NCBI GenBank assembly: GCA_013178095.1
Contig: JABLXK010000014.1
Location: 1-64,000 of the forward strand
DNA from: Anaerolineae bacterium
GTDB taxonomy: Bacteria; Chloroflexota; Anaerolineae; Anaerolineales; Anaerolineaceae
Direction of reading: 5' to 3'
DNA: 64,000 nt
Notes under the pieces: generated by a model
Seen by the model: the letters and a program-made list of their open reading frames with translations, nothing else
Databases searched by the model: none
What the model was told of the DNA's origin: nothing
Shown: piece after piece, positions 1 through 64,000 of the stretch
Layout of the letters: every line of letters begins with the position of its first letter
Position numbering within the stretch: the stretch's first letter is position 1
Translations under genes and position numbers: made by a program

Positions 1-86
1 CGGCATGCTTCTGTGACATTCCCCAAGCTCTGTGCTAATTCCAGCACACTTAATTTATGCAGCGCTACTTTGTCTGTTGCATTCAT
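1..86 (-). CDS. Transposase, N-terminal helix-turn-helix part (runs off the window edge)
   Basis: The first 28 codons of a minus-strand gene start with ATG at 86..84. A good Shine-Dalgarno (AGGAGAG) lies about 7 nt upstream. The peptide reads MNATDKVALHKLSVLELAQS followed by LGNVTEAC. This matches, as I recall the family, the start of IS481-like/integrase-core transposases whose first domain is an HTH of the pattern (S/N)VTEACR...SRTQFY. The catalytic DDE domain would lie beyond position 1, so whether the gene is intact cannot be judged. A duplicated permease fragment immediately upstream fits an insertion-sequence neighbourhood. Confidence 0.6.
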   Translation of the reverse strand, partial: MNATDKVALHKLSVLELAQSLGNVTEAC

Positions 87-142
87 GTTATCTCTCCTGG
101 TTTATTATAATAAACGTCAGGCGAGAAACTTAGTTGTACATC

Positions 143-262
143 TTACCTTTGTTTTATCTGGTTATCATTAGCATTCACTCTATAAAACTTGTGCATCGCC
201 GCGAAGATCAGCAGCAGTGCGATCAGCGCCCCGCCCGGCTCGCGCGGAATGCCGGACTGCAA
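143..262 (-). pseudogene. 3' fragment of a BMP-type nucleoside ABC permease
   Basis: Positions 183-259 match 13602-13678, the 3' end of the intact permease gene at 13574-14845, at 71 of 77 bases by eye. Translated on the minus strand it reads QSGIPREPGGALIALLLIFA then AMHKFYRVN, ending at a TAA at 145..143. The intact protein ends QSGIPRELGG...AMHRFYRVNGKAGT. Only about 40 codons remain and there is no start, so this is a remnant. It lies between a transposase start and a methyltransferase gene. Confidence 0.8.
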
Positions 263-300
263 ACGTAAATTATTTCTGAATTGATAAATTCACGAAAAGG

Positions 301-876
301 CTATTTTCTCATCATCCAATACCACCTGGCGGGGAAGCGCCAGTAGCTGCGGTTGCTGGTCTTTTCGACCGTGAAAAACGGGCTGAAGAGCTGCCCGATC
401 TCCTCCGACTCATATCCAACCGTCTTTTTGCCTTGCGGTCGCGGGGTGAAAGCTTTCAGCAGAAACAATCCGCCGCTCTTCATCACATTCGCCAACCCGC
501 GGATATACTCTTCCGCTTGCTGCGTATCGAGCAGGTGGAAGCAGCCGATGTCATAGGCAAAATCGACCGCCGGCAGGGCGAGAACGCCCAACTGGCAGAC
601 GTCGCCGACCATGAAGTCGGCCTGCTGTGCGAGCCCGGCCTTTCGCGCGGCGCGGCGCGCCCGGCGCACGGCCAGCGGCACGTAATCCACGCCGATCACA
701 TTCCACCCATCTTTGGCGAGCGTGAGGCTGTGATAACCGTCCCCGCAGCCCAGATCGAGGATGATGGTGTTGTCCCTGGCAAAACCTTCCAGCGAACCGG
801 TTACTTCCTGCGGCGTCGGTTCGATTTTCCAATTGTCCGCCCCCAGTAAAAACGACAACGAGTAAAGAAATTTCAT
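301..876 (-). CDS. Class I SAM-dependent methyltransferase (TehB/UbiE-like)
   Basis: This 191-residue soluble Rossmann-fold methyltransferase carries motif I as LDLGCGDGYHSLTLA (about residues 40-54), an acidic residue after strand 2 (VIGVDYVPLAV), and a motif II/III region with YDIGCFHLL. The length and the GCFHLL segment resemble TehB-type (tellurite/thiol) methyltransferases, but the substrate is unknown. The start at 876 is preceded by AAGGG at good spacing. It lies between two scraps of a permease gene (143-262 and 983-1007), so it may have been brought in by a mobile element. A role with the neighbouring ArsR cluster (methylation of As, Se or Te) is possible but unproven. Confidence 0.75.
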   Translation of the reverse strand: MKFLYSLSFLLGADNWKIEPTPQEVTGSLEGFARDNTIILDLGCGDGYHSLTLAKDGWNVIGVDYVPLAVRRARRAARKAGLAQQADFMVGDVCQLGVLALPAVDFAYDIGCFHLLDTQQAEEYIRGLANVMKSGGLFLLKAFTPRPQGKKTVGYESEEIGQLFSPFFTVEKTSNRSYWRFPARWYWMMRK

Positions 877-982
877 ATTAAATCCCTTCTTTGTGTGTTC
901 CTATATACGCCGGAAGCCGCCGGTAGGTTACGCCGGCTGCAGGTGTTTCCATGGCGTTGGGAGATTTTTGGCAATTGATAAA

Positions 983-1007
983 CGCGGGATGCCGGACTGG
1001 ATCTGCA
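983..1007. repeat. 25-bp scrap identical to permease gene 13662-13686
   Basis: CGCGGGATGCCGGACTGGAT plus CTGCA is identical to 13662-13686 inside the intact permease gene. It encodes QIQSGIPR on the minus strand, the piece just upstream of what survives at 143-262. The two scraps overlap by the SGIPR segment and bracket the methyltransferase gene. Confidence 0.6.
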
Positions 1008-1129
1008 CGTCCCCCCACCCGCTTGAGCCGATAACCGCACAGGGAAAATCTCCTGGAAAGAGAATTCCCGATCGCCAGTTGCGATGAATTGGAGCAGGCT
1101 TGATTACCATCAGGAAAGCATATTTGCCC

Positions 1130-1178
1130 TTGTAAAAATGGAAGAGTTGCGGTATTATACATTCTCAATATTGAATAT
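1130..1178 (+). promoter_or_regulatory. Promoter and ArsR-type operator of the first arsR
   Basis: A -35 TTGTAA (1130-1135) and a -10 TATTAT (1153-1158) are separated by 17 bp. Immediately downstream, 1159-1178 has ATTC-N8-GAAT (ATTC 1161-1164, GAAT 1173-1176) with a perfect TCAATATTGA core (1165-1174). This operator would cover the transcription start and touch the start codon at 1177. The same ATTC-N8-GAAT layout occurs at 5139-5158 and 9377-9396. Confidence 0.6.
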
Positions 1179-1593
1179 GAAAACAAATACATTTGAACAA
1201 CAAGCTGGCAATATATTATCGGTACTCGGCAACCCTTTTCGAATCCAGTTGGTATTCGCGCTTGGGGCGCAGGAGGCCTGCGTTTGTCATCTTGAAGCCC
1301 TGCTGAAAAAGCGCCAGGCGTATATCTCGCAGCATTTGATGGCTTTGCGCGAAGCGGGCATGCTTGAAACCCGGCGGGATGGGAAATTCGTATACTATCG
1401 CCTGTCAAATCCGGAAATCCTCGAACTGATCCAGCATGCCGCTGAAGTTGCCGGCGTGGATCGCAGCCAATTCCCCCGGCAGCGCGAAAATGAGGTGCTT
1501 GACAAATGTATTTGCCCGCACTGCGATGGCGGAAGCAGTGTGTCACATCTTGAAAAAACCGAAAATCTCAGTGTTGCAAACAAACAAATTTAA
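1177..1593 (+). CDS. ArsR/SmtB-family repressor with CxC and C-terminal CxCPxC
   Basis: This 138-aa winged-helix repressor senses metal(loid) or thiol state by family knowledge. A CVC motif at residues 35-37 sits in ACVCHLE, the classic arsenite-binding position at the recognition-helix end. The recognition helix is RQAYISQHLMALREA and the wing is RRDGKFVYYRL. Unusually, a second cysteine cluster CICPHC lies at residues 111-116. An in-frame ATG exists at 1084, but the promoter at 1130-1158 lies downstream of it, so I chose 1177. No Shine-Dalgarno is evident. It is followed by a thioredoxin-fold gene and an ArsP-type permease, which it probably controls. A paralogue lies at 8966-9364. Confidence 0.85.
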   Translation: MKTNTFEQQAGNILSVLGNPFRIQLVFALGAQEACVCHLEALLKKRQAYISQHLMALREAGMLETRRDGKFVYYRLSNPEILELIQHAAEVAGVDRSQFPRQRENEVLDKCICPHCDGGSSVSHLEKTENLSVANKQI

Positions 1594-1617
1594 AGTAGAA
1601 AGGTTCAGGAAATATCA

Positions 1618-1860
1618 ATGGTAACAATCAAAGTATTAGGTTCCGGCTGCGCGAACTGCAAGCGCTTGGAACAAATTGCCGCAAAAGTTGTCGATTCCCT
1701 GGGTATCGAAGCCTATATTGAAAAAGTGACGGACTTCCAGAAAATTATGGATTATGGCATCATGTCGACTCCTGGTCTGGTCATCAATGAGAAAGTGGTT
1801 TCCTACGGCCGCATCCCTTCCGAAGCGGAAATCAATACCTGGTTGCAAGAAATTGCTTAA
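1618..1860 (+). CDS. Small thioredoxin-fold protein (redox-active disulfide protein 2 type)
   Basis: This 80-aa protein has an N-terminal beta strand and the active site GCANCKRLE (CxxC at residues 11-14). The cis-proline loop follows as STPGLVINEKVVSYGR, and the C-terminal helix is SEAEINTWL. This compact form is typical of thioredoxin-like proteins encoded beside ArsR and ArsP/UPF0718 permeases. It likely passes electrons or thiol-bound metal(loid) to the permease or a partner; that role is inference. AGGAA lies about 8 nt before ATG. The gene follows arsR by 24 nt and ends before a strong terminator. Confidence 0.85.
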   Translation: MVTIKVLGSGCANCKRLEQIAAKVVDSLGIEAYIEKVTDFQKIMDYGIMSTPGLVINEKVVSYGRIPSEAEINTWLQEIA

Positions 1861-1886
1861 CTGATTTCAGCTTTAAGTTGGAATAA

Positions 1887-1911
1887 AAAAACCCTGTCGC
1901 CCAGGGTTTTT
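1887..1911 (+). terminator. Rho-independent terminator after the thioredoxin-like gene
   Basis: Arms AAAAACCCTG (1887-1896) and CAGGGTTTTT (1902-1911) form a perfect 10-bp stem with a 5-nt loop, ending in a T run. The permease gene follows 51 nt later, so it either has its own promoter or is reached by read-through. Confidence 0.8.
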
Positions 1912-1962
1912 CAATGGGATTTACACATTCAACCTAATGAATATTTTATTGAGAGAATGGAA

Positions 1963-3441
1963 ATGAACAATCTTTTGAACACCATCACGACTCTGCTTTT
2001 TGGAGGTTTGGGAAATTTGGCTGCTTATCTGGCTGCGCACGTGCTGTTGTGCCTGCTGCCTGCTTTTTATATTGCCGGGGCCATGACGGCCCTGATCCCC
2101 AAAGAGACCATCACGCGCTATCTGGGCCGCAGCACGCCGAAATGGATATCCTACCCGGCTTCGGCCGCAGCGGGTTTCCTGTTGGCGGTCTGCTCTTGCA
2201 CGGTCATCCCGCTTTTCGCGGGGATCTATAAGAAAGGCGCCGGGCTCGGGCCGGCAATTACCTTCCTTTTCGTGGCGCCCGCTGTCAATATTCTGGCATT
2301 GACATACACCGGTACCGTGATTGGCATGGACCTGGCGTTGGCGCGCCTCATCCTTTCCCTGGCTTTTGGCATTGGCATCGGGATTTTGATGTCCATCATT
2401 TTCAATAAGGAAGACGCGGAACATGACCGCGCCACCGACGCCATGTTTGCGCAGCAAAAAAGCATGCGCCGCCCCGCCTTGATTTTCTTGCTGGTGCTCG
2501 TGGCTTTGCTGGTCGTCGGTACTTTCCAGATCGATGTCCTGAAAAATGTTTATTTCGAGTTATCCCTGCCCATATCCGGCGTGGATAAATTCCAGAATTT
2601 CCTCCTTGCGCTGGTTCCGTTTGACGCTTCGCGCGGTGAAGAGGGCGTGAGCGTGCAGGGCGCAGTGATGATCGGCCTGTTGCTCCTGATCGGGCTGAGC
2701 TCCTGGAAAGGTCTGGAAAAGATCCATGAAGGCTTCAACGCATGGACCTGGGTGTCAACCGCCCTGGTCGGCGTCACGCTGGCCTTTGCCTCGTTGAGCC
2801 TGCAGCCTGCGGCAGGATACCTGGGCATCCAATTGACCGGCAAGTTCTTCGGCGTGCTGATTTCATTGGTCATCCTGGGATGGATGTTGAAGAATAAATT
2901 GACTGAAGACGAAACCCGCGATTTTCTCTGGGAAACCTGGCGCTTCATCAAGCAGATCTTCCCATTGCTGATCGTTGGCGTTTTTGCGGTGGGGATCATT
3001 CGCGGTTTGATCAAACCCGAGTGGATCGAATCGTTGGCCGGCCGCAACACCTTCCTCGGCAACTTCATCGGCGTGTTATTCGGTGTGTTTATGTATTTCC
3101 CCACATTGGTGGAAGTCCCCATCGCGCAAATGTTCCTCGGCCTTGGCATGCACCGCGGTCCGCTGCTGGCTTATCTTATTTCTGACCCCGAATTGAGCCT
3201 GCAAAGCATTTTGATTACCGCCACCATTATCGGTAAACTGAAAGCGTGGGTTTACGTTGGCTGGGTGGCGTTATTCAGCACCGTTGCGGGGCTGCTGTAC
3301 GGCGCCTGGATCAATGGAACACCGCTGGCATCGATCCTGCTGTACCTGGTTGCGTTTTTAGTTGTGGTCGCCGTGGTTTCTCTCGTAGTCAACTGGTTTA
3401 AGGCAAGTAGAGAAAGCATGTCAGAAAAGGCAGGGCTCTGA
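1963..3441 (+). CDS. ArsP/UPF0718-type permease (organoarsenical or metal(loid) efflux)
   Basis: This is a 492-aa polytopic membrane protein. Its first half carries the family hallmark around residues 77-90 (AVCSCTVIPLFAGIYKKGAG, CxC at 77/79), followed by PAITFLFVAPAVNILAL. A related segment, PTLVEVPIAQMFLGLGM, marks the second half. In characterised members (ArsP_1 domain) the function is export of trivalent organoarsenicals; other members are unassigned. GAGAG at 1951-1955 is correctly spaced for ATG 1963 rather than ATG 1957. Its neighbours (ArsR, thioredoxin-like protein, Zn-ribbon protein) fit a thiol-reactive substrate. The exact cargo is unknown. Confidence 0.8.
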   Translation: MNNLLNTITTLLFGGLGNLAAYLAAHVLLCLLPAFYIAGAMTALIPKETITRYLGRSTPKWISYPASAAAGFLLAVCSCTVIPLFAGIYKKGAGLGPAITFLFVAPAVNILALTYTGTVIGMDLALARLILSLAFGIGIGILMSIIFNKEDAEHDRATDAMFAQQKSMRRPALIFLLVLVALLVVGTFQIDVLKNVYFELSLPISGVDKFQNFLLALVPFDASRGEEGVSVQGAVMIGLLLLIGLSSWKGLEKIHEGFNAWTWVSTALVGVTLAFASLSLQPAAGYLGIQLTGKFFGVLISLVILGWMLKNKLTEDETRDFLWETWRFIKQIFPLLIVGVFAVGIIRGLIKPEWIESLAGRNTFLGNFIGVLFGVFMYFPTLVEVPIAQMFLGLGMHRGPLLAYLISDPELSLQSILITATIIGKLKAWVYVGWVALFSTVAGLLYGAWINGTPLASILLYLVAFLVVVAVVSLVVNWFKASRESMSEKAGL

Positions 3442-3498
3442 TCCGCCCATTTACCTGAATCCGCTAAACCCTGGACAATTTCCAGAAAGGAGCCTGCG

Positions 3499-3651
3499 AT
3501 GGAAAAAGAGTCTAAAAAAATCATCTGCTATAAATGCAAAAAAGATACCGGCTACACTGAGGAAATTATTCTCAAGGGGAATATCAAGGAAGACCTGAAG
3601 TGTCCGCATTGCGGTGCTGTTGTCATCACCAAAAATGTAGACTATTGCTGA
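3499..3651 (+). CDS. Very small zinc-ribbon-like protein (50 aa)
   Basis: This open frame of 50 codons has a strong Shine-Dalgarno (AAAGGAG, 3486-3492) 6-7 nt before ATG. Cysteines lie at residues 10 and 13 (CYKC), 35 and 38 (CPHC) and a terminal Cys50. The two CxxC pairs, 21 residues apart, look like a rubredoxin or zinc-ribbon knuckle. It follows the permease by 57 nt on the same strand and precedes a hairpin. I do not recognise a named family. A metal-binding or thiol-buffer role is inference. Confidence 0.7.
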   Translation: MEKESKKIICYKCKKDTGYTEEIILKGNIKEDLKCPHCGAVVITKNVDYC

Positions 3652-3664
3652 CACATTCCAATTG

Positions 3665-3698
3665 CCCCGCAGCGATCAAAAGACCGAACGCTGCGGGG
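3665..3698. terminator. Hairpin between convergent genes
   Basis: CCCCGCAGCG (3665-3674) pairs perfectly with CGCTGCGGGG (3689-3698) over a 14-nt loop. It separates the plus-strand Zn-ribbon gene from the minus-strand DUF3343 gene. Only a short TTT follows on the plus strand, so it is a probable bidirectional terminator of moderate strength. Confidence 0.6.
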
Positions 3699-3699
3699 T

Positions 3700-3927
3700 T
3701 TACATCTGCACGATTTCTACAGAAGCATTTGCGAAATGGTGCTTTTCGATAACTTTCTTCACAGCTTCTATGCTGGAAAGATCAATTCTCAGGCAATTAC
3801 CGCAGGAAGAACTCAAGAACCGGGGAACCGGGATCAGTTTGCTTTGAATACCGTCCATGTGAAGTAAATTCTCAAGCCGCATGGCCTGGCTGGTGGATTC
3901 CACCAAAACCACCGCAAATTCTTCCAT
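3700..3927 (-). CDS. DUF3343 (putative Se/S carrier) protein
   Basis: This 75-aa protein begins VVLVESTSQAMRLENLL and carries SSSCGNCLRID (Cys42, Cys45), the pattern of the DUF3343/putative Se/S carrier-like family. By family knowledge these small proteins co-occur with selenium or sulfur transfer genes and are thought to carry persulfide or perselenide. It lies 9 nt downstream of a cysteine desulfurase gene on the same strand, which would supply that persulfide. The gene is short but of full family length. Confidence 0.8.
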   Translation of the reverse strand: MEEFAVVLVESTSQAMRLENLLHMDGIQSKLIPVPRFLSSSCGNCLRIDLSSIEAVKKVIEKHHFANASVEIVQM

Positions 3928-3936
3928 CTCTTTTTT

Positions 3937-5118
3937 TTACCTTTCTGACAATGCTCTCAAAGCTTCTAGTGCATAATTAATTTCGGATAATTGATTGAAA
4001 TAACCCAGGCTGAATCGGATGGTGCCATCGGGAAATACCCCCATCGTCCGCGCGGCGGCCGGCGCGCAATGCAAGCCGACTCTGCAAAAAATGCCGTAGC
4101 GCTCATCGAGCCATTCGCCAATCAGACCAATATCCTTTCCATTCAGCGTGAATGGGATCACTGAGGTTTTCTCTGCCGCATCGCTTGGGCCGTATAGCCT
4201 GAGGTTTTCTATCGACCGCGCGCCTTCCAGAAATGCCCTGGTGAGCGATGCTTCGTGCGCGCGAATCTGGTCGATCCCGTTTTGATCGATCCATCGCAGC
4301 GACGCCAATAAACCCGCCAATCCAATCACGTTCAGTGTCCCGCTTTCAAATTTATCGGGCAAAAATGCGGGCTGCACTTCATTTTCTGAATTGCTGCCGG
4401 TTCCACCCATCTTAAGCGGTTTGAAATTGGCAAGGTCAACGCGCTCGCCGATCACCAAACCGCCGGTGCCCATCGGCCCGTAAAGCGATTTGTGTCCGGT
4501 GAACGCCAGCAGATCAATGTGGTCTTTTTGCATGTCGATCGGTATCACGCCCGCAGTCTGCGCAGCATCAACCATCAGGAGCAGGTCATTCTCGTGTGCG
4601 ATCCGCCCGATTTCTGCCGCAGGCATTAACGTACCGCTTACGTTGGAAGCATGGGTCATCACAATCATACGAGTGTTTTTTCGAATTTCCCTCCTGACGT
4701 CGGAAGGATCTAGATACCCCTCCCTGGAACATGGGGCAATGGATAAATCAACGCCTTGCGCTTGAAGATACCGCAGCGGCCGCATGACTGCGTTATGCTC
4801 CATGCTGGTCGTGATGACATGGTCGCCGGCTTTTAATAATCCAAACAGCCCAAGGTTGATCGCTTCTGTGACATTGCTGGTGAAAATCACGCGCAGGGGA
4901 TCGGCGCAATGGAACAATCCGGCAATCGCCTCACGCGTCTCATAAACGATCCGGGCGGAATCGATCGCCATTCGGTGGCCGGCCCTGCCGGGATTAGCGC
5001 CTGCCTGACAGGAAAATTCAGCCATTGCCTCGATCATCTGGGGAGGTTTTGGCCAACTGGTTGCGGCATTATCAAAATAGATTTTTTTATCGTGTGCTTG
5101 CGATGAGAAATCAGCCAT
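3937..5118 (-). CDS. Class V PLP-dependent cysteine desulfurase (NifS/SufS-like)
   Basis: This 393-aa protein starts with the family's KIYFDNAATSWPKP. The PLP lysine is in FTGHKSLYGPMGTGG (Lys210), with H108 in SMEHNAVMRPL and D184 in LLMVDAAQTAG. The persulfide cysteine is Cys351 in CRVGLHCAPAA, near the C-terminus. It mobilises sulfur or selenium from cysteine or selenocysteine; specificity is not readable. Pairing with a DUF3343 carrier favours a trafficking role over bulk Fe-S assembly, and no SufBCD or IscU is nearby. The start at 5118 lies 21 nt from an ArsR-like operator shared with the divergent gene. Confidence 0.85.
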   Translation of the reverse strand: MADFSSQAHDKKIYFDNAATSWPKPPQMIEAMAEFSCQAGANPGRAGHRMAIDSARIVYETREAIAGLFHCADPLRVIFTSNVTEAINLGLFGLLKAGDHVITTSMEHNAVMRPLRYLQAQGVDLSIAPCSREGYLDPSDVRREIRKNTRMIVMTHASNVSGTLMPAAEIGRIAHENDLLLMVDAAQTAGVIPIDMQKDHIDLLAFTGHKSLYGPMGTGGLVIGERVDLANFKPLKMGGTGSNSENEVQPAFLPDKFESGTLNVIGLAGLLASLRWIDQNGIDQIRAHEASLTRAFLEGARSIENLRLYGPSDAAEKTSVIPFTLNGKDIGLIGEWLDERYGIFCRVGLHCAPAAARTMGVFPDGTIRFSLGYFNQLSEINYALEALRALSER

Positions 5119-5138
5119 GGTCAGCAGCCCGTCATAAC

Positions 5139-5168
5139 ATATTCTTTAGTATGAATATATATTATAAT
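5139..5168 (+). promoter_or_regulatory. ArsR-like operator and -10 in a divergent promoter region
   Basis: The 20-bp site 5139-5158 is ATATTCTT-TAGT-ATGAATAT, an 8-4-8 inverted repeat with one mismatched pair. It has ATTC at 5141-5144 and GAAT at 5153-5156, the same spacing as sites 1159-1178 and 9377-9396. A perfect -10 TATAAT (5163-5168) follows for the rightward gene. Both divergent genes start within 60 bp, so one repressor could control both. Confidence 0.6.
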
Positions 5169-5173
5169 ACAAC

Positions 5174-6520
5174 ATGCTGAATAAAAATCATGGTGCTCAC
5201 TTGAAGAAAAGCTATCTGCTATTCATCCTGCCCTTGCTGCTCCTGGCGCTGTTTAACATACAAAATGCCTACGCCAGGGAGAATGATCCGCCAATGCCCG
5301 TAAACGTATATTTCTTTTGGGGGGATGGATGCCCGCATTGCGCCGCCGAAAAACCATTCCTGGAATCATTGGTTGAACAATATCCTCAGGTAAAACTGCA
5401 TGCGTATGAAATATATTACGTTGAAAAAAACCGCGAATTATTTAAAGAATTTGGAACTGCTCTCGACTTCGAACCGCAAGGCGTGCCAACCACCATTATT
5501 GGCAGACAATATTGGGTTGGTTTTCGCGAGGAATATAAGACAGAGATTGAAGCCGCAATCAGGGCATGTATGCAGGATCATTGCGAATTCGATCCCGGAC
5601 AAGTTGTCCTAAGAGAAGATTCCGATCAAGTTCAAAAACCATCCGCGTATCTAATAAATATCCCGTTGATCGGCGTAATCGATCTGGGAAACCAGTCGCT
5701 CATGATCAGCTCTGCGATCATTGGTTTTGTTGATGGGTTTAATCCTTGTTCTCTCTGGGTCTTGTCTGTTCTGCTTGCTATCACTTTGCATAGCGGCTCG
5801 CGCTCGAAGACCTTGATTGTAGGATTAACCTTCTTATTGACAACCATGCTCGTTTACAGTCTGTTTATTACAGGCGTGTTTACTATTCTTTCTTATGTGG
5901 GATATCTCAAATGGATCCAGGCATTGGTAGCCGCCATCGCGTTGATTTTTGGCTTTGTCAACCTAAAAGATTATTTTTGGTATAAAGAGGGTGTTTCGTT
6001 CACGATCTCCGATAAACACAAACCCAAAATATACCAGAATATGCGCAGCACCGTGGCGAATCAACGCTCCACTTGGGGATTGATTGGTTCAACTGTGGTC
6101 CTGGCTATCGGCGTTTCCCTGATCGAATTTGCCTGCACGGCCGGTTTTCCTGTAATTTGGAGCAACCTGGTTTCCTCAAGCAATATCAGTGCCGGATTCT
6201 ATATTCTTCTGCTGGCTGTTTATATGCTCATCTATTTATTGGATGAACTGGTTTTCTTCGGCATGGCAGTTGTTTCCATGAAGGCCAGCCGCCTGGAGGA
6301 AAAGCATGGCCGTCTCTTGAAGCTGATCAGCGGTGTTGTCATGCTGGTTCTGGGCGTTGTTATGCTGGGGCAACCCGAATTAATGAACCGCATGGATACT
6401 TCTTTGGTCGTTTTCGGAATAGCACTGGCGCTATCATTTCTTGTTTTATTGATCCATCAAAAACTGCTTCCCGGATTTGGAATTTATATCGGCACCGGGT
6501 TGAAGAAGAAGCAAAAATGA
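5174..6520 (+). CDS. Exported thioredoxin domain fused to a DsbD/CcdA-like membrane domain
   Basis: This 448-aa protein has a signal peptide (KKSYLLFILPLLLLALF, likely cut after NAYA). Next comes an extracytoplasmic thioredoxin-fold domain with FFWGDGCPHCAAEKPF (CPHC) and cis-Pro GVPTTIIG. A membrane domain follows, with SAIIGFVDGFNPCSLWVL and IEFACTAGFPVIWSNL, the paired-cysteine layout of DsbD/CcdA electron carriers. It likely moves reducing power across the membrane to periplasmic thiols. ATG 5174 lies at the expected transcription start, so the message may be leaderless. TTG 5201, giving a cleaner signal peptide, is an alternative start. Confidence 0.8.
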   Translation: MLNKNHGAHLKKSYLLFILPLLLLALFNIQNAYARENDPPMPVNVYFFWGDGCPHCAAEKPFLESLVEQYPQVKLHAYEIYYVEKNRELFKEFGTALDFEPQGVPTTIIGRQYWVGFREEYKTEIEAAIRACMQDHCEFDPGQVVLREDSDQVQKPSAYLINIPLIGVIDLGNQSLMISSAIIGFVDGFNPCSLWVLSVLLAITLHSGSRSKTLIVGLTFLLTTMLVYSLFITGVFTILSYVGYLKWIQALVAAIALIFGFVNLKDYFWYKEGVSFTISDKHKPKIYQNMRSTVANQRSTWGLIGSTVVLAIGVSLIEFACTAGFPVIWSNLVSSSNISAGFYILLLAVYMLIYLLDELVFFGMAVVSMKASRLEEKHGRLLKLISGVVMLVLGVVMLGQPELMNRMDTSLVVFGIALALSFLVLLIHQKLLPGFGIYIGTGLKKKQK

Positions 6521-6584
6521 TGAACAGGCATCCCGCGAATATGCATTCTGGAAAATATTGAATAAGATAAGAGGAAAATACAAA

Positions 6585-7088
6585 ATGACGAGAACCCGCA
6601 AAAAACCGCAAACGAAAACCAGTAATAATAATTTATGGATCATCGCCGGTGTGGCGGTTGTTGTTCTTTCAATCATCCTGATCAAAGGGCAAATGGGCAA
6701 AGCCAAATCTGAAACATCCAGCCAGGCGTCAGAAAATTCTTCAGCCGCAGCCGTTGCACAAGCCGCTCCTGAAACGCCTGAAGAACAATTCAATCGCTTG
6801 TATGGTCAGAAAAAACCTGTTTTTGCTTTCTTTCACTCAAACAACTGCCAACTCTGCCTGGATATGATCGCGGTTGTAGATGAGGTCTATCCTGAATATG
6901 AAGGCAAAGTAGCCCTGGTTGATATCAATGTTTATGATGAAGTAAATCAAAATTTATTACAGCAATTTCAAATCAGGGCAATTCCCACCGAGTTCTTCTT
7001 TAACAGCAATGGCGAAATTTTTAGCAATGTTGGCTTGATGTCGCGTGATCAACTCCGTGAAGCCCTGGAAAAAATCGCTGGAGAATGA
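6585..7088 (+). CDS. Membrane-anchored thioredoxin-like protein
   Basis: This 167-aa protein has a basic N-terminus, one membrane anchor (LWIIAGVAVVVLSIILI), a low-complexity Ser/Ala linker, then a thioredoxin fold. The active site is FFHSNNCQLCLDMI (CQLC) and the cis-Pro loop is AIPTEFFF. It is likely an outward-facing thiol oxidoreductase re-reduced by the CcdA encoded next. The start is ATG 6585 because AGAGGAAA precedes it, although TTG 6558 is open upstream. Its stop overlaps the next gene's start, which implies translational coupling. Confidence 0.85.
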   Translation: MTRTRKKPQTKTSNNNLWIIAGVAVVVLSIILIKGQMGKAKSETSSQASENSSAAAVAQAAPETPEEQFNRLYGQKKPVFAFFHSNNCQLCLDMIAVVDEVYPEYEGKVALVDINVYDEVNQNLLQQFQIRAIPTEFFFNSNGEIFSNVGLMSRDQLREALEKIAGE

Positions 7089-7768
7089 ACGTGAACATCA
7101 ATCCATCCGTATTAACGCCGACCTCCGTATTGGGCTATCTCCTGGTTTTTTTGGGAGGCGTGGTTACAAGTATCAGTCCATGTAATGCAGCCATGATTCC
7201 GTTGATTATCGGATATATCGGCGGTTCTGTTGACCTTCCCAGGCGCAAGGCGTTTGCTATTTCCCTTGTATTCAGTATCGGTCTGGCGATCACATTTATG
7301 GTCTTGGGCATCGTCGCTTCATTGGTTGGGGGAATGCTGGGGGGAAGCAGCAAGGGTTGGTATTACGTCGTCGCGTTGATTTGCCTGGTGATTGGCCTGC
7401 AGATGTTGGGAGTAATCCACATCGATCCACCTTCCTGGTTCTCCGCCTTGCGCGAAAAGATCAAAATCAGGAATTTGTTCGGCGCGCTTCTGCTGGGATT
7501 GGTATCCGGTCTGGTCGCTTCGCAATGCGCCACGCCGGTTTTGGCCGCCATCCTCACTTATGTGATGGCCCGCAAGGAAAGCCTCGCGTACGGCGCGATT
7601 TTATTATTCATTTACGCCTTGGGAAGGGGTGTTCCGATTGTGCTTGCCGGCACATTTACGGGTGCGTTGAAAGGCATTCGAAGTTTTGGCAAATTTTCGG
7701 AATCAATGGAAAAAGTCAGTGGAGTGATCCTCATTCTCGTTGGCTTTTATTTTATTTGGATTGCGTAG
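7085..7768 (+). CDS. ccdA: CcdA-type transmembrane thiol-electron carrier
   Basis: This 227-aa, roughly six-helix protein carries both CcdA cysteines: SISPCNAAMIPLIIGYIGG near residue 33, and ASQCATPVLAAILTYV near residue 145. CcdA transfers electrons from cytoplasmic thioredoxin to an extracytoplasmic thioredoxin-like partner; here the CQLC protein just upstream, overlapping by ATGA, is the obvious partner. No cytochrome c maturation genes are in view, so the target is probably thiols of this cluster rather than cytochromes. That target is inference. Confidence 0.85.
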   Translation: MNVNINPSVLTPTSVLGYLLVFLGGVVTSISPCNAAMIPLIIGYIGGSVDLPRRKAFAISLVFSIGLAITFMVLGIVASLVGGMLGGSSKGWYYVVALICLVIGLQMLGVIHIDPPSWFSALREKIKIRNLFGALLLGLVSGLVASQCATPVLAAILTYVMARKESLAYGAILLFIYALGRGVPIVLAGTFTGALKGIRSFGKFSESMEKVSGVILILVGFYFIWIA

Positions 7769-7991
7769 TGATAAATGGCAGTGCCTGACTTGGAATCGCT
7801 CCTGAAAAAAATCCAAAATGCTTGAAAGAATTCAGGCGTGGATAGAAATATTCCGAAAAACACCGCTGTGAAATTCCACTGCTTGCGCAGATATAGATTT
7901 ATCAAGCCGTCGTCAACGATGTTTCCTCTTCAAGTGCATAATACCGATAAAAGAAAATCGTTTCCATGTTCAACAATCCATAAAAATTACT

Positions 7992-8300
7992 TTATAAATT
8001 TGGCAACTCTCCTGCAAATCCCATTTCAACCAATTCCAGGATACTGCCCTTCTGTGCGCTGAAAATCTTGATTCCCTTGTTTTTTAGATTTTCAATGATT
8101 TCATCTTCAATTGTTCCGCTAATTAAAGCCTCAATTCCCTCACCGATTGCCTGGTTAATCATATCGGTTGCATTGCCCTTATTCTCAATTGCGCTGAATT
8201 TAAGATGATCATCCACAATCATTAAAAAGCCGCACGCACTGAGATTTGGCTCAATCCATGCGCCTAAACCTGCGCCCCTGGAACTTACTGCGATTTTCAT
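7992..8300 (-). CDS. NifX/NifB C-terminal-like Fe-Mo-cofactor-binding family protein
   Basis: This 102-aa single-domain protein belongs to the dinitrogenase iron-molybdenum cofactor family. It starts MKIAVSSRGAGLGAWIEP and has the typical NATDMINQAIGEGIEALISG, then IEDEIIENLKNKGIKIFSA. Such stand-alone members bind metal clusters outside nitrogenase in many anaerobes; their roles are poorly known. No nif genes are present. GGAGG precedes ATG well. It is the last gene of a minus-strand series (ArsR, ferredoxin, HdrA-like, NifX-like), set off by a hairpin. Confidence 0.8.
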   Translation of the reverse strand: MKIAVSSRGAGLGAWIEPNLSACGFLMIVDDHLKFSAIENKGNATDMINQAIGEGIEALISGTIEDEIIENLKNKGIKIFSAQKGSILELVEMGFAGELPNL

Positions 8301-8319
8301 TTATCAGCCTCCGTTTTAC

Positions 8320-8357
8320 ATCACACAGGAGGGCAATCTTCGACCCTCCTGTGTGAT
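8320..8357. terminator. Perfect 14-bp hairpin between HdrA-like and NifX-like genes
   Basis: ATCACACAGGAGGG (8320-8333) pairs perfectly with CCCTCCTGTGTGAT (8344-8357) across a 10-nt loop. On the minus strand no T tract follows. It may be a partial terminator or an mRNA-stabilising intercistronic stem that lowers expression of the NifX-like gene. Confidence 0.6.
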
Positions 8358-8381
8358 GTGTTTTGGAAAGAACTTTTTCAA

Positions 8382-8744
8382 TTAATCCGCAACACTGGCA
8401 ATCATATCCTTGATGGCCTGAACAGCCTGATCGGTGTTCATGTTTCGGATGTCAACCCCAGTCATTTTGGTTTTGTCGAAACCGGCTGCGTCAAAAGCAT
8501 CCCGGAACATCTTCACCTGCATGTTGGGGTCGCAAGCTGCCACAAACAAGTGATCCGTTTCTCCGCCCTTAAGCAGCGTGGACAGGAACTGGTCGCCGTC
8601 AGTCGCGCAAAGCTGCGGATGGACCGCAACGTAATCCACCAGTTTATCGCGCCGGATCGCATTGCCCACTTCGAAAATATTCATCTCTTGAAAAGACGGG
8701 CAGGTGCCCTGGCATACGCACATCAATAAACCTTTTTTGGACAT
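8382..8744 (-). CDS. Small HdrA-like (heterodisulfide reductase subunit A N-terminal-like) protein
   Basis: This 120-aa protein has a Cys-rich start CVCQGTCPSF (Cys9, 11, 15), then HPQLCATDGDQFL and LFVAACDPNMQVKMFRDAF. These segments follow the order seen at the N-terminus of HdrA proteins (CxCG, yCSxpGQ, AACSPxxHExxF) but without the FAD domain. It may bind an Fe-S cluster and hand electrons to the ferredoxin encoded just upstream. The annotation is by pattern, and the exact reaction is unknown. It is a stand-alone domain, not a visible truncation, because the start and stop regions look normal. Confidence 0.6.
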   Translation of the reverse strand: MSKKGLLMCVCQGTCPSFQEMNIFEVGNAIRRDKLVDYVAVHPQLCATDGDQFLSTLLKGGETDHLFVAACDPNMQVKMFRDAFDAAGFDKTKMTGVDIRNMNTDQAVQAIKDMIASVAD

Positions 8745-8769
8745 AGCTTACTCCTTTAATAAATATATA

Positions 8770-8973
8770 TTAGTTGTCGCCAAAATATGTGATCGCTTCC
8801 ACCGGACAGATTTTGGAACAGCCTCGGCAGAATTCAACGCAGTTATCGGGGTTGAGAACTTTGGGGTAACCGTCCTCTCCAACCTCATATACCTCGTGTT
8901 CGCAGAAATTCGAGCAGGTGTAGCACTGGGTGCATAAATCTTCATTAATGATGGGATACCAATTTTTAGCCAT
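8770..8973 (-). CDS. Short 2[4Fe-4S]-type ferredoxin
   Basis: This 67-aa protein has LCTQCYTCSNFCEHEVYE followed by NCVEFCRGCSKICPVEAIT, two CxxCxxC-type clusters with modified spacing (first CxxCxxCxxxC; second CxxxCxxCxxxCP). It is an electron carrier, probably for the HdrA-like protein downstream. Its start overlaps the end of the arsR paralogue by 8 nt, so both are translated from one repressor-controlled message. Confidence 0.85.
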   Translation of the reverse strand: MAKNWYPIINEDLCTQCYTCSNFCEHEVYEVGEDGYPKVLNPDNCVEFCRGCSKICPVEAITYFGDN

Positions 8974-9364
8974 TTATTTTCTTTCCTCTGTGTTGATCAG
9001 ATTTTTCCTGTTTGGAAATTTTACTTTCACACTCCGGACAGTTGCAGTCAATAGCCTGAAAGTCAATTTTTTTTGTTGAAGTACATTTTTTTGTTTCCTT
9101 GATGATTGGAATTACTCCTTTCTCCTTCATGCGATAATAGACGTTTCTACCCTCGCGTCGGTCGCTTACCAGTTCGTTCTCACGCAGGCACATCAAGTGC
9201 TGTGATAAATATGCCTGCCGATAACCTAAAATTGCTTCCAGATGGCATACACACATTTCATTATTGGCTTCAAGGATCTCCAGTATTGCCAAACGGACCG
9301 GGTGTGAAATAACTCGCAAAAGCCCGGCAGAATCCTTATAGGTCTCGCGGATATGGTTAGTCAT
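8966..9364 (-). CDS. Second ArsR-family repressor with CxC and C-terminal CxCPxC
   Basis: This 132-aa paralogue of the 1177-1593 repressor has EMCVCHLEAILGYRQAYLSQ (CVC at residues 38-40), the wing RREGRNVYYRM, and a C-terminal CNCPEC at 107-112. Both proteins carry the same two cysteine sites, a distinctive pairing. ATG 9364 is preferred over TTG 9370. It is first in the minus-strand operon with ferredoxin, HdrA-like and NifX-like genes and probably represses itself through the palindrome at 9377-9396. Confidence 0.85.
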   Translation of the reverse strand: MTNHIRETYKDSAGLLRVISHPVRLAILEILEANNEMCVCHLEAILGYRQAYLSQHLMCLRENELVSDRREGRNVYYRMKEKGVIPIIKETKKCTSTKKIDFQAIDCNCPECESKISKQEKSDQHRGKKING

Positions 9365-9376
9365 ATTCAACTTTTC

Positions 9377-9422
9377 ATATTCGTTATTACGAATATAATA
9401 ATACGATTCCAGTCCATGTCAA
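9377..9422 (-). promoter_or_regulatory. Promoter and perfect ArsR operator of the second arsR
   Basis: The consensus -35 TTGACA (9422..9417), a 16-bp spacer and the -10 TATTAT (9400..9395) read leftward. The operator 9377-9396 is a perfect 8-4-8 inverted repeat, ATATTCGT-TATT-ACGAATAT, overlapping the -10 end and the start of transcription. It fixes the consensus for the other two sites (1159-1178, 5139-5158). Confidence 0.75.
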
Positions 9423-10083
9423 GGGTTTTGGCATAATTCATAAACACTTATAAATCAATTGAATAGTACTTCTATAAATAACATGGGGCTTTGATCTGAG
9501 GAAAATTCAATGCCGCGACATCTTCCGCTGGCTTGCAGCGCAATAATATCGGCGCCAGGCAGAATATTGATTGTCTTCGCGAGGCCGGCAAAGCCGGCTG
9601 TGGCGATCTTCATAGGCAATTGCAGGGGGTAATTGCCGAAGATACCATGTACGGCGTAGATTTCATATCTGCGCCAGGAAATGGTAAAACCTTTTTCTCA
9701 TACCCAAATTTTCAACAACTGATGAACACAGATTTATTTCAAATTTCCGCATTCCATACATGCGCCTGCCCGCGGGGCGCACTGGACAGCAGCTTTGTTT
9801 TAGATGACGCCAATCGCAACCTGCTGCGCAGGCACGCGGTAAATTGAAATGATGTCTGCGAATCACACAAATCAATCCTTGCTTAGGTGGAATCTGGTTC
9901 GTAATGACCACCACGCTGCTTTATAAAATGACTGCCTTTGTATGTTTTTAATTTTCCCGAGCCGGGTTGTTGATCCTTGCTTCCAACTGCATGGCTTTTC
10001 TCATTACATGGAATCCTCAAGCAGGAAAATTTTTACGTCTTTACCTACCTTAATAAAATCATCAGTCTGTCACCAATCAGCGC
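9423..10083. other. Gene-free stretch with degenerate repeat-like sequence
   Basis: No convincing gene lies here. A 104-codon open frame (9533-9847, plus) has no Shine-Dalgarno, a composition unlike neighbouring genes and no recognisable motif. Within it, GCCGGC-AAA-GCCGGC (9584-9598) lies in a REP-like context (TCGCGAGGCCGGC...GGCTGTGGCGATC). The stretch divides the ArsR cluster from the FecCD importer and looks like decayed intergenic DNA. Confidence 0.5.
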
Positions 10084-10108
10084 TATAATATACTCAATTC
10101 ATGAGTAT
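10084..10108 (+). promoter_or_regulatory. -10 box and palindromic operator of the FecCD importer
   Basis: A perfect -10 TATAAT (10084-10089) is followed directly by ATACTCA-ATTCA-TGAGTAT (10090-10108), a perfect 7-5-7 inverted repeat of 19 bp over the expected transcription start. Size and place suit a metal-sensing repressor of DtxR/Fur type, but the sequence is not a consensus I can name. No clear -35 was found. The leader to the start codon is about 160 nt, and I see no cobalamin riboswitch core in it. Confidence 0.5.
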
Positions 10109-10257
10109 TCAATACAGTAATAAGGTGAGGTTTTAATCTTGCGTTGCCGCCTCCGCGAAGCGCGCGCTGCCTGCCTGTTCAACCGTCAGCCGCATCCGGG
10201 ATCATGAAGAAGATTTATCAAAAGAAGAAGGCAATTTATTATAAGGAGATTTATAAA

Positions 10258-11382
10258 ATGAAAAAATTGATTTATGCGCTGCTGCTTGGTTTGCTGATCT
10301 TCAGCGCCTGCTCTACCGCGCCCGCGGCGCAGGAGCCAACCGCGCCAGCGCATGCTGAACCTGCCGCAACCGTCGCCGATAGTGCCCAGCCGCAAATCAT
10401 AGTGGTCGACGCGCTGGGCCGCGAAGTGACCCTCAGCCACCCCCCCGCCCGCATCGTGGTCACCGGCAGAGGATTTACCTTGATCCTGGATGCCGTTTAT
10501 ATGTTCCCTGAAGCCCCCGCTCGCATTGCTGCCATGGGTGATTCGAACCAGGGCAATGGCAATTTTATTTCCCGCATCGACCCCGGTTTTGATCAAAAGA
10601 TGATCCTGCAGACGGATGCCGGCGCCGAACAGATCGCGGCTGCCAACCCCGATTTGGTGATCTTCAAAAGTTATTTGGCTGAATCGGTCGGTAAATCGGT
10701 CGAAGCGCTCCATATCCCGGTGTTGTATGTGGATTTTGAAACACCTGAACAGTACACGCGCGACCTGGCCATTCTGGGTAAAGTCTTTCAAAATGAAGCC
10801 AGGGCAAAGGAGCTGGCGGAGTATTATTTGAATGGCGTCGGCAGAATTCAGGCCGCGCTGGAAGAGGATATCGAAAAACCCCGTGTGCTGATGCTCTACT
10901 ATAGCGAGAAAGATGGTGCGGTGGCGTTTAACGTGCCGCCCTTATCCTGGATTCAAACCCGCATGGTCGAACTGGCAGGCGGGGAACCGGTTTGGGGTTC
11001 CGCCAACTTGAGCAATGGTTGGACCGTGGTGACCCTGGAACAAATTGCCGCCTGGGATGCGGACCGGATTTTCATTATTTCCTATCAGAAAAATTCCGCT
11101 GAAATTGCCGCTGCTTTGAAATCAGACCCTCAATGGCAGGCGCTGCGCGCAGTGAAACAAAATCATCTGTACGGATTTCCCGCCGATTTTTATAGCTGGG
11201 ACCAATCCGACTCGCGCTGGATTTTGGGGCTTTCTTGGCTGGCTGCTCAATTGCATCCGAAAAGTTTTCCGCAGTATGACCCTTTGGCGGAAGTGCAGCA
11301 GTTTTATCAGCAGATGTATGGGCTGAACGCCGAATTCGTCGCAGCCGAGATTCAACCCGTCTTTAGGGGTGACCTGCCTTGA
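10258..11382 (+). CDS. Substrate-binding lipoprotein of a FecCD-type (siderophore/heme/cobamide) ABC importer
   Basis: This 374-aa protein has a lipoprotein signal with lipobox LIFSACST and a Pro/Ala-rich linker. Next is a periplasmic-binding TroA/BtuF-like fold starting VVDALGREVTLSHPPARIVV. The family helical linker and second lobe are visible (AANPDLVIFKSY; GWTVVTLEQIAAWDADRIFI). The start is ATG 10258 with ATAAGGAG 8-12 nt upstream, not the longer open frame to 10144. The cargo cannot be read from sequence: Fe-siderophore, heme or corrinoid are all possible. It is first in a three-gene operon with a TTGA overlap to the permease. Confidence 0.85.
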   Translation: MKKLIYALLLGLLIFSACSTAPAAQEPTAPAHAEPAATVADSAQPQIIVVDALGREVTLSHPPARIVVTGRGFTLILDAVYMFPEAPARIAAMGDSNQGNGNFISRIDPGFDQKMILQTDAGAEQIAAANPDLVIFKSYLAESVGKSVEALHIPVLYVDFETPEQYTRDLAILGKVFQNEARAKELAEYYLNGVGRIQAALEEDIEKPRVLMLYYSEKDGAVAFNVPPLSWIQTRMVELAGGEPVWGSANLSNGWTVVTLEQIAAWDADRIFIISYQKNSAEIAAALKSDPQWQALRAVKQNHLYGFPADFYSWDQSDSRWILGLSWLAAQLHPKSFPQYDPLAEVQQFYQQMYGLNAEFVAAEIQPVFRGDLP

Positions 11383-12416
11383 GTTCCGTGTCAACCGCCT
11401 CCGCCGTCTTGAAGACTGCCGCCTGGCATCGATCGCGCCGTTGGATCTTGCTCTGGTTGAGTTTGGGGTTGATCGTCTTATTGACAGTTTCCCTGCTGTT
11501 GGGGCGCTATCCGCGCACAGGCTTGATTTCCTGGGAGCGTCTCAACCAGGATGAACTGGCGTACCGCCTGGTATTCAATTTGCGCCTGCCGCGCCTCTTG
11601 ACCGCACTCGCTCTGGGCATGTCGCTTTCCGCCGGGGGGTTGGTGTTTCAAATGTTATTTGGGAACCCGCTGGTCGAACCCGGTTTTCTGGGGGTGTCGC
11701 AGGGCGCGGCTTTTGGCGCCGCTTTGTGTATCGTTTTCTTTTCCGGGTCGGCTGTCCTGGTGCAGGGCAGCGCGGCCGCTTTCGCGCTGATCGGCCTGGG
11801 GCTTTCCTATTTGCTCGCGCGGCGCATCCGCTACGGCGGCTGGGTGCTGCGGCTGGTGCTTTCAGGCGTGGCTGTTTCGGCTTTGTTCTCCGCCGGGGTC
11901 GGTATCCTGAAATACGTAGCCGATCCGATGAGCCAACTTCCCGAAATCACGTTCTGGCTGCTGGGCGGACTTTCCGGCATCACCTGGACGAAATTCCTGT
12001 CGATTCTGCCGGCTGTGGTTTTGGGGTTGGTTTTTCTCTTTCTCTTTCGCTGGCGCTTGAACGTGCTGGCGCTGAATGACGAAACCGCCTTTTCCCTGGG
12101 AGCCGCCCCGAAACGAGAAAGGCTCCTGCTGCTGGTTGCCGCTGTTCTGCCGGCCGCGGCTGTCATCTCGGTGACCGGCATGGTGGGCTGGGTGGGCTTG
12201 ATCATGCCCCAAATCGCCCGCCGCATCTTCGGCACCGACACGCGCTTATCGCTGCCCGCCGCCATGCTCTTGGGCGGCATATTCGCGATCGTGTGCGATG
12301 ACCTTTGCCGCACCTTGCTTGCCGGGGAGATTCCGCTGGGAATTCTAACCTCGCTGCTGGGCGCGCTTGTGTTTGTCCTTTTGATGATATCGCGCGTGGT
12401 GAAGGTGGAGCGATGA
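11379..12416 (+). CDS. FecCD-family ABC permease
   Basis: This 345-aa permease has about nine or ten helices. Signatures include LNLRLPRLLTALALGMSLS near residue 65, NPLVEPGFLGVSQGAAFGA, and a C-terminal GMVGWVGLIMPQIAR, the ATPase-coupling region of the BtuC/FecCD family. It starts at TTG 11379, overlapping the stop of the binding-protein gene (TTGA), and ends overlapping the ATPase start (ATGA). A single permease gene implies a homodimer. Confidence 0.85.
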   Translation: MSSVSTASAVLKTAAWHRSRRWILLWLSLGLIVLLTVSLLLGRYPRTGLISWERLNQDELAYRLVFNLRLPRLLTALALGMSLSAGGLVFQMLFGNPLVEPGFLGVSQGAAFGAALCIVFFSGSAVLVQGSAAAFALIGLGLSYLLARRIRYGGWVLRLVLSGVAVSALFSAGVGILKYVADPMSQLPEITFWLLGGLSGITWTKFLSILPAVVLGLVFLFLFRWRLNVLALNDETAFSLGAAPKRERLLLLVAAVLPAAAVISVTGMVGWVGLIMPQIARRIFGTDTRLSLPAAMLLGGIFAIVCDDLCRTLLAGEIPLGILTSLLGALVFVLLMISRVVKVER

Positions 12417-13189
12417 AACCGGCCTTATTATCCTTCCGGCAGGTGTGTTTTGGATACGACCAAAGCGCCCTGCCGATTCTGGAAAGCCTGGATTTTTCGC
12501 TGGAAGAAGGCCGCATCACCGCGATTCTCGGCCCCAACGGCGCCGGAAAAACCACGCTGCTGTACCTGGCATTGGGCTGGTTGAAAGCCTGGCAGGGGGA
12601 AATCCGCCTCTCAGGCAAGCCGATCGGCAGCTTTGGCCGGCGGGCTTTGGGGCAGCAGATCGCCCTCATCCCACAGAGTGAACACCTGCCGTTCGAATAT
12701 ACTGTCCTGGAATATGTTCTCCTTGGGCGCGCACCTTACCTGCCTCCCTTGGGGATGCCGGAGCCGGCGGATGAGATGATCGCGTATGAAGCGCTGGAAA
12801 AAGCCGGCATTGCCGATCTGTACAATCATTCCATTATGGAGATCAGCGGCGGTGAGCGGCAATTGGTCTTGCTGGCGCGCGCGTTGGCCCAGCAGCCCAG
12901 GCTGCTGCTTCTGGATGAACCTACCGCGCATCTTGATTTGAGCAATAAGTTTCGCCTGATGCGGTTGATTCAAGAACTGCAACAATCCGGCACGTCCATC
13001 TTGCTGACCACGCACGAACCGGAGATCGCCCTTGCAATCAGCGAGACAACCATCTTGATGGAAAAGAGAGGTGTGCTGATATCGGGTCCAACCAGCGAAA
13101 TTACCACTGAAGAAAATCTGTCCAGGATCTATCACGTACCGCTCAGGATCATTTCCGTTGAGGGGAGAAAACAAGTGATTTGGATTTAA
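12413..13189 (+). CDS. ATP-binding subunit of the FecCD-type importer
   Basis: This 258-aa ABC ATPase has Walker A LGPNGAGKTT, Q-loop ALIPQSEH, signature EISGGERQLVLLARAL, Walker B LLLLDEPTAHLDLSN and H-loop TTHEPE. It is of normal length for FecE/BtuD-like subunits. The start is ATG 12413, overlapping the permease stop; an open frame back to 12305 is internal to the permease gene. The operon ends here, and no strong terminator follows. Confidence 0.9.
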   Translation: MKPALLSFRQVCFGYDQSALPILESLDFSLEEGRITAILGPNGAGKTTLLYLALGWLKAWQGEIRLSGKPIGSFGRRALGQQIALIPQSEHLPFEYTVLEYVLLGRAPYLPPLGMPEPADEMIAYEALEKAGIADLYNHSIMEISGGERQLVLLARALAQQPRLLLLDEPTAHLDLSNKFRLMRLIQELQQSGTSILLTTHEPEIALAISETTILMEKRGVLISGPTSEITTEENLSRIYHVPLRIISVEGRKQVIWI

Positions 13190-13573
13190 TTGCCGCATCC
13201 CCCTGTTCCATTTTTTCCGCTTCGACCATCGGCTTAAGTTCAGATACATGTGAGACGATAGCTCTGGATAAACCGGAAATCAGGGCATCCTGATCGGCGC
13301 AAACCAGATCAAGCAGATCCCGAAGCGCATGCGATTTCACTCATAAATAATTCGCCCAGGTGGTCAAGCGCAAACCTTTACAAGGTTATTTTTCTTCCTC
13401 ACCAACCCCCGGACGCTGTCGCTTGGGTTTTTATTTTTTACTATTTAGCTTATGTTGTATACATTATAAGCCTGGCCGTAGAGTGGATACTCTATCCGAA
13501 AACTCGGAGGGCTTCGCTGATTGGTTTCTTCAAACTGTCAACTTTTGTCAGAAACGAACCTTGCCGTCATTTT
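13190..13573. other. Intergenic stretch between convergent transporter operons
   Basis: I see no supported gene in these 384 bp. A 63-codon minus-strand frame (13149-13340) overlaps the ATPase end and lacks a ribosome-binding site. The DNA becomes AT-rich around 13430-13470. No hairpin with a T tract was recognised for either flanking operon. Confidence 0.5.
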
Positions 13574-14845
13574 CTAGGTTCCGGCTTTCCCGTTCACCCG
13601 GTAAAACCTGTGCATCGCCGCGAAAATCAGCAGCAGCGCGATCAGAGCCCCGCCCAGCTCGCGCGGGATGCCGGACTGGATCTGCAAGCCCACCAGCGCG
13701 CCTGAGCGCAGGCCGCCCAGGATGACGGACATGAGGATGGCGCCCAGCGGGTGCAGCCCGCCGGCGAAGGCCACGATCAGCCCGTCAAAGTCGTTCACCG
13801 CCGAGAAGGTCGAGACGAACTTGTAATGCACCCCCAGCACCTCCACCGCCCCGGCCAGCCCGGCCAGCGCCCCGCTCAATAGCATGGTTTCCAGCACTGG
13901 CAGGTGCGCGCGGATGCCGGCGTATTGGGCGAAGCGCGGCGCCTGGGCGGCGTTGCGCAGCTCCAGGCCGAATCTGGTGACGCGCAGTATGAGGTAAATG
14001 AGCAGGGCGGCTTCCACGGCGAGGAAGAAGCCCACAGTGAACTTGGTGCCGGGCGCCATGGGCGCCAGTTGGGCGCTTGCCTGAATACGCTCCATGGGGA
14101 AGAAGCCCACCAGGATGCCCGCGATGGGGTTGAGCAGCAGGGTGACGATGATCTCGTTGGCGCCGCTGAACTCGCGGATCAGCGCCGGCAGCAAGCCCCA
14201 CAGCGCGCCGAAGGCGGCCGCCGCCAGCAGCGCGGCTGCCGGGTGCAGGCCTGCGCCCAGGCTGAAGCGGCTGCCGATCCAGCAGGCCGCGGCCGCGCCG
14301 AATAGCATCTGCCCGGCCTGCCCGATGGAGAAAAAGCCGCCGCGCAGCGCCACCAGCGCGGACAGCCCGCTGAAGATCAGCGGCGTGGCAAATTGCAGCG
14401 TGGTCAGCAGGGCGCAGTGCCCCGCGCCCGCGCGGCAGGAAAAGCCGCTGTCGAACAACCTGGCGTATGCGGTCAATGGGTTCTCGCCGGTTGCCAGGAT
14501 CAGCAGCGCCCCCGCCGCCAGGCTGGCCAGCAAGGGGAGCAGCAAATTGGCAAAGCGGATGAGATATTTTTTAAAAGGGGCGACCCTTCGACCCTGCTCA
14601 GGGATCGCCTGAAAACCGATCCTTGAGCTTTGTCGAAAGGCCGGTTTTCGCGCTAGTTGACGGGCGGTCTTTCCCAAAGAGATGCTGCGCGATCGACGGA
14701 TTTCAGGATCCGCCCGAAAACCGATCTCTGAGCTCTGTCGAAGAGTCGGTTTTCGCTCGTGCTGGTGGGCGACTCTTCGACCTTGCTCAGGGATCGCATT
14801 GTTATCTAATTCCGGATTCTTTTCCGGCTGCGTGGATTTCGTCAA
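13574..14845 (-). CDS. BMP-type nucleoside ABC permease (YufP-like) with repeat-extended N-terminus
   Basis: This 423-aa inner-membrane permease of the nucleoside/BMP importer family is homologous to the permease at 20273-21373 (shared FSGLSALVALRGGFFSIGQ-like and SGIPRELGG segments). The membrane core begins only around residue 92 (KKYLIRFANLLLPLLA). Before it lies a charged region built from two palindromic DNA repeats, reading twice as RKPxxRQSSxIGF and IPEQGRRVA. The TTG start has AGGAAG upstream and follows yjjI by 24 nt. No ATPase or second permease is adjacent, so it may pair with the subunits at 19305-22922. Its 3' end is duplicated at 143-262. Confidence 0.8.
   Translation of the reverse strand: MTKSTQPEKNPELDNNAIPEQGRRVAHQHERKPTLRQSSEIGFRADPEIRRSRSISLGKTARQLARKPAFRQSSRIGFQAIPEQGRRVAPFKKYLIRFANLLLPLLASLAAGALLILATGENPLTAYARLFDSGFSCRAGAGHCALLTTLQFATPLIFSGLSALVALRGGFFSIGQAGQMLFGAAAACWIGSRFSLGAGLHPAAALLAAAAFGALWGLLPALIREFSGANEIIVTLLLNPIAGILVGFFPMERIQASAQLAPMAPGTKFTVGFFLAVEAALLIYLILRVTRFGLELRNAAQAPRFAQYAGIRAHLPVLETMLLSGALAGLAGAVEVLGVHYKFVSTFSAVNDFDGLIVAFAGGLHPLGAILMSVILGGLRSGALVGLQIQSGIPRELGGALIALLLIFAAMHRFYRVNGKAGT
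14580..14797. repeat. Two palindromic repeat units inside the permease coding region
   Basis: A 41-bp unit occurs at 14611-14651 and 14716-14756 (35 of 41 identical) and can fold on itself (GAAAACCG...CGGTTTTC). A 29-bp unit, GCGACYCTTCGACC then YTGCTCAGGGATCGC, occurs at 14580-14608 and 14769-14797 and is partly the reverse complement of the 41-bp unit's core. All copies are in frame with the permease gene. The style resembles REP or Rickettsia palindromic elements found inside genes. Confidence 0.75.
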
Positions 14846-14869
14846 TGCAAACTTCCTGCGTGAATTTTC

Positions 14870-16456
14870 CTATACCTTGCGGGTGATGCGGTGCAGGTGG
14901 TTGGGGTTGTTCTCCATCACACCCGCGCCCAATGCCGCCGAGCTGTGCCGCAGGGCTTTCTCGGCCTGGTGCGCTTCCAGGTCGGCGCGCCGCACCAGGT
15001 AGCCGGTCACGCGCACGAACTCGGAAGTCGCGCTGCCAATCGACAGGTTGCGGATGCCGGCATGATGCGCCCCGTCGATGATGTCCAGCACGGCTGCCGG
15101 GTTGGCCGCCGCGGTCTGGTCGAATTCCAGGATGGTGCTCACACCGCCCATGATCCAGCGGTGCGTGGGTGCTTCCGTGAGAATATGTTGGTAGAGCTCG
15201 GGCTCCTGCCCGGAGGGCACGCGCACGGCGGGTGTGGTATCCAGGTCGCTGGTGATGCCCACCTGCGCGTGGAAGCAGGCTCGCCCGCCCGTGCCTGCGC
15301 AGGCCGGGATGGGGTTGGCTTCCAGGATCTCATGGACGCGGTCGGTGATGCGCGCGGCCAATGCGTTGGCGCCTGCGTCCCAGCCATAACGCGCCTCTGC
15401 CTTGCCGTTGGCCTGACTGAAGTGGTTGGCCGCCTCGGCCAGCGCGAACACGCCCGCGTAGGCGCTGAACTTGTCCTGTTGCAGGTAGCCCTCGTCCACC
15501 CAGAAGTTGTCCTCGAACCAGCGCGCGTCCTCGATGATGTAGCGTGAGCGGCTTTCGATGATCTCGGCCCAATACTTTCCGATGCGCGGCAAGGTCTCGT
15601 CCAGAAAGCGCTCGGGGTCGTCCCCGGAATATTCCGCGGCGCGTTTCAGGTTCAGTCGCACCAGCGTGTAGATGCCGCCGCGCAGGCGCATGGCGTTGTA
15701 ACAGGAAGCGATCACGTAGTCCTCGCCCCAATCCTTGAGCATGGCCGGGTGGTTAAGGAAGTAGGGCTTGGTGACCTCCAGGGCGTTGCCCACCGCCTGC
15801 AGCGCGAATTGGCGCGGGGTAACCTGCGGGTCATAGCGCAGGGTCAGGTTGGTGATGGTCTGCAGCTCGCGGTCCACCTCCAGCAGCATCCGCCCGGCTT
15901 TGCTCTCCGCCGGACCCAGGTCGGCGTGCACGAATCCGCTGGGGTTCAGGCGATCCACCAGCAGCCAGAAGGAGCGCAGCACCTTGCGGGCTAAATCTTC
16001 CGGTAGGCTGTCGATATAGGGTTCCAGCAGCTCGTCCAGCCGCCCGATGAACACCGGCAGCGCTTCGCACGGGAAATACTTGTAGGCGGTCAATAAACTG
16101 GCGGTGGCTTCCATTAAGTCCCCGGCTGGTTTCAATTCCAGAAAAGCGCTGCCGTTCTGCAGCAGGCGCGCGTAATCGGGGGCGGCGTAGCGCGGGTAGA
16201 AATGCGCCGGGCCTTCGCCCAGGATGCACAGGATGCCGGATTCCAGCAGCTCCGCCGCTTCGTCCGACATGGGCGGGTAGGGCAGCGCGGCGGCGGCCAT
16301 GCCGGCCAGCGCGTCGCGTTTTTGTTCGTAGATCAGGCTGCGATCGTGGATCGTATCCGCCACGCTCTGCTTGAACATCGCCGCCATGCCGGGGGTCAGA
16401 CCCTCCGTGAAATTCTCGAATTCGTGAAACGGAACCGCTAAAGTCTTCTTTTCCAT
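14870..16456 (-). CDS. yjjI: YjjI-family glycyl radical enzyme
   Basis: This 528-aa protein matches the YjjI/DUF3029 branch of glycyl radical enzymes. The C-terminal radical loop is EFVRVTGYLVRR with Gly485 as the probable radical residue, 43 residues from the end. An upstream segment, YNAMRLRGGIYTLVRLNLKR, is also family-like. The catalytic cysteine cannot be assigned with confidence. As far as I know the YjjI reaction is not firmly established; in enterobacteria the yjjI/yjjW pair lies next to deoxynucleoside catabolism genes, and here it sits with nucleoside uptake and cleavage genes. Its activase yjjW ends 25 nt upstream of it. The enzyme would be oxygen-sensitive. Confidence 0.85.
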   Translation of the reverse strand: MEKKTLAVPFHEFENFTEGLTPGMAAMFKQSVADTIHDRSLIYEQKRDALAGMAAAALPYPPMSDEAAELLESGILCILGEGPAHFYPRYAAPDYARLLQNGSAFLELKPAGDLMEATASLLTAYKYFPCEALPVFIGRLDELLEPYIDSLPEDLARKVLRSFWLLVDRLNPSGFVHADLGPAESKAGRMLLEVDRELQTITNLTLRYDPQVTPRQFALQAVGNALEVTKPYFLNHPAMLKDWGEDYVIASCYNAMRLRGGIYTLVRLNLKRAAEYSGDDPERFLDETLPRIGKYWAEIIESRSRYIIEDARWFEDNFWVDEGYLQQDKFSAYAGVFALAEAANHFSQANGKAEARYGWDAGANALAARITDRVHEILEANPIPACAGTGGRACFHAQVGITSDLDTTPAVRVPSGQEPELYQHILTEAPTHRWIMGGVSTILEFDQTAAANPAAVLDIIDGAHHAGIRNLSIGSATSEFVRVTGYLVRRADLEAHQAEKALRHSSAALGAGVMENNPNHLHRITRKV

Positions 16457-16481
16457 AATTTCAAACCTCGTTAATCAGCAA

Positions 16482-17330
16482 TTATAGCGAACGCTCCACC
16501 TGCGTCAGGCCGCAGGCTCTGGCGACGTCCATCAAATTTTCCATACTTTCATCACTGGGGGAAGGCCATTCCGCGGCCGCGCCGCTCGTGCCATGCGGGC
16601 GGAAGCGCAGCAGCCGCAAACGGATACCCGGGTCGATGCCGGCCAGCAACTGCGCCGTTTGGAGCATGGAATCTTTGTCCTCGGTGAAGCCCGGCGCGAT
16701 CACCTGCTGCACGGCGTATAGCTTGCCCTGCGCGTGCAGGAACTGGATCGTTTCCAGCACAGGCGCCAGCGGCTTTCCGGTCAATCGCTCATGTGTCTGA
16801 TCGTCCCCGGCTTTCAGGTCCACCATAGCCATGTCCAGCACCGGCAGCAGTGGCAGGTATGCCTGCGGACCGGCATAACCGTTGGTCTCGATCAGCGTGG
16901 TCAGGCGCGAGTGCCACTTGACTTGCTCAAAGAAAGCTGTGATGAAGGGGAGCTGCAGCGAGACCTCGCCGCCCGAAATGCTCACTCCCGAGATGAAAGC
17001 CTGCAGCGGGGCTAATTCCGCCCACAATGCCTGCGGTGTATAACGGCTGACGCGCGGCGAGCTGAAGCTGGGGCAGGTTTTGATGCAGGTATCGCATTCC
17101 ACGCAGCGGTTTCTATCCCAGGTCACACGCCCGTTTTCCATGCGCAAGGCGCCCTGCGGGCAAGCTTGCACGCAGATGCCGCAGTCGCTGCAAAAGTTGA
17201 TGGTGAAGGGATTGTGGCAGTACAGGCAATGGAAGTTGCAGCCCTGCACGAAAACCACGGCGCGGTTGCCCGGCCCGTCCACAAAACTGCGCGGGAGCAC
17301 GTGGTTGATCATGCCGAAAGTGGTTTCCAT
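16482..17330 (-). CDS. yjjW: YjjW-type radical-SAM glycyl radical enzyme activase
   Basis: This 282-aa protein has a radical-SAM cluster CNFHCLYC at residues 31-38. An inserted double ferredoxin domain follows (CSDCGICVQACP at 47-58 and CVECDTCIKTCP at 76-87), then the GGEVSLQ SAM-binding motif. It would generate the glycyl radical on YjjI, encoded directly downstream. The ferredoxin insert marks the family that activates non-PFL glycyl radical enzymes. The start at 17330 gives the expected METTFG...INHVLPRSFVDGPG opening. Confidence 0.9.
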   Translation of the reverse strand: METTFGMINHVLPRSFVDGPGNRAVVFVQGCNFHCLYCHNPFTINFCSDCGICVQACPQGALRMENGRVTWDRNRCVECDTCIKTCPSFSSPRVSRYTPQALWAELAPLQAFISGVSISGGEVSLQLPFITAFFEQVKWHSRLTTLIETNGYAGPQAYLPLLPVLDMAMVDLKAGDDQTHERLTGKPLAPVLETIQFLHAQGKLYAVQQVIAPGFTEDKDSMLQTAQLLAGIDPGIRLRLLRFRPHGTSGAAAEWPSPSDESMENLMDVARACGLTQVERSL

Positions 17331-17358
17331 CGCCGCTATTATTCTCGCTTTGCTTAAA

Positions 17359-18279
17359 TCAACAAGCCTGCACGCCTTTGGCGATCAGGGTGTTAGCCAG
17401 ATTCTCGATTTCAGCAAACTCCGGCAGGGTGGTGGCGGCGCCCACCTGGCCGACCTTGAGCGAGCCGGTTGCCATGCCCCAGCACACGCTCTCTGCCAGG
17501 TTGAGGCCTTTATTCAATCCGTAGAGCAGGCCCGCGCGGAAGGCATCGCCCGCACCGGTAGCGTCCACCACGGTCACTTTGGGCGGTTTGGCGCTGAAGG
17601 CGCTGCCGTCCCGGTCGATGGCGAAAACCTCCTCGCCGCCGTCGGTGGTGATCACGATGCCCTTGTTGATGGCCTGCAGCTTGCGCGCGTGGGCGCGCAC
17701 GTCCACGCCGGGGAAGATGTTGCGAATGTAAGATCCGGAATTGGTGACGATGCTGGTGACCGGTAGGGCTTCATGCTCCGGCCAGATCACGTCGCCGATG
17801 GTAGTTTCCAGCCCGGCGGCATGCGCGGCTTTGGCGGCGTTCAGCCGCTCCGGCCCGCCATAGAGGTCCAGGGCCAGGTAACGCGCCCCGCGCATCATTT
17901 CCAGCGTAAAAGCGCTCTTGGGTGTTTTGGGATAGTAAAAGATCAGGAAAGAGCGCTCGCCGTCTGGGGTGACGATGGCGCGCGTGAAGGGTGTGGTCAG
18001 GCCGGGGACGATCTGCAACGCATCCAGGTCCAACTGTTCGTGCTGCTCCAGCCAGGTACGCAACTGCCGGCCGTACAGGTCATCGCCGATCATGTTGCCG
18101 CTCACACCGGTGGGTACGCCCATGTGTGCCAGCCACACGCCCGTGTTGGCGGCCGCCCCGCCGATATGGTAGCTCTCGTGCTCGGGGAACACGGCGATCT
18201 CAGGCGAGGGCAGGCTATCAGCCTGGATGATGTTATCCAGTCCCACTTCGCCGTAACAGAAAACGGATAATGGCTTCAT
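17359..18279 (-). CDS. PfkB-family carbohydrate kinase (ribokinase/nucleoside kinase-like)
   Basis: This 306-aa kinase has the N-terminal GGAAANTGVWLAHMG and C-terminal DATGAGDAFRAGLLYGLN, where the Asp of GAGD is the catalytic base. Likely substrates are ribose or deoxyribose released by the adjacent nucleoside hydrolase, or a nucleoside itself; the sequence does not decide. It lies between the hydrolase (26 nt upstream) and yjjW (29 nt downstream), which supports a sugar-salvage job. Confidence 0.85.
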   Translation of the reverse strand: MKPLSVFCYGEVGLDNIIQADSLPSPEIAVFPEHESYHIGGAAANTGVWLAHMGVPTGVSGNMIGDDLYGRQLRTWLEQHEQLDLDALQIVPGLTTPFTRAIVTPDGERSFLIFYYPKTPKSAFTLEMMRGARYLALDLYGGPERLNAAKAAHAAGLETTIGDVIWPEHEALPVTSIVTNSGSYIRNIFPGVDVRAHARKLQAINKGIVITTDGGEEVFAIDRDGSAFSAKPPKVTVVDATGAGDAFRAGLLYGLNKGLNLAESVCWGMATGSLKVGQVGAATTLPEFAEIENLANTLIAKGVQAC

Positions 18280-18304
18280 AAATTGACTCCTGATAGTTGA
18301 TTTC

Positions 18305-19228
18305 TCATTGCATGAATGACCAGATCAATTCCCGGCAGGCTTGCGCGTCCACACGCGTGACCACTTCCACCGCCTGCCCCTCATCCTCGCTGATCAGCTT
18401 GAGCACAGTCGCGCCCGCGGGGAGTTTCCCGCTGCCCTCAACGGTCACCTCTACTTTGGCTTTCTGCGTTTCGAAAAACTCCGGGCGCAGCAGGTAAGCC
18501 GCGGCGGCCGCGTCGTGCAGCGCGCAGCCGTCCTTTTCCCAGCCCATGCTTTCCACCCGATCGATCCAGCCTTCAGCCTGTCCTTTGAACAGTCGCATGG
18601 CGGGATTAGTATCGGGCAGCGCGGCGAAATCCGCGCGCGAGAAAGCCATCTGGCGGGTGATCTCCATGCCCAGCAGAGTGACCGGCCAGCCGGCTTGCAG
18701 GACCGCCCGCGCGGCGGCCGGGTCGCAATGGATATTGAATTCCGGGTTAGCGGTGAACGAGCCGCCCATGGCAACCACGCACTGTACCTGCCCGGCGATC
18801 TCAGGCGCCAGCCGCAGCGCCAGTGCTAAATTGGTGAGCGGGCCGATGGCCAGGATGGTCAATTCTCCCGGGTGGGTGCGCGCCAGTTCGATTAATAGTT
18901 CAGCGGAAGATTGCTGCGGACGTGAAAAATCGAAGGGCGGGGTGGCGCCGTAACCGGCTTGCCATTTCGTGAACCAATTCAGATTTCCCTGCAGGGGCAC
19001 CGCCGCGCCGGAGGCGGTGGGGATATCCGCCCCTTCCAGCCAAAATAACAGGCGCGCCAGGTTGGTATCCACGTCTGCCACTGGCGCGTTGCCGAATACG
19101 CTGCCGATGCCGGCCAGCGCCACCTGCGGGTTGCGCAGCAGCATCAGCAGCGCGGCGAAATCGTCGATCTCTGCGCCAGGCGTGCCCAGGCTGATATCCG
19201 TATCCACATAAACCATCCGCTCAACCAT
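18305..19228 (-). CDS. Inosine-uridine-type nucleoside hydrolase
   Basis: This 307-aa protein has the metal-binding aspartates in a widened opening, VDTDISLGTPGAEIDDFAAL, where most family members have DTDxGxDD. It also has ILAIGPLTNLALAL and MGGSFTANPEFNIHCDPAAA, typical of the fold. It hydrolyses the N-glycosidic bond to give base plus pentose. AGGAAA lies about 7 nt before ATG. It follows the importer operon after a terminator and feeds the PfkB kinase downstream. Confidence 0.88.
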   Translation of the reverse strand: MVERMVYVDTDISLGTPGAEIDDFAALLMLLRNPQVALAGIGSVFGNAPVADVDTNLARLLFWLEGADIPTASGAAVPLQGNLNWFTKWQAGYGATPPFDFSRPQQSSAELLIELARTHPGELTILAIGPLTNLALALRLAPEIAGQVQCVVAMGGSFTANPEFNIHCDPAAARAVLQAGWPVTLLGMEITRQMAFSRADFAALPDTNPAMRLFKGQAEGWIDRVESMGWEKDGCALHDAAAAAYLLRPEFFETQKAKVEVTVEGSGKLPAGATVLKLISEDEGQAVEVVTRVDAQACRELIWSFMQ

Positions 19229-19242
19229 TCATCGTTTCCTTG

Positions 19243-19277
19243 AAAAAATCAGGGGTGCATAAAAGCTGCACCCCTGA
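19243..19277 (-). terminator. Rho-independent terminator after the nucleoside importer operon
   Basis: On the minus strand TCAGGGGTGCA and TGCACCCCTGA form a perfect 11-bp stem (19277..19267 with 19259..19249), loop 7 nt, followed by TTTTTT (19248..19243). It separates the second permease gene from the nucleoside hydrolase gene. Confidence 0.85.
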
Positions 19278-19304
19278 ATGGGTCGTTCTATTTTCCGCAG
19301 TGGA

Positions 19305-20273
19305 TCAGGCAGCTTTCTGCTGCTCTTCCGCTTTCAGGCGCGCGCGGAAATGCCGCCGGGCATTGGTCTCGCGCACTTTTTCCCGCAGTGCAATCGAGAT
19401 CAACACGATCAAGGTCGCGAAGTTCGGCAGCAGTTCGATCAGGTTCGGCGGCAGGTCGGTCACGTTCTGGATGCGCACCGAGAAGGCCTCCGTGATGCCG
19501 AAGAACAGGCTGGCCAGGAACGTACCGATCGGGTGGTTGGCGCCGAACAGCGCCGCAGCGATGGCTGTCCAACCGCGCCCGTTGCTCATGTTGCGCGTGA
19601 ACAGTTTCAGGTGACCAATGGAAAGAAATGCTCCGCCAAGCGCCGCCAGCATACCCGATATGGTCAGCGCCATCGTCTGGATCAGGGTAGCATTGATGCC
19701 TACTGTCTCGGCGGCTTCTTTGTTCTCGCCCACCGCACGGATGTGGCGGCCGAATTTCATCTTGTAGAGGACGATGTACATCGCAATGGTCATGAACCAA
19801 GAAAAATATACAATGATGTTGTAGCCGCTCAGGATGCCGCCGATCACCGGGATATCCTTGATCAACGGGATCTCAATGTCGGGAATGCGCACAATGCTCG
19901 GGTCGGACCAGCTGCCCACGTTGCCGAACATGATGCGCATCATGTATACTGTCAATTCCAGGATGATCAGGTTGAAAGCGATCGCCAAGATGACCAGGTC
20001 GACTTCGTATTTATGGTAGAGAAACGCGAACAACGCGCCCAGCAGTCCGCCTGCCAGAATAGCTACTAACAGGCCCAGGTATGAGTTGCCCAGGTAATAA
20101 GCCGCCACGATGCCCACGAACGCACCCATCAACATCTTGCTTTCCAGCGCCAGATTTAAGACGCCCGATTTATTGCAGAGCGCGCCGCCCAAAGCCGCCA
20201 GGATCAGTGGGGTCGCCAGGCGGATGCCGCTGTTGACCAGTTCAATTGTGAAAACGCTGAAGAATCCTTCCAT
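19305..20273 (-). CDS. Nucleoside (BMP-type) ABC permease, second subunit (YufQ/NupC-like)
   Basis: This 322-aa polytopic permease has the family opening LVNSGIRLATPLILAALGGA, the NLALESKMLMGAFVG segment, and AVGENKEAAETVGIN, the cytoplasmic loop near the ATPase. The start is ATG 20273, overlapping the stop of the partner permease (TAATG) with GAGGAAAA upstream; the frame extends to 20321 inside the neighbour. It forms a heterodimer with the upstream permease. Confidence 0.88.
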   Translation of the reverse strand: MEGFFSVFTIELVNSGIRLATPLILAALGGALCNKSGVLNLALESKMLMGAFVGIVAAYYLGNSYLGLLVAILAGGLLGALFAFLYHKYEVDLVILAIAFNLIILELTVYMMRIMFGNVGSWSDPSIVRIPDIEIPLIKDIPVIGGILSGYNIIVYFSWFMTIAMYIVLYKMKFGRHIRAVGENKEAAETVGINATLIQTMALTISGMLAALGGAFLSIGHLKLFTRNMSNGRGWTAIAAALFGANHPIGTFLASLFFGITEAFSVRIQNVTDLPPNLIELLPNFATLIVLISIALREKVRETNARRHFRARLKAEEQQKAA

Positions 20274-21373
20274 TAGTTTTCCTCTCTTTTCGCCTTGAGC
20301 TTTTTGGGTTTCTTGAACCAACTGCTCACGCGGTCGATGTTATTCTCGTAGAATTTGCGGGCAGCGATGAACAGGATAATGAAACCGATAATGGTCCCGC
20401 CCAATTCACGCGGGATGCCCAGCTTCAATTGCAGGCCCAACTGCGCGCCAAGTTTGAGGCCGGCGAACAGAATGGATACGATGAACACGCCGAAAGGATG
20501 CGTTTGGCCTAGGATGGCCGCGGTCAATCCGTCGAAACCCAGTCCGGTGGAAAAACCGGTCATAATGCGCCGGTGCACGCCCATCACTTCGATGGCGCCC
20601 GCCAGCCCGGCCAGCGCGCCGCTGATCAGCATGGCGCGCAGCGCGGCTTTGTCGCTCGAAACGCCGCCATACAGGGCAAAGAATTTGGATTGTCCCGCCA
20701 TGCGCTGCTCGTACCCGGCCTTGGTTTTCCACAGATAAATGAAAATCACAATCACCGCCAGCACCGCGATGATGAAGCCCACACCCCATTTCGCACCCGG
20801 CAGGAAGGTGGGCAATTGCGCGGTCGCGTCAATTGTGGGAGAATGCGCGGTGGTGGATTTGTCGCCGCGCATGGGGAATTGCACCATGTATTCAATGAAC
20901 AGGGTGGCGACGGTATTGAGGATGATGGTGGCCAGCAATTCATTGACTCCCAGTTTTACTTTCAGAAAACCAGGTATGTAGCCGTAAGCGGCGCCGGCTG
21001 CCATGCAGGCCAGCAGGATAACAATTTGATGCACGCCGTTCGGCAAATGAATGGCATAACCTAGGTAGCCCGCCACCACAGCCGCCATCAAATATTGCCC
21101 TTCCTGCCCGATGCAGAACATACCCGAGCGGAAAGCCACCACGGCCGCCAGGCCGGTCAGGATGATCGGGGTAGCGCGTTCCAGTGTGGTGATGATGGCG
21201 CAATTGCCGATCTTCTCGCAACCGAAGGCTTTGCTGAACAAGATGCCGTAGGATTCCAGCACCGGTTTACCGGTGATGGCAATTAGTACGGCCATCAGCA
21301 CCAACCCGGAAAGGATGGCCAGTACCGGAACCAGGAACGCGTCAAGGATTTTTTTTAGTTTTTTGTTTTCCAT
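20273..21373 (-). CDS. Nucleoside (BMP-type) ABC permease, first subunit (YufP/NupB-like)
   Basis: This 366-aa permease shows GLAAVVAFRSGMFCIGQEGQ and LLATIILNTVATLFIEYMV, plus a C-terminal GIPRELGGTIIGFIILF that is shared with the orphan permease at 13574-14845. It lies 10 nt after the ATPase gene and overlaps the next permease by TAATG, so it is translated with both. Confidence 0.88.
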   Translation of the reverse strand: MENKKLKKILDAFLVPVLAILSGLVLMAVLIAITGKPVLESYGILFSKAFGCEKIGNCAIITTLERATPIILTGLAAVVAFRSGMFCIGQEGQYLMAAVVAGYLGYAIHLPNGVHQIVILLACMAAGAAYGYIPGFLKVKLGVNELLATIILNTVATLFIEYMVQFPMRGDKSTTAHSPTIDATAQLPTFLPGAKWGVGFIIAVLAVIVIFIYLWKTKAGYEQRMAGQSKFFALYGGVSSDKAALRAMLISGALAGLAGAIEVMGVHRRIMTGFSTGLGFDGLTAAILGQTHPFGVFIVSILFAGLKLGAQLGLQLKLGIPRELGGTIIGFIILFIAARKFYENNIDRVSSWFKKPKKLKAKREEN

Positions 21374-21383
21374 CTTTATTCCT

Positions 21384-22922
<1,539 letters not shown>

Positions 22923-22939
22923 GCGATCGTCCTCCGGTA

Positions 22940-22968
22940 AAGACCCCGGCAGCTTGCGCCGGGGTCTT
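22940..22968 (-). terminator. Stem-loop (attenuator-like) between binding-protein and ATPase genes
   Basis: AAGACCCCGGC and GCCGGGGTCTT form a perfect 11-bp stem with a 7-nt loop. In the direction of transcription it is followed by only a short T stretch, so partial termination or 3'-end protection is likely. That would keep the binding protein in excess over the membrane subunits. Confidence 0.65.
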
Positions 22969-22988
22969 GTTATAAAAATTTGATTAGA

Positions 22989-24116
22989 TTAGTGAGCGAG
23001 CACAGCCTGGCACTCAGCTGTATCGGGAACCAGCGAGTCGCAAACTTTGTATTCGCCGGAGAGGATCTTGGCGCGGTATTCTTCTACCTTTGCCTTGACT
23101 TCGGGCAGTTTGGCTACCATTTCGGCGGGGCCGTTCTCTTCGAAAGCGGTTGAACCCTCATCCCACGAGAGGCCGGAGAAGCCTTCGGCCAAACCGTTGG
23201 AGATGAATCTGCCGCCCTCGAATGTACCGTTGACCACGCTGGCGATGGAATCGTAGGTGCATTTGTCAACGCGCTTGATCACAGAGGTGATCACGTGGCC
23301 GGGCTGGATGTAGTCCTGGTTGGAGTCTACGCCGATGGCATACAAATTGCGCTGAGCGGCTGCTTCCAGAACGCCTTCGCCGGAGCGGCCGGCAACCTGG
23401 TAGATGATGTCCGCGCCCTGGTCATACTGACCCAAAGCGGTCTCCAAACCCAGGGTGGGATTGGAGAATTCGAAACCGAGGTAGCTCACGAGCACCTGGC
23501 AGTCGGGGCAGACTTCCCAAACGCCTTGTTCAAAACCATAGGTGAACTGGTTCATGGACGGAGAATCGCCGCCATTGACCACGCCCAAGATCTTGCTTTC
23601 GGTCATCATGCCTGCGGCGATGCCGGCCAGGAAGCTGGACTCGTGCACTTCAGCCTGGTATGAAACCAGGTTAGCAGGTAGTTTCTCGACGAACAGCTCG
23701 GAGGGGGACGAGAACTTCTGATCCGGGAATTCATTTGCCAGGTTCACGAAGAGTTCCGCGTCAATTGCCAGACCCAAAACCAGGTCGTATCCTTCAGCAA
23801 TGGCGCCGCGCAGGGCGGCTTCGTGTTCGGAAACGCCGTTGGTTTCGATGATGTCGCATTTAACGGGCAGTTCTGCGTTGGCCTGCTCAATGCCACGGGC
23901 GGACGAATCGATGAATGAACGGTCGCCCAGGGGATTGGGGGTGATCAGTGCGCAGGTGAACTCGGGTTCAGCGGCAGCTTCTTCCGCGGGAGCGGCTTCT
24001 TCTGCGGCAGCTTCTTCAGCCGGGGCAGCTTCTTCAGCTTTGGCGGATCCGCAGGCGGTAAACAGTAATGAGCCGACCATCAGGATCGCCAGAATAGCAA
24101 GTAGTCTCTTATTCAT
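22989..24116 (-). CDS. BMP-family nucleoside-binding lipoprotein
   Basis: This 375-aa protein has the lipobox LLFTACGS and a tandem Glu/Ala/Pro linker (AEEAAPAEEAA repeated). The binding fold starts FTCALITPNPLGDRSFIDSS, with YQVAGRSGEGVLEAAAQ typical of Bmp/Med/PnrA proteins that bind purine nucleosides. Four extra cysteines (VCPDCQVL, KCTYDS) could form disulfides. AAGGAGAAA precedes ATG. It is the first gene of the importer operon. No purine riboswitch signature was seen in the 170-bp leader. Confidence 0.88.
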   Translation of the reverse strand: MNKRLLAILAILMVGSLLFTACGSAKAEEAAPAEEAAAEEAAPAEEAAAEPEFTCALITPNPLGDRSFIDSSARGIEQANAELPVKCDIIETNGVSEHEAALRGAIAEGYDLVLGLAIDAELFVNLANEFPDQKFSSPSELFVEKLPANLVSYQAEVHESSFLAGIAAGMMTESKILGVVNGGDSPSMNQFTYGFEQGVWEVCPDCQVLVSYLGFEFSNPTLGLETALGQYDQGADIIYQVAGRSGEGVLEAAAQRNLYAIGVDSNQDYIQPGHVITSVIKRVDKCTYDSIASVVNGTFEGGRFISNGLAEGFSGLSWDEGSTAFEENGPAEMVAKLPEVKAKVEEYRAKILSGEYKVCDSLVPDTAECQAVLAH

Positions 24117-24285
24117 TTAAATTTCTCCTTATATTTTTTTAGTAAAGTGTGCGATAGGATATATATGTATATTTTTAACGCGCTCACCTCCTTGCCTTTT
24201 ATTTTTCTCTTTCAAGTTCTGCTTCAATTGAAACCCATTTACTTTGGTGGATTTCCCTGTCTTTAATGCTGCTTGAACGATCTTC

Positions 24286-24891
24286 TCAAGCGCCGTTTCT
24301 GGCTTCTACCAGGTACGATTCGCTGTCATCCTCAATAGATATATCCGTAAAACCGGCATCTTTTAATAATTGCACCATGGATGCGTTGTCGGGGATAAGA
24401 TGGTCCTGGAAATCCGGGATATTCCTGTGAATATCGTTGATGGTTTCCCTGCCGGCGGTATGACAGATATACAATATACCATTGCTTCTTAACAAGTGCC
24501 TTAAATTACTTAATGCTTTGGGCTTGTCGTGAAAATGGGGAAAAGTCGAGTAACAGGTGGCTACATCGAAAGCTTTGCTGTTCATATGCAGTGTCTCAAT
24601 TTCGGCGCAAACGTAGCGCAGGCTGCCGTTTTGCGGGAATTTTGCATTAGCCTTGTACAGCATGTTGATGGCGTAATCCATCGAAATGATTTTTCCACCG
24701 CCGTTCAATTTCTCGGCGATATGGGGGATAAAGACGCCGGTGCCGGTGCCAACGTCCAGAACGCGGTCGTCTTTATTAATGTTGAGCCGGTCAGCCATAC
24801 TGCGCAGTTTTTGGGGGTCGTTATTGCGGACCGTTTCATCCCAGTGTTCGGCCCTATCATTAAAAAATTTCCGGCTGATCCTTTTATCCAT
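24286..24891 (-). CDS. Class I SAM-dependent methyltransferase (UbiE-like)
   Basis: This 201-aa protein opens ISRKFFNDRAEHWDETVRNN, then motif I VLDVGTGTGVFIPHIAEKL, SMDYAINMLYKA and VATCYSTFPHFHDKP. The layout is that of small-molecule methyltransferases near UbiE and corrinoid- or quinone-linked types, and the substrate is unknown. ATG 24891 is used because AAGGA precedes it and a promoter (24911-24939) lies just upstream; an open frame to 24939 would run through that promoter. It is probably controlled by the 31-bp palindrome 24919-24949. Confidence 0.8.
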   Translation of the reverse strand: MDKRISRKFFNDRAEHWDETVRNNDPQKLRSMADRLNINKDDRVLDVGTGTGVFIPHIAEKLNGGGKIISMDYAINMLYKANAKFPQNGSLRYVCAEIETLHMNSKAFDVATCYSTFPHFHDKPKALSNLRHLLRSNGILYICHTAGRETINDIHRNIPDFQDHLIPDNASMVQLLKDAGFTDISIEDDSESYLVEARNGA

Positions 24892-24910
24892 GGAAATTGA
24901 TCCTTGACCT

Positions 24911-24949
24911 ATTATAACCAATTCAAGATTGTATGACAATCTTGAATTG
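24911..24949 (-). promoter_or_regulatory. Strong promoter overlapped by a 31-bp perfect palindrome
   Basis: On the minus strand the -35 is TTGTCA (24939..24934), the spacer 17 bp and the -10 TATAAT (24916..24911). The region 24919-24949 is a perfect 14-3-14 inverted repeat (half site CAATTCAAGATTGT) covering the -35 and most of the spacer. A repressor dimer or a spacer-bending activator could bind it. I do not recognise the half site. Confidence 0.7.
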
Positions 24950-25042
24950 AGGTTTTAAGGATTGTTTTGCATTACAAAATTGTGAGAATTGGGGAGTTCT
25001 TTCCCGCTTGATTTATCGGGAAAATGTTTTTCGCTGCTTGAC

Positions 25043-25075
25043 AAAAAAGCAAGTCCTTTTTTTTAAGGGACTTGC
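25043..25075 (-). terminator. Rho-independent terminator of the thioredoxin-TPR gene
   Basis: On the minus strand GCAAGTCC and GGACTTGC form an 8-bp stem (25075..25068 with 25056..25049) around an A-rich loop, followed by TTTTTT (25048..25043). It lies 8 nt past the stop codon at 25084. Confidence 0.8.
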
Positions 25076-25083
25076 GGATAGAC

Positions 25084-25920
25084 CTAGAACAGGATAGTGG
25101 CCAGCTCGGCGCGGAAACTGCGCGTCTGCGGGTCATCTTCGCCCATGATCTCCAAAATACCCAGGATTACCTGTTTCACCAATCCGCCGCGGAAGCGCTT
25201 GTCCGCGCGCAGGATGTCAAGCATGCCGTCCAGAGCTGGCGGAAATTTTCCCTGCCCCGCCAGCCGCAGGCTGTTGCGAAAGACAGCGTCCAGGTTATTG
25301 TCGTCCGGCAGCAAATCCTGTTTGAATTGCAGCAGGCTTTCGGCATAAGGCAGCAAGAGCTGCGCCTGATTATATTCGCGTCCCGAAGGGATCGCTTTCA
25401 ATAACGCCAGCGCTTCTTCCGGCTTGTCTTGCGCCAGCAGAGCTTTCGCCAAACCCAGTTGGATGGAAACCGATTCAGGTTGCTGTTCCAATGCCTTGCG
25501 CAGCACACATTCTGCGTCGCTCCATTTATGATTGGCCAGCAGTCCCTGCCCTTTCTCGATGTCCAGGTCCAGCGGGCTGGGCGGCGTCAACCGGCCGATG
25601 AAATCCCGAAGCCGCGATTCCGGCTGTATGCCGCTGAACTCGCCCGCCACCTGCCCGTCGATGAAGGCTTTCACGGTCGGGATGCTGCGCACATTGAATT
25701 GCAGCGCCAGGTTGGGGTTTTGGTCAATATTGACTTTCGCCAGTCGCAAACCGCCGTTGGCTTCATCCACAATTTTTTCCAGCAGCGGGCTAAGCGTCTG
25801 GCAGGGTTTACACCATTCCGCCCAAAAATCCACTAAAACCGGGATGTTGCGTGAATATGCGATGACTTCGTATTCGAAATTCAATTCATTGACGTCGATT
25901 TTGTTATCCGTTGCCATCAT
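25084..25920 (-). CDS. Thioredoxin-TPR protein (YbbN/CnoX-like)
   Basis: This 278-aa protein has an N-terminal thioredoxin domain with the intact site FWAEWCKPCQTLSPLLEK (WCKPC near residue 36) and the cis-Pro loop RSIPTVKAFIDG. About 150 residues of TPR-like helices follow (WSDAECVLRKALEQQPE). This is the architecture of YbbN/CnoX chaperone-redoxins; unlike the E. coli protein it keeps both active-site cysteines, so it could be an active oxidoreductase. There is no signal peptide, so it is cytosolic. It is separated from a small unknown gene by 24 nt. Confidence 0.85.
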   Translation of the reverse strand: MMATDNKIDVNELNFEYEVIAYSRNIPVLVDFWAEWCKPCQTLSPLLEKIVDEANGGLRLAKVNIDQNPNLALQFNVRSIPTVKAFIDGQVAGEFSGIQPESRLRDFIGRLTPPSPLDLDIEKGQGLLANHKWSDAECVLRKALEQQPESVSIQLGLAKALLAQDKPEEALALLKAIPSGREYNQAQLLLPYAESLLQFKQDLLPDDNNLDAVFRNSLRLAGQGKFPPALDGMLDILRADKRFRGGLVKQVILGILEIMGEDDPQTRSFRAELATILF

Positions 25921-25944
25921 AGTCTTTTCTCCGCTTGCGGTTGC

Positions 25945-26367
25945 TCATTCATCGTCTTCGCTCGGCATGGCGGGTTGTTCCACGCGCAGTACCTCGCCGT
26001 GGTAGTTCACTACAATTTTAAACCCAAGCATGCCCAGATAATTTCGCCCGGCTTCCGGCAGCCCTTGCTCCAGCAGGCGCTTCATCTGGTCGTCCACGTT
26101 CTCCAGTTGATTCTGGATAATGGCATGCGTGAACAGATCATCCTGCCCCAGCATCTTCACGGTTTGCTCAGTGATCAGGTCTTTGTTTTCTTCTACCTGG
26201 TTCAGCATGGCCGTCAGCACCTGGCAGTCGATCTGTTCAGAGGGTATATGCCGCCTGAATCCTTCGTCGTCGATCACATAGCAGGCTTCCTCCCCGACAA
26301 AGGCCGTGTCCAATTGCCGGTCATTCTCGTCAAATACCAAACCTTCAAAAACTGCTTTTTTACCCAT
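25945..26367 (-). CDS. Conserved-looking hypothetical protein (140 aa)
   Basis: I do not recognise this soluble acidic protein. It opens KKAVFEGLVFDENDRQLDTA and reads VGEEACYVIDDEGFRRHIPS, followed by long amphipathic helices and an acidic tail EQPAMPSEDDE. No membrane segment or metal motif is visible. It lies 24 nt upstream of the thioredoxin-TPR gene on the same strand, so a chaperone- or redox-linked role is possible only by context. Confidence 0.65.
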   Translation of the reverse strand: MGKKAVFEGLVFDENDRQLDTAFVGEEACYVIDDEGFRRHIPSEQIDCQVLTAMLNQVEENKDLITEQTVKMLGQDDLFTHAIIQNQLENVDDQMKRLLEQGLPEAGRNYLGMLGFKIVVNYHGEVLRVEQPAMPSEDDE

Positions 26368-26426
26368 AATTGGACAAAATTTTAATCACAAGGCCGCAAG
26401 ATGTTTCTTAACAATTTCTATGAATG

Positions 26427-27479
26427 TTAATAAACTTCCACGCGTGTACCGTTATTGGAAACGTGTTTCATTTCGCCCGGCGCCACCACCGGCTGCGTCC
26501 ACAGGTAAATCCAGCGCGCAGCCGGAATGGGCAGGTTGATGCAGCCGTGGCTGTTGGGTTTGCTGAAATCGTTATGCCAGTAAGTCCCGTGAAAGGCGAT
26601 GCCGCTTTCGGTAAAATAGCTCACCCAGGGTACTCCGTAAAGCTCGTCATCGTTGGATCCGATGCGGTCGGTATGCACCATGTGCCGGGATGGCCGTTTG
26701 TAATTGATCACGTATTTTCCGGCGGGGGTGGTGAGGTCGATATCTCCGATTAATTGACCGGAAGATAATGCGGACATGAAGACTGGTTCTTCGTTTTCGT
26801 AAGCAATCAGAAATTGCTCGCGCAAGTCGATCCGGATTACTTTCTTGCTCTGATCCATTTCGGTGGAAGTCGGTGTTAGTTCCGTTTCGTCGATCAAACG
26901 CAGGTGGGAAGCGTTTACGTAATACGAATCCTCCCAGCGATCTTCTTTCACCAGGTAATACAGGGTGCCTTCCTCGTCCTTGCCCAGCCCGTAGATCCAG
27001 TGGGTGGAGCCATAGAAAAACATCTGGTTTTCGGTTTTGTTGCGGTTATTGTTCTGTCGGTTCACAACCGCGGTGGTAAACGGAACGGTCACTTCTACCA
27101 GTTGCCCGCTGGTATTGAAGGTCCTTACCGGTTCGTTGATCCGGTTTTGTACCGGCTGCGCGTTTTTCGAATGCAGGTAACTTTCATCTTTCAATTGGAA
27201 CCAAATTTCGCTATGCGGCCGACCGGTATCAACCTTGACCTCGCGTTCATATTCGACGATGTCGTTGAACGCATAGGTGGCCACGACTTCGCTGCTTTCA
27301 TCCGGCGCGCGGTGGGTCGTGCTGCCATTGTAAAGCACTCTTCCCAGTTTCCCTGAACTTGCCTCATCAGATTCGATCCGCGTGTAAAACGATGCCGGCC
27401 TTCCGTTCCAAAGCAACGCGTTGGCTGAAAGCATCAGCGAGTATTTTAGAAAGTCACGTCGATCAAAAGTCTTATTCAT
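26427..27479 (-). CDS. L,D-transpeptidase (YkuD) with Tat-type signal
   Basis: This 350-aa protein has an N-terminal twin-arginine pattern (DRRDFLKYSLMLSANALLW) pointing to Tat export. Its middle holds two SH3-like regions. The C-terminal YkuD domain has GIAFHGTYWHNDF and KPNSHGCINLP, where the SHGC Cys is the nucleophile. It cross-links peptidoglycan or anchors proteins by 3-3 links. The next gene downstream, 6 nt after the stop of its neighbour, encodes a second YkuD protein, so the two form a tandem pair. Confidence 0.85.
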   Translation of the reverse strand: MNKTFDRRDFLKYSLMLSANALLWNGRPASFYTRIESDEASSGKLGRVLYNGSTTHRAPDESSEVVATYAFNDIVEYEREVKVDTGRPHSEIWFQLKDESYLHSKNAQPVQNRINEPVRTFNTSGQLVEVTVPFTTAVVNRQNNNRNKTENQMFFYGSTHWIYGLGKDEEGTLYYLVKEDRWEDSYYVNASHLRLIDETELTPTSTEMDQSKKVIRIDLREQFLIAYENEEPVFMSALSSGQLIGDIDLTTPAGKYVINYKRPSRHMVHTDRIGSNDDELYGVPWVSYFTESGIAFHGTYWHNDFSKPNSHGCINLPIPAARWIYLWTQPVVAPGEMKHVSNNGTRVEVY

Positions 27480-27485
27480 GTTTGC

Positions 27486-28130
27486 CTAATAATGAACGAA
27501 TACATACGTTCCCACCGGGGCATTTTCGTATACCCAGGCTGCATCCTCCGTTTTCATATTAACACAACCCCGGCTCATGGGCGTACCGAAATTATCGTGC
27601 CAGTATGTGCCATGAATGGAATAACCCTTATAAAAGAACATGGAATAGGGCACATCCGGAAGGTCGTAATCCGGTCCGCGCATGGTGTATTGGCTGTATT
27701 TGGCATAAATACGGTAGGTGCCGGTAACGGTTTTGAATGACTCGGTGCCGCTGGAGATGAGAAAAGTGTTGACGATCTGGTTCCCGCGATATGCGCTCAA
27801 GGTTTGCGCGCTCAAGTTGACTTCAATCCACAAGGTGTTGCCTTGCGCGGCTTCCTCAGGAATATCCCAGGGATGCGCGAAGTAATCAGCGTAGTATTTA
27901 TCCGGTGTCTGGCTGGGGGTGGGCAGCAAAGTCGGGGTTGCCTTAGTCGTTTCCGGCGGAACTTCTGTCTCCTGGATTTGAACTTGTTCCTGCCCTGCCG
28001 CCGTAGCGTCGGTCACGCGCGCCAGGCTGAAAACGGCAGCCGTCAGCAGGAACAGGGCTGGCCAGGCGGCGTGCAGGTGTTTGTCTGCCAGGGTCGCGGA
28101 CTGGCGGGCCGCTCGTTGATCTTTATCCAT
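27486..28130 (-). CDS. L,D-transpeptidase (YkuD), short form
   Basis: This 214-aa protein has one N-terminal membrane segment (WPALFLLTAAVFSLARV), a Thr/Pro-rich linker and a YkuD domain with SIHGTYWHDNFGTPMSRGCV. Arg replaces the usual His before Gly-Cys (SRGC), which is common in the family. ATG 28130 overlaps the stop of the upstream amidase-like gene (TAATG); the frame extends to 28163 inside that gene. It is a peptidoglycan cross-linking enzyme on the outer face of the membrane. Confidence 0.83.
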   Translation of the reverse strand: MDKDQRAARQSATLADKHLHAAWPALFLLTAAVFSLARVTDATAAGQEQVQIQETEVPPETTKATPTLLPTPSQTPDKYYADYFAHPWDIPEEAAQGNTLWIEVNLSAQTLSAYRGNQIVNTFLISSGTESFKTVTGTYRIYAKYSQYTMRGPDYDLPDVPYSMFFYKGYSIHGTYWHDNFGTPMSRGCVNMKTEDAAWVYENAPVGTYVFVHY

Positions 28131-28987
28131 TACTGCTGGTCGCCCTCGCCGTTCAGAAAACACAGGATTCCCGCCACGATGCCATCGGCCGCTTTTTCAG
28201 CTTGATCGATCAGAACGCGCCGGTCAGTTTTCAATGAGCCCATCTCCAGGCGCACTACCGGAGTGGTTCCGCTCACGTCGCGAAAAATATGATAGGAAGC
28301 ATTTTCCGCGCTGATCACTTCGTAGGTGAAAGGCAGGCTGGTGGCTGCCTGATATTCTTTCGCAAGGCAGGTTGCCAATTGATCGATCTGCTCCGGATTT
28401 TGCGCCGAAAAGCTGCCCCCGATTTTAAAGCCGCTGGGCGGGATGGGCGTATCTGCGCAGGAACCGGAATAGATCGCCACGAATGCCGCGCCTTCATAGT
28501 TCAACAGCTTCAGATCATATTCCGGGAATTGATCTACGCTGTATCCCAATTTTTCCAGTTTCTCCGCGACGCGCGTGGCAATGTCGTGATTGATGTCCGC
28601 TTCGACCAATCCGTCGGCACACACCACGCCGGGATTATTATCTTCCCAGTGCCCGGCCAGGATGCCAATGGCGTTGCCGCCCTCGGCTTTCTTCTCTGAT
28701 TCCAAAGCGGCTTTGGTAGCTTCGGCTTCCACCAGCGATGCCAGGCTGGGAGTGTTGAATACTTTACGCGGGTTCCAGAGCGTCAGCAGCGTCGCCATCA
28801 CCAGCGCGATGCTGACCACGGTCTGCACCCCGCTTAATACCGTATAGTCCGCATGCGGTTTTTTCCCATCCCCTTTCGGTTCAGGGGCATCATCAACCTG
28901 TGGGATTTCTTCGTCTTCCAAAAAGGAATCCTCTCCCAACGGATCCGGGGATTCAGGCAGGGGTTCTTCAGAATAGGAATCAGTCAT
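28130..28987 (-). CDS. Membrane-anchored N-acetylmuramoyl-L-alanine amidase-like protein
   Basis: This 285-aa protein has an acidic cytoplasmic head of about 45 residues and one transmembrane helix (VVSIALVMATLLTLW). Its outer domain resembles Amidase_3, with IGILAGHWEDNNPG (Zn-His region), GLVEADINHDIATRVAEKL (Zn-Glu region) and VVRLEMGSLKTD. The family normally cleaves the MurNAc-L-Ala bond. The catalytic C-terminal Glu could not be placed with certainty, so it may be degenerate. It is followed by two L,D-transpeptidases and sits near a class A PBP, a cell-wall group. Confidence 0.7.
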   Translation of the reverse strand: MTDSYSEEPLPESPDPLGEDSFLEDEEIPQVDDAPEPKGDGKKPHADYTVLSGVQTVVSIALVMATLLTLWNPRKVFNTPSLASLVEAEATKAALESEKKAEGGNAIGILAGHWEDNNPGVVCADGLVEADINHDIATRVAEKLEKLGYSVDQFPEYDLKLLNYEGAAFVAIYSGSCADTPIPPSGFKIGGSFSAQNPEQIDQLATCLAKEYQAATSLPFTYEVISAENASYHIFRDVSGTTPVVRLEMGSLKTDRRVLIDQAEKAADGIVAGILCFLNGEGDQQ

Positions 28988-29124
28988 TTTTATTATCGGC
29001 TTTCAAGAGCGTTTGGGCTGCCATAATTAGTATAATTCCGCTGATGTTTAAAGAAAATTATAACTGAAGCAGCGCCGACATTTTGGATGATAATCAGGAT
29101 GGACTCATTAGAAGGAAGTGTTGT

Positions 29125-29706
29125 ATGACCGGAGAATCCATGTTGAGTGAAACCGATCGCCAATTATTGTTGAAGATCGCGCGGCAGGCAATCAGCGCGG
29201 CCGCCGCCGGGCTGGCTGTGCCCACTCTGGATCTGGCTGCGTTTTCTGCTGATCTGCAAGCGAACGGCGCAAGTTTTGTCACTCTCACCATCGCGGATCA
29301 ATTGCGCGGTTGCATCGGCACGCTGGAAGCCTACCAGCCGCTGGCACTGGATGTTCAGGAGCACGCCGTGGCCGCCGCCACCCAGGATTACCGCTTCCCG
29401 CCGGTCACGGCCGGTGAGGTGCCCCTGCTGCTGATCGAGATCTCGCGCCTGACCCCCACCCGCCCGTTGGCGTACAATGACTGGCGCGACCTGATCGAAA
29501 AACTGCGCCCGGGCGTGGATGGCGTTCTGATCAAGGATGGCTTTCAGCGCGCGACATTTCTTCCCCAGGTCTGGGAGAAAGTTGCCGACCCGCAGGAATT
29601 CCTCACGCATTTGTGTTACAAAATGGGCGCGCCGGGCGATCTCTGGCGCCGCAAGAAACTGGAAGTGTTTATTTATCAGGTAGAAGAATTTAAAGAAAAT
29701 ATTTAA
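29125..29706 (+). CDS. AMMECR1-domain protein (AmmeMemoRadiSam system protein A)
   Basis: This 193-aa protein has the signature TIADQLRGCIGTLEAYQPL and LTPTRPLAY of the AMMECR1 family. The strongly conserved LRGCIG is present. Function is unknown; in many prokaryotes it co-occurs with a Memo-like protein and a radical-SAM protein, neither of which is in this window. GAAGGAAG lies about 7 nt before ATG 29125, so I reject the longer start at 29083. The PBP gene follows after 2 nt and may be co-translated. Confidence 0.85.
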   Translation: MTGESMLSETDRQLLLKIARQAISAAAAGLAVPTLDLAAFSADLQANGASFVTLTIADQLRGCIGTLEAYQPLALDVQEHAVAAATQDYRFPPVTAGEVPLLLIEISRLTPTRPLAYNDWRDLIEKLRPGVDGVLIKDGFQRATFLPQVWEKVADPQEFLTHLCYKMGAPGDLWRRKKLEVFIYQVEEFKENI

Positions 29707-29708
29707 AT

Positions 29709-32700
29709 ATGGAAAAGAACCCGAATCAGGATCCCAACTCGCGCTCCCACCCATCCGATGAAACTCCCGCACAACGCCTGCGGCGCATACTCGCCAACTC
29801 GCAGCGCAAACAGGACGGACAGCCCTCTGCTCCGCAGGATTCTCCCCAATCAACTCCGGCCGCTGTTGAACCGCAAACCCCAGCTGCAGACCAAGCACTG
29901 CCCCTGGCGGATGGGGAACTGCCGGATGAACTGCCGGTAGATTTACCAGAGGAAGCACCGCTTCAGAAGAGCGATACCCAGCCTATCCCGGTCATTTCCC
30001 CGCAGCAGGCGCGGGCTGAAAACTCAAACAGCCAGATCACCCCCCGTGAACTCCTCCATGATATCGGTCAGGAGATCAGGCAAGTTTTTTCCTCCCTTTT
30101 TAAAAAGAATCGTCCATTGAAATCCGGTAAGACTGCCCCGTGGAAAAAAGTGAAGCGCGCATCCGCCCCGCCGGATCGCCCTCCCCGAAAACCTTTGAGC
30201 TGCCTGCTGAACGCAGTGATCGTCGGCCTGTTTTGCCTGGTGGCTGCCGGCCTCCTTGCCATCTCCTTCATCATTATCCAGTATTTCGTCATTGCCGCCA
30301 ACCTGCCCAGTGTGGATGACCTGCGTTCGTATGCCTCCCAATTTCAAACCACCACCATCTACGACCGCGACGGCAGCCTGATCTACGAAATCCTGGATCC
30401 CAACGCCGGCCGCCGAACCTACACAACCCTCGACCACATCTCCCCCGCTTTAATTGCCGCCACCATCGCCACGGAGGACAAGGATTTTTACACCAACCCG
30501 GGCTTTGATCCCTGGGGCATCATGCGCGCCTTTTGGCAGAACTACACCCACGGCGAGGTGGTTTCCGGCGCGTCAACCATCACCCAGCAGCTGGCGCGCG
30601 TTTTGCTGCTCTCACCCGAAGAACGCAGCCAGATCACCACGCAGCGCAAAGCGCGCGAGATCGTGCTGGCAGCCGAGATCACGCGCCGCTACAGCAAAGA
30701 CGAAATTCTGGAACTTTATCTAAATGAAATCTATTACGGGAATCTGGCTTACGGCGTCGAAGCGGCAGCCGAGACATATTTCAACGTATCCGCCGGCCAG
30801 CTCGATTTAGCCCAGGCCTCCTTTCTGGCCGGCCTGCCGCAAGCCCCGGCGGTTTATGACATTTTCACCAACCGCCAGGCCGCCCTGCTGCGCCACACGG
30901 ATGTGCTGGGCCTGATGACCCAGCTCAGCAGCGAGCGCGGTTGCATATCGGTCAACCAATCCGCCCAACCGGTCTGCGTCAGCGTGCAGGATGCGGTGAC
31001 TGCTGCTCAAGCGATAAACGCCTTCCCGTTCGTACAACGCGTCGTTTCCATGCCTTACCCGCACTGGGTCAACTACATCCGCGCGCAGCTCGAAACCCAA
31101 TTTGAGCCCCAGACCATATACCGCTCCGGCTTTAAGGTGTACACCACCCTCGATCCTAAACTGCAGGATTACGCCCAGGCCACCATCCAATCGCAAGTAG
31201 CCGCCCTGGTCAATAATAACGCTAGCGACGGCGCCCTGGTAGCCATCCAGCCTGCCAGCGGGCAGATCCTGGCAATGGTGGGTTCGGCGGATTTTTACAA
31301 CGAAGCCATTTCCGGCCAGGTGAACATGGCGGTTGCCCTGCGCCAGCCCGGTTCGTCCATCAAACCCCTCACCTATGCCGCCGCTTTTGAAAAAGGCTGG
31401 ACGCCCGCCACCCTGATCTGGGATGTGCCCAGCGAATTTCCGCCTTCCGGCGATCCTGCCGATACGCGAGATCCTTACAAACCGGTTAATTACGACGGCA
31501 AGTATCACGGCCCTCTTCTGGCGCGTGCGGCGCTGGCAAATTCGTATAACATCCCGGCTGTTAAAACCCTGGCCTTTGTGGGTATTTATGACAATCCAGC
31601 CACTCCCGAAAAAGACGGTTTCATTTCTTTCGCCGAACGCATGGGCATCTCTACTTTCACGCGCGATGATTACGGCCTGTCGCTCACCCTGGGCGGTGGA
31701 GACGTGACCCTGCTGGAATTGACCGGCGCTTTCGCAGTTTTCGCCAATGGCGGGCTGCGCGCCGCTCCTTACGCCATCGAGCGTATCGAGGACCATGACG
31801 GAAACATTATTTACCGGCATGAGGTATCGGATGAGAGCCGGCAGGTCATCCGCGCCGAGCATGCTTACCTGATCAACTCAATCCTCTCGGATAATGCCGC
31901 CCGCACGCCCGCTTTCGGTGCCAATTCCGTGCTCAAGCTGCCTTTCACGGCCGCAGTTAAAACCGGCACCACCAATGATTTCCGCGATAACTGGACGCTC
32001 GGCTACACGCCCGATATCGCCATCGGGGTTTGGATCGGCAATGCCGATTACACCCCTATGATCAACGTCAGCGGCGTGGCCGGCGCAGCCCCGGTTTGGG
32101 CGGACGTCATGCAGTGGGCGATCGATCGTTACACCGGCGGTAATCCTGCTCGGTTCATACGGCCGGAAGGAGTTGAAGAAAAAGTAATCTGTTCAGCCAC
32201 AGGCGCTGAACCTTCCGACCGCTGCAAGGATGAAAAAACCGAGATCTTTGCCAAGGGCCAACCGCCTTTGAAAGCAGAGGATGATATCTGGAAAGAAGTC
32301 AAAATCGATACTTGGACCGGTCTGAAGGCCGGCTCGGCCTGCACCGAATTCGCCGAGGAAAAATTCACGCTGAACGTCAGTGATCCCTGGGCTCGCAAAT
32401 GGCTCACCCAGGACGAAACCGGCAAGGCCTGGGCAAAAAGCATGGGTTTTTCGGAACCGCTTTTCTTCACGCCCGAAGACGAATGCGATGGCGGCAGCCC
32501 GCGCCCGACCATCGTATTCGTGGGATTGAAAGAGGATGACGTGATTACCGAACCCGAACTGGATATCTACGCGGTCGCGGACGCATCACGCAACTTCAAA
32601 CAATTTAAATTGCAGGTTGGCGTCGGCGACAACCCCACCAAGTGGAAAACTTTGCTGAAAAGCAGCCAATCCTTCGACCAACCGCAAAAATTGGTCACCT

Positions 32701-32963
32701 GGGATGCCTCCGAAGCCGGCGCTTCCCGCATCACGCTGCGTATTTATATGGAAAGCACAAAAAATACCTATGCCGAAAAACGCATTCATCTGAACCTGCA
32801 GCTTCCCGAGCCGGAACCAACCGAAGAACCCCTTCCCACCGAGACGCCGGAATTGCCGGCGTCCACTGAAACCCCGCTTCCGCCCGTTACGGCCACGCCG
32901 GAACCCACCAGCCTTCCAACATCCGAGACTGTGGAAGCTGGGATGCTCACGCCCATACCTTGA
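29709..32963 (+). CDS. Class A penicillin-binding protein (transglycosylase/transpeptidase)
   Basis: This 1084-aa bifunctional peptidoglycan synthase has a long Pro/Gln-rich cytoplasmic tail (about 1-160) and a membrane anchor (about 165-195). The GT51 domain has IATEDKDFYTNPGFDP (Glu256 catalytic) and ASTITQQLARVLL. The transpeptidase has SSIK (549-552), SYN (612-614) and KTGT (751-754). The last 200 residues carry a beta-rich region and a Pro/Thr/Glu tail. All catalytic motifs are intact. The long disordered N- and C-termini make it larger than typical PBP1. Confidence 0.92.
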   Translation: MEKNPNQDPNSRSHPSDETPAQRLRRILANSQRKQDGQPSAPQDSPQSTPAAVEPQTPAADQALPLADGELPDELPVDLPEEAPLQKSDTQPIPVISPQQARAENSNSQITPRELLHDIGQEIRQVFSSLFKKNRPLKSGKTAPWKKVKRASAPPDRPPRKPLSCLLNAVIVGLFCLVAAGLLAISFIIIQYFVIAANLPSVDDLRSYASQFQTTTIYDRDGSLIYEILDPNAGRRTYTTLDHISPALIAATIATEDKDFYTNPGFDPWGIMRAFWQNYTHGEVVSGASTITQQLARVLLLSPEERSQITTQRKAREIVLAAEITRRYSKDEILELYLNEIYYGNLAYGVEAAAETYFNVSAGQLDLAQASFLAGLPQAPAVYDIFTNRQAALLRHTDVLGLMTQLSSERGCISVNQSAQPVCVSVQDAVTAAQAINAFPFVQRVVSMPYPHWVNYIRAQLETQFEPQTIYRSGFKVYTTLDPKLQDYAQATIQSQVAALVNNNASDGALVAIQPASGQILAMVGSADFYNEAISGQVNMAVALRQPGSSIKPLTYAAAFEKGWTPATLIWDVPSEFPPSGDPADTRDPYKPVNYDGKYHGPLLARAALANSYNIPAVKTLAFVGIYDNPATPEKDGFISFAERMGISTFTRDDYGLSLTLGGGDVTLLELTGAFAVFANGGLRAAPYAIERIEDHDGNIIYRHEVSDESRQVIRAEHAYLINSILSDNAARTPAFGANSVLKLPFTAAVKTGTTNDFRDNWTLGYTPDIAIGVWIGNADYTPMINVSGVAGAAPVWADVMQWAIDRYTGGNPARFIRPEGVEEKVICSATGAEPSDRCKDEKTEIFAKGQPPLKAEDDIWKEVKIDTWTGLKAGSACTEFAEEKFTLNVSDPWARKWLTQDETGKAWAKSMGFSEPLFFTPEDECDGGSPRPTIVFVGLKEDDVITEPELDIYAVADASRNFKQFKLQVGVGDNPTKWKTLLKSSQSFDQPQKLVTWDASEAGASRITLRIYMESTKNTYAEKRIHLNLQLPEPEPTEEPLPTETPELPASTETPLPPVTATPEPTSLPTSETVEAGMLTPIP

Positions 32964-33003
32964 ACCTTAATCGCATGTCAACCGTGATAAAATTATCCAC
33001 CGC

Positions 33004-33026
33004 AAGAGCATTGCAATGCTCTTTTT
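33004..33026 (+). terminator. Rho-independent terminator after the PBP gene
   Basis: AAGAGCAT (33004-33011) pairs with ATGCTCTT (33016-33023) over a TGCA loop, followed by TTT. It lies between the PBP stop and the HPr gene. Confidence 0.75.
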
Positions 33027-33086
33027 ATATGCATGGCGACTGCGAATGATTCTACATTCGTTAATTTATTTTTGGAGTGTGTTTGC

Positions 33087-33371
33087 ATGAAAGAGACAAC
33101 AGTAACAGTAAATAACAAAGTAGGCCTGCATGCCAGACCGGCGTCGTTGTTCGTACAGGCGGCGGCAAAATATTCCTCCAACATCCAGGTTTCCTGTCAG
33201 GATCCGGACACCAAGGAATTGCGCGAAGCCAATGCGAAATCCATTTTGGGCGTCCTGACGCTGGGCGTCTTCCAGGGCATGAGTATCAAGATCCAAGCCG
33301 ATGGCGCGGATGAAGAACAAGCAGTGGAAACCCTGGCTGAGTTGGTTAAAAACAATTTCGGAGAAGACTGA
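33087..33371 (+). CDS. ptsH: HPr phosphocarrier protein
   Basis: This 94-aa protein has NKVGLHARPASLFVQAA with the phosphorylated His15. The conserved ANAKSILGVLTLG carries Ser52, the equivalent of regulatory Ser46, shifted by an insert of about six residues (QDPDTKEL). Enzyme I follows with a 1-nt stop/start overlap. ATG 33087 with TTTGGAGTG upstream is preferred to 33033. No sugar-specific EII component is in the window. Confidence 0.92.
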   Translation: MKETTVTVNNKVGLHARPASLFVQAAAKYSSNIQVSCQDPDTKELREANAKSILGVLTLGVFQGMSIKIQADGADEEQAVETLAELVKNNFGED

Positions 33372-35101
33372 TGAAACGCCTGGCGGGCATTCCCGCTTCT
33401 CGCGGTATATGCATCGGCCCGGTTTTCCAGTTTATTCGCCAGGAATTAGTCGTCACAGATTGCAAGGTCGATGATCCCCAGAAGGAAATCGAGCGGTTGA
33501 ACGCAGCCATCGGCGCTGCCAAAGAACAAATCTCCAAAATCTACGAAAAAGCCCTTACCGAAGCCAGCCAAGCGGACGCGGAAATTTTCCAGGCCCACCT
33601 GATGATCCTGGAAGACCCGGAAATGCTGAGCGAGGTTCGCAAGAAAATCGAAAGCCGGAAATGCAGCGCTGAATCCGCCATGAAAGAAACCGCGCAAGCA
33701 TTCTCAGACATGATGGCGGCCATGAAAGACGAATACTTTGCGGCACGCGCGACCGATATTTTGGATGTCGGCAACCGCGTGCTTCGTGTTTTAATGGGCG
33801 TGGCTGAAAGCCCCACTGCCAACCTGAAAACCCCCTCGGTCATCGTGGCTGACGATCTAACCCCCTCTGATACAGTCCTGCTGGATAAAAGCCTGGTCAT
33901 CGGTTTCTGCACCGCACGCGGTTCAGCCACCTCACACACCGCCATTCTTGCCCGCGGTTTGGGCATCCCGGCTGTGGCGGGTGTGGGCGAATCCATCCTG
34001 AATTCCTGCAATGCCTCGCAGATCATTCTGGACGGCACCAATGGTGAAGCCATTCTCGATCCGGATCAGGCCATGGTCAAGGATTACGAACAGCGCATCC
34101 AGACCGCCCGCACCATCCGCGAAGCTTCCGTGAAACACGCGCATGAACCGGCTGTCACCATCGATGGACGCCATCTTGAAGTGGTTTCCAACATCGGTAA
34201 TGTGGAAGGTGCGCGCAGCTCCATCGAGAACGGCGCCGAGGGCGTCGGCCTGCTGCGCACCGAATTCCTTTACCTGGAACGCAGCAGCCTGCCGACTGAA
34301 GAAGAGCAGTATCAAGCCTACAAAGCTATCCTGGATGTGTTCGGCAATCTACCGGTCATCCTGCGCACGCTGGACGTCGGCGGGGATAAGGAAATCCCCT
34401 ATATGGGCCTGGCAGCCGAGAGCAATTCCTTCCTCGGCCAGCGCGCCCTGCGCTTGTGCCTGGTTCGGCCGGATATCTTCAAACCGCAATTGCGCGCAGC
34501 CCTCCGCGCCGGCGTCGGCCGCAACTTGAAGATCATGTTCCCCATGGTCGCCACCGCCAGCGAGGTGCGTGCCGCCCGCAAGGTCATGGATGAATGCATC
34601 GCCGAACTGCGTAAAGAAAATATCCCCTTCGCTGAAAACATCGAGATCGGCATCATGGTCGAAATCCCCTCCGCCGCCCTGGTGGCTGACCAGTTGGCCA
34701 AAGAAGTGGATTTCTTCTCCATCGGCACCAACGATCTCAGCCAGTACACCATGGCTGCCGACCGCACCAACCCCAAGGTGGCTGACCTCTCCAACGCTTT
34801 CTTTCCGGCTGTTCTGCGCCTGATCCGCGATGTGATCAGCGCCGCCCATAAGGAAGGCAAGTGGGTGGGAATGTGCGGCGAACTGGCCGGCGAACCCTTG
34901 GCAGCCCCCATCCTGCTGGGCCTCGGCCTGGACGAGTTCAGCATGAACCCGCCCATGGTGCCAGTGGTCAAACAAATTCTGCGCAACCTGAACGCGCAGG
35001 AGATGCAGGCCCTCGCCGAACAGGCTCTGCAATTGGAATCGCCGCAGGAAATCCAGCAGCTCGTCAAGGACAAAGTGCCTTTCATCGCCGAGCTGGTTTA
35101 A
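33371..35101 (+). CDS. ptsI: Phosphoenolpyruvate-protein phosphotransferase (enzyme I)
   Basis: This 576-aa protein transfers phosphate from PEP to HPr. The phosphorylated His189 is in GSATSHTAILARG. The PEP-binding barrel shows EGVGLLRTEFLYL and DFFSIGTNDLSQYTMAADR, then GMCGELAG with the catalytic Cys. Length and all motifs are standard. It is translationally coupled to HPr (ATGA at 33369-33372) and followed by a strong terminator, so ptsHI form a two-gene unit. Confidence 0.95.
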   Translation: MKRLAGIPASRGICIGPVFQFIRQELVVTDCKVDDPQKEIERLNAAIGAAKEQISKIYEKALTEASQADAEIFQAHLMILEDPEMLSEVRKKIESRKCSAESAMKETAQAFSDMMAAMKDEYFAARATDILDVGNRVLRVLMGVAESPTANLKTPSVIVADDLTPSDTVLLDKSLVIGFCTARGSATSHTAILARGLGIPAVAGVGESILNSCNASQIILDGTNGEAILDPDQAMVKDYEQRIQTARTIREASVKHAHEPAVTIDGRHLEVVSNIGNVEGARSSIENGAEGVGLLRTEFLYLERSSLPTEEEQYQAYKAILDVFGNLPVILRTLDVGGDKEIPYMGLAAESNSFLGQRALRLCLVRPDIFKPQLRAALRAGVGRNLKIMFPMVATASEVRAARKVMDECIAELRKENIPFAENIEIGIMVEIPSAALVADQLAKEVDFFSIGTNDLSQYTMAADRTNPKVADLSNAFFPAVLRLIRDVISAAHKEGKWVGMCGELAGEPLAAPILLGLGLDEFSMNPPMVPVVKQILRNLNAQEMQALAEQALQLESPQEIQQLVKDKVPFIAELV

Positions 35102-35106
35102 CGATT

Positions 35107-35135
35107 AAAAAGCCTGGTTCGCCAGGCTTTTTTTG
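35107..35135 (+). terminator. Rho-independent terminator of ptsHI
   Basis: AAAAAGCCTGG (35107-35117) and CCAGGCTTTTT (35122-35132) form an 11-bp stem with a TTCG tetraloop, followed by TT. It starts 6 nt after the stop. Confidence 0.9.
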
Positions 35136-35318
35136 TGATGAGTTTGGCTTTGGTTGTAAACAAGATAATACTTTCATCCGGCGGCAAATACATACAAAAG
35201 GATGAAATTACCCTAAAATATCCATTAAAATAACTTTCCATCCGTGGTGGGATTCCCGGTGTATCTCTGCATCCGCTAACAATCGCCGCGCATGGTAAAT
35301 TCAATCAAAGGAATTGAA

Positions 35319-36140
35319 ATGAATCTTAAAACCTGGATTGCGCGTCATCCGATTTTCACGTATATCATCTTCACCTTGCTCTGGTCGTTCAGCATCTGGT
35401 CGCTAATGTTCTTGTTTATTGAACCCGGCGGTTTATTGAAAAATCCTCCGCCCATCACTTACTTATTCGTCGTGCTGGGCGGGTTCGGTCCTACGCTCAG
35501 CGGCGTGCTCACCAGCAGGCTGGTTTATGGGCGTGAAGGGCTGCAAGCTCTTTGGAACAGGTTCCGCATTTGGCGGGTGGGGCGCTGGTGGCTGGCCGTG
35601 CTGATCATTCCTCTGGTGACTGCCCTGACGCCGCTCCTGCGCTGGCTCGCAGGCTACCCGCTGGATTGCGGCGCGATGTTATCGCAGCTCATCCCCGGCC
35701 TTATCCTGGGCCTCACCGCTGGTTTGATGGAAGAATTTGGCTGGCGTGGCTTTCTGCTGCCTCACCTGCTCAAGAAATATTCACCGTTCGCCGCGACGGT
35801 ATTAACCGGTTTGATCTGGGGTGGATTGTGGCACGGCTACGCCGATTTCATCGGCATTGGCGGCCAGGGATGGGTTTCCCTGCTATTGATCGTTCTGCTC
35901 GGTCCGGTGCTGCTGACCGCCTGGTCCTTTATCCTCACCTGGGTTTACGAACGCACGCAGGGCAGCCTGCTGCTCGCCTATTTCATGCACGCCAGCATCT
36001 CCTCCAGCGCGCTGATTTTCGGGCAGACCTATTCCAACACCGCGGAAGAAATCACCTGGACCGCCATCAGCACCGGGTTGGCTGTTCTGGCGGCCGTCGT
36101 CATTTGGCTGTTTTTCCGCCGGCCTGTTCCACAGGAATAA
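35319..36140 (+). CDS. CPBP-family intramembrane metalloprotease
   Basis: This 273-aa polytopic membrane protein carries the CPBP (CAAX protease and bacteriocin-processing) motifs: MEEFGWRGFLLPHL (EExxxR), LIWGGLWHGY (His of motif 2), and FMHASISSSALIF (His of motif 3). All catalytic positions are present. Substrates of stand-alone members are mostly unknown. ATG 35319 has AAAGGAA upstream and is preferred to 35292. It is a single-gene unit ended by a terminator. Confidence 0.85.
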   Translation: MNLKTWIARHPIFTYIIFTLLWSFSIWSLMFLFIEPGGLLKNPPPITYLFVVLGGFGPTLSGVLTSRLVYGREGLQALWNRFRIWRVGRWWLAVLIIPLVTALTPLLRWLAGYPLDCGAMLSQLIPGLILGLTAGLMEEFGWRGFLLPHLLKKYSPFAATVLTGLIWGGLWHGYADFIGIGGQGWVSLLLIVLLGPVLLTAWSFILTWVYERTQGSLLLAYFMHASISSSALIFGQTYSNTAEEITWTAISTGLAVLAAVVIWLFFRRPVPQE

Positions 36141-36161
36141 CGCAATTTTGGACAAAAGCGG

Positions 36162-36195
36162 ATCCCCAACTCTGGCCAGAGTTGGGGATTTTTTC
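36162..36195 (+). terminator. Rho-independent terminator after the CPBP gene
   Basis: ATCCCCAACTCT (36162-36173) and AGAGTTGGGGAT (36178-36189) form a perfect 12-bp stem around GGCC, followed by TTTTTTC. Confidence 0.9.
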
Positions 36196-36332
36196 ATTAA
36201 TACAATCCTCGATTTAATAAAACCTTGGATGGGATCACTTTTTATAAATTGCGTGCAGCAAAAGCCTAAGGAACCCGTTCAAGTTTTTGATCAAACGTTT
36301 ACTGTGCAGAAATTATCCGCATCTACCTGGTT

Positions 36333-37301
36333 TTATTCTTTCACGTATTGATCATAAAAATCTACCACGCGCTGGATGAACAACGGATCGGCCTCGCCGC
36401 TGGCGATAAAGGTGTGCGGCTGATCTTCATAAAAATAACATTCATGTTCGCGTCCGGCTTCCTCTAACTGCGCGCATAATTTTTGCGACCATTCCGGCGC
36501 GATCACTTCATCCTCCCCGCCGTGATGCACGCTGAAAGCCGCTTCGGTGGCGCTCAAATCATACACTTTGACTCCGTCCGAGTTATTGATGTAGCGCTGG
36601 CTGACCGCGCCGTACAGTACCGCGGCCTTGATCTCCGGCACCAGGTTCAGCACGCGCAGCGCCACACCCCCGCCCAGGCTGTGCCCCCAGATGCCCATAC
36701 GGTTCAGGTCGGCATTCTCGAAGATGCTGCCTTTCGTGCCAGCGGCCTGGCGCACATACGTCAGCAGGTTCATCACATCCACCGTGTAACCGCTCATGTA
36801 ATCGCACACGCGTCCGGGAGAATCGGAAGGCGGGAAGTTGCGCAAATTGGGGTGCAGCACAATGTAGCCCTTGCGGGCGATGGAATCCGCGTAGCGCGTC
36901 GAATAATCCAGCGTTTCATATTCCTCTGCCGGGATGTAGCCGTGCAGCGCGATGACCACCGGGAAAGGTCCTTTGCCCTTGGGGATATTCACGTATCCGT
37001 GGATGTTCAATCCATCGCTATCGTAGGTGATGTAGTAACGCGTAAATTCGGTCTTTTCCTGCCAGGCATATTCCACGCGCAACTCGCCCTGGCCGTACGT
37101 GCGGCTGGCCAGCGCTTCCAGGGAATAGGGATTGAGGGCAACTTCCGCCGTAGGCAGCAGCGATACCCCGTCCGGTTCGGCTGCGGGAGCCGATTCAGCC
37201 AGCGTGTCCGTATTGACGTTTGGTGAAGTCAACGCTAGCGTTGGCGTGCAAGCGCTGAACGAAAGCGCAGTCATTAAGAGCAAAATTGTGATTTTTCTCA
37301 T
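36333..37301 (-). CDS. Alpha/beta-hydrolase lipoprotein (dienelactone hydrolase/S9 peptidase-like)
   Basis: This 322-aa protein has a signal peptide and lipobox (LSFSACTPT), then an alpha/beta hydrolase. The oxyanion strand is FPVVIALHGYIPAEEY, the nucleophile elbow GIWGHSLGGGVAL (Ser), an acid is in VHHGGEDEVIAPEW, and the histidine is in DQPHTFIASGE. It is probably a membrane-tethered esterase or peptidase outside the cell; the substrate is unknown. ATG 37301 (MRKITILLL) gives the proper lipoprotein signal, while the longer start at 37346 does not. It is a single-gene unit. Confidence 0.8.
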   Translation of the reverse strand: MRKITILLLMTALSFSACTPTLALTSPNVNTDTLAESAPAAEPDGVSLLPTAEVALNPYSLEALASRTYGQGELRVEYAWQEKTEFTRYYITYDSDGLNIHGYVNIPKGKGPFPVVIALHGYIPAEEYETLDYSTRYADSIARKGYIVLHPNLRNFPPSDSPGRVCDYMSGYTVDVMNLLTYVRQAAGTKGSIFENADLNRMGIWGHSLGGGVALRVLNLVPEIKAAVLYGAVSQRYINNSDGVKVYDLSATEAAFSVHHGGEDEVIAPEWSQKLCAQLEEAGREHECYFYEDQPHTFIASGEADPLFIQRVVDFYDQYVKE

Positions 37302-37418
37302 TAGTAGACCTATATGATAATGTTTATCTGATTTATGGATAGCCATTAAATCACAAAATTCCCCGCGCCAATCCGGCTCAGGTGGATTTTACATTTCTCT
37401 TAGAAAAGAAAAAACCGG

Positions 37419-38540
37419 TTAATCGCCCAGGCAGGTGCCCACCCGCCGCGCGGTATCCAGCCAAATATGGTTGCCCGGCACCAGGCGGCGCTTGTCCACA
37501 ACGCTCTTAAGGGGTACGGGTTTCACCTCAACACCTTTGACCGCCACCATGATCCCGCTGCTGCCTTCTGCGATCAGCGCCACCGCCGCTCCGCCCAGTT
37601 GCGAACCCAACAGGCGGTCGCGCGCCGAGGGCGTACCGCCGCGCTGCACGTAACCCAGGATGGTGACACGCGCTTCCAGTCCGGTCAATTTTTGCAAGTC
37701 ATCCGCCAGCCGCATGGTCTTGCCAGGCTGCGCGGAATAGAATTTCAATAATTCTTCGTTGGCTTTTTCTTTATCTTTCTTATTCTTGGCTGCGCTGATA
37801 TCTTCCATGAGCTGCGTCTCCCGTTTGCGGTCCTCAATGGACATGGCGCCCTCCGAGACCGCCACGATGCTGAAATGCTTGCCGCTGCGGCTGCGTTCCA
37901 GAATTGCTTTAGCAATATTTTCAGGATCGTAAGGAATTTCCGGGATCAGGATCACATCCGCTCCGCCGGCAATGCCCGCACCGAGCGCCAGCCAGCCGGC
38001 ATTATGTCCCATGATCTCCACAATGATGATGCGGTGGTGGCTGTGGGCGGTGCTGTGTAGCCGGTCGATGGCATCCGTAGCAATACCCAGGGCGGTATCG
38101 AAGCCCAGGGTAACGTCGGTATTGGCAATGTCATTATCGATGGTTTTAGGCAGGGTAACGATATTCAATCCCTTCTCCATCAGGCTGAAGGCATTCTTTT
38201 GAGTCCCCCCGCCTCCAATGCACACCAGTACATCCAGGCGGTGCTTGTGATAGGTTTCCACCATGGCGTCGCGCATGTCCTGTAACTTGCCGCCCACCAG
38301 CATTTTTTTGGGTTTATCGCGGCTGGTGCCCAGGATAGTTCCGCCCAGCGTCAGGATGCCGGAAAGCGAAGTCTCATCCAGCAGGATGCAGCGGTCCTGC
38401 AGCAGCCCGCGGAAACCGTCGTAGAATCCCACCAATTGCAGGTCGTAGCGGTATTCGGCTGATTTTCCCAACCCGCGCAAAGCGGCATTTAAACCGGGCG
38501 TATCCCCGCCGGCGGTCAGAACACCAACATTTTTGGTCAT
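37419..38540 (-). CDS. pfkA: 6-phosphofructokinase (PFK-A family)
   Basis: This 373-aa protein has the PFK fold: [43 protein letters not shown] (catalytic Asp loop), [17 protein letters not shown] and [13 protein letters not shown]. Lys132 in PKTIDND is typical of PPi-dependent and group III enzymes. The phosphoryl-donor loop is IGGGGTQKN (109-113), where a Gly replaces the usual Asp or Glu, so the phosphoryl donor is uncertain. ATG 38540 is preferred because GGAG lies 6 nt upstream. It is a single-gene unit. Confidence 0.88.
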
Positions 38541-38715
38541 TTTTCGCTCCATTTTTTTATTCAGGGCTATTAATCATTATAGATGAAAAAGGCCGGCGCG
38601 GGCTGTGTCAATCCTAAGCCGATCGCCAGTGAATGCTCCGTTTGCGTATAAAAAAATACCGAAAATGCTACAATTGAATCATTCCAAGTACATTGTTTCA
38701 AACAAGGAGGTTATC

Positions 38716-38919
38716 ATGTCCGATTTACCCGACGGGTTGGATGACAATGCCATGATGGCAGCGGTCGCTTGGGAAATTGTCAACTACGCCTACCTGCGCA
38801 CGGCTTATTTCAGCGAACGCCCCAGCGAGGAAGTCTTCACCAAACTCACCAACGAGTTCATCCGCGCTCGCCAGGCCATCTACCACGGGAAATATCTCGA
38901 CGATCCCACCCGTACATAA
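38716..38919 (+). CDS. Small acidic hypothetical protein (67 aa)
   Basis: A very strong Shine-Dalgarno (AAGGAGG, 38704-38710) precedes ATG 38716. The protein starts MSDLPDGLDDNAMMAAVAWE and is mostly helical (FTKLTNEFIRARQAIYHG). I do not recognise a family. It has no membrane segment or cysteines. It is a lone gene with its own probable terminator, so likely expressed on its own. Confidence 0.7.
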   Translation: MSDLPDGLDDNAMMAAVAWEIVNYAYLRTAYFSERPSEEVFTKLTNEFIRARQAIYHGKYLDDPTRT

Positions 38920-38934
38920 AGCCCAGCAAACAAG

Positions 38935-38976
38935 AAGATGCGATCTTGGAGCGCTGTTCGCAGGTCGCATCTTTTC
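38935..38976 (+). terminator. Probable terminator of the 67-aa gene
   Basis: AAGATGCGA (38935-38943) pairs with TCGCATCTT (38965-38973), with a 21-nt loop and a short TTTT run. The long loop makes it weaker than the others in this window. Confidence 0.55.
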
Positions 38977-39020
38977 TGGTTCCGTTTTCGACTGTTTAAA
39001 AAAACCAGCCGCGCTTCATA

Positions 39021-40457
39021 TCAACCCGCAGGTTGATTCAATTCCAACAGGTAACGGTTGATTTCCTGGGCTGCCTGGCGTCCGGCACCCATGGCCGAGA
39101 TGACCGTCGCGCCGCCGGTGACGATGTCGCCTCCCGCGAACACACCCTTCTTGGTGGTTTGCAGGCTGTTCTCGCCCACTTCCAGCGTCCCGCGCCGGGT
39201 GAATTGCAGCCCGGGTGTATCGCGCAGCAGAGGGTTGGAACTGTTGCCGATGGCGATCACCGCCAGATCCAACTCCATGGTAAATTCGGAACCTTCAATC
39301 GGCACCGGGCTGCGCCGGCCGCTTTGGTCCGGTTCGCCCAATTGCATGCGCTGCAAGCGCACACCTTTCAGCCAGCCCTGCCCATTATCGATAAATTCCA
39401 ATGGCGCCGCCAGGAAGGTGAACTCGACGCCCTCCTCTTTGGCGTGCAGCACTTCTTCATGCCGCGCCGGCATTTCCTCTTCCGAGCGGCGGTAGATGAT
39501 GTGCACTTTTTTCGCGCCCAGCCGCAGCGCAGTACGCGCGGAATCCAGCGCGGTATTGCCCGCCCCGAACACCGCCACGGTCTTGTCCTGGTAGCTGAAA
39601 ATGGGTGTAACCGCGCCGCTTTGGTAGGCTTTCATTAAATTCACGCGCGTCAGCAATTCATTGGAAGAATAAATTCCGATCAATTCCTCGCCCGGAACGC
39701 CCAGAAAATGCGGTAATCCAGCGCCGGCGCCGATGAAGACGGCGTCGTAACCCTGGTCGGCCATCAATTCATTCAGGGTCAGGGTCATGCCGATCACCAC
39801 GTTCTTCTCAAAGCGCACGCCCAGGCGCCGCAGCACGTTCACTTCGTATTCCACGATGCGCTTGGGCAGGCGGAACTCGGGAATGCCGTACACCAGCACC
39901 CCGCCGAAAGCGTGCAACGCCTCGAATACGGTCACAGCGTGCCCCATGCGGATCAGGTCGCCGGCGCAGGCCAGCGAAGCCGGACCGGAGCCGATCAGGG
40001 CGACCTTTCGGCCCGTGGCGGGTGGCAGATCGCCTACCGGCCGTGCCGCGCGTTGATTGGCGGTGGCGTCCGCCGTGTAGCGCTCCAGGCTGCCGATGGC
40101 TACCGGCAGGCCTTTTTTGCCCAGCACGCAGCGTGATTCGCAGAATTTTTCCTGCGGGCAAACTCGCCCGCAAATGGCCGGCAGCAGGTTATCCTGCAGC
40201 AGCACGTCCGCCGCCTTTAGCATGTCGCCTTCCACGATCTGATTGATGAAGTCGGGGATATGCACGTGCACCGGGCAACCCTGCGAACAGGGCGCGTCCT
40301 TGCATTGCAGGCAGCGCATGGCTTCTTCCCGTGCCAGTTCCGGCGTGAAACCCAGATTGACTTCGTCGAAATTCGTGATGCGCACTTGTGCATCCTGCGC
40401 CGGCATCACGTGCCGCGCGATTTGCATACGTTCTTTCAGGGGCAAGTCGTTAGGCAC
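39021..40457 (-). CDS. nfnB: NADPH-binding large subunit of NfnAB/SudAB (glutamate synthase small-subunit-like)
   Basis: This 478-aa protein has an N-terminal Fe-S part (MRCLQCKDAPCSQGCPVH; CGRVCPQEKFCESRC). The FAD site is ALIGSGPASLACAGDLIRMG and the NADPH site is AVFGAGNTALDSARTALRLG. Alone it resembles the GltD-like small subunit of glutamate synthase. Its pairing, by an 8-nt overlap, with an FNR-like partner indicates an NfnAB (ferredoxin-dependent transhydrogenase) or SudAB complex. No glutamate synthase large subunit is nearby. Confidence 0.87.
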   Translation of the reverse strand: MPNDLPLKERMQIARHVMPAQDAQVRITNFDEVNLGFTPELAREEAMRCLQCKDAPCSQGCPVHVHIPDFINQIVEGDMLKAADVLLQDNLLPAICGRVCPQEKFCESRCVLGKKGLPVAIGSLERYTADATANQRAARPVGDLPPATGRKVALIGSGPASLACAGDLIRMGHAVTVFEALHAFGGVLVYGIPEFRLPKRIVEYEVNVLRRLGVRFEKNVVIGMTLTLNELMADQGYDAVFIGAGAGLPHFLGVPGEELIGIYSSNELLTRVNLMKAYQSGAVTPIFSYQDKTVAVFGAGNTALDSARTALRLGAKKVHIIYRRSEEEMPARHEEVLHAKEEGVEFTFLAAPLEFIDNGQGWLKGVRLQRMQLGEPDQSGRRSPVPIEGSEFTMELDLAVIAIGNSSNPLLRDTPGLQFTRRGTLEVGENSLQTTKKGVFAGGDIVTGGATVISAMGAGRQAAQEINRYLLELNQPAG

Positions 40458-41301
40458 GTTTCATCTCCTCGATCTGCGCGTCCAGCTTGCAGGCGTGTTC
40501 TTTCTCCTGCTCGATATCCCGGTAGGCATTGTTGCGCCGCATCAGGCTGTCGAAATCCACCTGGTGCGCGTCGAATTCCGGCCCATCTACGCACACAAAC
40601 ACGATCTTTCCGTTGACCAGCGCGCGGCAGCCGCCGCACATGCCGATACCATCCACCATGATGGGGTTCAAGCTTACGATAGTGGGTGTGCCGTGTTCGC
40701 GGGTGATATCGGCGATCAGCTTCATCATAGGCAGCGGTCCAGCCGCGATCACGCGGTCGATCTGCTCGCCCTTTCGGTAAAGGTCTTTGAGCAATTCAGT
40801 CACAAAGCCTTTGACGCCGTAAGACCCGTCGTCGGTAGCCATGATCAGTTCGTCGGAAATTTCACGCAGGTCGTCTTCCAGGATCACGAAGCTCTGGTCG
40901 CGCGCGCCGCTGATGATGATGATGCGGTTGCCGGCTTCCTTCAGCGTCTGCGCCACGGCGAACGCAACGGCCGTACCCACGCCGCCGCCCACCACCACGA
41001 CTGTGCCAAACTTGCCGATTTCGGATGGCTTCCCCAGCGGGCCCAACAGGTCGGCGACCGCGTCGCCTTCCTTCAGCTCGGCTAACTGGCGCGTGGAAAG
41101 GCCGATGGCTTTCACGATCAAGGTGATGGTGCCAGCCTCCCGGTTGGCTTTCATGATGGTCAGGGGTACGCGTTCGCTGCTTTCCAGCGGCCGCAGGACA
41201 ATGAACTGCCCCGCCTGGAATTTCTTGGCGATCAGGGGAGCATAGATTTCAAACCGGAAGATATCCGGCGCGATTTTGGTTTTGGTTTTGATCTCAAACA
41301 T
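40450..41301 (-). CDS. nfnA: FAD/[2Fe-2S] small subunit of NfnAB/SudAB
   Basis: This 283-aa ferredoxin-NADP reductase-like protein has FAD binding in FQAGQFIVLRP and PLTIM, NAD(H) binding in VVVVGGGVGTAVAFAVAQ, and C-terminal [2Fe-2S] cysteines in GIGMCGGCRALVN and FVCVDGPEFD. With the subunit encoded next it would bifurcate electrons between NADPH, NADH and ferredoxin, or act as sulfide dehydrogenase. ATG 41301 (MFEIKTKTKI) is preferred to 41319. The arrangement fits an anaerobe. Confidence 0.87.
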   Translation of the reverse strand: MFEIKTKTKIAPDIFRFEIYAPLIAKKFQAGQFIVLRPLESSERVPLTIMKANREAGTITLIVKAIGLSTRQLAELKEGDAVADLLGPLGKPSEIGKFGTVVVVGGGVGTAVAFAVAQTLKEAGNRIIIISGARDQSFVILEDDLREISDELIMATDDGSYGVKGFVTELLKDLYRKGEQIDRVIAAGPLPMMKLIADITREHGTPTIVSLNPIMVDGIGMCGGCRALVNGKIVFVCVDGPEFDAHQVDFDSLMRRNNAYRDIEQEKEHACKLDAQIEEMKRA

Positions 41302-41352
41302 TATTTTTAACCCGCACAAGTATAAACGATTTATAAGGATGAAGAGAACTTT

Positions 41353-41556
41353 CTAAACCTTTCCGGCCTGCACCAGGCGGGCAAAATTCTCAAAAGACCG
41401 GTCGTAACTGCGTTCGGCTTCCGGTGGAAAACAGCAAGCCGGCAATTCCCGATTTTGTACATGGTAGCTGATGCAATCGCAGCAGGTGCCTTTACGCGAG
41501 CAGGGTTCGTAGGTGCAGGTACATTTCGTCAGGTTATGCGTCTTCTTGCATTCCAT
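41353..41556 (-). CDS. DUF6485-type cysteine-rich small protein
   Basis: This 67-aa protein opens MECKKTHNLTKCTCTYEPCS and continues RKGTCCDCISYHVQNRELPA with a further CC. Ten cysteines suggest a metal site. The pattern matches, from memory, small DUF6485 proteins of anaerobes; no function is known. It lies 51 nt upstream of the nfnA-like gene on the same strand, so it may share its message. Confidence 0.7.
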   Translation of the reverse strand: MECKKTHNLTKCTCTYEPCSRKGTCCDCISYHVQNRELPACCFPPEAERSYDRSFENFARLVQAGKV

Positions 41557-41664
41557 GAGTTCCTCCGTTAGGTGATGGAGCTGGCACTAAAATTGCATTA
41601 TTATACCAACAGCAGGTCTTTTTTTTAATGTATGATTAAATCACGGTGAGGAATCGTTTTTAGT

Positions 41665-42720
41665 ATGGAAGTATTGCATCCTCTTTCCACCTCGGAATGG
41701 CTCGAGCAGGCGTCAGCCGCGTTGAAGAGCGGCGACAGCGCCCGCGCTTACGAGTGCGCCATGGCCGCAGCGCGCCAGGATCCGCTCTGCGAGCAAGCCT
41801 GGCTGATCCTGGCTTCCGTGAGCGAGCCTGAAAAAGCCATGCTTTACCTGGAAAATGCCCTGCGCGCCAATCCCCGCAGCCAGGCAGCCCGCAAAGCCGT
41901 TCGTCTGGTTTTCAGCCGGCTGAATGCAGCGGATAGCGCGGGAACTCCGGATGAACCGGGAGAGGAACCTAATCCCGCTTTTGTGGATGTGCAAACGCCT
42001 CTGGAAGAAGAGGAACCTATCTTAGAAAAACCGGCGGAAAAAGTGGAAGAGGATACATCGGAAAAATCGCAATCCATGCAGGAAAACCTGCCGCAGGTCG
42101 CGAAAATACCTGCGGTTTCCCCTGAAAAGACTGCTGGAGCCTTGCGATTGCGCAAGCGTTCGGAACCGGTCGCCTTATCGCCGACCTCCCGCGGCAGAAA
42201 ATTCAAACTCGTCCGTAAAACCAAACCTGCATCCGTATTTCCCGAAAGCCCCGCGGAGCCTTTTGCCGGGCAGCCGGCAGTCGAGCTTGGCGCTTCTCCC
42301 ATCATCGAAGCGGCCGTTGAACCTCCCGCCATTTCGCCCGAATTGGCCGCAGCCGGGGCGAACGAACCTGATTCCATCCAAACCCCGCCGAATGTGGTTG
42401 AAGTGGAGCAAAGCCCCTCCCCTGAAATGCCGGCCGGGCAGCACCCGTCTCCTGCGAAAGCAAAACGTTCTCGCAAACCCGCGCCGCTTTCCGCTCCTGA
42501 ACAATTGCCTGCTCATCCCAAGAAACAGCGCGCTCAAAAAAAAGCAGCCGATCGGCCGGTGATCATGCCTGATTCTGCCTTCGCCAGCACCCCGCGTGGA
42601 TTTCATGAATTAAAGAAGACGGAACCAGCCGATGTGGACATGATCGAACTGGTGTTGGTGTCCATCGCGGCTATCGTGCTGCCGTTGATCGTTTTTCTGT
42701 ATTTTTATCTGTCGCGTTGA
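41665..42720 (+). CDS. TPR-like protein with disordered middle and C-terminal membrane anchor
   Basis: The first 90 residues of this 351-aa protein form TPR-like helices (LEQASAALKSGDSARAYECA; CEQAWLILASVSEPEKAMLY). A Pro/Glu/Ala-rich spacer of about 230 residues follows, then one C-terminal helix (IELVLVSIAAIVLPLIVFLY). It appears tail-anchored with its TPR domain in the cytoplasm. I do not recognise a named family. It precedes a glycoside-hydrolase-like lipoprotein by 22 nt and probably shares its transcript. Confidence 0.7.
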   Translation: MEVLHPLSTSEWLEQASAALKSGDSARAYECAMAAARQDPLCEQAWLILASVSEPEKAMLYLENALRANPRSQAARKAVRLVFSRLNAADSAGTPDEPGEEPNPAFVDVQTPLEEEEPILEKPAEKVEEDTSEKSQSMQENLPQVAKIPAVSPEKTAGALRLRKRSEPVALSPTSRGRKFKLVRKTKPASVFPESPAEPFAGQPAVELGASPIIEAAVEPPAISPELAAAGANEPDSIQTPPNVVEVEQSPSPEMPAGQHPSPAKAKRSRKPAPLSAPEQLPAHPKKQRAQKKAADRPVIMPDSAFASTPRGFHELKKTEPADVDMIELVLVSIAAIVLPLIVFLYFYLSR

Positions 42721-42742
42721 TCGATGATAAGGATTTTTTTCC

Positions 42743-43924
42743 ATGGGTAAAAAAAGCAGGTATTTAAATGGGATCTCTCTATTGCTTCTGTTAACGCTGG
42801 CTGCCTGCGGAAAAATCGCGGAGAGTATCCTGACCATCGGCCCGGGATTATCCACCCCCGAATACGCTGCCACGCCGGTAAAAACGTACGCAACGCCCCT
42901 GCCTGAATTTAAACCGCTGCAGTTCGCCTGGTTTTACAAACCGCCGGGTAAAAATGCCGACCTCGGCGCAGTCGCGGCCAATTTTTCCATACTGATCCTG
43001 ACCCGCAATGATGAGTTGGAACGTTCCAACCTGCGGGACATGGGCTATACCGGCCCCATCCTGCAATACTTGCGCTTTGAAGCCATCATGGACCCCTCCG
43101 GCTGCACCGCCAAACCCTTCCAAAACCAGGCCGCTCACCTGGAAGGGGATTATTGCCAACTGGCGCAGCAGCACCCGGATTGGTTTTTGAAGGACATCAA
43201 CGGGAGAAATATTCGCTATGACCAATCGCAATACGTTTTCATGGATCCGGGCAATCCGCAATGGCAGGCTTTTTATCTGGACAAGGTCAAAGGCTTTCAA
43301 TCCGATCCGGGTTGGTCGGGATTATTTCTGGATAATGTCGATGGCAGCCTGGGCCGCTTTGAAGATATGCATTCCCTTTTGGCAAATTACGCGGATGACG
43401 CTGAGTACCAGCAGGCAATCATTTCTTTTCTTAAGTCTCTTTACACCAACTACTTCGCGCCTTCCGGGAAGCCGCTTTTCGCTAATATTCCCTACCTGAA
43501 GGATGCCAATGCCTGGTTTGCCTATCTGCAATACCTGGACGGAGCCATGCTGGAATCCTTCGCGGCTGATTGGGATCGCGGGTATCTGAGTGAGCAGGAT
43601 TGGCTCGCTCAACTCGACCTGGTTGAGAAAACCCAGGCGCTCGGCAAACGCGTCATCCTGGTCACCCAGGGGAGCGCTGCCGATCAACAGCGCATGCAAT
43701 ATGGCCTGGCTTCCTTTTTGCTGGTTAACCAGGGTCTGGCGTATTTCCGCTATAGCAATGATGAAGCGTATAACGATTTGTGGTGGTATCCGCAGTTTGA
43801 GATTGACCTCGGCCAGCCCCTGGGTCCGCGTTATGCGGAGAATGGCCTATGGCGGCGCGATTTCGAAAAGGGATTTGTGCGGGTGAACCCGGACCAACAT
43901 TCCTCCGAGGTCATCACCGATTAA
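42743..43924 (+). CDS. Putative glycoside hydrolase (GHL15-like) lipoprotein
   Basis: This 393-aa protein has a lipobox LTLAACGK followed by a TIM-barrel-like domain with LQFAWFYKPPG, LILTRNDELERSN, YLRFEAIMDPSG, HPDWFLKDINGR, FMDPGNPQWQAFYLDKV and GLFLDNVDGS. This series is typical of the hypothetical glycosyl hydrolase family 15 domain. The acidic residues in LDNVDG and in MLESFAADW are candidates for catalysis. The substrate is unknown; it may act on surface polysaccharide. Its 3' end overlaps the convergent membrane-protein gene by 11 nt. Confidence 0.72.
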   Translation: MGKKSRYLNGISLLLLLTLAACGKIAESILTIGPGLSTPEYAATPVKTYATPLPEFKPLQFAWFYKPPGKNADLGAVAANFSILILTRNDELERSNLRDMGYTGPILQYLRFEAIMDPSGCTAKPFQNQAAHLEGDYCQLAQQHPDWFLKDINGRNIRYDQSQYVFMDPGNPQWQAFYLDKVKGFQSDPGWSGLFLDNVDGSLGRFEDMHSLLANYADDAEYQQAIISFLKSLYTNYFAPSGKPLFANIPYLKDANAWFAYLQYLDGAMLESFAADWDRGYLSEQDWLAQLDLVEKTQALGKRVILVTQGSAADQQRMQYGLASFLLVNQGLAYFRYSNDEAYNDLWWYPQFEIDLGQPLGPRYAENGLWRRDFEKGFVRVNPDQHSSEVITD

Positions 43925-44507
43925 CTGCCGCTATTTTTCCCGTTCGGATCAAGTTCCGGGATTTGTAAATAACGGTGGCTGTCCAAAACAGGTATCCGCC
44001 CATTTTGCAGCTTTCTTCGATTATCTTAACCGTCCCCTGCAATCCCCCAGACAAGGCAATCTTGTCGGTCAACAAATCAGCCGCGAGCGATAAGGCAAAC
44101 CAGGCGCCCGCACAGAAAAACAAGCATGTTTTCTGGTCGAAGAGCTGCTCCTGAAAGATAATCACAAATAAACCGAAAGGAATGAGGTAAGCAAGATAAA
44201 TACTGCGTTCTCCCACCTGAAAGATGCCGGTGATAACCCGTTCGTACAGCAGAAAGCAATCATCCAGCGCCAGGTACAGGCTGATCAGAGCCAACCCCAG
44301 CACCGCCAGGCTTTCGCGGCTTGCACCGAGAACTGGACGAAAGGTGAGCGCTAAAATCACAGCGCCCGCCCCCAGCATCAGGATGCCCGCGCCGATCAGG
44401 GTGCTGAAGCCAATGAATTGGCTGGCGCCCAATACGGACGCGCTGTCTTCAATCAGGTAATTTAGCGGTATGGAAAATGCTTTGCTGATTCCCCAGGTGA
44501 GCAGCAT
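43914..44507 (-). CDS. Polytopic membrane protein of unknown function, unusual start
   Basis: This 197-aa protein has about six hydrophobic segments (FIGFSTLIGAGILMLGAGAV; LAVLGLALISLYLALDDCFL; YLIPFGLFVIIFQ). No family was recognised. ATG 44507 falls inside a hydrophobic helix. The open frame continues upstream for 17 or more codons (KQYIKPILFLSLILAAI) without ATG, GTG or TTG, back to a stop near 44571. The true start may be ATT 44561 or a CTG. The 3' end overlaps the GHL15 gene by 11 nt. Confidence 0.6.
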   Translation of the reverse strand: MLLTWGISKAFSIPLNYLIEDSASVLGASQFIGFSTLIGAGILMLGAGAVILALTFRPVLGASRESLAVLGLALISLYLALDDCFLLYERVITGIFQVGERSIYLAYLIPFGLFVIIFQEQLFDQKTCLFFCAGAWFALSLAADLLTDKIALSGGLQGTVKIIEESCKMGGYLFWTATVIYKSRNLIRTGKIAAVNR

Positions 44508-44612
44508 AATGGCTGCCAGGATTAAAGACAGAAACAGGATTGGTTTTATGTATTGTTTAATTTGTTCGGCTTATTTAATGTTCATATAATCTTCTCCGGC
44601 TATAATTGCGTC

Positions 44613-45392
44613 ATGGATGCTTTATCGGTTGCGGAAATTCAATTGTTCATTCAGGCCTTCATCCAATCCTTTGAATCAGCCTACGACAGCAGTCACCGGC
44701 ATGTTGAGGGAACTGATATCTTTTATTATGGCCCCGAATTTTCGGCTTCGCCGCACGAGGTCGTGCCGTATCAATCCATCCTGTTCGGTTTGAATAAAAC
44801 TCCCGAAGAACTGCACGCGCTCGCCCGCACGAATAAATTTCTCGGCGACGGCTCCTATGCCCTCCAGGTATTTCACCGGGAATCCGATCTGGGCATGCTC
44901 AAACTGCGCTTCCAGGCTTTGGGTTATCAATATTTTCTGCCCAACCTGCTGCAATCCATTGAGCTGCCCGCCGCCGGAGAAGCCCCCGCGCTAGCCATCG
45001 ATCTGGTGAGCAATACCCGGCAGGTGGATCTTATCAATGCCACCTTTTCCAATTTCAAACCCTTTCCCGCGAAATTGGCCGGCGCGCAAGGCTGCAGCGC
45101 CTTTTTCGCCCAAATCGACCATCAAGCCGCCGGTTGGGGTTATCTGGTTTATCCCGATGCCGATACCGCTTACGTCGGCGGCATGTTCACAGCTCCGGCT
45201 TTCCGCCAGCGCGGTGTTGCCAGCGCCATCCTCAACCATATGCACCGCTTTGCTTTCGAAAAAGGAGTAGGAAAAATCCTGCTGGTACCCTCTTTCATGG
45301 CCTGGAACTTCTATAGCCGGCGTGGTTACCGCACGATCGCTCATTTTTCCACTTTTCTTCCTTCAGAAGAAAGCATGTCCGCCAATAAGTGA
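44613..45392 (+). CDS. GNAT-family N-acetyltransferase
   Basis: The C-terminal half of this 259-aa protein is a GNAT domain: AYVGGMFTAPAFRQRGVAS (acetyl-CoA loop QRGVAS), followed by AILNHMHRFAFEKGVGKILL and FYSRRGYR. The N-terminal half has no recognised motif. The acceptor is unknown. ATG 44613 is preferred to 44553, which lies upstream in AT-rich promoter-like DNA. Its last 52 nt overlap the convergent phosphopantetheinyl transferase gene. Confidence 0.8.
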   Translation: MDALSVAEIQLFIQAFIQSFESAYDSSHRHVEGTDIFYYGPEFSASPHEVVPYQSILFGLNKTPEELHALARTNKFLGDGSYALQVFHRESDLGMLKLRFQALGYQYFLPNLLQSIELPAAGEAPALAIDLVSNTRQVDLINATFSNFKPFPAKLAGAQGCSAFFAQIDHQAAGWGYLVYPDADTAYVGGMFTAPAFRQRGVASAILNHMHRFAFEKGVGKILLVPSFMAWNFYSRRGYRTIAHFSTFLPSEESMSANK

Positions 45393-46147
45393 GCCTCCAG
45401 CCGATAAAGCCGTGCCTCCCTGGCGCTTCCAAAAACTGCCAGCCATCCGCAGGTTTCCGCCGGCAGCGGCAATTTTCTCAAGCGGCACTCGCGGAATTCA
45501 AAGAAACAGCCATTCTCCCGCATGCCCCTGACGGTTCCGCTCGATATCGCTTCCAGTGTGTTCACCTGGCTGGGATGGATCGCCAGCCCGCATCCAGCGG
45601 CTTTAAGCAGGGCTTCCTTGGCGCACCAACAATCGAGGAATTGCGCGCCTTGCCGCTCGGTTGACGTCCCGATCCAGGCTGAATATTCTTCCAGCGAGAG
45701 GTATGTGCGCGCCAGGCGCTTCAAATCCAGCATCGCCTGGACTTTTTCAGCATCGATGCCCACCTCGCAGTCGCAGCCGAAAGCGATCAAACTTGCATTT
45801 TCTGTGTGGGTCAGGTTGAATGAAAGCCTTTGGGTTTGCTCCCGCCCAGCCAATTGCGGTTTGCCTTGCGCCCCAGCCTTGAATTCAATCGAAGCGGCCG
45901 ATTGCTGCAGCAACTTTGCCAGCAGGCAATGCAAAACCCCGTGGCTGAGTATAAATTCCTGCCTGGCTTTATCATTCAAAAATCGTTCGCGCCGGCTTTT
46001 TTCGTCGACTGACAGCAGCTTTCCCATTGGCCGCGTGAAGTGAGTAAACTCCTTCGGGGAAAATTGCCACACGGCAATTTCGCCCGGCTTCAATCCTGGC
46101 ACTGTATCGGGTATTTCCCAACCGCCCCGGATCAAATCATCGCTCAT
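45341..46147 (-). CDS. Sfp-type 4'-phosphopantetheinyl transferase
   Basis: This 268-aa protein has LSFNLTHTENASLIAFG, VGIDAEKV (Mg-binding Asp/Glu) and FLDCWCAKEALLKAAGCGL (W-x-x-KEA). The length fits the Sfp/Gsp class that activates carrier domains of secondary metabolism. It would load the two T domains of the NRPS encoded upstream, with which it overlaps by 11 nt, so the two are translated together. It is the last gene of the 45-64 kb block. Confidence 0.88.
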   Translation of the reverse strand: MSDDLIRGGWEIPDTVPGLKPGEIAVWQFSPKEFTHFTRPMGKLLSVDEKSRRERFLNDKARQEFILSHGVLHCLLAKLLQQSAASIEFKAGAQGKPQLAGREQTQRLSFNLTHTENASLIAFGCDCEVGIDAEKVQAMLDLKRLARTYLSLEEYSAWIGTSTERQGAQFLDCWCAKEALLKAAGCGLAIHPSQVNTLEAISSGTVRGMRENGCFFEFRECRLRKLPLPAETCGWLAVFGSAREARLYRLEAHLLADMLSSEGRKVEK

Positions 46148-49100
46148 TTTGCTGTTGCTGCTCTACGCTTTCAAGAGCCCGCCTGAGCGCCGCCGCCAGG
46201 CTGCGCACGTAAGGCTCGACCATGATGGAATTGTGATTGCCTTCGCAGGTATAAACGATCAGACCTCTCAATGCCAGCCGGCGCCATAGCGGTTCCGGCC
46301 GCACCATCTCGCTCCACTCCCGCTGCCTGGCTTTGAAATAGGTTACCTTGCCGGCGTATGGCCTGGTCACGTATGCATCCAACGCACGCTGGTTGATTGT
46401 CTCCACTTTTTGGAATGCCGGCGGCTTGCGCAACCAGCGCTCACGGTCGGCCTGCTCCTGCGGATTGACGTATTTCGTGCGGCGCGCAAACGCCCTCAAC
46501 CGGCCGCTCACGACGCCGATGGTTTTTTTGAAGTAATCGACTTTCTTGGGCAGGCTTAACCGCAGCCACTTTCCTGCGATGAATCCCAACCGCTCCACGC
46601 GGTCAAACGCAATCACCAATTTTCCGGGTTTGAGCTCCGGCGGCAGATTTTCCATCACCACCGTGTCGAACATCGCCAGCAGCGCCGTCTTCTCCCCGGC
46701 TGCGGATAGCTGCTGGGCCATTTCGTATGCCACTGTTCCGCCGAATGAATATCCTCCCAGGTAATAAGGTCCGTGCGGTTGTACTTCGCGGATTTCTTTC
46801 AGGTAAAGCGCGGCCATTTCCTCCACACTTTCCAAAGGCCTGGTCTTGCCGTCCACCCCCTGCGCGCGTAGTCCGTAAATGGGCCGGTCCAAATCCGCCA
46901 GGTAAGCGCTCAGGCTCCGGTAACTCAGGACGTCCCCGCCGATGGCATGCACCAAAAATATCGGGGGCTGGCTGCCGCCGTCTTTCAGTTTGACCAGGGA
47001 TTTCCACGAAGGATTCCAGCCGGAAGCGCTGATTGCTTTGGCCAAATCGCGGATAGTTGGGTTTTCCAATAGCGCCACCAGCGGCACGGAGACTCCAAAC
47101 CGGCTTTCAACCTCAGTCATCATGCGCGCGGCCAACAGCGAATGGCCGCCGATCTCAAAGAAGTTATCCTCCACGCCGATTGTTTGCCTGCCGAGCATCT
47201 CCTGCCAGATTGCCAGCATTTTCTCTTCTGCCGGGGTCTCGGGTCCCTTTTGCGTTTTTTGGCCGGTGACCTTGGCCCAATCCGGCTCGGGCAGGGCTTG
47301 TTTGTCGATTTTTCGGTTTGGAGAAAGCGGCAATTCCTTTAATATTTGATAAAAAGCTGGCTGCATGTATTTCGGCAGCCGGGTGTTCATGTGGCTGCGA
47401 AGCTGCACCTCATCCACGCTGCTGCCCTTGTCCGCCACCAGGTAAGCCACTAATTGCTCTGTCTTTGAAGGATCGCTGCGCTTGACTACCACCGCGTCGG
47501 AGATTCCTTTGAACTGCATCAAGGCGGTTTCTATCTCACCGGGTTCGATGCGAAAGCCCCTGATCTTGATCTGTTCATCGCTGCGCCCCAGGTATTCCAG
47601 CGCACCGTCCGGCCGCCACAGGACAATGTCGCCGGTTTTGTATACCCTGCCGCCCGCTCCGCCAATGGGATCAGGCAGGAAACGTTCCGCCGTCAGGTCC
47701 GGCCGGTTGAGGTAGCCCCGCGCCAGGCAATCGCCCCCGATGTACAGCTCGCCGGCCGCTCCCTTCGGCGCCAGCCGCATGCGTTCATCCAGCACGTAAA
47801 GCTTGACATTGTCGATCGCTTTGCCGATCGGGGCTTCGCGCTGGCCGTATTGCGCGCGTTCCTGCGCTGTCAACCGGCAGCGCGTGACCACGCAGGTGCA
47901 CTCTGTCAATCCGTAAGTGTTTTGCAAATCGATGGACTCGAATCCCAGGCGGTGCCAGGTGTTCAGGTGCGCCGGCGAAACCCTTTCCCCGCCGATGATG
48001 ATCATACGCAGCGTTTCCGGTAATTTTTCGCGGCTCTTCTCCAGGTACTGCACCAATTCCTGCCAGAAAGCCGTGGGCAGATCCAGTATGGTGAGACCCC
48101 ATTCGCGGCAGCGCTGCAGGAAATGCGGAATGGAATCCAGCATATCGGTTGAACGCAGCGCCAGCATGGCGCCGCTGCAAAGCGTCGGGAAGATTTCCTC
48201 CGCCGAGGTGTCGAAATTCAATGAAGCGAACTGCAGCATGCGGTCCCCGGGATGGATCCCGTATTGGCGCATAGTGCTGGTGGTGAAATTGACCAGCGGG
48301 CGGTGTTCCACCATCACGCCTTTCGGTTTTCCGGTGGAACCGGAAGTGTAGATGCAGTAAGCCAGATCTTCAGCTTTCACGCCGGCGGATATGGCTCCAT
48401 CCGCCTGGGCGTCGATCTCTTGCGCAGCACGGTCGAAGCGCACAACTTTTGCGGCAGCCGGTGGTAAATGGCTAAAGGTATCCGAATCGGTGAGGATGAT
48501 GGCCGGCTTCGCATCCTTCACAATATTCAGCAAGTGTTCCTGCGGGTAGGCTGGATCCAGGGGCAGGTACGCGCCGCCGGCTTTCAACACCGCCAGCATA
48601 GCTATGATGGTACTCTCAGTCTTGGGCAAATTCAGGCCCACCAGATTACCAGGCTGCAATCCCATGCCGATCAACCAATGGGCGGTTTGGTTGGCTTTGC
48701 GGTTGAGTTCGGCGTAAGTCAGGGTTTGCCCGTTGTGAAAAACGGCTGCCGCTCGCGGGGTTTCTTCAACTTGTCTCTCGAATAGTTCATGGATCGGGGT
48801 GTCCCGCGGATAAGGGGCGCTGCCCCCGCTCCACGCCAATAATTCGCGCTCTTCATCCGCCGTCAGGATCGAATATTCCGCGATGGATTTCCCGGGGCTT
48901 TGCATGGCTTGCTGAAGTATATATTTGAAATGCGCCGTCAATTCCTGAATGGTCGCTGGATTGAATAGATCGGTGTTGTATTCAAAGGCAAACTGCAATC
49001 CGCCTGCGTCCTGGTTAAATTCAACGTTCAAGTCGTAGGTGACCGTGCCGGTCTCGAAATCGAAGTATTTGAAAGTAATTTCTCCATCATTCGAGTTGCA

Positions 49101-51959
49101 TTTGGGAATGTTCACGAAATTGAAGACGATCCCAAACAGCGTTCTCTGGCTGCGGTCACGCTTCACCCGTGCGGCTTCGATGACCTTTTCGATGGGCGCT
49201 TCCTGGTTGGCTTGCGCTTCCATCACGGTTGCCGCGGCCCGCGCCGCCAGTTCGTTGAAATTCGGGCTGTCGGATAGATCCAGTTTAAGCACCACGCCGT
49301 TCACGAATGGTCCCATGATGCTTTCCACCTCCGCCAAAACACGGTTGGCGAAAAATGAGCCGATCTGGATAACCTGTTCATGGGTGTGGCGGGAAAGCAT
49401 AAGGCAGAAAGCGGATAGCAATATGGGGAACAGGGTTATGCTATGCCTGCGGCTGTAATCCGTCAATTGTTTGAATAAATTACCGTCGATTTTTAACCAA
49501 ACCGTATCCGCGTTGAAACTCTGCGCCAATGGACGAGCGTGGTCGCTGGGTAGTTGGGTGATCGCGGTTTCATCGGAGATTTTCTTTTTCCAATAATCCA
49601 GTTGAGGGCTGATGCGCCGCTCGAATTGCTCCGACTTTTGCCAGCAGGCAAAATCGGCATAAGTGTGAATGGCCGCTTTAGGGAAGTCCGCTTTGCGGGC
49701 ATTAAGCCGGTAGATTTCTGCCAGGTCGCTGCGGAAAATCTCGGCTGACCAGCCGTCCGTGATGATGTGGTGGATGATCACTGCCAGCGCGGCTTTCCGT
49801 GGACCGAGCTTATAAAGGATCAGCCGGAATGGCGGAGCTGTGTGGATATTAAAGACCTTGAGGTTCGAGGCTGTAATAGCCTGCTTCAATTCAACCTGCG
49901 GGTCTTTTTTGCCGGATAGATCCACCGTGCTCAACGGCAGGTCAATCTCCGGCAGCACTTCCTGGTAAGGCTGGCCGTCCTCTTCGAGGAACACCGTGCG
50001 CAGGATGGCATGTCGGGCGATCAGTTCGCGCAAACTGCGTATCAATATCTCATTATCCAACTCCCCCTCGATCAGCAGCGCGAAAGACGAATGCAGCGAA
50101 GGGTTATCCGGCTCACTCCGGGATAAGAACCACATCCGCTCCTGGCTGTAGGAAAGCGGGATCCTGTCGCTGTTGCAGCGCGGGATTTGCGTTCGGATGG
50201 CTGCGCTGTCGGTTGCCCGGGATTCATCCAACCTGGCTGCCAATTCCTGGATGGTCTCGCATTGGTAAAAATCAGGGAATGCAATCTCCAATCCGAACCG
50301 CTCGCGGATTCTGGCGAGTATGCTTGCCGCTTGCAGGGAATTGCCGCCCAGGTCGAAAAAACCGCTTTCCAAGCCGAAGGTATCGTCATGGAATATTTCC
50401 TGGAAGATGCGCAACAGGTCGGCTTCCCGGCTGCCCTGCGGGGGCATGATCTTTTGCTTTATCCCGCCGGCTGGGTCCGGCAGCAAGGCGCGATCGATTT
50501 TCCCGTTTTCAGTAACAGGGAATTGCACAACCTGCACGTAAGCTGCCGGCAGCAGGCTTTGCGGGAGCAAATCCTTTAAAAAAGATTTCAAATCGCGCAA
50601 ATCGATGGTTTGTCCGTGGCTGGCAGTGTAATAGGCGATGATTTGCTTTCTGCCCTGCCGTTCGCGCGCCACAACACAAGCCTGGTTGATTTGAGGGAAG
50701 CGGTTCAGCGCGGTTTCGATTTCGGATAACTCCACGCGAAAACCATCGATCTTGATTTGTTGGTCTTTCCTTCCGATAAATTCCAGGTTTCCATCCGGCA
50801 ATTCGCGGGCATAATCGCCGCTGCGGTAGCATCTCTCCTTTTTATCGAAAGGATCATTGACAAATTTCTCGGTCGTCAGCGCCGCGTCCGCGTAATATCC
50901 TCTTCCCACTCCCGCGCCGCAAATCAGGATTTCTCCTTCGTCTCCCTTTTTTACCGGTTTGAACTGCTCGTCGATCAAATGAACCTGGTAGCCGTCCACC
51001 GCTTTGCCGATCGGAGTGCGCCGCTCCGCTTCAATCGCGCTTATAAACTCGTAAAAAGTGGCGCAGATCGCGGTTTCGGTTGGGCCGTAACCATTGATGA
51101 TTTTCAGACCGGGAAGGATTTCCTTTAACGCCTGCAATGTCTTCTGCTGAATAGGTTCCACGCCCACCAGCAGCCGCTCCAGAACCGGTTGGGTCTCCAT
51201 TTTTTCGATTTCACGGATGAAATCGGCCAGCAGCAGCGGCGGCAGATAGGCGCTTTTGATACTCTGACTGGCAATATATCGCGCCAATTCCGGTGTCATT
51301 TCAGGATGGTCGATCAGGTGCAATGTCCCGCCGAAACAGAGCATAGCGTATATCTCCCAAACTGAAACGTCAAAGCCGATTGAAACCAGCGCGCTGCCGG
51401 ATAATTCGGGTCCGGCCGGAGCGATTTTCTCGAAACCGTTCAGCATCGCCATCACGTTGCGCTGCTCGATCATCACGCCCTTCGGCTTACCGGTGGAGCC
51501 GGATGTAAACATCACGTACGCCAATTGATTAGCGCTCCGTTCGGGCAGTTGCTGTCCGGACTCGTGCGCTTCTGAGATCGCTTTGCTGATCGGAACAGTC
51601 CGCCAAGAAGTTGTTTTTAACGGAACGGCGAATTCATCCTCCAGCACAACGCTTATTTTCGCGTCTTCGATAATCGCCTGTTTTCGCCCTTCCGGCCAAT
51701 TCGCGGGCAGCGGGACGTAAGCCCCGCCTGCCAGCATTACCGCCAGCATGCCCGTGATACTGTCAATCGATCGTGTTCCGTGAATTCCAACCAACTGCTC
51801 TTGCGTGAGGTGGAATTCTTTTCGTAAATATGCCGCCAACGCCCGAGCGCGCTGCGCCAATGCAGCGTAAGTGATATTCCGTTCATTGTGGATGATGGCA
51901 ATCCGTTCTGCATGCAGTTTTGATTGCTCGAGGAATCGATCGATCAGTAACGTACTCAT
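46137..51959 (-). CDS. Two-module nonribosomal peptide synthetase (A-T-C-A-T-TE)
   Basis: This 1940-aa protein has: A1 about 1-500 (FTSGSTGKPKGV at 151-162, YGPTET at 291-296, NGKIDR at 485-490); T1 with LGGNSL, Ser541; C about 600-1030 with HHIITDG at 730-736; A2 about 1055-1560 (YTSGSTGKPKGV; NRKIDK); T2 with IGGHSL, Ser1607; TE about 1665-1930 with GGYSFGG (Ser1738) and a GNH histidine near the end. There is no starter C or epimerase, so it should build and release a dipeptide or a related condensate. In A2, Glu1254 and Asp1293 fall at selectivity positions and suggest a basic side chain; A1 is unclear. The start overlaps the upstream glycosyltransferase stop (ATGA). Confidence 0.93.
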   Translation of the reverse strand: MSTLLIDRFLEQSKLHAERIAIIHNERNITYAALAQRARALAAYLRKEFHLTQEQLVGIHGTRSIDSITGMLAVMLAGGAYVPLPANWPEGRKQAIIEDAKISVVLEDEFAVPLKTTSWRTVPISKAISEAHESGQQLPERSANQLAYVMFTSGSTGKPKGVMIEQRNVMAMLNGFEKIAPAGPELSGSALVSIGFDVSVWEIYAMLCFGGTLHLIDHPEMTPELARYIASQSIKSAYLPPLLLADFIREIEKMETQPVLERLLVGVEPIQQKTLQALKEILPGLKIINGYGPTETAICATFYEFISAIEAERRTPIGKAVDGYQVHLIDEQFKPVKKGDEGEILICGAGVGRGYYADAALTTEKFVNDPFDKKERCYRSGDYARELPDGNLEFIGRKDQQIKIDGFRVELSEIETALNRFPQINQACVVARERQGRKQIIAYYTASHGQTIDLRDLKSFLKDLLPQSLLPAAYVQVVQFPVTENGKIDRALLPDPAGGIKQKIMPPQGSREADLLRIFQEIFHDDTFGLESGFFDLGGNSLQAASILARIRERFGLEIAFPDFYQCETIQELAARLDESRATDSAAIRTQIPRCNSDRIPLSYSQERMWFLSRSEPDNPSLHSSFALLIEGELDNEILIRSLRELIARHAILRTVFLEEDGQPYQEVLPEIDLPLSTVDLSGKKDPQVELKQAITASNLKVFNIHTAPPFRLILYKLGPRKAALAVIIHHIITDGWSAEIFRSDLAEIYRLNARKADFPKAAIHTYADFACWQKSEQFERRISPQLDYWKKKISDETAITQLPSDHARPLAQSFNADTVWLKIDGNLFKQLTDYSRRHSITLFPILLSAFCLMLSRHTHEQVIQIGSFFANRVLAEVESIMGPFVNGVVLKLDLSDSPNFNELAARAAATVMEAQANQEAPIEKVIEAARVKRDRSQRTLFGIVFNFVNIPKCNSNDGEITFKYFDFETGTVTYDLNVEFNQDAGGLQFAFEYNTDLFNPATIQELTAHFKYILQQAMQSPGKSIAEYSILTADEERELLAWSGGSAPYPRDTPIHELFERQVEETPRAAAVFHNGQTLTYAELNRKANQTAHWLIGMGLQPGNLVGLNLPKTESTIIAMLAVLKAGGAYLPLDPAYPQEHLLNIVKDAKPAIILTDSDTFSHLPPAAAKVVRFDRAAQEIDAQADGAISAGVKAEDLAYCIYTSGSTGKPKGVMVEHRPLVNFTTSTMRQYGIHPGDRMLQFASLNFDTSAEEIFPTLCSGAMLALRSTDMLDSIPHFLQRCREWGLTILDLPTAFWQELVQYLEKSREKLPETLRMIIIGGERVSPAHLNTWHRLGFESIDLQNTYGLTECTCVVTRCRLTAQERAQYGQREAPIGKAIDNVKLYVLDERMRLAPKGAAGELYIGGDCLARGYLNRPDLTAERFLPDPIGGAGGRVYKTGDIVLWRPDGALEYLGRSDEQIKIRGFRIEPGEIETALMQFKGISDAVVVKRSDPSKTEQLVAYLVADKGSSVDEVQLRSHMNTRLPKYMQPAFYQILKELPLSPNRKIDKQALPEPDWAKVTGQKTQKGPETPAEEKMLAIWQEMLGRQTIGVEDNFFEIGGHSLLAARMMTEVESRFGVSVPLVALLENPTIRDLAKAISASGWNPSWKSLVKLKDGGSQPPIFLVHAIGGDVLSYRSLSAYLADLDRPIYGLRAQGVDGKTRPLESVEEMAALYLKEIREVQPHGPYYLGGYSFGGTVAYEMAQQLSAAGEKTALLAMFDTVVMENLPPELKPGKLVIAFDRVERLGFIAGKWLRLSLPKKVDYFKKTIGVVSGRLRAFARRTKYVNPQEQADRERWLRKPPAFQKVETINQRALDAYVTRPYAGKVTYFKARQREWSEMVRPEPLWRRLALRGLIVYTCEGNHNSIMVEPYVRSLAAALRRALESVEQQQQNER

Positions 51960-53089
51960 TTTGCCTGCCTCAATGGAAGAAATGGTTCAATGGATTTGCG
52001 CATCGTTTTTCCGACTGCATTCCAATTGTAGCGTTCCTCGGCCAACCGCCGGCTGATTTTTCCAAATTGCGCCCGTTTTTGCTTGTCGCTCAACAAACTG
52101 TCCAATGCTTGCGCCAGGTTGTCCACATCGCCCGGCTGCACTAAAAAACCGTTCTTGCCGTTGCTGACCATGTCCGGCAAAGCGCCAATTTCGGTCGCCA
52201 CAATCGGCAGCGCGTATGCCATGGCTTCCACGTAAGCCACTCCGAAAGGCTCGCTGCGGCTGGGCATGCAGAAGATCGTTGCTTCCCGGTAATAACGCTT
52301 CAATTCCTCCAGTGGCACGCGCCCCAAAGTAATGACGCCCGCCAGGTTGGTTTTCACGCGCGCGCCTGCGATCACCAGGGTCGCATCGGAATGTTTACGG
52401 CGCGCTTGTTCAAAAGCTTTCAGCAATTCCGGTCCGCCCTTGCGTTCCCAGTCCAACCCCACAAACAAAATGTTTTTTGCGGAGTAATCTTTCTTTTCCG
52501 CATCGATCGCTTCGGTAGGGGTGTTGGCGCCGGCGTAAACGCAGCTCACCCGTTCTGCCGGAATGCCGTATTGTTCGTTCAGCGAGCGCGATATGTTGCT
52601 GCTGCGGGTGAAAATCCGTTCGGCGTTCATGTATATATCTTTTTCTCGGCTGATCCATTCAGCTGAATAGAGCTGGACTTTCAGGTGCGGGGAATATTGC
52701 AGGTTCGCCAGTTGGGTGTGATCGGTGTATACAAAGTGCGGGATGCCCTCCAGGTGCGTGTCGAAGATCGACTGGAGCTGAAAGGTGAAAGCGATGTCGT
52801 CTCTTCCCCGGCCGATTTCCCGCGCCATGCGCCTGACGCGGTCAAACAGGAAAATGGTGCGGAAGAAAGCAGCCTTGAAATCCAGCCTGCCCCTGAGAAT
52901 ATCGAATCCGTATTGCCGCAGCACTTCCAGCGTATTCCGAATCAACAGCCATTTATCGGCTTTGATCCGCTGCGCAAGGGTGACGATTTCCAGTTCATAC
53001 TCCGGAAAAGTCTCCCGCAGCAGCTTTTCCACGCTGACGGCAATCGGCGGGCTGGGCCAGATGCGAAAATGCAGGATTTTCTTACGCAT
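51956..53089 (-). CDS. Glycosyltransferase family 4 (paralogue of the next gene upstream)
   Basis: This 377-aa cytosolic glycosyltransferase has a GT-B fold. The donor site region is NILFVGLDWERKGGPELLKA and FCMPSRSEPFGVAYVEAMAY (E-x7-E), followed by GALPDMVSNGKNGFLVQPGD. It is a close paralogue of the 53082-54221 product, with the same block order. ATG 53089 gives KKILHFRIWP; ATG 53101 is an alternative; the longer frame to 53503 lies inside the neighbour. It overlaps the upstream gene by 8 nt and the NRPS by 4 nt. Confidence 0.85.
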   Translation of the reverse strand: MRKKILHFRIWPSPPIAVSVEKLLRETFPEYELEIVTLAQRIKADKWLLIRNTLEVLRQYGFDILRGRLDFKAAFFRTIFLFDRVRRMAREIGRGRDDIAFTFQLQSIFDTHLEGIPHFVYTDHTQLANLQYSPHLKVQLYSAEWISREKDIYMNAERIFTRSSNISRSLNEQYGIPAERVSCVYAGANTPTEAIDAEKKDYSAKNILFVGLDWERKGGPELLKAFEQARRKHSDATLVIAGARVKTNLAGVITLGRVPLEELKRYYREATIFCMPSRSEPFGVAYVEAMAYALPIVATEIGALPDMVSNGKNGFLVQPGDVDNLAQALDSLLSDKQKRAQFGKISRRLAEERYNWNAVGKTMRKSIEPFLPLRQAK

Positions 53090-54221
53090 TCTCCCTTTCA
53101 TTACCTGCAAGGATCGGTTGAATCGCCGTTTGCATGATACTCCCCACGTTTTTCCAGGTATAGCGTTCGCGCGCCAATTGGTACCCGGCTTTGCCGAAAC
53201 GCCGGCAAAGTCCGCTGTCGGCCAGCAGGCATTCGAGCGCGGAAGCCAATCCGTCGATATCGCCCGGTTCCACCATGAATCCATTCTTTCCGTCCTCGAC
53301 AAAGTCGGGAACAGCGCCGCTGCGCGGCGCCACCAGCGGCAGGCCGTATGCCATGGCTTCGACAAACACCACGCCGAATGGTTCCAGCCGCGTCGGCAGG
53401 CAGAAAATGGACGCCTTCTGATAATACGCCGCCACCTGTTCCACCGGCACCCGGCCGGCAATTTCCACGTTGGGGCAGTCGATTTTCGGCGCGCAGCCCA
53501 CAATCGTCAACGTCGCTTGCGGATAATCCCGCAGCACTTTTTGAAAAGCGGCTGCCAGGTCCGGCCCGCCTTTGCGTTCCCAGGCTACGCCCACGAACAG
53601 GATATTTTGGGTTTTGTAATCCTTTTGATCAAAGTCGACTTCCCGCAGCGGCGTGTTGCAGCCCGCGTAAGCGATCACCGCTTTTTCCGATGGGACATGG
53701 TATTGCTCCAGCAGCGAGCGCCGGATGTGGCTGCTGCGCACGAAGACCAAACGCGCGTTGCGGTAGGTCTCTTCTTCCAGCTTGCGCCAGGCCGCCGAAT
53801 AGAGTTTGTCCTCGGTATAGCCCGGAGTGTAGGTATTCGCCAGGTTAGTGGTATCGGTGTAGATGAAATTCGGCAGCCCCGGGCAGGCCGCGTCGAAATC
53901 CGCCTGGGTCTGGATGGTGAAGAGATAGTTTCCCTCCGACGCGTACCGGTTCACCAGCCGGCGTATCTGCCGGTGCATGTAGGTTGTCGCCCAGAATCTC
54001 CGCCAGACTTTCCAGTACCCCAGCAATTGGCGTAATGGGTATTCGCTGAATAAATAAATAATATTGAGCGCCAGGATTCCCGGATGAGATCGGACCAGGC
54101 TTTTGATATTCAACAGGTCGATCGGGCGGCCCGGAAAAACTTCGGCCAGGGCCGCCCGCAATCCTTCCACGTCCGGGTGGTTGAACTTGTAAACAAGCAG
54201 GATTCTTTTTGTATCCGTCAT
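53082..54221 (-). CDS. Glycosyltransferase family 4
   Basis: This 379-aa GT-B enzyme has NILFVGVAWERKGGPDLAAA, FCLPTRLEPFGVVFVEAMAY (E-x7-E) and GAVPDFVEDGKNGFMVEPGD. It is arranged in tandem with its paralogue downstream, a likely gene duplication with changed sugar or acceptor use. Opening residues KRILLVYKFNHPDVEGLRAAL show no signal peptide. It starts 11 nt after the BcsB-like gene ends. Confidence 0.85.
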   Translation of the reverse strand: MTDTKRILLVYKFNHPDVEGLRAALAEVFPGRPIDLLNIKSLVRSHPGILALNIIYLFSEYPLRQLLGYWKVWRRFWATTYMHRQIRRLVNRYASEGNYLFTIQTQADFDAACPGLPNFIYTDTTNLANTYTPGYTEDKLYSAAWRKLEEETYRNARLVFVRSSHIRRSLLEQYHVPSEKAVIAYAGCNTPLREVDFDQKDYKTQNILFVGVAWERKGGPDLAAAFQKVLRDYPQATLTIVGCAPKIDCPNVEIAGRVPVEQVAAYYQKASIFCLPTRLEPFGVVFVEAMAYGLPLVAPRSGAVPDFVEDGKNGFMVEPGDIDGLASALECLLADSGLCRRFGKAGYQLARERYTWKNVGSIMQTAIQPILAGNERENA

Positions 54222-54232
54222 GCTAGCGCCGC

Positions 54233-56482
54233 TTACTTCGTTCCTTTTCTCTCAGGTTTATTGTCATCTTTTTTATATTGTTTCAGGATCGGCAGCAATT
54301 TATACAGGATCACTGCCACGGTCGCTAAGGTGACCACGATGACCATTGGGATCATCCAGGTCAGGTTCTTCTTTCTGATCTCGGAGGCCGTGGGCGACTC
54401 GACCGCCACGGATGGCTCGCCCGCGCCGCTCTGTGTTTGCAGCAGCTCGCTGCTCACCGGGTAGCGCGTGTCCATGCTGATGATCTGTCCGCTCGCGATG
54501 ATCGCGAAGTTGCCCGCCAGGCTGCCGCGGAATTCGCCCCCCGCCAGCGCGCTCGCTGCCAGGGCTGTTCCGGCTGCGGTATTGCCCGAAACCAGCAGCG
54601 CTTTTTTGTTCACGCCCCACGGCGAGTTGAACAGTTCGATGTATCCGGCGTCGCTGCCTTCAGTGACGCGGTATACCACGCGCGAAGCGGGGTCATAAGG
54701 CACGTTTGCGTTTTTCTCAAAGGGCGCCGGCAGGATTTCGCTCCAGGCATAGATCAACGGCAAGTCGCTTGGGCTGCCCACTGCCACCACGTTTTGTCCG
54801 GCCAGCGCGGCTTCCTGTAAATTATCTGGGTACTGCACACTGATTTGCGTCAGGGCGTCGTCCAACTGGTTACCCATGCCGAAAGCCACGGCTGCCGCAG
54901 ATTTCCAGCTCTCCGGGTTGTCTTTGGGGAGGATGAAGGTGATCTTTCCTTGCGATTCGCCGTAAGCCAGGTTTTCCGGATAATTGTTCAGGTTGAGTGA
55001 AATCTCGGCGGAAGTCGTGTCTTGCACCAACGGCAGATGCAGCGTCGAATCGCTGAAAATGCTCGCCCAGGTGCTGACGAAAGAGGTCAGGTCGGTGCAG
55101 TTATCCTGCGGGATCAATTGCACTTGCATCTGAAGTTGGTTAGTACCCTGGATGAAAGCGGTCGGCGGCAGTTTAATCTGCGTCTTGTTTAACTGCGCGG
55201 TGGTCTCGGAGAATTTAATGCTGCTGATCACCCTGCCGTTCAGGATGATGGACATGCCGGAGGTGTTGAAATCCAGCAGCGCAGAATGGCTGTAGTTCAA
55301 ATCCAGGTAGGCGTCTTCGCTGACGGTCTGCCCCGGCGGGATATAGAATTCGTAATAGGCGTAATTGGTGCCGGTGCTGCGCAAATTGCGGTCTTCGTAG
55401 CCAAGCTCCATGAAAGTGCGGTCGGTGGCCGCCAGCGGCGCGCTGGCTTCTGTGCGGTAGGATTCGATGATGGCCAGGTTCGGCTTGCTGGTGGTCAGGA
55501 TCGTGCCGTACTTGACCGCCTGCCCTGCCTTGATCACGCCCTCATCCGAATTTCCCGAAACTACCAGCACTGCGCGCGTTGAATTCCAGGGGGATACAGC
55601 CATTTGCAGCACGCCGTCATCCTGGTTTTCCAGTTTAAATTCCTTGTTCCTTAAGGCTTGCGCCAGCTCGACCTGGCTCAACAGCGCCAGCGAAGCGCCC
55701 TTCCCGACCAGGATCAGGTTCTCATTGTTGCGCTGCTCGCTGGTCAACTGGCTGGCGGTGACGGTGGTCAACAGCAGGCCGCCGCTGGTCAGGCTGCCGA
55801 ATCCGGCTGCTGTATCCATGCCGGCCTGCAGTTCGGCGCTAGTGGGTTCGTCCGGCAGCACCAGCACAGCCGTGCGTTCGAATAATGAACTGGACTGGTA
55901 AAACGGGCGCGGCAGGAGCGTCAAATCAGTCAATGGGCTGCTGGTTGAATGCGGCAGATAAAGGTATGAACTGTCTTTGATGACGGCGTTCACGTCAAAA
56001 TCCTGAACGCACGATTCCTCGCTGGTCAGGTTGAAGGTGAATTGCATCTTGCCATCCGTCCGGTCGCTGGCCAGGTCAATGGCCGGGATCGGAATATCCA
56101 GGCTGTAATCGCCCTCTTTATTCAGGGAAATGGATGCCACCGTATTCCCGTTCACCAGCACGTCCAGCAGCCCGCCATTCATGCTCTGTCCGCTTACGTA
56201 ATCGCTCCCAAAAAATGCCAGCGAGTAATCCAGGTGCATCATCGCACTGCTCGGGTAGGTCCATTCCTCCGGAAAGCTCACCTGCATGCCGGTCGAATCG
56301 AACGGGCCGATCAGACGGGTTTCGGTGAATCCCAACAGCGGGAAAGAATACGTATCCGGTCCGGCTGCCGCGGCGCTTTCCGCTGCGGGGGTTGGCTCTT
56401 GCGCCGCAGCCTGCGCCATCACCGGCGTGCTTAAGGCTGCCAAAAGTAATACGATCCATCCTGACAAAAATATTTTTTTCAT
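54233..56482 (-). CDS. bcsB: BcsB-like periplasmic subunit of a polysaccharide synthase
   Basis: This 749-aa protein has a signal peptide (KKIFLSGWIVLLLAALSTPV, cut near AQA), two BcsB-type carbohydrate-binding/flavodoxin-like repeats (LDVLVNGNTVASISL; MSIILNGRVISSIKF) and a C-terminal membrane anchor (WMIPMVIVVTLATVAVILY) with a basic tail. In cellulose synthase, BcsB guides the growing glucan outside the membrane and holds BcsA. Here the partner is probably the GT2 encoded directly upstream. No BcsA with PilZ domain, BcsZ or BcsC is seen. GGAAGAGG precedes ATG 56482. Confidence 0.82.
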   Translation of the reverse strand: MKKIFLSGWIVLLLAALSTPVMAQAAAQEPTPAAESAAAAGPDTYSFPLLGFTETRLIGPFDSTGMQVSFPEEWTYPSSAMMHLDYSLAFFGSDYVSGQSMNGGLLDVLVNGNTVASISLNKEGDYSLDIPIPAIDLASDRTDGKMQFTFNLTSEESCVQDFDVNAVIKDSSYLYLPHSTSSPLTDLTLLPRPFYQSSSLFERTAVLVLPDEPTSAELQAGMDTAAGFGSLTSGGLLLTTVTASQLTSEQRNNENLILVGKGASLALLSQVELAQALRNKEFKLENQDDGVLQMAVSPWNSTRAVLVVSGNSDEGVIKAGQAVKYGTILTTSKPNLAIIESYRTEASAPLAATDRTFMELGYEDRNLRSTGTNYAYYEFYIPPGQTVSEDAYLDLNYSHSALLDFNTSGMSIILNGRVISSIKFSETTAQLNKTQIKLPPTAFIQGTNQLQMQVQLIPQDNCTDLTSFVSTWASIFSDSTLHLPLVQDTTSAEISLNLNNYPENLAYGESQGKITFILPKDNPESWKSAAAVAFGMGNQLDDALTQISVQYPDNLQEAALAGQNVVAVGSPSDLPLIYAWSEILPAPFEKNANVPYDPASRVVYRVTEGSDAGYIELFNSPWGVNKKALLVSGNTAAGTALAASALAGGEFRGSLAGNFAIIASGQIISMDTRYPVSSELLQTQSGAGEPSVAVESPTASEIRKKNLTWMIPMVIVVTLATVAVILYKLLPILKQYKKDDNKPERKGTK

Positions 56483-56517
56483 CGCGCACCTCTTCCAAAA
56501 TAGATTGATAAAAATGA

Positions 56518-57669
56518 TCACGATCTTCTTTTCGCTTTCTCCCAGGCGGCGTCCTGTCCTTTGCGGACCTGGCGGAAAAATCCGCGCAGCGTCGCCAGGT
56601 TGCTGTCCACCAGAAAAACCGGCAGATACAGCGCTTTGCCAATTCCTTTAAAATTGAACCTTCTGCCCAAAACTGCCAGCAGGTAAAAAATAACCTGCGC
56701 GGCCAGCAGCCATGTTACCCAATCCCTTTCCTGCGGGTAGAAGAATGCCAGGGAAATGTTCGCTATCAAAGCCCCCATCATAGCGAATGGAATGGCCAGG
56801 CGTAAATATTTATGCGAGATGATCTGCCAGACCGCCAGCGGGTCATTCCAGGGCAGCCAGCCCAGCGAGCGGCTCACGGCCTGAAAGCGCCCGGCGCTGA
56901 TCCGCGCGCGGCGTTTGACCTCGTCCTCCGCGCTCTGCGATACCCTTTCCCAGGATTCGGCCGCGGGAACGTATACAACCCGGAATCCCGACCGCAGCAC
57001 GTGCAGCAGGATATAGAAATCGTCATTGACCACATCAGCGGGGAATTGCGGGAACAACTCCCGCCGCACTGCCAGGATCTCTCCGGCCGCCGCCGTGCAG
57101 GTGTGCAGCCGGCTCTCGTTGCGCTTGATCCATGATTCATATTTCCAGTACAAGCCTTCCGAGGCCGACAGGCTGTCGCCTTCTTTTTCAACGTGCTTGG
57201 CCCCGCTGGCCGCCCCCACCCGCGTATCGGTGAAGGGTTGCACCAGCGATTTTAAGGCGTACGCCGGGTAGAGGTTATTGGCGTCCGAGAGCACGATGAT
57301 CTCCCCCCCGGCTGACTTTGCCGCGCGCGCCACCGCCGCCACCTTTCCGCGCCGCTCCTTCGAATAGCTCAGCAGCACTTTCCGCTCTTTAAAAGCTTCC
57401 GCGATCGCCGCGGTCGCGTCGCTTGATCCGTCGGCGGCCACGATCACCTGCAGCTTCTCCGGCGGGTAATTCAACTCGGCTGTGTTTTGCAATTTTTTCT
57501 CCAGCACTGCTTCTTCATTGTAAGCGGCGATGATCAGCGTCACCGCCGGCAATGTGGAAATTGCGTATTCTTCTTCGGGTTTGAATCGAGCCAGGCCGGC
57601 GGTCATCAGCGGATAACCGATGTAAACATAGAAAAGTAAAACCGCACTGAGCCAGAAAAGGATTTCCAT
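56518..57669 (-). CDS. Membrane glycosyltransferase family 2 (processive-type)
   Basis: This 383-aa protein has an N-terminal membrane helix (ILFWLSAVLLFYVYIGYPL) and a GT-A domain with LIIAAYNEEAVLEKKL, VAADGSSDATA, LSDANNLYP and DVVNDDFYILLHVLRSG. It has a QxxRW-like region (RRARISAGRFQ) and two or three C-terminal helices. It resembles biofilm or hyaluronan-type synthases and probably pairs with the BcsB-like protein encoded next. ATG 57669 overlaps the upstream stop (TGATG). Confidence 0.85.
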   Translation of the reverse strand: MEILFWLSAVLLFYVYIGYPLMTAGLARFKPEEEYAISTLPAVTLIIAAYNEEAVLEKKLQNTAELNYPPEKLQVIVAADGSSDATAAIAEAFKERKVLLSYSKERRGKVAAVARAAKSAGGEIIVLSDANNLYPAYALKSLVQPFTDTRVGAASGAKHVEKEGDSLSASEGLYWKYESWIKRNESRLHTCTAAAGEILAVRRELFPQFPADVVNDDFYILLHVLRSGFRVVYVPAAESWERVSQSAEDEVKRRARISAGRFQAVSRSLGWLPWNDPLAVWQIISHKYLRLAIPFAMMGALIANISLAFFYPQERDWVTWLLAAQVIFYLLAVLGRRFNFKGIGKALYLPVFLVDSNLATLRGFFRQVRKGQDAAWEKAKRRS

Positions 57670-58817
57670 CAGTACGCCCCCTTTCCTGCCAGCTCGCGGT
57701 ACAAGCCGGCCAGTTTCTCGGCCGTTTCGTCGAGGGCGTATTCGCGGCAAATGCGTTCCCGCGCGGCGGCGCCCATGCGTGCGCGATCCGCCGGATGGCC
57801 AATTAGGAACATGATTGCCTTCTGGATTTGCTCCTCGTTTCCCGGCGGTATCAACAATCCGTTCTTGCCGCTATCAATCAGGTCGGCTGCCGCCCCCACG
57901 CGGGTGGCGGCTGTTGCCAGACCGCAAGACATGGCTTCCAGCATGGCATTCGATAATCCTTCGGTCAAGGATGGCAGAACGAAAGCGTCCGCCGCCTGAT
58001 AATATTGCCGCGTTTCGGCTGCGAATCCGCCGAAAATGACCTGTTTCCCGGCCAGTTCGCGCAATTTGCATTCCATCTCGCCGCTTCCCAAAATCAGCAG
58101 GTGCGCGCCGGGGTCCTGTTCGGCAATAGCTTTCCAGGCTTGCAGCAGCAGGTCAAGTCCCTTTTCCGGCGCCAACCGTCCGCCGTAGACGCATAGAAAA
58201 CCTTGCGGCAGCTTCAGTGTCCGGCGCAGCCGGGTTTTCTCCGCCTCGTTCACCGGCGCGTAAAGTTCAACGTCCACCCCGTTGGGTATATACTGGCATT
58301 GATGTTTGGGAATCCCCTCGTCTTCCAGTTCCCGCTCGATCTCGCGGCTGATAACGATGAAGCGGTCCACGTTTGTTCTCAGGCGCCGGATGCGCAGCTC
58401 TCCGCCCTGCCGGTTGTGCAGTTTATCCAGGTCGCCCAATTTTCCGCCGCGCAGCACCTTCACCACCAGCGGTTTTTTCCATATTTTCTTTGCCAGAATG
58501 CCCAGGTCGCCGGGCGAGAGCAGTTCGTGCGCATGCAGGATATCCGCGTCGATCCGCCGGATTCTCATCAGGCCGAAAAGGATGAAACAGAATGCCGCCA
58601 GCGCTTTGGGCTGCGGCGCGGGCACGCGGTAGACTGGCGTCTGTTCGATGATCTCGAACGCGCTCAAGCCGGGGTAACGCCGCGTGATGATCACCGGTTC
58701 GATGTCCCTTGCCCGCAGCCGGCGGCACACGGCAGCCAGTTGCTTTTCCGCCCCGCCCAGGCGCGGTAAATAAGTCTGGATGATCATCGCCACGCGCAGC
58801 TTCCCGGCTTTATTCAT
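57669..58817 (-). CDS. Glycosyltransferase family 4
   Basis: This 382-aa GT-B enzyme opens RVAMIIQTYLPRLGGAEKQL, with the donor site CVYGGRLAPEKGLDLLLQAW and PSLTEGLSNAMLEAMSCGLA. It adds a sugar to a lipid-linked repeat unit by family expectation; specificity is unknown. It overlaps both neighbours by a few nucleotides, showing operon membership. Confidence 0.85.
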   Translation of the reverse strand: MNKAGKLRVAMIIQTYLPRLGGAEKQLAAVCRRLRARDIEPVIITRRYPGLSAFEIIEQTPVYRVPAPQPKALAAFCFILFGLMRIRRIDADILHAHELLSPGDLGILAKKIWKKPLVVKVLRGGKLGDLDKLHNRQGGELRIRRLRTNVDRFIVISREIERELEDEGIPKHQCQYIPNGVDVELYAPVNEAEKTRLRRTLKLPQGFLCVYGGRLAPEKGLDLLLQAWKAIAEQDPGAHLLILGSGEMECKLRELAGKQVIFGGFAAETRQYYQAADAFVLPSLTEGLSNAMLEAMSCGLATAATRVGAAADLIDSGKNGLLIPPGNEEQIQKAIMFLIGHPADRARMGAAARERICREYALDETAEKLAGLYRELAGKGAY

Positions 58818-59925
58818 GCTGCACCTCGCGGTAAATTTCCATCAGTTGCGCCAGCCAGGCCGCCGGCGAATAACGCGCTTTCACACAGCGCCTGGCGTTC
58901 TCTCCCAGCCGTTTTCTCTCGCCGGCGTCTTTCGCCAGGTGTGCGATCTCGTCTGCCAATAGGTCAATCCTGCCTGCCGGCAGCACACGGCCGCAGGCTT
59001 CCTGGATCACCTGTCGGTTGTCGCCCACGTCCGTTGCCACCACTGCCAGCCCGCTCAGCATAGCTTCCAGCACCGCCAGCGATTGGCCTTCGAAATGGGA
59101 AGCGCCGGCGTAAATATCGCTGGCAGCCAGCAGCGCCGGAACGTCGTCCCGTTCCCCTGCGAAAAAGATCGCGCCCTGTTGATGGTTTGCGGCGGCTTGC
59201 GCGCGCAGGTCATCCAGCAAGTATCCCTTGCCTGCAATCAGCAGCCTCATCGGCAGGTCGCATTGCTCCCGCGCCAACCTGAAGGCCTGGATTAAATCGG
59301 AGTAACCCTTCTCCGGTATCAACCGCCCAACCGAGATGACCAAAATTCCCTTGCCGTCCGGCAGGAATTCAGCGCGCAGCGCCCGTATCGTTGAAGCGGG
59401 CACTTCCGGCAGGTCCGGCACCGGGTTGGGCACCACTTCCAGCGCGCGCTTTCCGAATCGCGGCTGTTGGACGCGCGCCACTGTGTAGCCGCAGGCAATG
59501 ATCCTGCGGGAATGGCGCTTTAAAACAATGGTTTCCAGCCAGGTGCGGTAGGGTTTATAGGTGCGCAGATGCACGCTGGCGTTGTGCAAAGAAGCCACGC
59601 TGGGTATTCCCGCCCGTCGGGCCGCGGTTGTACCCAGGATGTTGGCGTAATTCAATTGCGTGTGCACTACGTCGGCTCTGCTTTCGGCTAACACTTCCCG
59701 CAATTGGCGGTAAGCGCGCCGGTCATAGAGTGTGCGCAGCGGGATGTTGCTGACCGGGATATCGCGTTCTTTTAGATCGCGGTAGATGGGCGATTCGGTT
59801 TCCGCGGTGGATAACGAGATGATTTCGGTTTCATGCCCTCCGCGCAGCATTTCCTGCGCGAATACGCTCATCAGGCGCTGCGCGCCTCCTACTTTGAGGG
59901 AATCAATCACCTGCAGCACTTTCAT
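58810..59925 (-). CDS. Glycosyltransferase family 4
   Basis: This 371-aa GT-B enzyme opens KVLQVIDSLKVGGAQRLMSV, with VISVGRLIPEKGYSDLIQAF and ASHFEGQSLAVLEAMLSGLA. The family is clear; the sugar is not. It sits 1 nt after the flippase gene and overlaps the next GT4 by 8 nt. Confidence 0.85.
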   Translation of the reverse strand: MKVLQVIDSLKVGGAQRLMSVFAQEMLRGGHETEIISLSTAETESPIYRDLKERDIPVSNIPLRTLYDRRAYRQLREVLAESRADVVHTQLNYANILGTTAARRAGIPSVASLHNASVHLRTYKPYRTWLETIVLKRHSRRIIACGYTVARVQQPRFGKRALEVVPNPVPDLPEVPASTIRALRAEFLPDGKGILVISVGRLIPEKGYSDLIQAFRLAREQCDLPMRLLIAGKGYLLDDLRAQAAANHQQGAIFFAGERDDVPALLAASDIYAGASHFEGQSLAVLEAMLSGLAVVATDVGDNRQVIQEACGRVLPAGRIDLLADEIAHLAKDAGERKRLGENARRCVKARYSPAAWLAQLMEIYREVQHE

Positions 59926-59926
59926 C

Positions 59927-61390
59927 TCAGCTTCCCCTTAAAGCGGAAATGATTTTGCCCAGTGTGTCCCGCATGCGCTCGGGGCCTTGCAGCCAAAGCG
60001 CCCCGCCATACACCATCATCCCGCTGAAAACCGCCGCCAACAGCCGCGCCAACGCGGGCGCCTGCCGCAGCAGCGCCAGCACCCCCAACACGGCCGCGCT
60101 CATCGCCAGCCCGCTCAGGATGCCGGGCTGGTATTGGACCAGAATATCTTTGACCTTGATCTGGAACATTCTTGCCGCAACCACCAGACTCATCACGCCC
60201 GATATCAGCGCCACGCCGGCTTGCACCCATGCCACGGCGGTGATGGATTGCGTGCGCATCAACGCAATCCATAACGCCGGCAGCAGGATAATCAGGCGCG
60301 CGATGGTCAGGTAGGTCAGCACTTCCGGTTTGCCCTGCGCCTTGTAGAAGCTGCCGGCATTCCGGAAAAGAGAAAGCAGCAGCGCGTAGATCGCAATTCC
60401 CCGGATAACCGGTATGGCTTCCACCCATTTATCGGTGAAGAAGGTCATCACGAAAGGCTCGGCGGTCAAGGCAATGCCCAGCCCAATGGGAATGGTGATC
60501 GTCGACACGTAGTTCAACGAACGCACGAAATTCCGGTTCAGGTTTTGGGCGTTATCCTTCATCTTGACGTAAACCGGGAAGATCACTTCCGAAACGATGC
60601 GCGCGAATTGGGTCAGAACCATATCCGGGATGCGGAAACCCAGCGTGTAAACGCCCAATGCTTCCGCCCCCAGGTAATGGCCGATCAACAGATAATCAGC
60701 ATTGTTCAGCAGGTTAGCCAGCGAATCCAGCAGGACAATGTTCAAACCGTATTTCAGCATCGAACCGGCAATTTTGCGCGAGAAACGCAAGGAAGGCTTC
60801 CAGGGATTGACGATCTTTGCCACTGCCACCGAAACCGTGTTGGCGATCACCTGCCCCCACACCTGCGACCAGTATCCGAAACCCATCGCCGCCATCCCCA
60901 CCGACGAAATGCCTTTGGCAAAGGCGTAACTGACTTCAGGGATGAATTTCTTGCGAAAATCTAGCTTTTTGGCCAGGTAGATGGCATTCACGTTTCCTAA
61001 AGCCGAGATGGGATAAACCAGCACCATCATACGCACTACCGGGATGGCGCGTTCGTCGTTGAAATAAGCCCCAATCAGCGGCGCGGCCAGCCAGGTGACC
61101 GCAAACATCCCGATGCCCACTGCCAGCCCCAGCCAAAAGGCAGTATCGGCTGTTTCGGGTTCGTCTTTATGATAGATCAGTGCCGGCCCAATGCCCAGCC
61201 CATTTAAAGCATCCAGGAAACTGGTGACGATGAACGCGTAACCGACCACGCCGAAATCCGCCTTGGAGAGCAGGCGCGCCAGGATGATGGTGCTGATGAA
61301 CACCAGCAGCTTTCCGGTGTATACCGAGAGGTACGACCAGAACGTCCCCCGGATCGTGGCTTTCGCGAAACTCGTCCCGCCGGATTCCAT
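59927..61390 (-). CDS. wzx: Wzx-like oligosaccharide flippase (MOP superfamily)
   Basis: This 487-aa protein has about 12-14 membrane helices, with the opening GTFWSYLSVYTGKLLVFIST and IILARLLSKADFGVVGYAFI typical of lipopolysaccharide or EPS exporters of the WzxC/MurJ-like group. It would flip lipid-linked repeat units to the outer face. Its stop lies 1 nt before the GT4 gene, and its start overlaps the stop of the Wzy-like gene (61390). Confidence 0.86.
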   Translation of the reverse strand: MESGGTSFAKATIRGTFWSYLSVYTGKLLVFISTIILARLLSKADFGVVGYAFIVTSFLDALNGLGIGPALIYHKDEPETADTAFWLGLAVGIGMFAVTWLAAPLIGAYFNDERAIPVVRMMVLVYPISALGNVNAIYLAKKLDFRKKFIPEVSYAFAKGISSVGMAAMGFGYWSQVWGQVIANTVSVAVAKIVNPWKPSLRFSRKIAGSMLKYGLNIVLLDSLANLLNNADYLLIGHYLGAEALGVYTLGFRIPDMVLTQFARIVSEVIFPVYVKMKDNAQNLNRNFVRSLNYVSTITIPIGLGIALTAEPFVMTFFTDKWVEAIPVIRGIAIYALLLSLFRNAGSFYKAQGKPEVLTYLTIARLIILLPALWIALMRTQSITAVAWVQAGVALISGVMSLVVAARMFQIKVKDILVQYQPGILSGLAMSAAVLGVLALLRQAPALARLLAAVFSGMMVYGGALWLQGPERMRDTLGKIISALRGS

Positions 61391-62910
61391 TAGATATTCT
61401 TCCCTTTACTTTGCAGACTGGCGCGGCGGCTGATTTTCAACCGCTGCTGGAGAAGCTGGCGTGTGAACAGCATTTCCTCATTCCGGGCGGCCTGCTGCGT
61501 TGCCAGGCCGATTCCGATCAACAGCCAGAGGTTGCGCGGGTATGCACCATGGATGAACAAAGCCGCGGCCAGGTAACCCATAAAACCGATTTGAAAAGCC
61601 AATGCCAGGTCGGCGTATTCGTCTTGAGATATCTTCTGGAAAATCTTCTTTCCGTTGATCAGGCTCCTGAACGTGGAATACAAAACAAAGGCGAACATCA
61701 ACAAGCCCAAAATGCCCTGTTCAGCCAGCACCTCGATGTACAGGCTGTGCGCTGAACGCTCAGTCCGGCGCGGATCCAGCCCCAGCCTCATCGAGTATTT
61801 CAGGTAGTTGGCGGCGTAATTTTCGTAGCCGATTCCCAGGATTGGCTTATCCAGGAACATTTGGATGCCCACTGCATATTCGCTCATCCGGCCGCGCAGG
61901 GATACCTCGCCGCGCACGTCCGCTCCTGAAAATGGCAGGTATTCCAGGATCGTCTGGATGCGCTCGAAATACGTCGCCGGCAGGAATGGAACCAGCAGCA
62001 GCAGGATCAGCAGACCGCACAGCACCGCCACCAGGGGCGGCTTGCGGACAACCACGATCAACGCCAGAACGCCGCACAAGGCCAGGAATCCGCCGCGCGA
62101 GAAAGTGAAAATGACCGTCAGGAAACTGGCGGCCAAAGCCCACCCCGCCAGCAATTTCAGGACCGGTTTTTTCTCGTACAACACACGGTTCAACGCGATG
62201 GGGACGATCACCACCATGACCTGGGCGAAAAAGTTGGGGTCGCCGAAAGTACCCATGATGCGGTATCCTTCCGTTCCGCTGACGATATTCATCAGCCGCG
62301 ATTCCGCCAGCCCCCAGTAATCGTTGGTAAAAGAACTTGTCAGGTATTGGATCACACCGATCGTACCCAGCAGGATTCCGCTGAACAGGATTCCCCAGGC
62401 GGCTGTGCGGTAGGAATCCCTGGATTGGATCAACAAGATCAGGATGACCGCAATGATCGCGTCTTTTAGGAAGGTCAGCAGCCCTTCCTGCGCGCGCGTG
62501 GGATCGCCTGCGTAGAACAGCGACAAAAAGATGACCAACCCGTACGCCGCGATTGTCGCCAAACCCGGCAGCCAATTTTGCGGGCGTTCCCCGTTCAATA
62601 CCCAGCGCAGGAAAATCAGGACGGCCAGGAAAGCAATGAAAGGCTGCGCGATGGAAGGCGCACCGTAATAGTGCACCGCCACGTCCGAAATACGCGCGTA
62701 GGTCATGGCTACCAGGGTGAACAAGCCCCAGTTGATCTTCCAAACCGCAGCCACCAGCACCACGATCCCGATCAGCATCAGGACGTACAATCCCGCGTCG
62801 TGAATGCGCGTTGCCAGGATCGCCCCGCCGATCCCGATCGCGATTGCGATCGCGCCGAATACCGGGGATAACCAATTGAAAGAAGAGCGGGATTGACCCG
62901 AAGGCTGCAT
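61390..62910 (-). CDS. O-antigen ligase/Wzy-like polymerase
   Basis: This 506-aa protein has about 12 helices and a large outer loop near residues 330-400 with GRMSEYAVGIQMFLDKPILG, GIGYENYAANYLKYS and SAHSLYIEVLAEQGILGLL, the Wzy_C pattern. It would polymerise repeat units or ligate the chain. The presence of a Wzz-like gene upstream favours polymerase. Confidence 0.85.
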   Translation of the reverse strand: MQPSGQSRSSFNWLSPVFGAIAIAIGIGGAILATRIHDAGLYVLMLIGIVVLVAAVWKINWGLFTLVAMTYARISDVAVHYYGAPSIAQPFIAFLAVLIFLRWVLNGERPQNWLPGLATIAAYGLVIFLSLFYAGDPTRAQEGLLTFLKDAIIAVILILLIQSRDSYRTAAWGILFSGILLGTIGVIQYLTSSFTNDYWGLAESRLMNIVSGTEGYRIMGTFGDPNFFAQVMVVIVPIALNRVLYEKKPVLKLLAGWALAASFLTVIFTFSRGGFLALCGVLALIVVVRKPPLVAVLCGLLILLLLVPFLPATYFERIQTILEYLPFSGADVRGEVSLRGRMSEYAVGIQMFLDKPILGIGYENYAANYLKYSMRLGLDPRRTERSAHSLYIEVLAEQGILGLLMFAFVLYSTFRSLINGKKIFQKISQDEYADLALAFQIGFMGYLAAALFIHGAYPRNLWLLIGIGLATQQAARNEEMLFTRQLLQQRLKISRRASLQSKGKNI

Positions 62911-62919
62911 GCCTCTCTC

Positions 62920-63987
62920 CTATATCCTTTCCGACATGGCTTTCAGCGCTTTCAATGCGATTTCGTCGCTATCTGCGCCCTTGGTAAACTCGGCCACGCC
63001 CACCGCCGGCCTGAGCGCGATCTTCTCGTCCAACGAAGCCAGCGCCATCGGCGGGGTGAGCGCTTTCAACAAGCGCCCTTTGATCGTTTCGGCGGCTTTC
63101 ACCGGTGTATCCGGCAGTAACAGCGAAAACGTGGATTCATCCCAGCGCCCGACGCTGTCGTTGCCGCGCAGCCCGGCCTTCAACACGCCCACCACGTCGG
63201 TGAGCAGCCGGTTCAGCACCTGCTGCGGCAGCGTGTCGTAAAACTCCGTCAACCCTTCCAGTTTGATCATGACCAGCGAGAACACGCCTCCTTCGCCGGC
63301 GGATTTTTCGGTTTGCTCCGCCAGCAAAGTTTCGAAGTGTTCGCGGTTGAACGCGCCGGATTGAGAATCGACCAGCCGGCGCTGCCGGTAGGCTTCCAGC
63401 GGGATGCGCAGTTGATCGCGCAGGATTGCCAGGATCACCCCGACCAGCAAACCCAGCACACCGCCCAGCGAGAGGTCGCGCGCCGGCTTGGGGCTGATCG
63501 GTTCGGTCGGAACGACCGCCGCATCGAGGATATTCACCTCGTAAACCTGGTAGAGGTTTCGCATATAGTCGATGCCCGTGCGCGCCACGCCGTTCGCCCA
63601 TTTGGCAGTGATTTCCGCGTTCGGCCCAGTGACGTAGATCTCCAGGACGTTGGAATCCGGAAGTACGACCGTGCTCTGGCTGTATTCCGCGATTTCATCC
63701 TCCGTTAGGTTCAGCGTGTTGATGAAGGCTTGCTGATTGAACTCGCTGTCGAACACGTCCGCGTAGGTCGTGACGATAGATGAGTTATCCAGCGAAGAAA
63801 GGCTGCTGACAAAATCCTTGCCCGCGAAGCTCTCCGCGTTGGGCAGCACGATCATGCGCGTGGTGGCCTCGTAGATCGGCGAGGAAAACATGTCGATGAT
63901 CAGGATCACGTTCAGCGTCGCCAGCACCGTCAGCACGATTATCCACCACCCTTTTTGGATCATTCGAAAATACATTTTGATATTCAT
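62920..63987 (-). CDS. Wzz-like chain-length protein fused to a degenerate GGDEF domain
   Basis: The Wzz domain of this 355-aa protein runs from helix WWIIVLTVLATLNVILIIDM, through an outer part, to helix GGVLGLLVGVILAILRDQL near residues 175-195. A cytoplasmic domain (about 205-355) follows the diguanylate-cyclase plan (DSQSGAFNREHF; GVFSLVMIKLEGLTEFYD). In it the GGDEF site reads RWDES (281-285), so cyclase activity is unlikely. It may instead sense nucleotide or bind partners. It is the first complete gene of the block; the operon may begin beyond the right edge. Confidence 0.8.
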   Translation of the reverse strand: MNIKMYFRMIQKGWWIIVLTVLATLNVILIIDMFSSPIYEATTRMIVLPNAESFAGKDFVSSLSSLDNSSIVTTYADVFDSEFNQQAFINTLNLTEDEIAEYSQSTVVLPDSNVLEIYVTGPNAEITAKWANGVARTGIDYMRNLYQVYEVNILDAAVVPTEPISPKPARDLSLGGVLGLLVGVILAILRDQLRIPLEAYRQRRLVDSQSGAFNREHFETLLAEQTEKSAGEGGVFSLVMIKLEGLTEFYDTLPQQVLNRLLTDVVGVLKAGLRGNDSVGRWDESTFSLLLPDTPVKAAETIKGRLLKALTPPMALASLDEKIALRPAVGVAEFTKGADSDEIALKALKAMSERI

Positions 63988-64000
63988 CTCTCACCTGCCA

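Follow-up and report, generated by a model that had tools for sequence, protein, structure and literature searches.

A cluster of 13 genes, arranged in convergent and divergent orientations at positions 1177-9364 of the window (the whole 64,000-nucleotide stretch of DNA that was analyzed), is probably a regulon by which a strictly anaerobic Anaerolineaceae bacterium resists arsenic, and possibly also antimony or organoarsenicals. The gene content, a shared and conserved operator, modules conserved in related genomes, and the ars context of the orthologues were all observed directly, and the cluster looks like a regulon of a known type, consisting of a pump and thiol proteins, that has acquired undescribed additions, namely a HdrA-N-like protein with its ferredoxin (hdr-fd) and a cysteine desulfurase with a Se/S carrier (csd-SeS). 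The genome that contains the window (G000) measures 2.94 Mb and is about 94% complete. Gene families were called with Pfam and NCBIfam models and their cut-offs; every gene listed in a preliminary description of this DNA is present at its coordinates, and nearly all of the families given there agree with these models. The features are as follows.

1160-1177, no strand: operator CATTC-TCAATATT-GAATA at the arsR1 start (pattern search), with promoter-like TTGTAA-17-TATTAT just upstream
1177-1593, plus strand: arsR1, predicted As(III)-type ArsR repressor, CVC in helix 3, C-terminal CICPHC (PF01022 and NF033788 above cut-off)
1618-1860, plus strand: trx3, small ArsE/MTH895-type thioredoxin (redox-active disulfide protein 2), CANC (TIGR00412, 107 bits, cut-off 62)
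1926-1943, no strand: operator CATTC-AACCTAAT-GAATA upstream of the permease (pattern search), overlapping promoter-like TTTACA-16-TATTTT
1957-3441, plus strand: ArsP_1 permease with the ArsP cluster-1 motifs HVLLCLLPAFYIAG and LAVCSCT (PF03773, 244 bits, cut-off 32)
3499-3651, plus strand: 50-aa Zn-ribbon protein with two CxxC (sub-threshold Zn-ribbon matches only)
3700-3927, minus strand: Se/S carrier-like protein, DUF3343 (Se_S_carrier PF11823, 63 bits, cut-off 25)
3937-5118, minus strand: cysteine desulfurase (csd), catalytic Cys in GLHCAP (TIGR01977, 477 bits, cut-off 377)
5140-5157, no strand: operator TATTC-TTTAGTAT-GAATA between the divergent csd and trx-CcdA genes (pattern search)
5174-6520, plus strand: extracytoplasmic thioredoxin domain (CPHC) fused to a CcdA-like membrane domain with NPC and CTAGFP cysteines (Cys invariant in 23 homologues)
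6585-7088, plus strand: trx2, membrane-anchored thioredoxin, CQLC (PF13098/PF00085 above cut-off; CxxC invariant)
7085-7768, plus strand: CcdA/DsbD-type electron carrier (PF02683, 112 bits)
7992-8300, minus strand: NifX/NifB-like small protein (PF02579, 25.1 bits, just below the cut-off of 26.3)
8382-8744, minus strand: hdr, stand-alone protein resembling the HdrA N-terminal Fe-S domain, with invariant CxCxGxCP, HPQLC and CDP (alignment; HdrA profile and fold match)
8770-8973, minus strand: 4Fe-4S ferredoxin (fd), constant partner of hdr (Fer4_10 above cut-off)
8966-9364, minus strand: arsR2, predicted As(III)-type ArsR repressor, CVC, CNCPEC (PF01022, NF033788)
9378-9395, no strand: operator TATTC-GTTATTAC-GAATA upstream of arsR2-fd-hdr-nifX (pattern search), abutting promoter-like TTGACA-16-TATTAT

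Both ArsR proteins exceed the HTH_5 and HTH_metalloreg cut-offs and combine the helix-3 CVC with a C-terminal CxCPxC, a predicted As(III)-type cysteine site that is kept in relatives. The palindrome YATTC-N8-GAATA occurs at four distinct sites in the window, all within the cluster, against 0.19 expected, a count reached by none of 100 shuffles; because the motif was derived from the same cluster, this count is circular on its own, and the independent test is conservation in the 20 loci of other genomes that were fetched with the permease. There, 27 of the 34 ATTC-N8-GAAT sites are positioned shortly before arsR, the permease, or trx3, compared with 4.5% by chance (p ~1e-30). In hdr loci of other genomes, the sites precede arsR, fd, hdr, or trx3, and across relatives and Thermoanaerobacterium the operator is kept upstream of arsR, the permease, trx3, fd/hdr, and trx2. 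Ornatilinea apprima, a cultured relative, also has it in its cluster. The operator also follows the type of regulator, being detected with 21 of the 28 ArsRs that carry both cysteine motifs and with 2 of the 26 that carry neither. The slightly wider pattern YATTC-N8-GAATR gives 25 sites genome-wide, and those inspected outside the cluster are mostly inside open frames, have GC-richer spacers, and show no link to the system. At the four cluster sites the operator overlaps or abuts promoter-like sequence, although such matches are barely commoner here than in shuffles.

The preliminary description had proposed metalloid handling under ArsR control, and arsenic is the most likely substrate, as indicated by the operator and by the ars genes found beside orthologues in relatives. 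The 494-aa ArsP_1 permease adjoins arsR1, its assignment as an arsenical efflux protein being by homology, and its C32, C79, and C81 are invariant across 23 homologues; the ArsP cluster-1 motif and the presence of ArsP in ars operons are well described (PMC4435449). A search of the whole genome (about 94% complete) for Acr3 and ArsD recognized neither, which makes this permease the best candidate exporter. The cluster also lacks an arsenate reductase gene, and these absences count against the arsenic reading. Among relatives, the arsR-trx3-permease trio is found in nearly all of the 20 permease loci of the order, with trx3, a member of the Thioredoxin_3 family, in 18 of them, and the orthologues lie with arsD, arsA, arsC, or acr3, as in ars operons. 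For example, 6 of 9 Acr3 genes scoring above cut-off in relatives are within 3.5 kb of a permease homologue, an arrangement seen in six relatives. In one congener (L133 of G002), a unit of trx3, permease (79%), and adjoining Zn-ribbon gene (84% conserved) faces arsR-arsD-arsA-arsC, and in a Pelolinea congener (L153/L033 of G001) ccdA-trx2, arsR2-fd-hdr-nifX, arsR-arsD-arsA, csd-SeS, and Trx-CcdA are consecutive within about 12 kb.

Of the two DsbD/CcdA-type carriers that had been proposed, the PF02683 protein scores above cut-off, whereas the membrane half of the Trx-CcdA fusion resembles DsbD_TM only weakly. The trx2 and ccdA genes, which encode proteins above the Thioredoxin_2 and DsbD_TM cut-offs, overlap and are kept as a pair in relatives. 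No Pfam family exceeds its cut-off in the 448-aa fusion. The N-terminal half is modeled at high confidence as a predicted thioredoxin fold, and a fold search with the model returned weak thioredoxin matches only and none for the membrane half. That half aligns weakly with the DsbD_TM protein (hhalign E 4e-4, probability 34%), with both conserved cysteines (NPC and CTAGFP) in register. The fusion was rejected as a marker of the system: its homologues elsewhere are mostly stand-alone genes, and the operator is absent at all 25 loci of relatives that carry the stand-alone homologue.

The HdrA-like assignment made earlier holds for the N-terminal domain and not for the rest of HdrA. At 120 aa, hdr matches only this domain (profile against PDB 9sfi_A, E 4e-4; Foldseek against 7bkb_A, E 3e-5, TM 0.81), and it falls outside full HdrA with its FAD domain; its nearest named relative is from a Pelolinea MAG (88%). 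The protein shares the fold and Cys pattern of this domain with the HdrA of heterodisulfide reductase, from which it differs in having neither the FAD domain nor HdrBC and in its adjacent ferredoxin. The nifX-like gene, whose earlier naming stands close to the family threshold without reaching it, adjoins hdr in several relatives. A scan of 84,980 species genomes gave 120 matching hdr loci, and the 80 listed include Chloroflexota, Bacillota, Bacteroidota, Caldisericota, Bipolaricaulota, and several archaeal groups. Among roughly 100 loci from bacteria and archaea, almost every one has the ferredoxin next to hdr. Within 8 kb, in the 57 loci long enough to judge and in 24 control loci, ArsR was present in 39/57 against 1/24, DGC-domain proteins in 25/57 against 0/24, trx3 in 15/57 against 0/24, and at least one of Acr3, ArsA, ArsD, ArsM, ArsP, or ArsC in 29/57 against 3/24, where the controls all come from one bacterial family and the search models were derived from the hdr loci themselves. 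Taken individually, the differences for Acr3, ArsA, ArsM, and nifX are not significant, and in 13 of the 57 loci this radius contains no ArsR and no core ars gene. A plasmid search with hdr gave no matches, nor did a search of the cluster against a defence-system library. In the open-access literature, outside which most subscription journals lie, neither the HdrA-like/ferredoxin pair nor DGC proteins were found as ars components. The stand-alone HdrA-N protein with its ferredoxin, enriched beside ars genes, looks like an undescribed addition.

The csd-SeS pair is less widely shared. It is in the cluster in one congener and elsewhere in others, usually with selenium genes, the common order of genes being yedE-tusA-csd-SeS, often with selD (the yedE and tusA names were assigned by eye from the sequences). 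The co-occurrence in relatives that the preliminary description called for was found for arsR-trx3-arsP and for fd-hdr, and in part failed for csd-SeS and for the fusion. As a general partner of the system, csd-SeS was rejected, since it is restricted to the congener Pelolinea and to an independent csd lineage in Eubacteriaceae, where Acetobacterium and Eubacterium have csd at a distance of 3 kb from hdr-fd; because this lineage is separate from that of the window and Pelolinea, hdr-fd-ArsR loci have gained a cysteine desulfurase on two or more occasions. In the window, csd shares its operator region with Trx-CcdA, so a role in the arsenic response is likely; in front of the Pelolinea csd the operator is absent. 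The simplest reading of this role is supply of sulfur for Fe-S repair, a function with selenium is still conceivable, and persulfide or selenide might act in the arsenic chemistry itself. The open-access literature yielded no cysteine desulfurase as part of an ars operon, and the move of a pair paralogous to the selD-linked one behind an ArsR-type operator looks like a further undescribed addition.

This paralogy bears on the possibility that the cluster handles or detoxifies selenium, with csd-SeS delivering selenium and a selenium compound exported by the permease or sensed by ArsR. The genome does use selenium, as its selD is of the selenocysteine type with an in-frame TGA and is linked to a second csd-SeS copy beside yedE-tusA (G000:C17:286245). 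The cluster pair has the same two protein families in the same order as that selenium locus but groups with the in-cluster Pelolinea copy, apart from the selD-linked paralogue (87/87), has an ArsR-type operator in front, and has none of selD, yedE, or tusA as neighbors or elsewhere in the cluster; csd also remains below the SclA model (398 bits, cut-off 525). Weak NCBIfam matches, including those of the permease to SaoE of a Sec-assisted organometal system, were the reason for considering the SAO/Tso selenoprotein systems, which were rejected on their scores (SaoE 67.6 against 325, SaoT 16 against 65, TsoB 87 against 805) and on the cluster frames, all open without reading TGA. Together with the ties of the permease to Acr3, ArsA, ArsD, and ArsC in relatives, this makes a selenium system very unlikely.

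A sulfide or persulfide stress regulon, in which the ArsRs would be BigR/SqrR-like sulfane-sulfur sensors and the thioredoxin, CcdA, HdrA-like, and cysteine desulfurase proteins would manage persulfides, is equally improbable. The solved ArsR structures closest by sequence (BigR, NolR, SmtB, and SqrR) do include persulfide sensors, and an Ornatilinea cluster has a rhodanese-like gene (L131:11809-12243) after an ArsR, but the ArsRs score 60.3 and 59.0 bits with the BigR equivalog model NF040642, far below its cut-off of 155, their conserved cysteines are those of CVC and CxCPxC, and ars genes are adjacent in relatives. It is also unlikely that unrelated thiol and metal genes are neighbors by chance around an ars operon made of arsR1-trx3-permease only. 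Such an assembly would fit the mixed gene orientations and the mostly separate location of the fusion and csd-SeS in relatives; on the other hand, each of the four copies of the one operator is at a cluster promoter, congeners contain the same modules in other combinations, and ArsR is near fd-hdr in most loci, so that the shared operator and the co-location kept in relatives argue against a chance pile.

For the arsenic resistance regulon, we infer what the substrate is, which way the electrons flow, and what hdr-fd and csd-SeS do. Judging from the CVC and CxCPxC motifs, a trivalent arsenical would bind the cysteine sites of both ArsRs, which would then leave the ATATTC-N8-GAATAT operators at the four promoters, sites that were recognized from sequence and conservation. 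The ArsP-type permease, given its family and context, would export the trivalent arsenical. Electrons may be passed by the ArsE-type thioredoxin inside the cell and by the membrane-anchored thioredoxin, CcdA, and the Trx-CcdA fusion across the membrane, and they could keep dithiols reduced and aid release or reduction of the bound arsenical. The HdrA-N-like protein and the ferredoxin might together deliver low-potential electrons to this thiol chemistry, taking the role of NADPH-thioredoxin reductase. In the weakest step, the cysteine desulfurase and Se/S carrier would provide sulfane sulfur, whose simplest use would be the repair of Fe-S clusters and thiols damaged by arsenite. A bolder and rather doubtful version is an undescribed arsenic-detoxification module of anaerobic bacteria and archaea, in which HdrA-N and a dedicated ferredoxin, often with DGC proteins, would bring low-potential electrons to thiol or Fe-S chemistry on the arsenical, coupled in this genus, and separately in Eubacteriaceae, to a cysteine desulfurase from which the arsenical would directly receive sulfane sulfur (or selenium), for instance to form a thio-arsenical for export.

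Much of the thiol machinery has precedents. Castillo and Saier (2010) described ars operons with CcdA, thioredoxin, redox-active disulfide protein 2, and ArsP (PMC2963123). These operons and the present cluster have ArsR, the ArsP permease, Thioredoxin_3, thioredoxin, and CcdA in common, whereas the cluster is without arsC, arsB, acr3, and arsA, adds the HdrA-N-like protein, ferredoxin, NifX-like protein, Trx-CcdA fusion, cysteine desulfurase, and Se/S carrier, and has four promoters with one operator. The published organoarsenical system ArsEFG, with an ArsE-type protein and the transporter ArsG (Chen et al. 2019, cited in PMC9144182), likewise resembles the cluster in its small ArsE-type thioredoxin, TIGR00412 being above cut-off here, and in a DsbD_TM membrane protein related at the profile level. 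This ArsG-CcdA relation relies on an NCBIfam match, and the cluster differs in that CcdA scores 55 bits against the cut-off of 200 of the ArsG model (NF040495), the exporter is an ArsP_1 protein, and ArsF was not identified. The earlier view that ars operons do not usually include transmembrane thiol reduction is not supported, given the CcdA/thioredoxin operons (PMC2963123) and ArsEFG (cited in PMC9144182); with CcdA, thioredoxin, and ArsP already known from ars operons, the argument for novelty does not hold for transmembrane thiol reduction and may still hold for persulfide transfer. The permease shares PF03773 and the cluster-1 Cys motifs with the ArsP methylarsenite permease family, from which it differs in its length of 494 aa; its transport substrate is a predicted one.

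Little is understood of how strict anaerobes resist arsenic, and these organisms meet As(III) and methylated arsenicals where the textbook NADPH/glutathione ars chemistry may be missing. If our reading is correct, the ferredoxin-HdrA-N pair, which recurs next to ars genes in Chloroflexota, Bacillota, Bacteroidota, Caldisericota, and archaea, could be a general source of low-potential electrons for arsenic chemistry, and csd-SeS, placed behind an ArsR-type operator, would for the first time connect the transfer of persulfide or selenium with defence against metalloids. The common operator provides an easy test of which genes belong to the regulon. A ferredoxin and a redox-active disulfide protein have also been reported near arsC-1 in Fusibacter 3D3 (PMC9751042).

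Adjoining arsR1, the ArsR repressor gene that opens the putative arsenic regulon of the window, in divergent orientation, is a gene for a small SAM methyltransferase (window 301-876). Its product gives weak matches to TPMT and TehB and does not score as an ArsM; it could be a metalloid methyltransferase.

Several other genes accompany hdr, which encodes the stand-alone HdrA N-terminal-domain-like protein, and fd, the gene of its 4Fe-4S ferredoxin partner, in other genomes. DGC-domain proteins are encoded near hdr-fd in L196, L218, L221, the Ornatilinea cluster (L131), and other loci, with 62 copies spread over 31 of the clustered hdr loci; their genes frequently occur in runs of two or three, and the proteins are concentrated mainly in the second hdr clade. 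In acetogens, an Fe-S-domain protein (PF04060) adjoins the cysteine desulfurase near hdr-fd, and a similar protein lies near hdr in one Chloroflexota genome (observations from L218, L221, L226, and L122). In the Pelolinea cluster (L153:10890-13148), a 752-aa open frame, named by eye as xanthine dehydrogenase-like, is placed between nifX, the gene of the NifX/NifB-like small protein, and arsR-arsD-arsA.

The window's own genome carries a second selD (G000:C18:294261-295187), which sits within a 753-aa open frame without TGA and therefore looks like a fusion with a further domain of ~440 aa. The Pelolinea congener (G001) shares this arrangement, as do G003, G007, and G013.

Elsewhere in the window, two further loci were identified by eye, namely a glycyl-radical-enzyme-like protein with a radical SAM activating enzyme (14870-17330), adjoining genes for nucleoside hydrolase and for an ABC transporter of the nucleoside type, and a nonribosomal peptide synthetase-like gene (46137-51959; 1940 aa), adjoining a phosphopantetheinyl-transferase-like gene.

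Follow-up and report, generated by a model that had tools for sequence, protein, structure and literature searches.

What is an NRPS doing at the end of an operon for exopolysaccharide (EPS), and is it tied to the polymer that the operon is thought to make? The question is raised by a window of 64,000 nucleotides from the draft genome (2.94 Mb) of a sediment Pelolinea species (Anaerolineaceae, Chloroflexota), for which an initial annotation had proposed that the tight coupling of the two reflects an amino acid- or dipeptide-decorated polysaccharide or glycolipopeptide, which would be a new type of surface polymer. The pairing of these genes in Pelolinea and in other families suggests a lysine-decorated surface polysaccharide.

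Layout of the operon

Between 45341 and 63987 there are eleven open reading frames, identified by Pfam and NCBIfam profiles and all on the minus strand (Table 1), and neighbouring genes either overlap or sit no more than about 11 bp apart, in keeping with the overlaps and tiny gaps first described. The overlap of the NRPS start with a GT4 stop is also there, the ATG at 51959 and the stop of GT4d at 51956 sharing the 4 bp ATGA, while the PPTase gene overlaps the 3' end of the NRPS by 11 bp and is met, at the 3' end of the operon, by a convergent GNAT gene (44553-45392). The genes of the block therefore stand as annotated, but its end at 63987 does not, as inspection of the region to the right of 64000 finds that a GT4, a priming phosphoglycosyltransferase (PGT) and a pseudo-GGDEF gene carry the operon on, with overlaps continuing up to contig position ~66782. 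Co-transcription of the block is suggested by spacing and not by signals, since a scan for promoters and terminators gave nothing in excess of shuffled sequence.

Table 1. Genes of the EPS operon, in the window and past its edge
Feature	Position	Strand	Evidence and remarks
PPTase, Sfp/HetI-type	45341..46147	-	PF01648 49.6 bits, PF22624
NRPS, 1940 aa, A1-T1-C-A2-T2-TE	46137..51959	-	Pfam domains
GT4 glycosyltransferase d	51956..53101	-	Glycos_transf_1 119 bits
GT4 glycosyltransferase c, paralogue of d	53082..54221	-	Pfam
BcsB-like extracytoplasmic protein, C-terminal hydrophobic segment	54233..56521	-	PF03170 170 bits; ATG near 56482 the likelier start
GT2, PgaC/IcaA-like, hydrophobic ends	56518..57672	-	PF13641 82 bits; TIGR03937 below cut-off
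GT4 glycosyltransferase b	57669..58817	-	Pfam
GT4 glycosyltransferase a	58810..59925	-	Pfam
Wzx-type flippase (Polysacc_synt_3)	59927..61390	-	PF13440 254 bits
Wzy_C family protein (polymerase or ligase)	61390..62910	-	PF04932 81.7 bits
Wzz/GNVR chain-length protein with pseudo-GGDEF fusion	62920..63987	-	PF02706, PF13807, PF00990
GT4, 3' end in window	63984..64000, on to contig position 65216	-	4-bp overlap with wzz
WcaJ-type priming PGT	contig 65213-65932		next operon gene past window edge
Pseudo-GGDEF gene	contig 65904-66782		after PGT

A Wzx/Wzy EPS pathway set (priming PGT, Wzx, Wzy and Wzz) is found together at the locus, and also in Pelolinea submarina. The families behind the names Wzz and Wzy hold, but Wzz carries in addition a degenerate GGDEF domain, and the product called Wzy belongs to a Wzy_C/O-antigen-ligase family; PF04932 spans both activities, and the protein may be a polymerase or a ligase. 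In the GGDEF fold of Wzz the GGDEF motif is replaced by DESTF and the I-site, RGND, is kept, as it is in all 25 of the sequences that cover the site (with K-G-N-D in two). It is likely that this fusion is a c-di-GMP-sensing co-polymerase, with PelD as its nearest analogue (PMC2170427). The pseudo-GGDEF domain occupies the position in Wzz where other co-polymerases bear a tyrosine kinase.

Upstream of the operon, at contig ~66.9-77.8 kb (L032:6888-17837), HD-GYP, GGDEF, sensor kinase and response-regulator genes are apparent by inspection, a regulatory island that is probably tied to c-di-GMP. A GHL15 glycosyl-hydrolase-like protein (42743-43924 in the window) adjoins the EPS operon here, in P. 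submarina, in Levilinea and in the genomes G343 and G014, and is possibly a matrix hydrolase that belongs to the EPS system. BcsB is normally the partner of cellulose synthase, and it recurs in Wzx/Wzy-type operons across the order, often with a PgaC-like GT2, making a hybrid EPS layout.

The NRPS and its predicted substrate

By Pfam the NRPS has a pair each of AMP-binding and PP-binding domains, a single Condensation and a single Thioesterase domain, the T domains being found again with PF00550, and on inspection of the sequence the motifs HHIITDG, GGNSL/GGHSL and GYSFG and the TE histidine are intact. With a PPTase above the cut-off of PF01648 adjacent to it and overlapping it, everything that marks a modular NRPS (A, T, C and TE domains with intact motifs, and a cognate PPTase) is present, in agreement with the two-module enzyme with TE and its own PPTase that had been called from the sequence. 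It holds the sole condensation domain found by a genome-wide search, and a search for a second NRPS in the same genome found none.

The pocket codes read DVWYLGGICK for A1 and DTEDIGTCVK for A2, the last K of these and of the G343 and G330 codes below being assumed and not read, and both are identical in P. submarina. The code of A1 has no clear match. For A2 the structures of poly-ornithine synthetase are informative, as in these Asp at position 1 and Glu at position 3 bind two amines with the assistance of Thr at position 7, and the size of residue 2 tunes the chain length, with alanine in lysine enzymes (PMC10522769). Asp1, Glu3, a small residue 2 and Thr or Ser at position 7 are all found in A2 of the window and of P. 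submarina, and in a related unit (DAENIGSIVK) of G343, a genome from another family; the code of a further unit, from G330, is DTESIGTAVK. Published lysine signatures include DAESIGSV of bacitracin synthetase 2 (BacB-Lys) and DGEDHGTV of the pyoverdine lysine module (PMC3207962), and DTEDIGTCVK and DAENIGSIVK share 4-6 of 8 residues with them. A sequence search also retrieved 7wew_A, a cationic homopolymer synthetase. As the codes of A2 and G343 fit the diamino-acid pattern, it is a well supported prediction that their substrate is a cationic amino acid, most likely lysine, with arginine and ornithine as the alternatives.

Conservation and recurrence among relatives

The cultured congener P. 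submarina MO-CFX1 (G003, NZ_AP018437.1) has the entire block and its flanks (GHL15, GNAT, pseudo-GGDEF and PGT) collinear with the window, and the GT4 that spans the window edge has its orthologue there in the corresponding place. Protein identity between the two is 58% for the NRPS, 40% for the PPTase, 65% for BcsB, 60% for GT2, 63%, 68%, 62% and 60% for GT4d, GT4c, GT4b and GT4a, 79% for Wzx, 73% for Wzy and 81% for Wzz. The gaps within the P. submarina block are -32, -4, -4, 22, -11, 1, -8, -1, 9, 8, -11, -4 and 6 bp, and the 4-bp ATGA overlap of NRPS and GT4d is kept identically. With order and overlap both retained, the NRPS counts as a lasting part of the EPS operon in this genus, which supports the tie to the polysaccharide genes that was first proposed.

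In both other congeners a match to the condensation domain or to BcsB is absent. The syntenic site of G001 holds the pseudo-GGDEF gene, the PGT, the GT4, a wzz-TE scar, an intact PPTase and a broken GHL15, and the scar (L168:9251-9760, G001:C80) fuses wzz codons 1-~87 to the final ~45 codons of the NRPS TE (GKHYSVLDEP...). The simplest reading seems to be that a single deletion took out wzz-to-NRPS as a unit, in which case the ancestor would already have had the NRPS beside the PPTase; G001 is a draft of 100 contigs, which leaves a small chance that the scar is a misassembly.

Outside the genus the picture is different. Of 400 genomes sampled from the order, 90 have the Wzz-pseudoGGDEF protein, often at loci where BcsB, Wzx, Wzy and GTs are arranged much as here, yet for most of these EPS loci, that of the cultured Levilinea saccharolytica included, there is no NRPS in the stretch examined. 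Conservation of the combined block, to which the initial annotation had looked for confirmation, therefore holds for Pelolinea, where the NRPS and EPS genes are together or both missing, but not for most relatives, which have the EPS block without the NRPS, and since they do the NRPS appears dispensable for making the polymer.

Other lineages do, however, have NRPSs in operons of this type. In G343 (LaPlata_bin-0303) the gene next after BcsB, which it overlaps by 4 bp, encodes an A-T-TE protein of 929 aa, and GHL15 comes after it as in Pelolinea; the upstream half of the operon is on a separate contig, broken off within a GT2, and the join is presumed. L213, from a MAG labelled Doudnabacteria whose binning is doubtful, has an NRPS of the form C-A-T-TE placed between Wzz and BcsB, and in G014 an NRPS-like A-T-TE protein lies just upstream (at the operon 5' end) of pseudo-GGDEF-PGT-GT4, with Wzz-Wzy-Wzx-GT-BcsB and FemAB-like genes further on. 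Relatives that carry NRPS and polysaccharide genes apart had been named as evidence against the tie, and the sister module of G330 is indeed away from EPS genes, beside a UbiA-like gene (by inspection), but in P. submarina and G343 the two are linked. A multi-module NRPS near BcsB (L212) was left uncounted, as a distance of ~3 kb and a sulfotransferase-like gene separate it from the BcsB upstream, and so was an NRPS 23 kb from Wzz in G253, which is on the opposite strand.

About 45 A-T-TE units were listed in the 400 genomes, along with 95 places of Wzz-GGDEF, and proximity of NRPS and EPS genes is seen in 3 lineages against 0.13 expected (P about 3e-4), by a rough Poisson treatment that takes the genomes as even and independent, with a mean genome size of 3.4 Mb, and is a guide only. 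Chance adjacency of the two is ruled out by the collinearity in P. submarina together with this recurrence.

In a tree of A-T-TE units, module 2 of the window, P. submarina and G343 form a clade (97/94) with G330 just outside it (97/96), and L213 and G014 are placed elsewhere; an A-only tree that includes class-wide Lys modules groups the window, P. submarina, G343 and G330 with moderate support (92/94). The pocket codes of L213 and G014 differ from the lysine-type codes of Pelolinea and G343. By their placement in the A-T-TE tree, a single NRPS lineage is taken to occupy the EPS operons of two families, and there were probably at least two further recruitments of NRPSs into EPS operons, in L213 and G014. 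At the EPS locus of G014 (G014:C12, L036:16527-19737) there are three FemAB-like genes by inspection, and the code of its A-T-TE, IDDLIGY, is without the usual substrate Asp; together these are possibly another route of aminoacylation.

Possible function and comparison with known systems

For Pelolinea we infer the substrate, the transfer and the acceptor as follows. A conserved type of Anaerolineae EPS operon, with a priming PGT, GT4s, Wzz-pseudoGGDEF, a Wzy_C protein, Wzx, GT2 and BcsB, would in its Pelolinea version have acquired an NRPS together with its activating PPTase. A cationic amino acid, in all likelihood lysine, would be loaded by module 2 and an amino acid X by module 1, and the C domain would join the two to give X-Lys. 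In the cytoplasm, ahead of flipping by Wzx, the TE (or a partner enzyme) would then transfer this dipeptidyl group to a lipid-linked repeat unit or sugar precursor, at an amine or a hydroxyl. The EPS would thereby come to bear cationic amino acids as covalently attached side groups. Where there is a lone A-T-TE, as in G343, the TE could give the aminoacyl group to the acceptor or another enzyme could collect it from the carrier. Transfer is favoured because hydrolysis by a lone lysine A-T-TE would be futile, and the place of the NRPS, last in an EPS operon, makes the repeat-unit sugar the obvious acceptor. Neither an acceptor nor a transferase partner for the NRPS product was identified, nor was an amino-sugar pathway. 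We give close to an even chance to the proposal that the NRPS loads a cationic amino acid (lysine, or X-Lys in Pelolinea) and that a polysaccharide precursor receives it from the TE or a partner. The interpretation first offered is supported in part, as to the stable linkage of NRPS and EPS genes; attachment of the product to the polymer, and with it a new type of surface polymer, is a plausible proposal. The wider proposal, that this NRPS line is a polysaccharide-modifying transferase which places lysyl or dipeptidyl groups on lipid-linked EPS repeat units before export, and does so separately in several Chloroflexota lineages, is put forward more tentatively.

The main rival reading is that the NRPS produces a free X-Lys dipeptide or diketopiperazine (a signal, metallophore or antimicrobial), hydrolysed or cyclised by the TE and merely co-expressed with a biofilm polymer. 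An A-T-C-A-T-TE enzyme with a PPTase of its own has all that is needed to make a dipeptide by itself, genes for biofilms and for secondary metabolites often share their regulation, and Lys-type A domains are also at work elsewhere in the class in ordinary NRPSs that have no link to EPS (15 stretches around class-wide Lys-type modules, several of them short, had no EPS gene). A free dipeptide is nevertheless less likely, as the sister enzyme that takes this slot in G343 has only one A-T-TE, from which simple hydrolysis would give no peptide, and no dedicated exporter or tailoring gene was found with the NRPS.

The position of the NRPS differs among lineages and most loci are without one, which is what might be expected of a gene that landed at a permissive operon end and is functionally unlinked to the polymer; its GC resembles that of neighbouring genes, which argues neither for nor against recent arrival. 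Such a passenger is hard to reconcile with frames and motifs that are intact despite about 40% protein divergence between two species, with a conserved stop-start overlap and with an occurrence in at least three lineages, and is thus quite improbable. The tandem paralogues GT4c and GT4d, directly upstream and overlapping each other and the NRPS, might also point to a separate glycosylated peptide or lipopeptide, of the kind of mycobacterial glycopeptidolipids, made by these three and only sharing an operon with the EPS genes. This is very doubtful, given that the operon is without a starter condensation domain, an acyl ligase or a lipid transporter, that in G343 the NRPS comes directly after BcsB with no GT4c/GT4d between, and that L099 and L202 have GT4d-like genes after BcsB where no NRPS was seen.

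If the product does end on the polymer, this would be a templated, programmable placing of amino acids or peptides on surface polysaccharides, by a route distinct from the tRNA-dependent (FemAB, MprF) and Dlt routes. Were the EPS cationic, that would matter for the adhesion of filamentous Anaerolineaceae in digesters, granules and sediments, and as cultured P. submarina MO-CFX1 has the block intact, the question is open to pure-culture work.

The locus is like Wzx/Wzy-dependent EPS operons in having a priming PGT, GTs, a flippase, a Wzy_C protein and a Wzz-type co-polymerase, all adjacent, and unlike them in BcsB, the PgaC-like GT2, the pseudo-GGDEF of Wzz and the terminal NRPS and PPTase; a literature search of partial coverage found no Wzx/Wzy or BcsB operon described as containing an NRPS. 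Bacterial cellulose (Bcs) was rejected, as the GT2 is a PgaC-like protein of 384 aa with no PilZ match and there is no BcsA-type synthase next to BcsB. Exosortase-A (XrtA) EPS clusters carry the acyl-CoA ligase PEP_1, and thus have AMP-ligase chemistry within EPS clusters. The NCBIfam model nearest to the Wzy_C protein is TIGR03097, below cut-off, but the operon is without an exosortase or stand-alone ligase and has a full NRPS in place. In mycobacterial glycopeptidolipid loci, too, an NRPS is found with glycosyltransferases and the product is a surface molecule, whereas here there is no acyl ligase or MmpL, with Wzx/Wzy/BcsB polymer genes instead.

In the Dlt system an adenylating enzyme and a carrier bring D-Ala to teichoic acids, also a surface polymer, whereas here there is a TE-ended multidomain NRPS, predicted to use a lysine-like amino acid instead of D-Ala. 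A Dlt-type system was rejected, since the operon proteins scanned have no match to the DltB MBOAT or DltD, and what DltA models recognise is no more than a generic A domain. The Asp1/Glu3 pocket logic for diamino acids is shared with epsilon-poly-lysine synthase and PosA (PMC10522769). An epsilon-poly-lysine synthetase, which needs A-T and a six-TM tandem C1-C3, was also rejected, as A-T-C-A-T-TE has no C-terminal membrane polymerising domain. In streptothricin synthesis an amino acid is joined to an amino sugar by NRPS parts. The same is described for lincosamide synthetase (PMC4351081). Both resemble the present locus in a carrier-bound amino acid that is headed for a sugar, but they make small antibiotics with separate condensation proteins, whereas the acceptor proposed here is a precursor of a polymer, and release falls to a TE domain.
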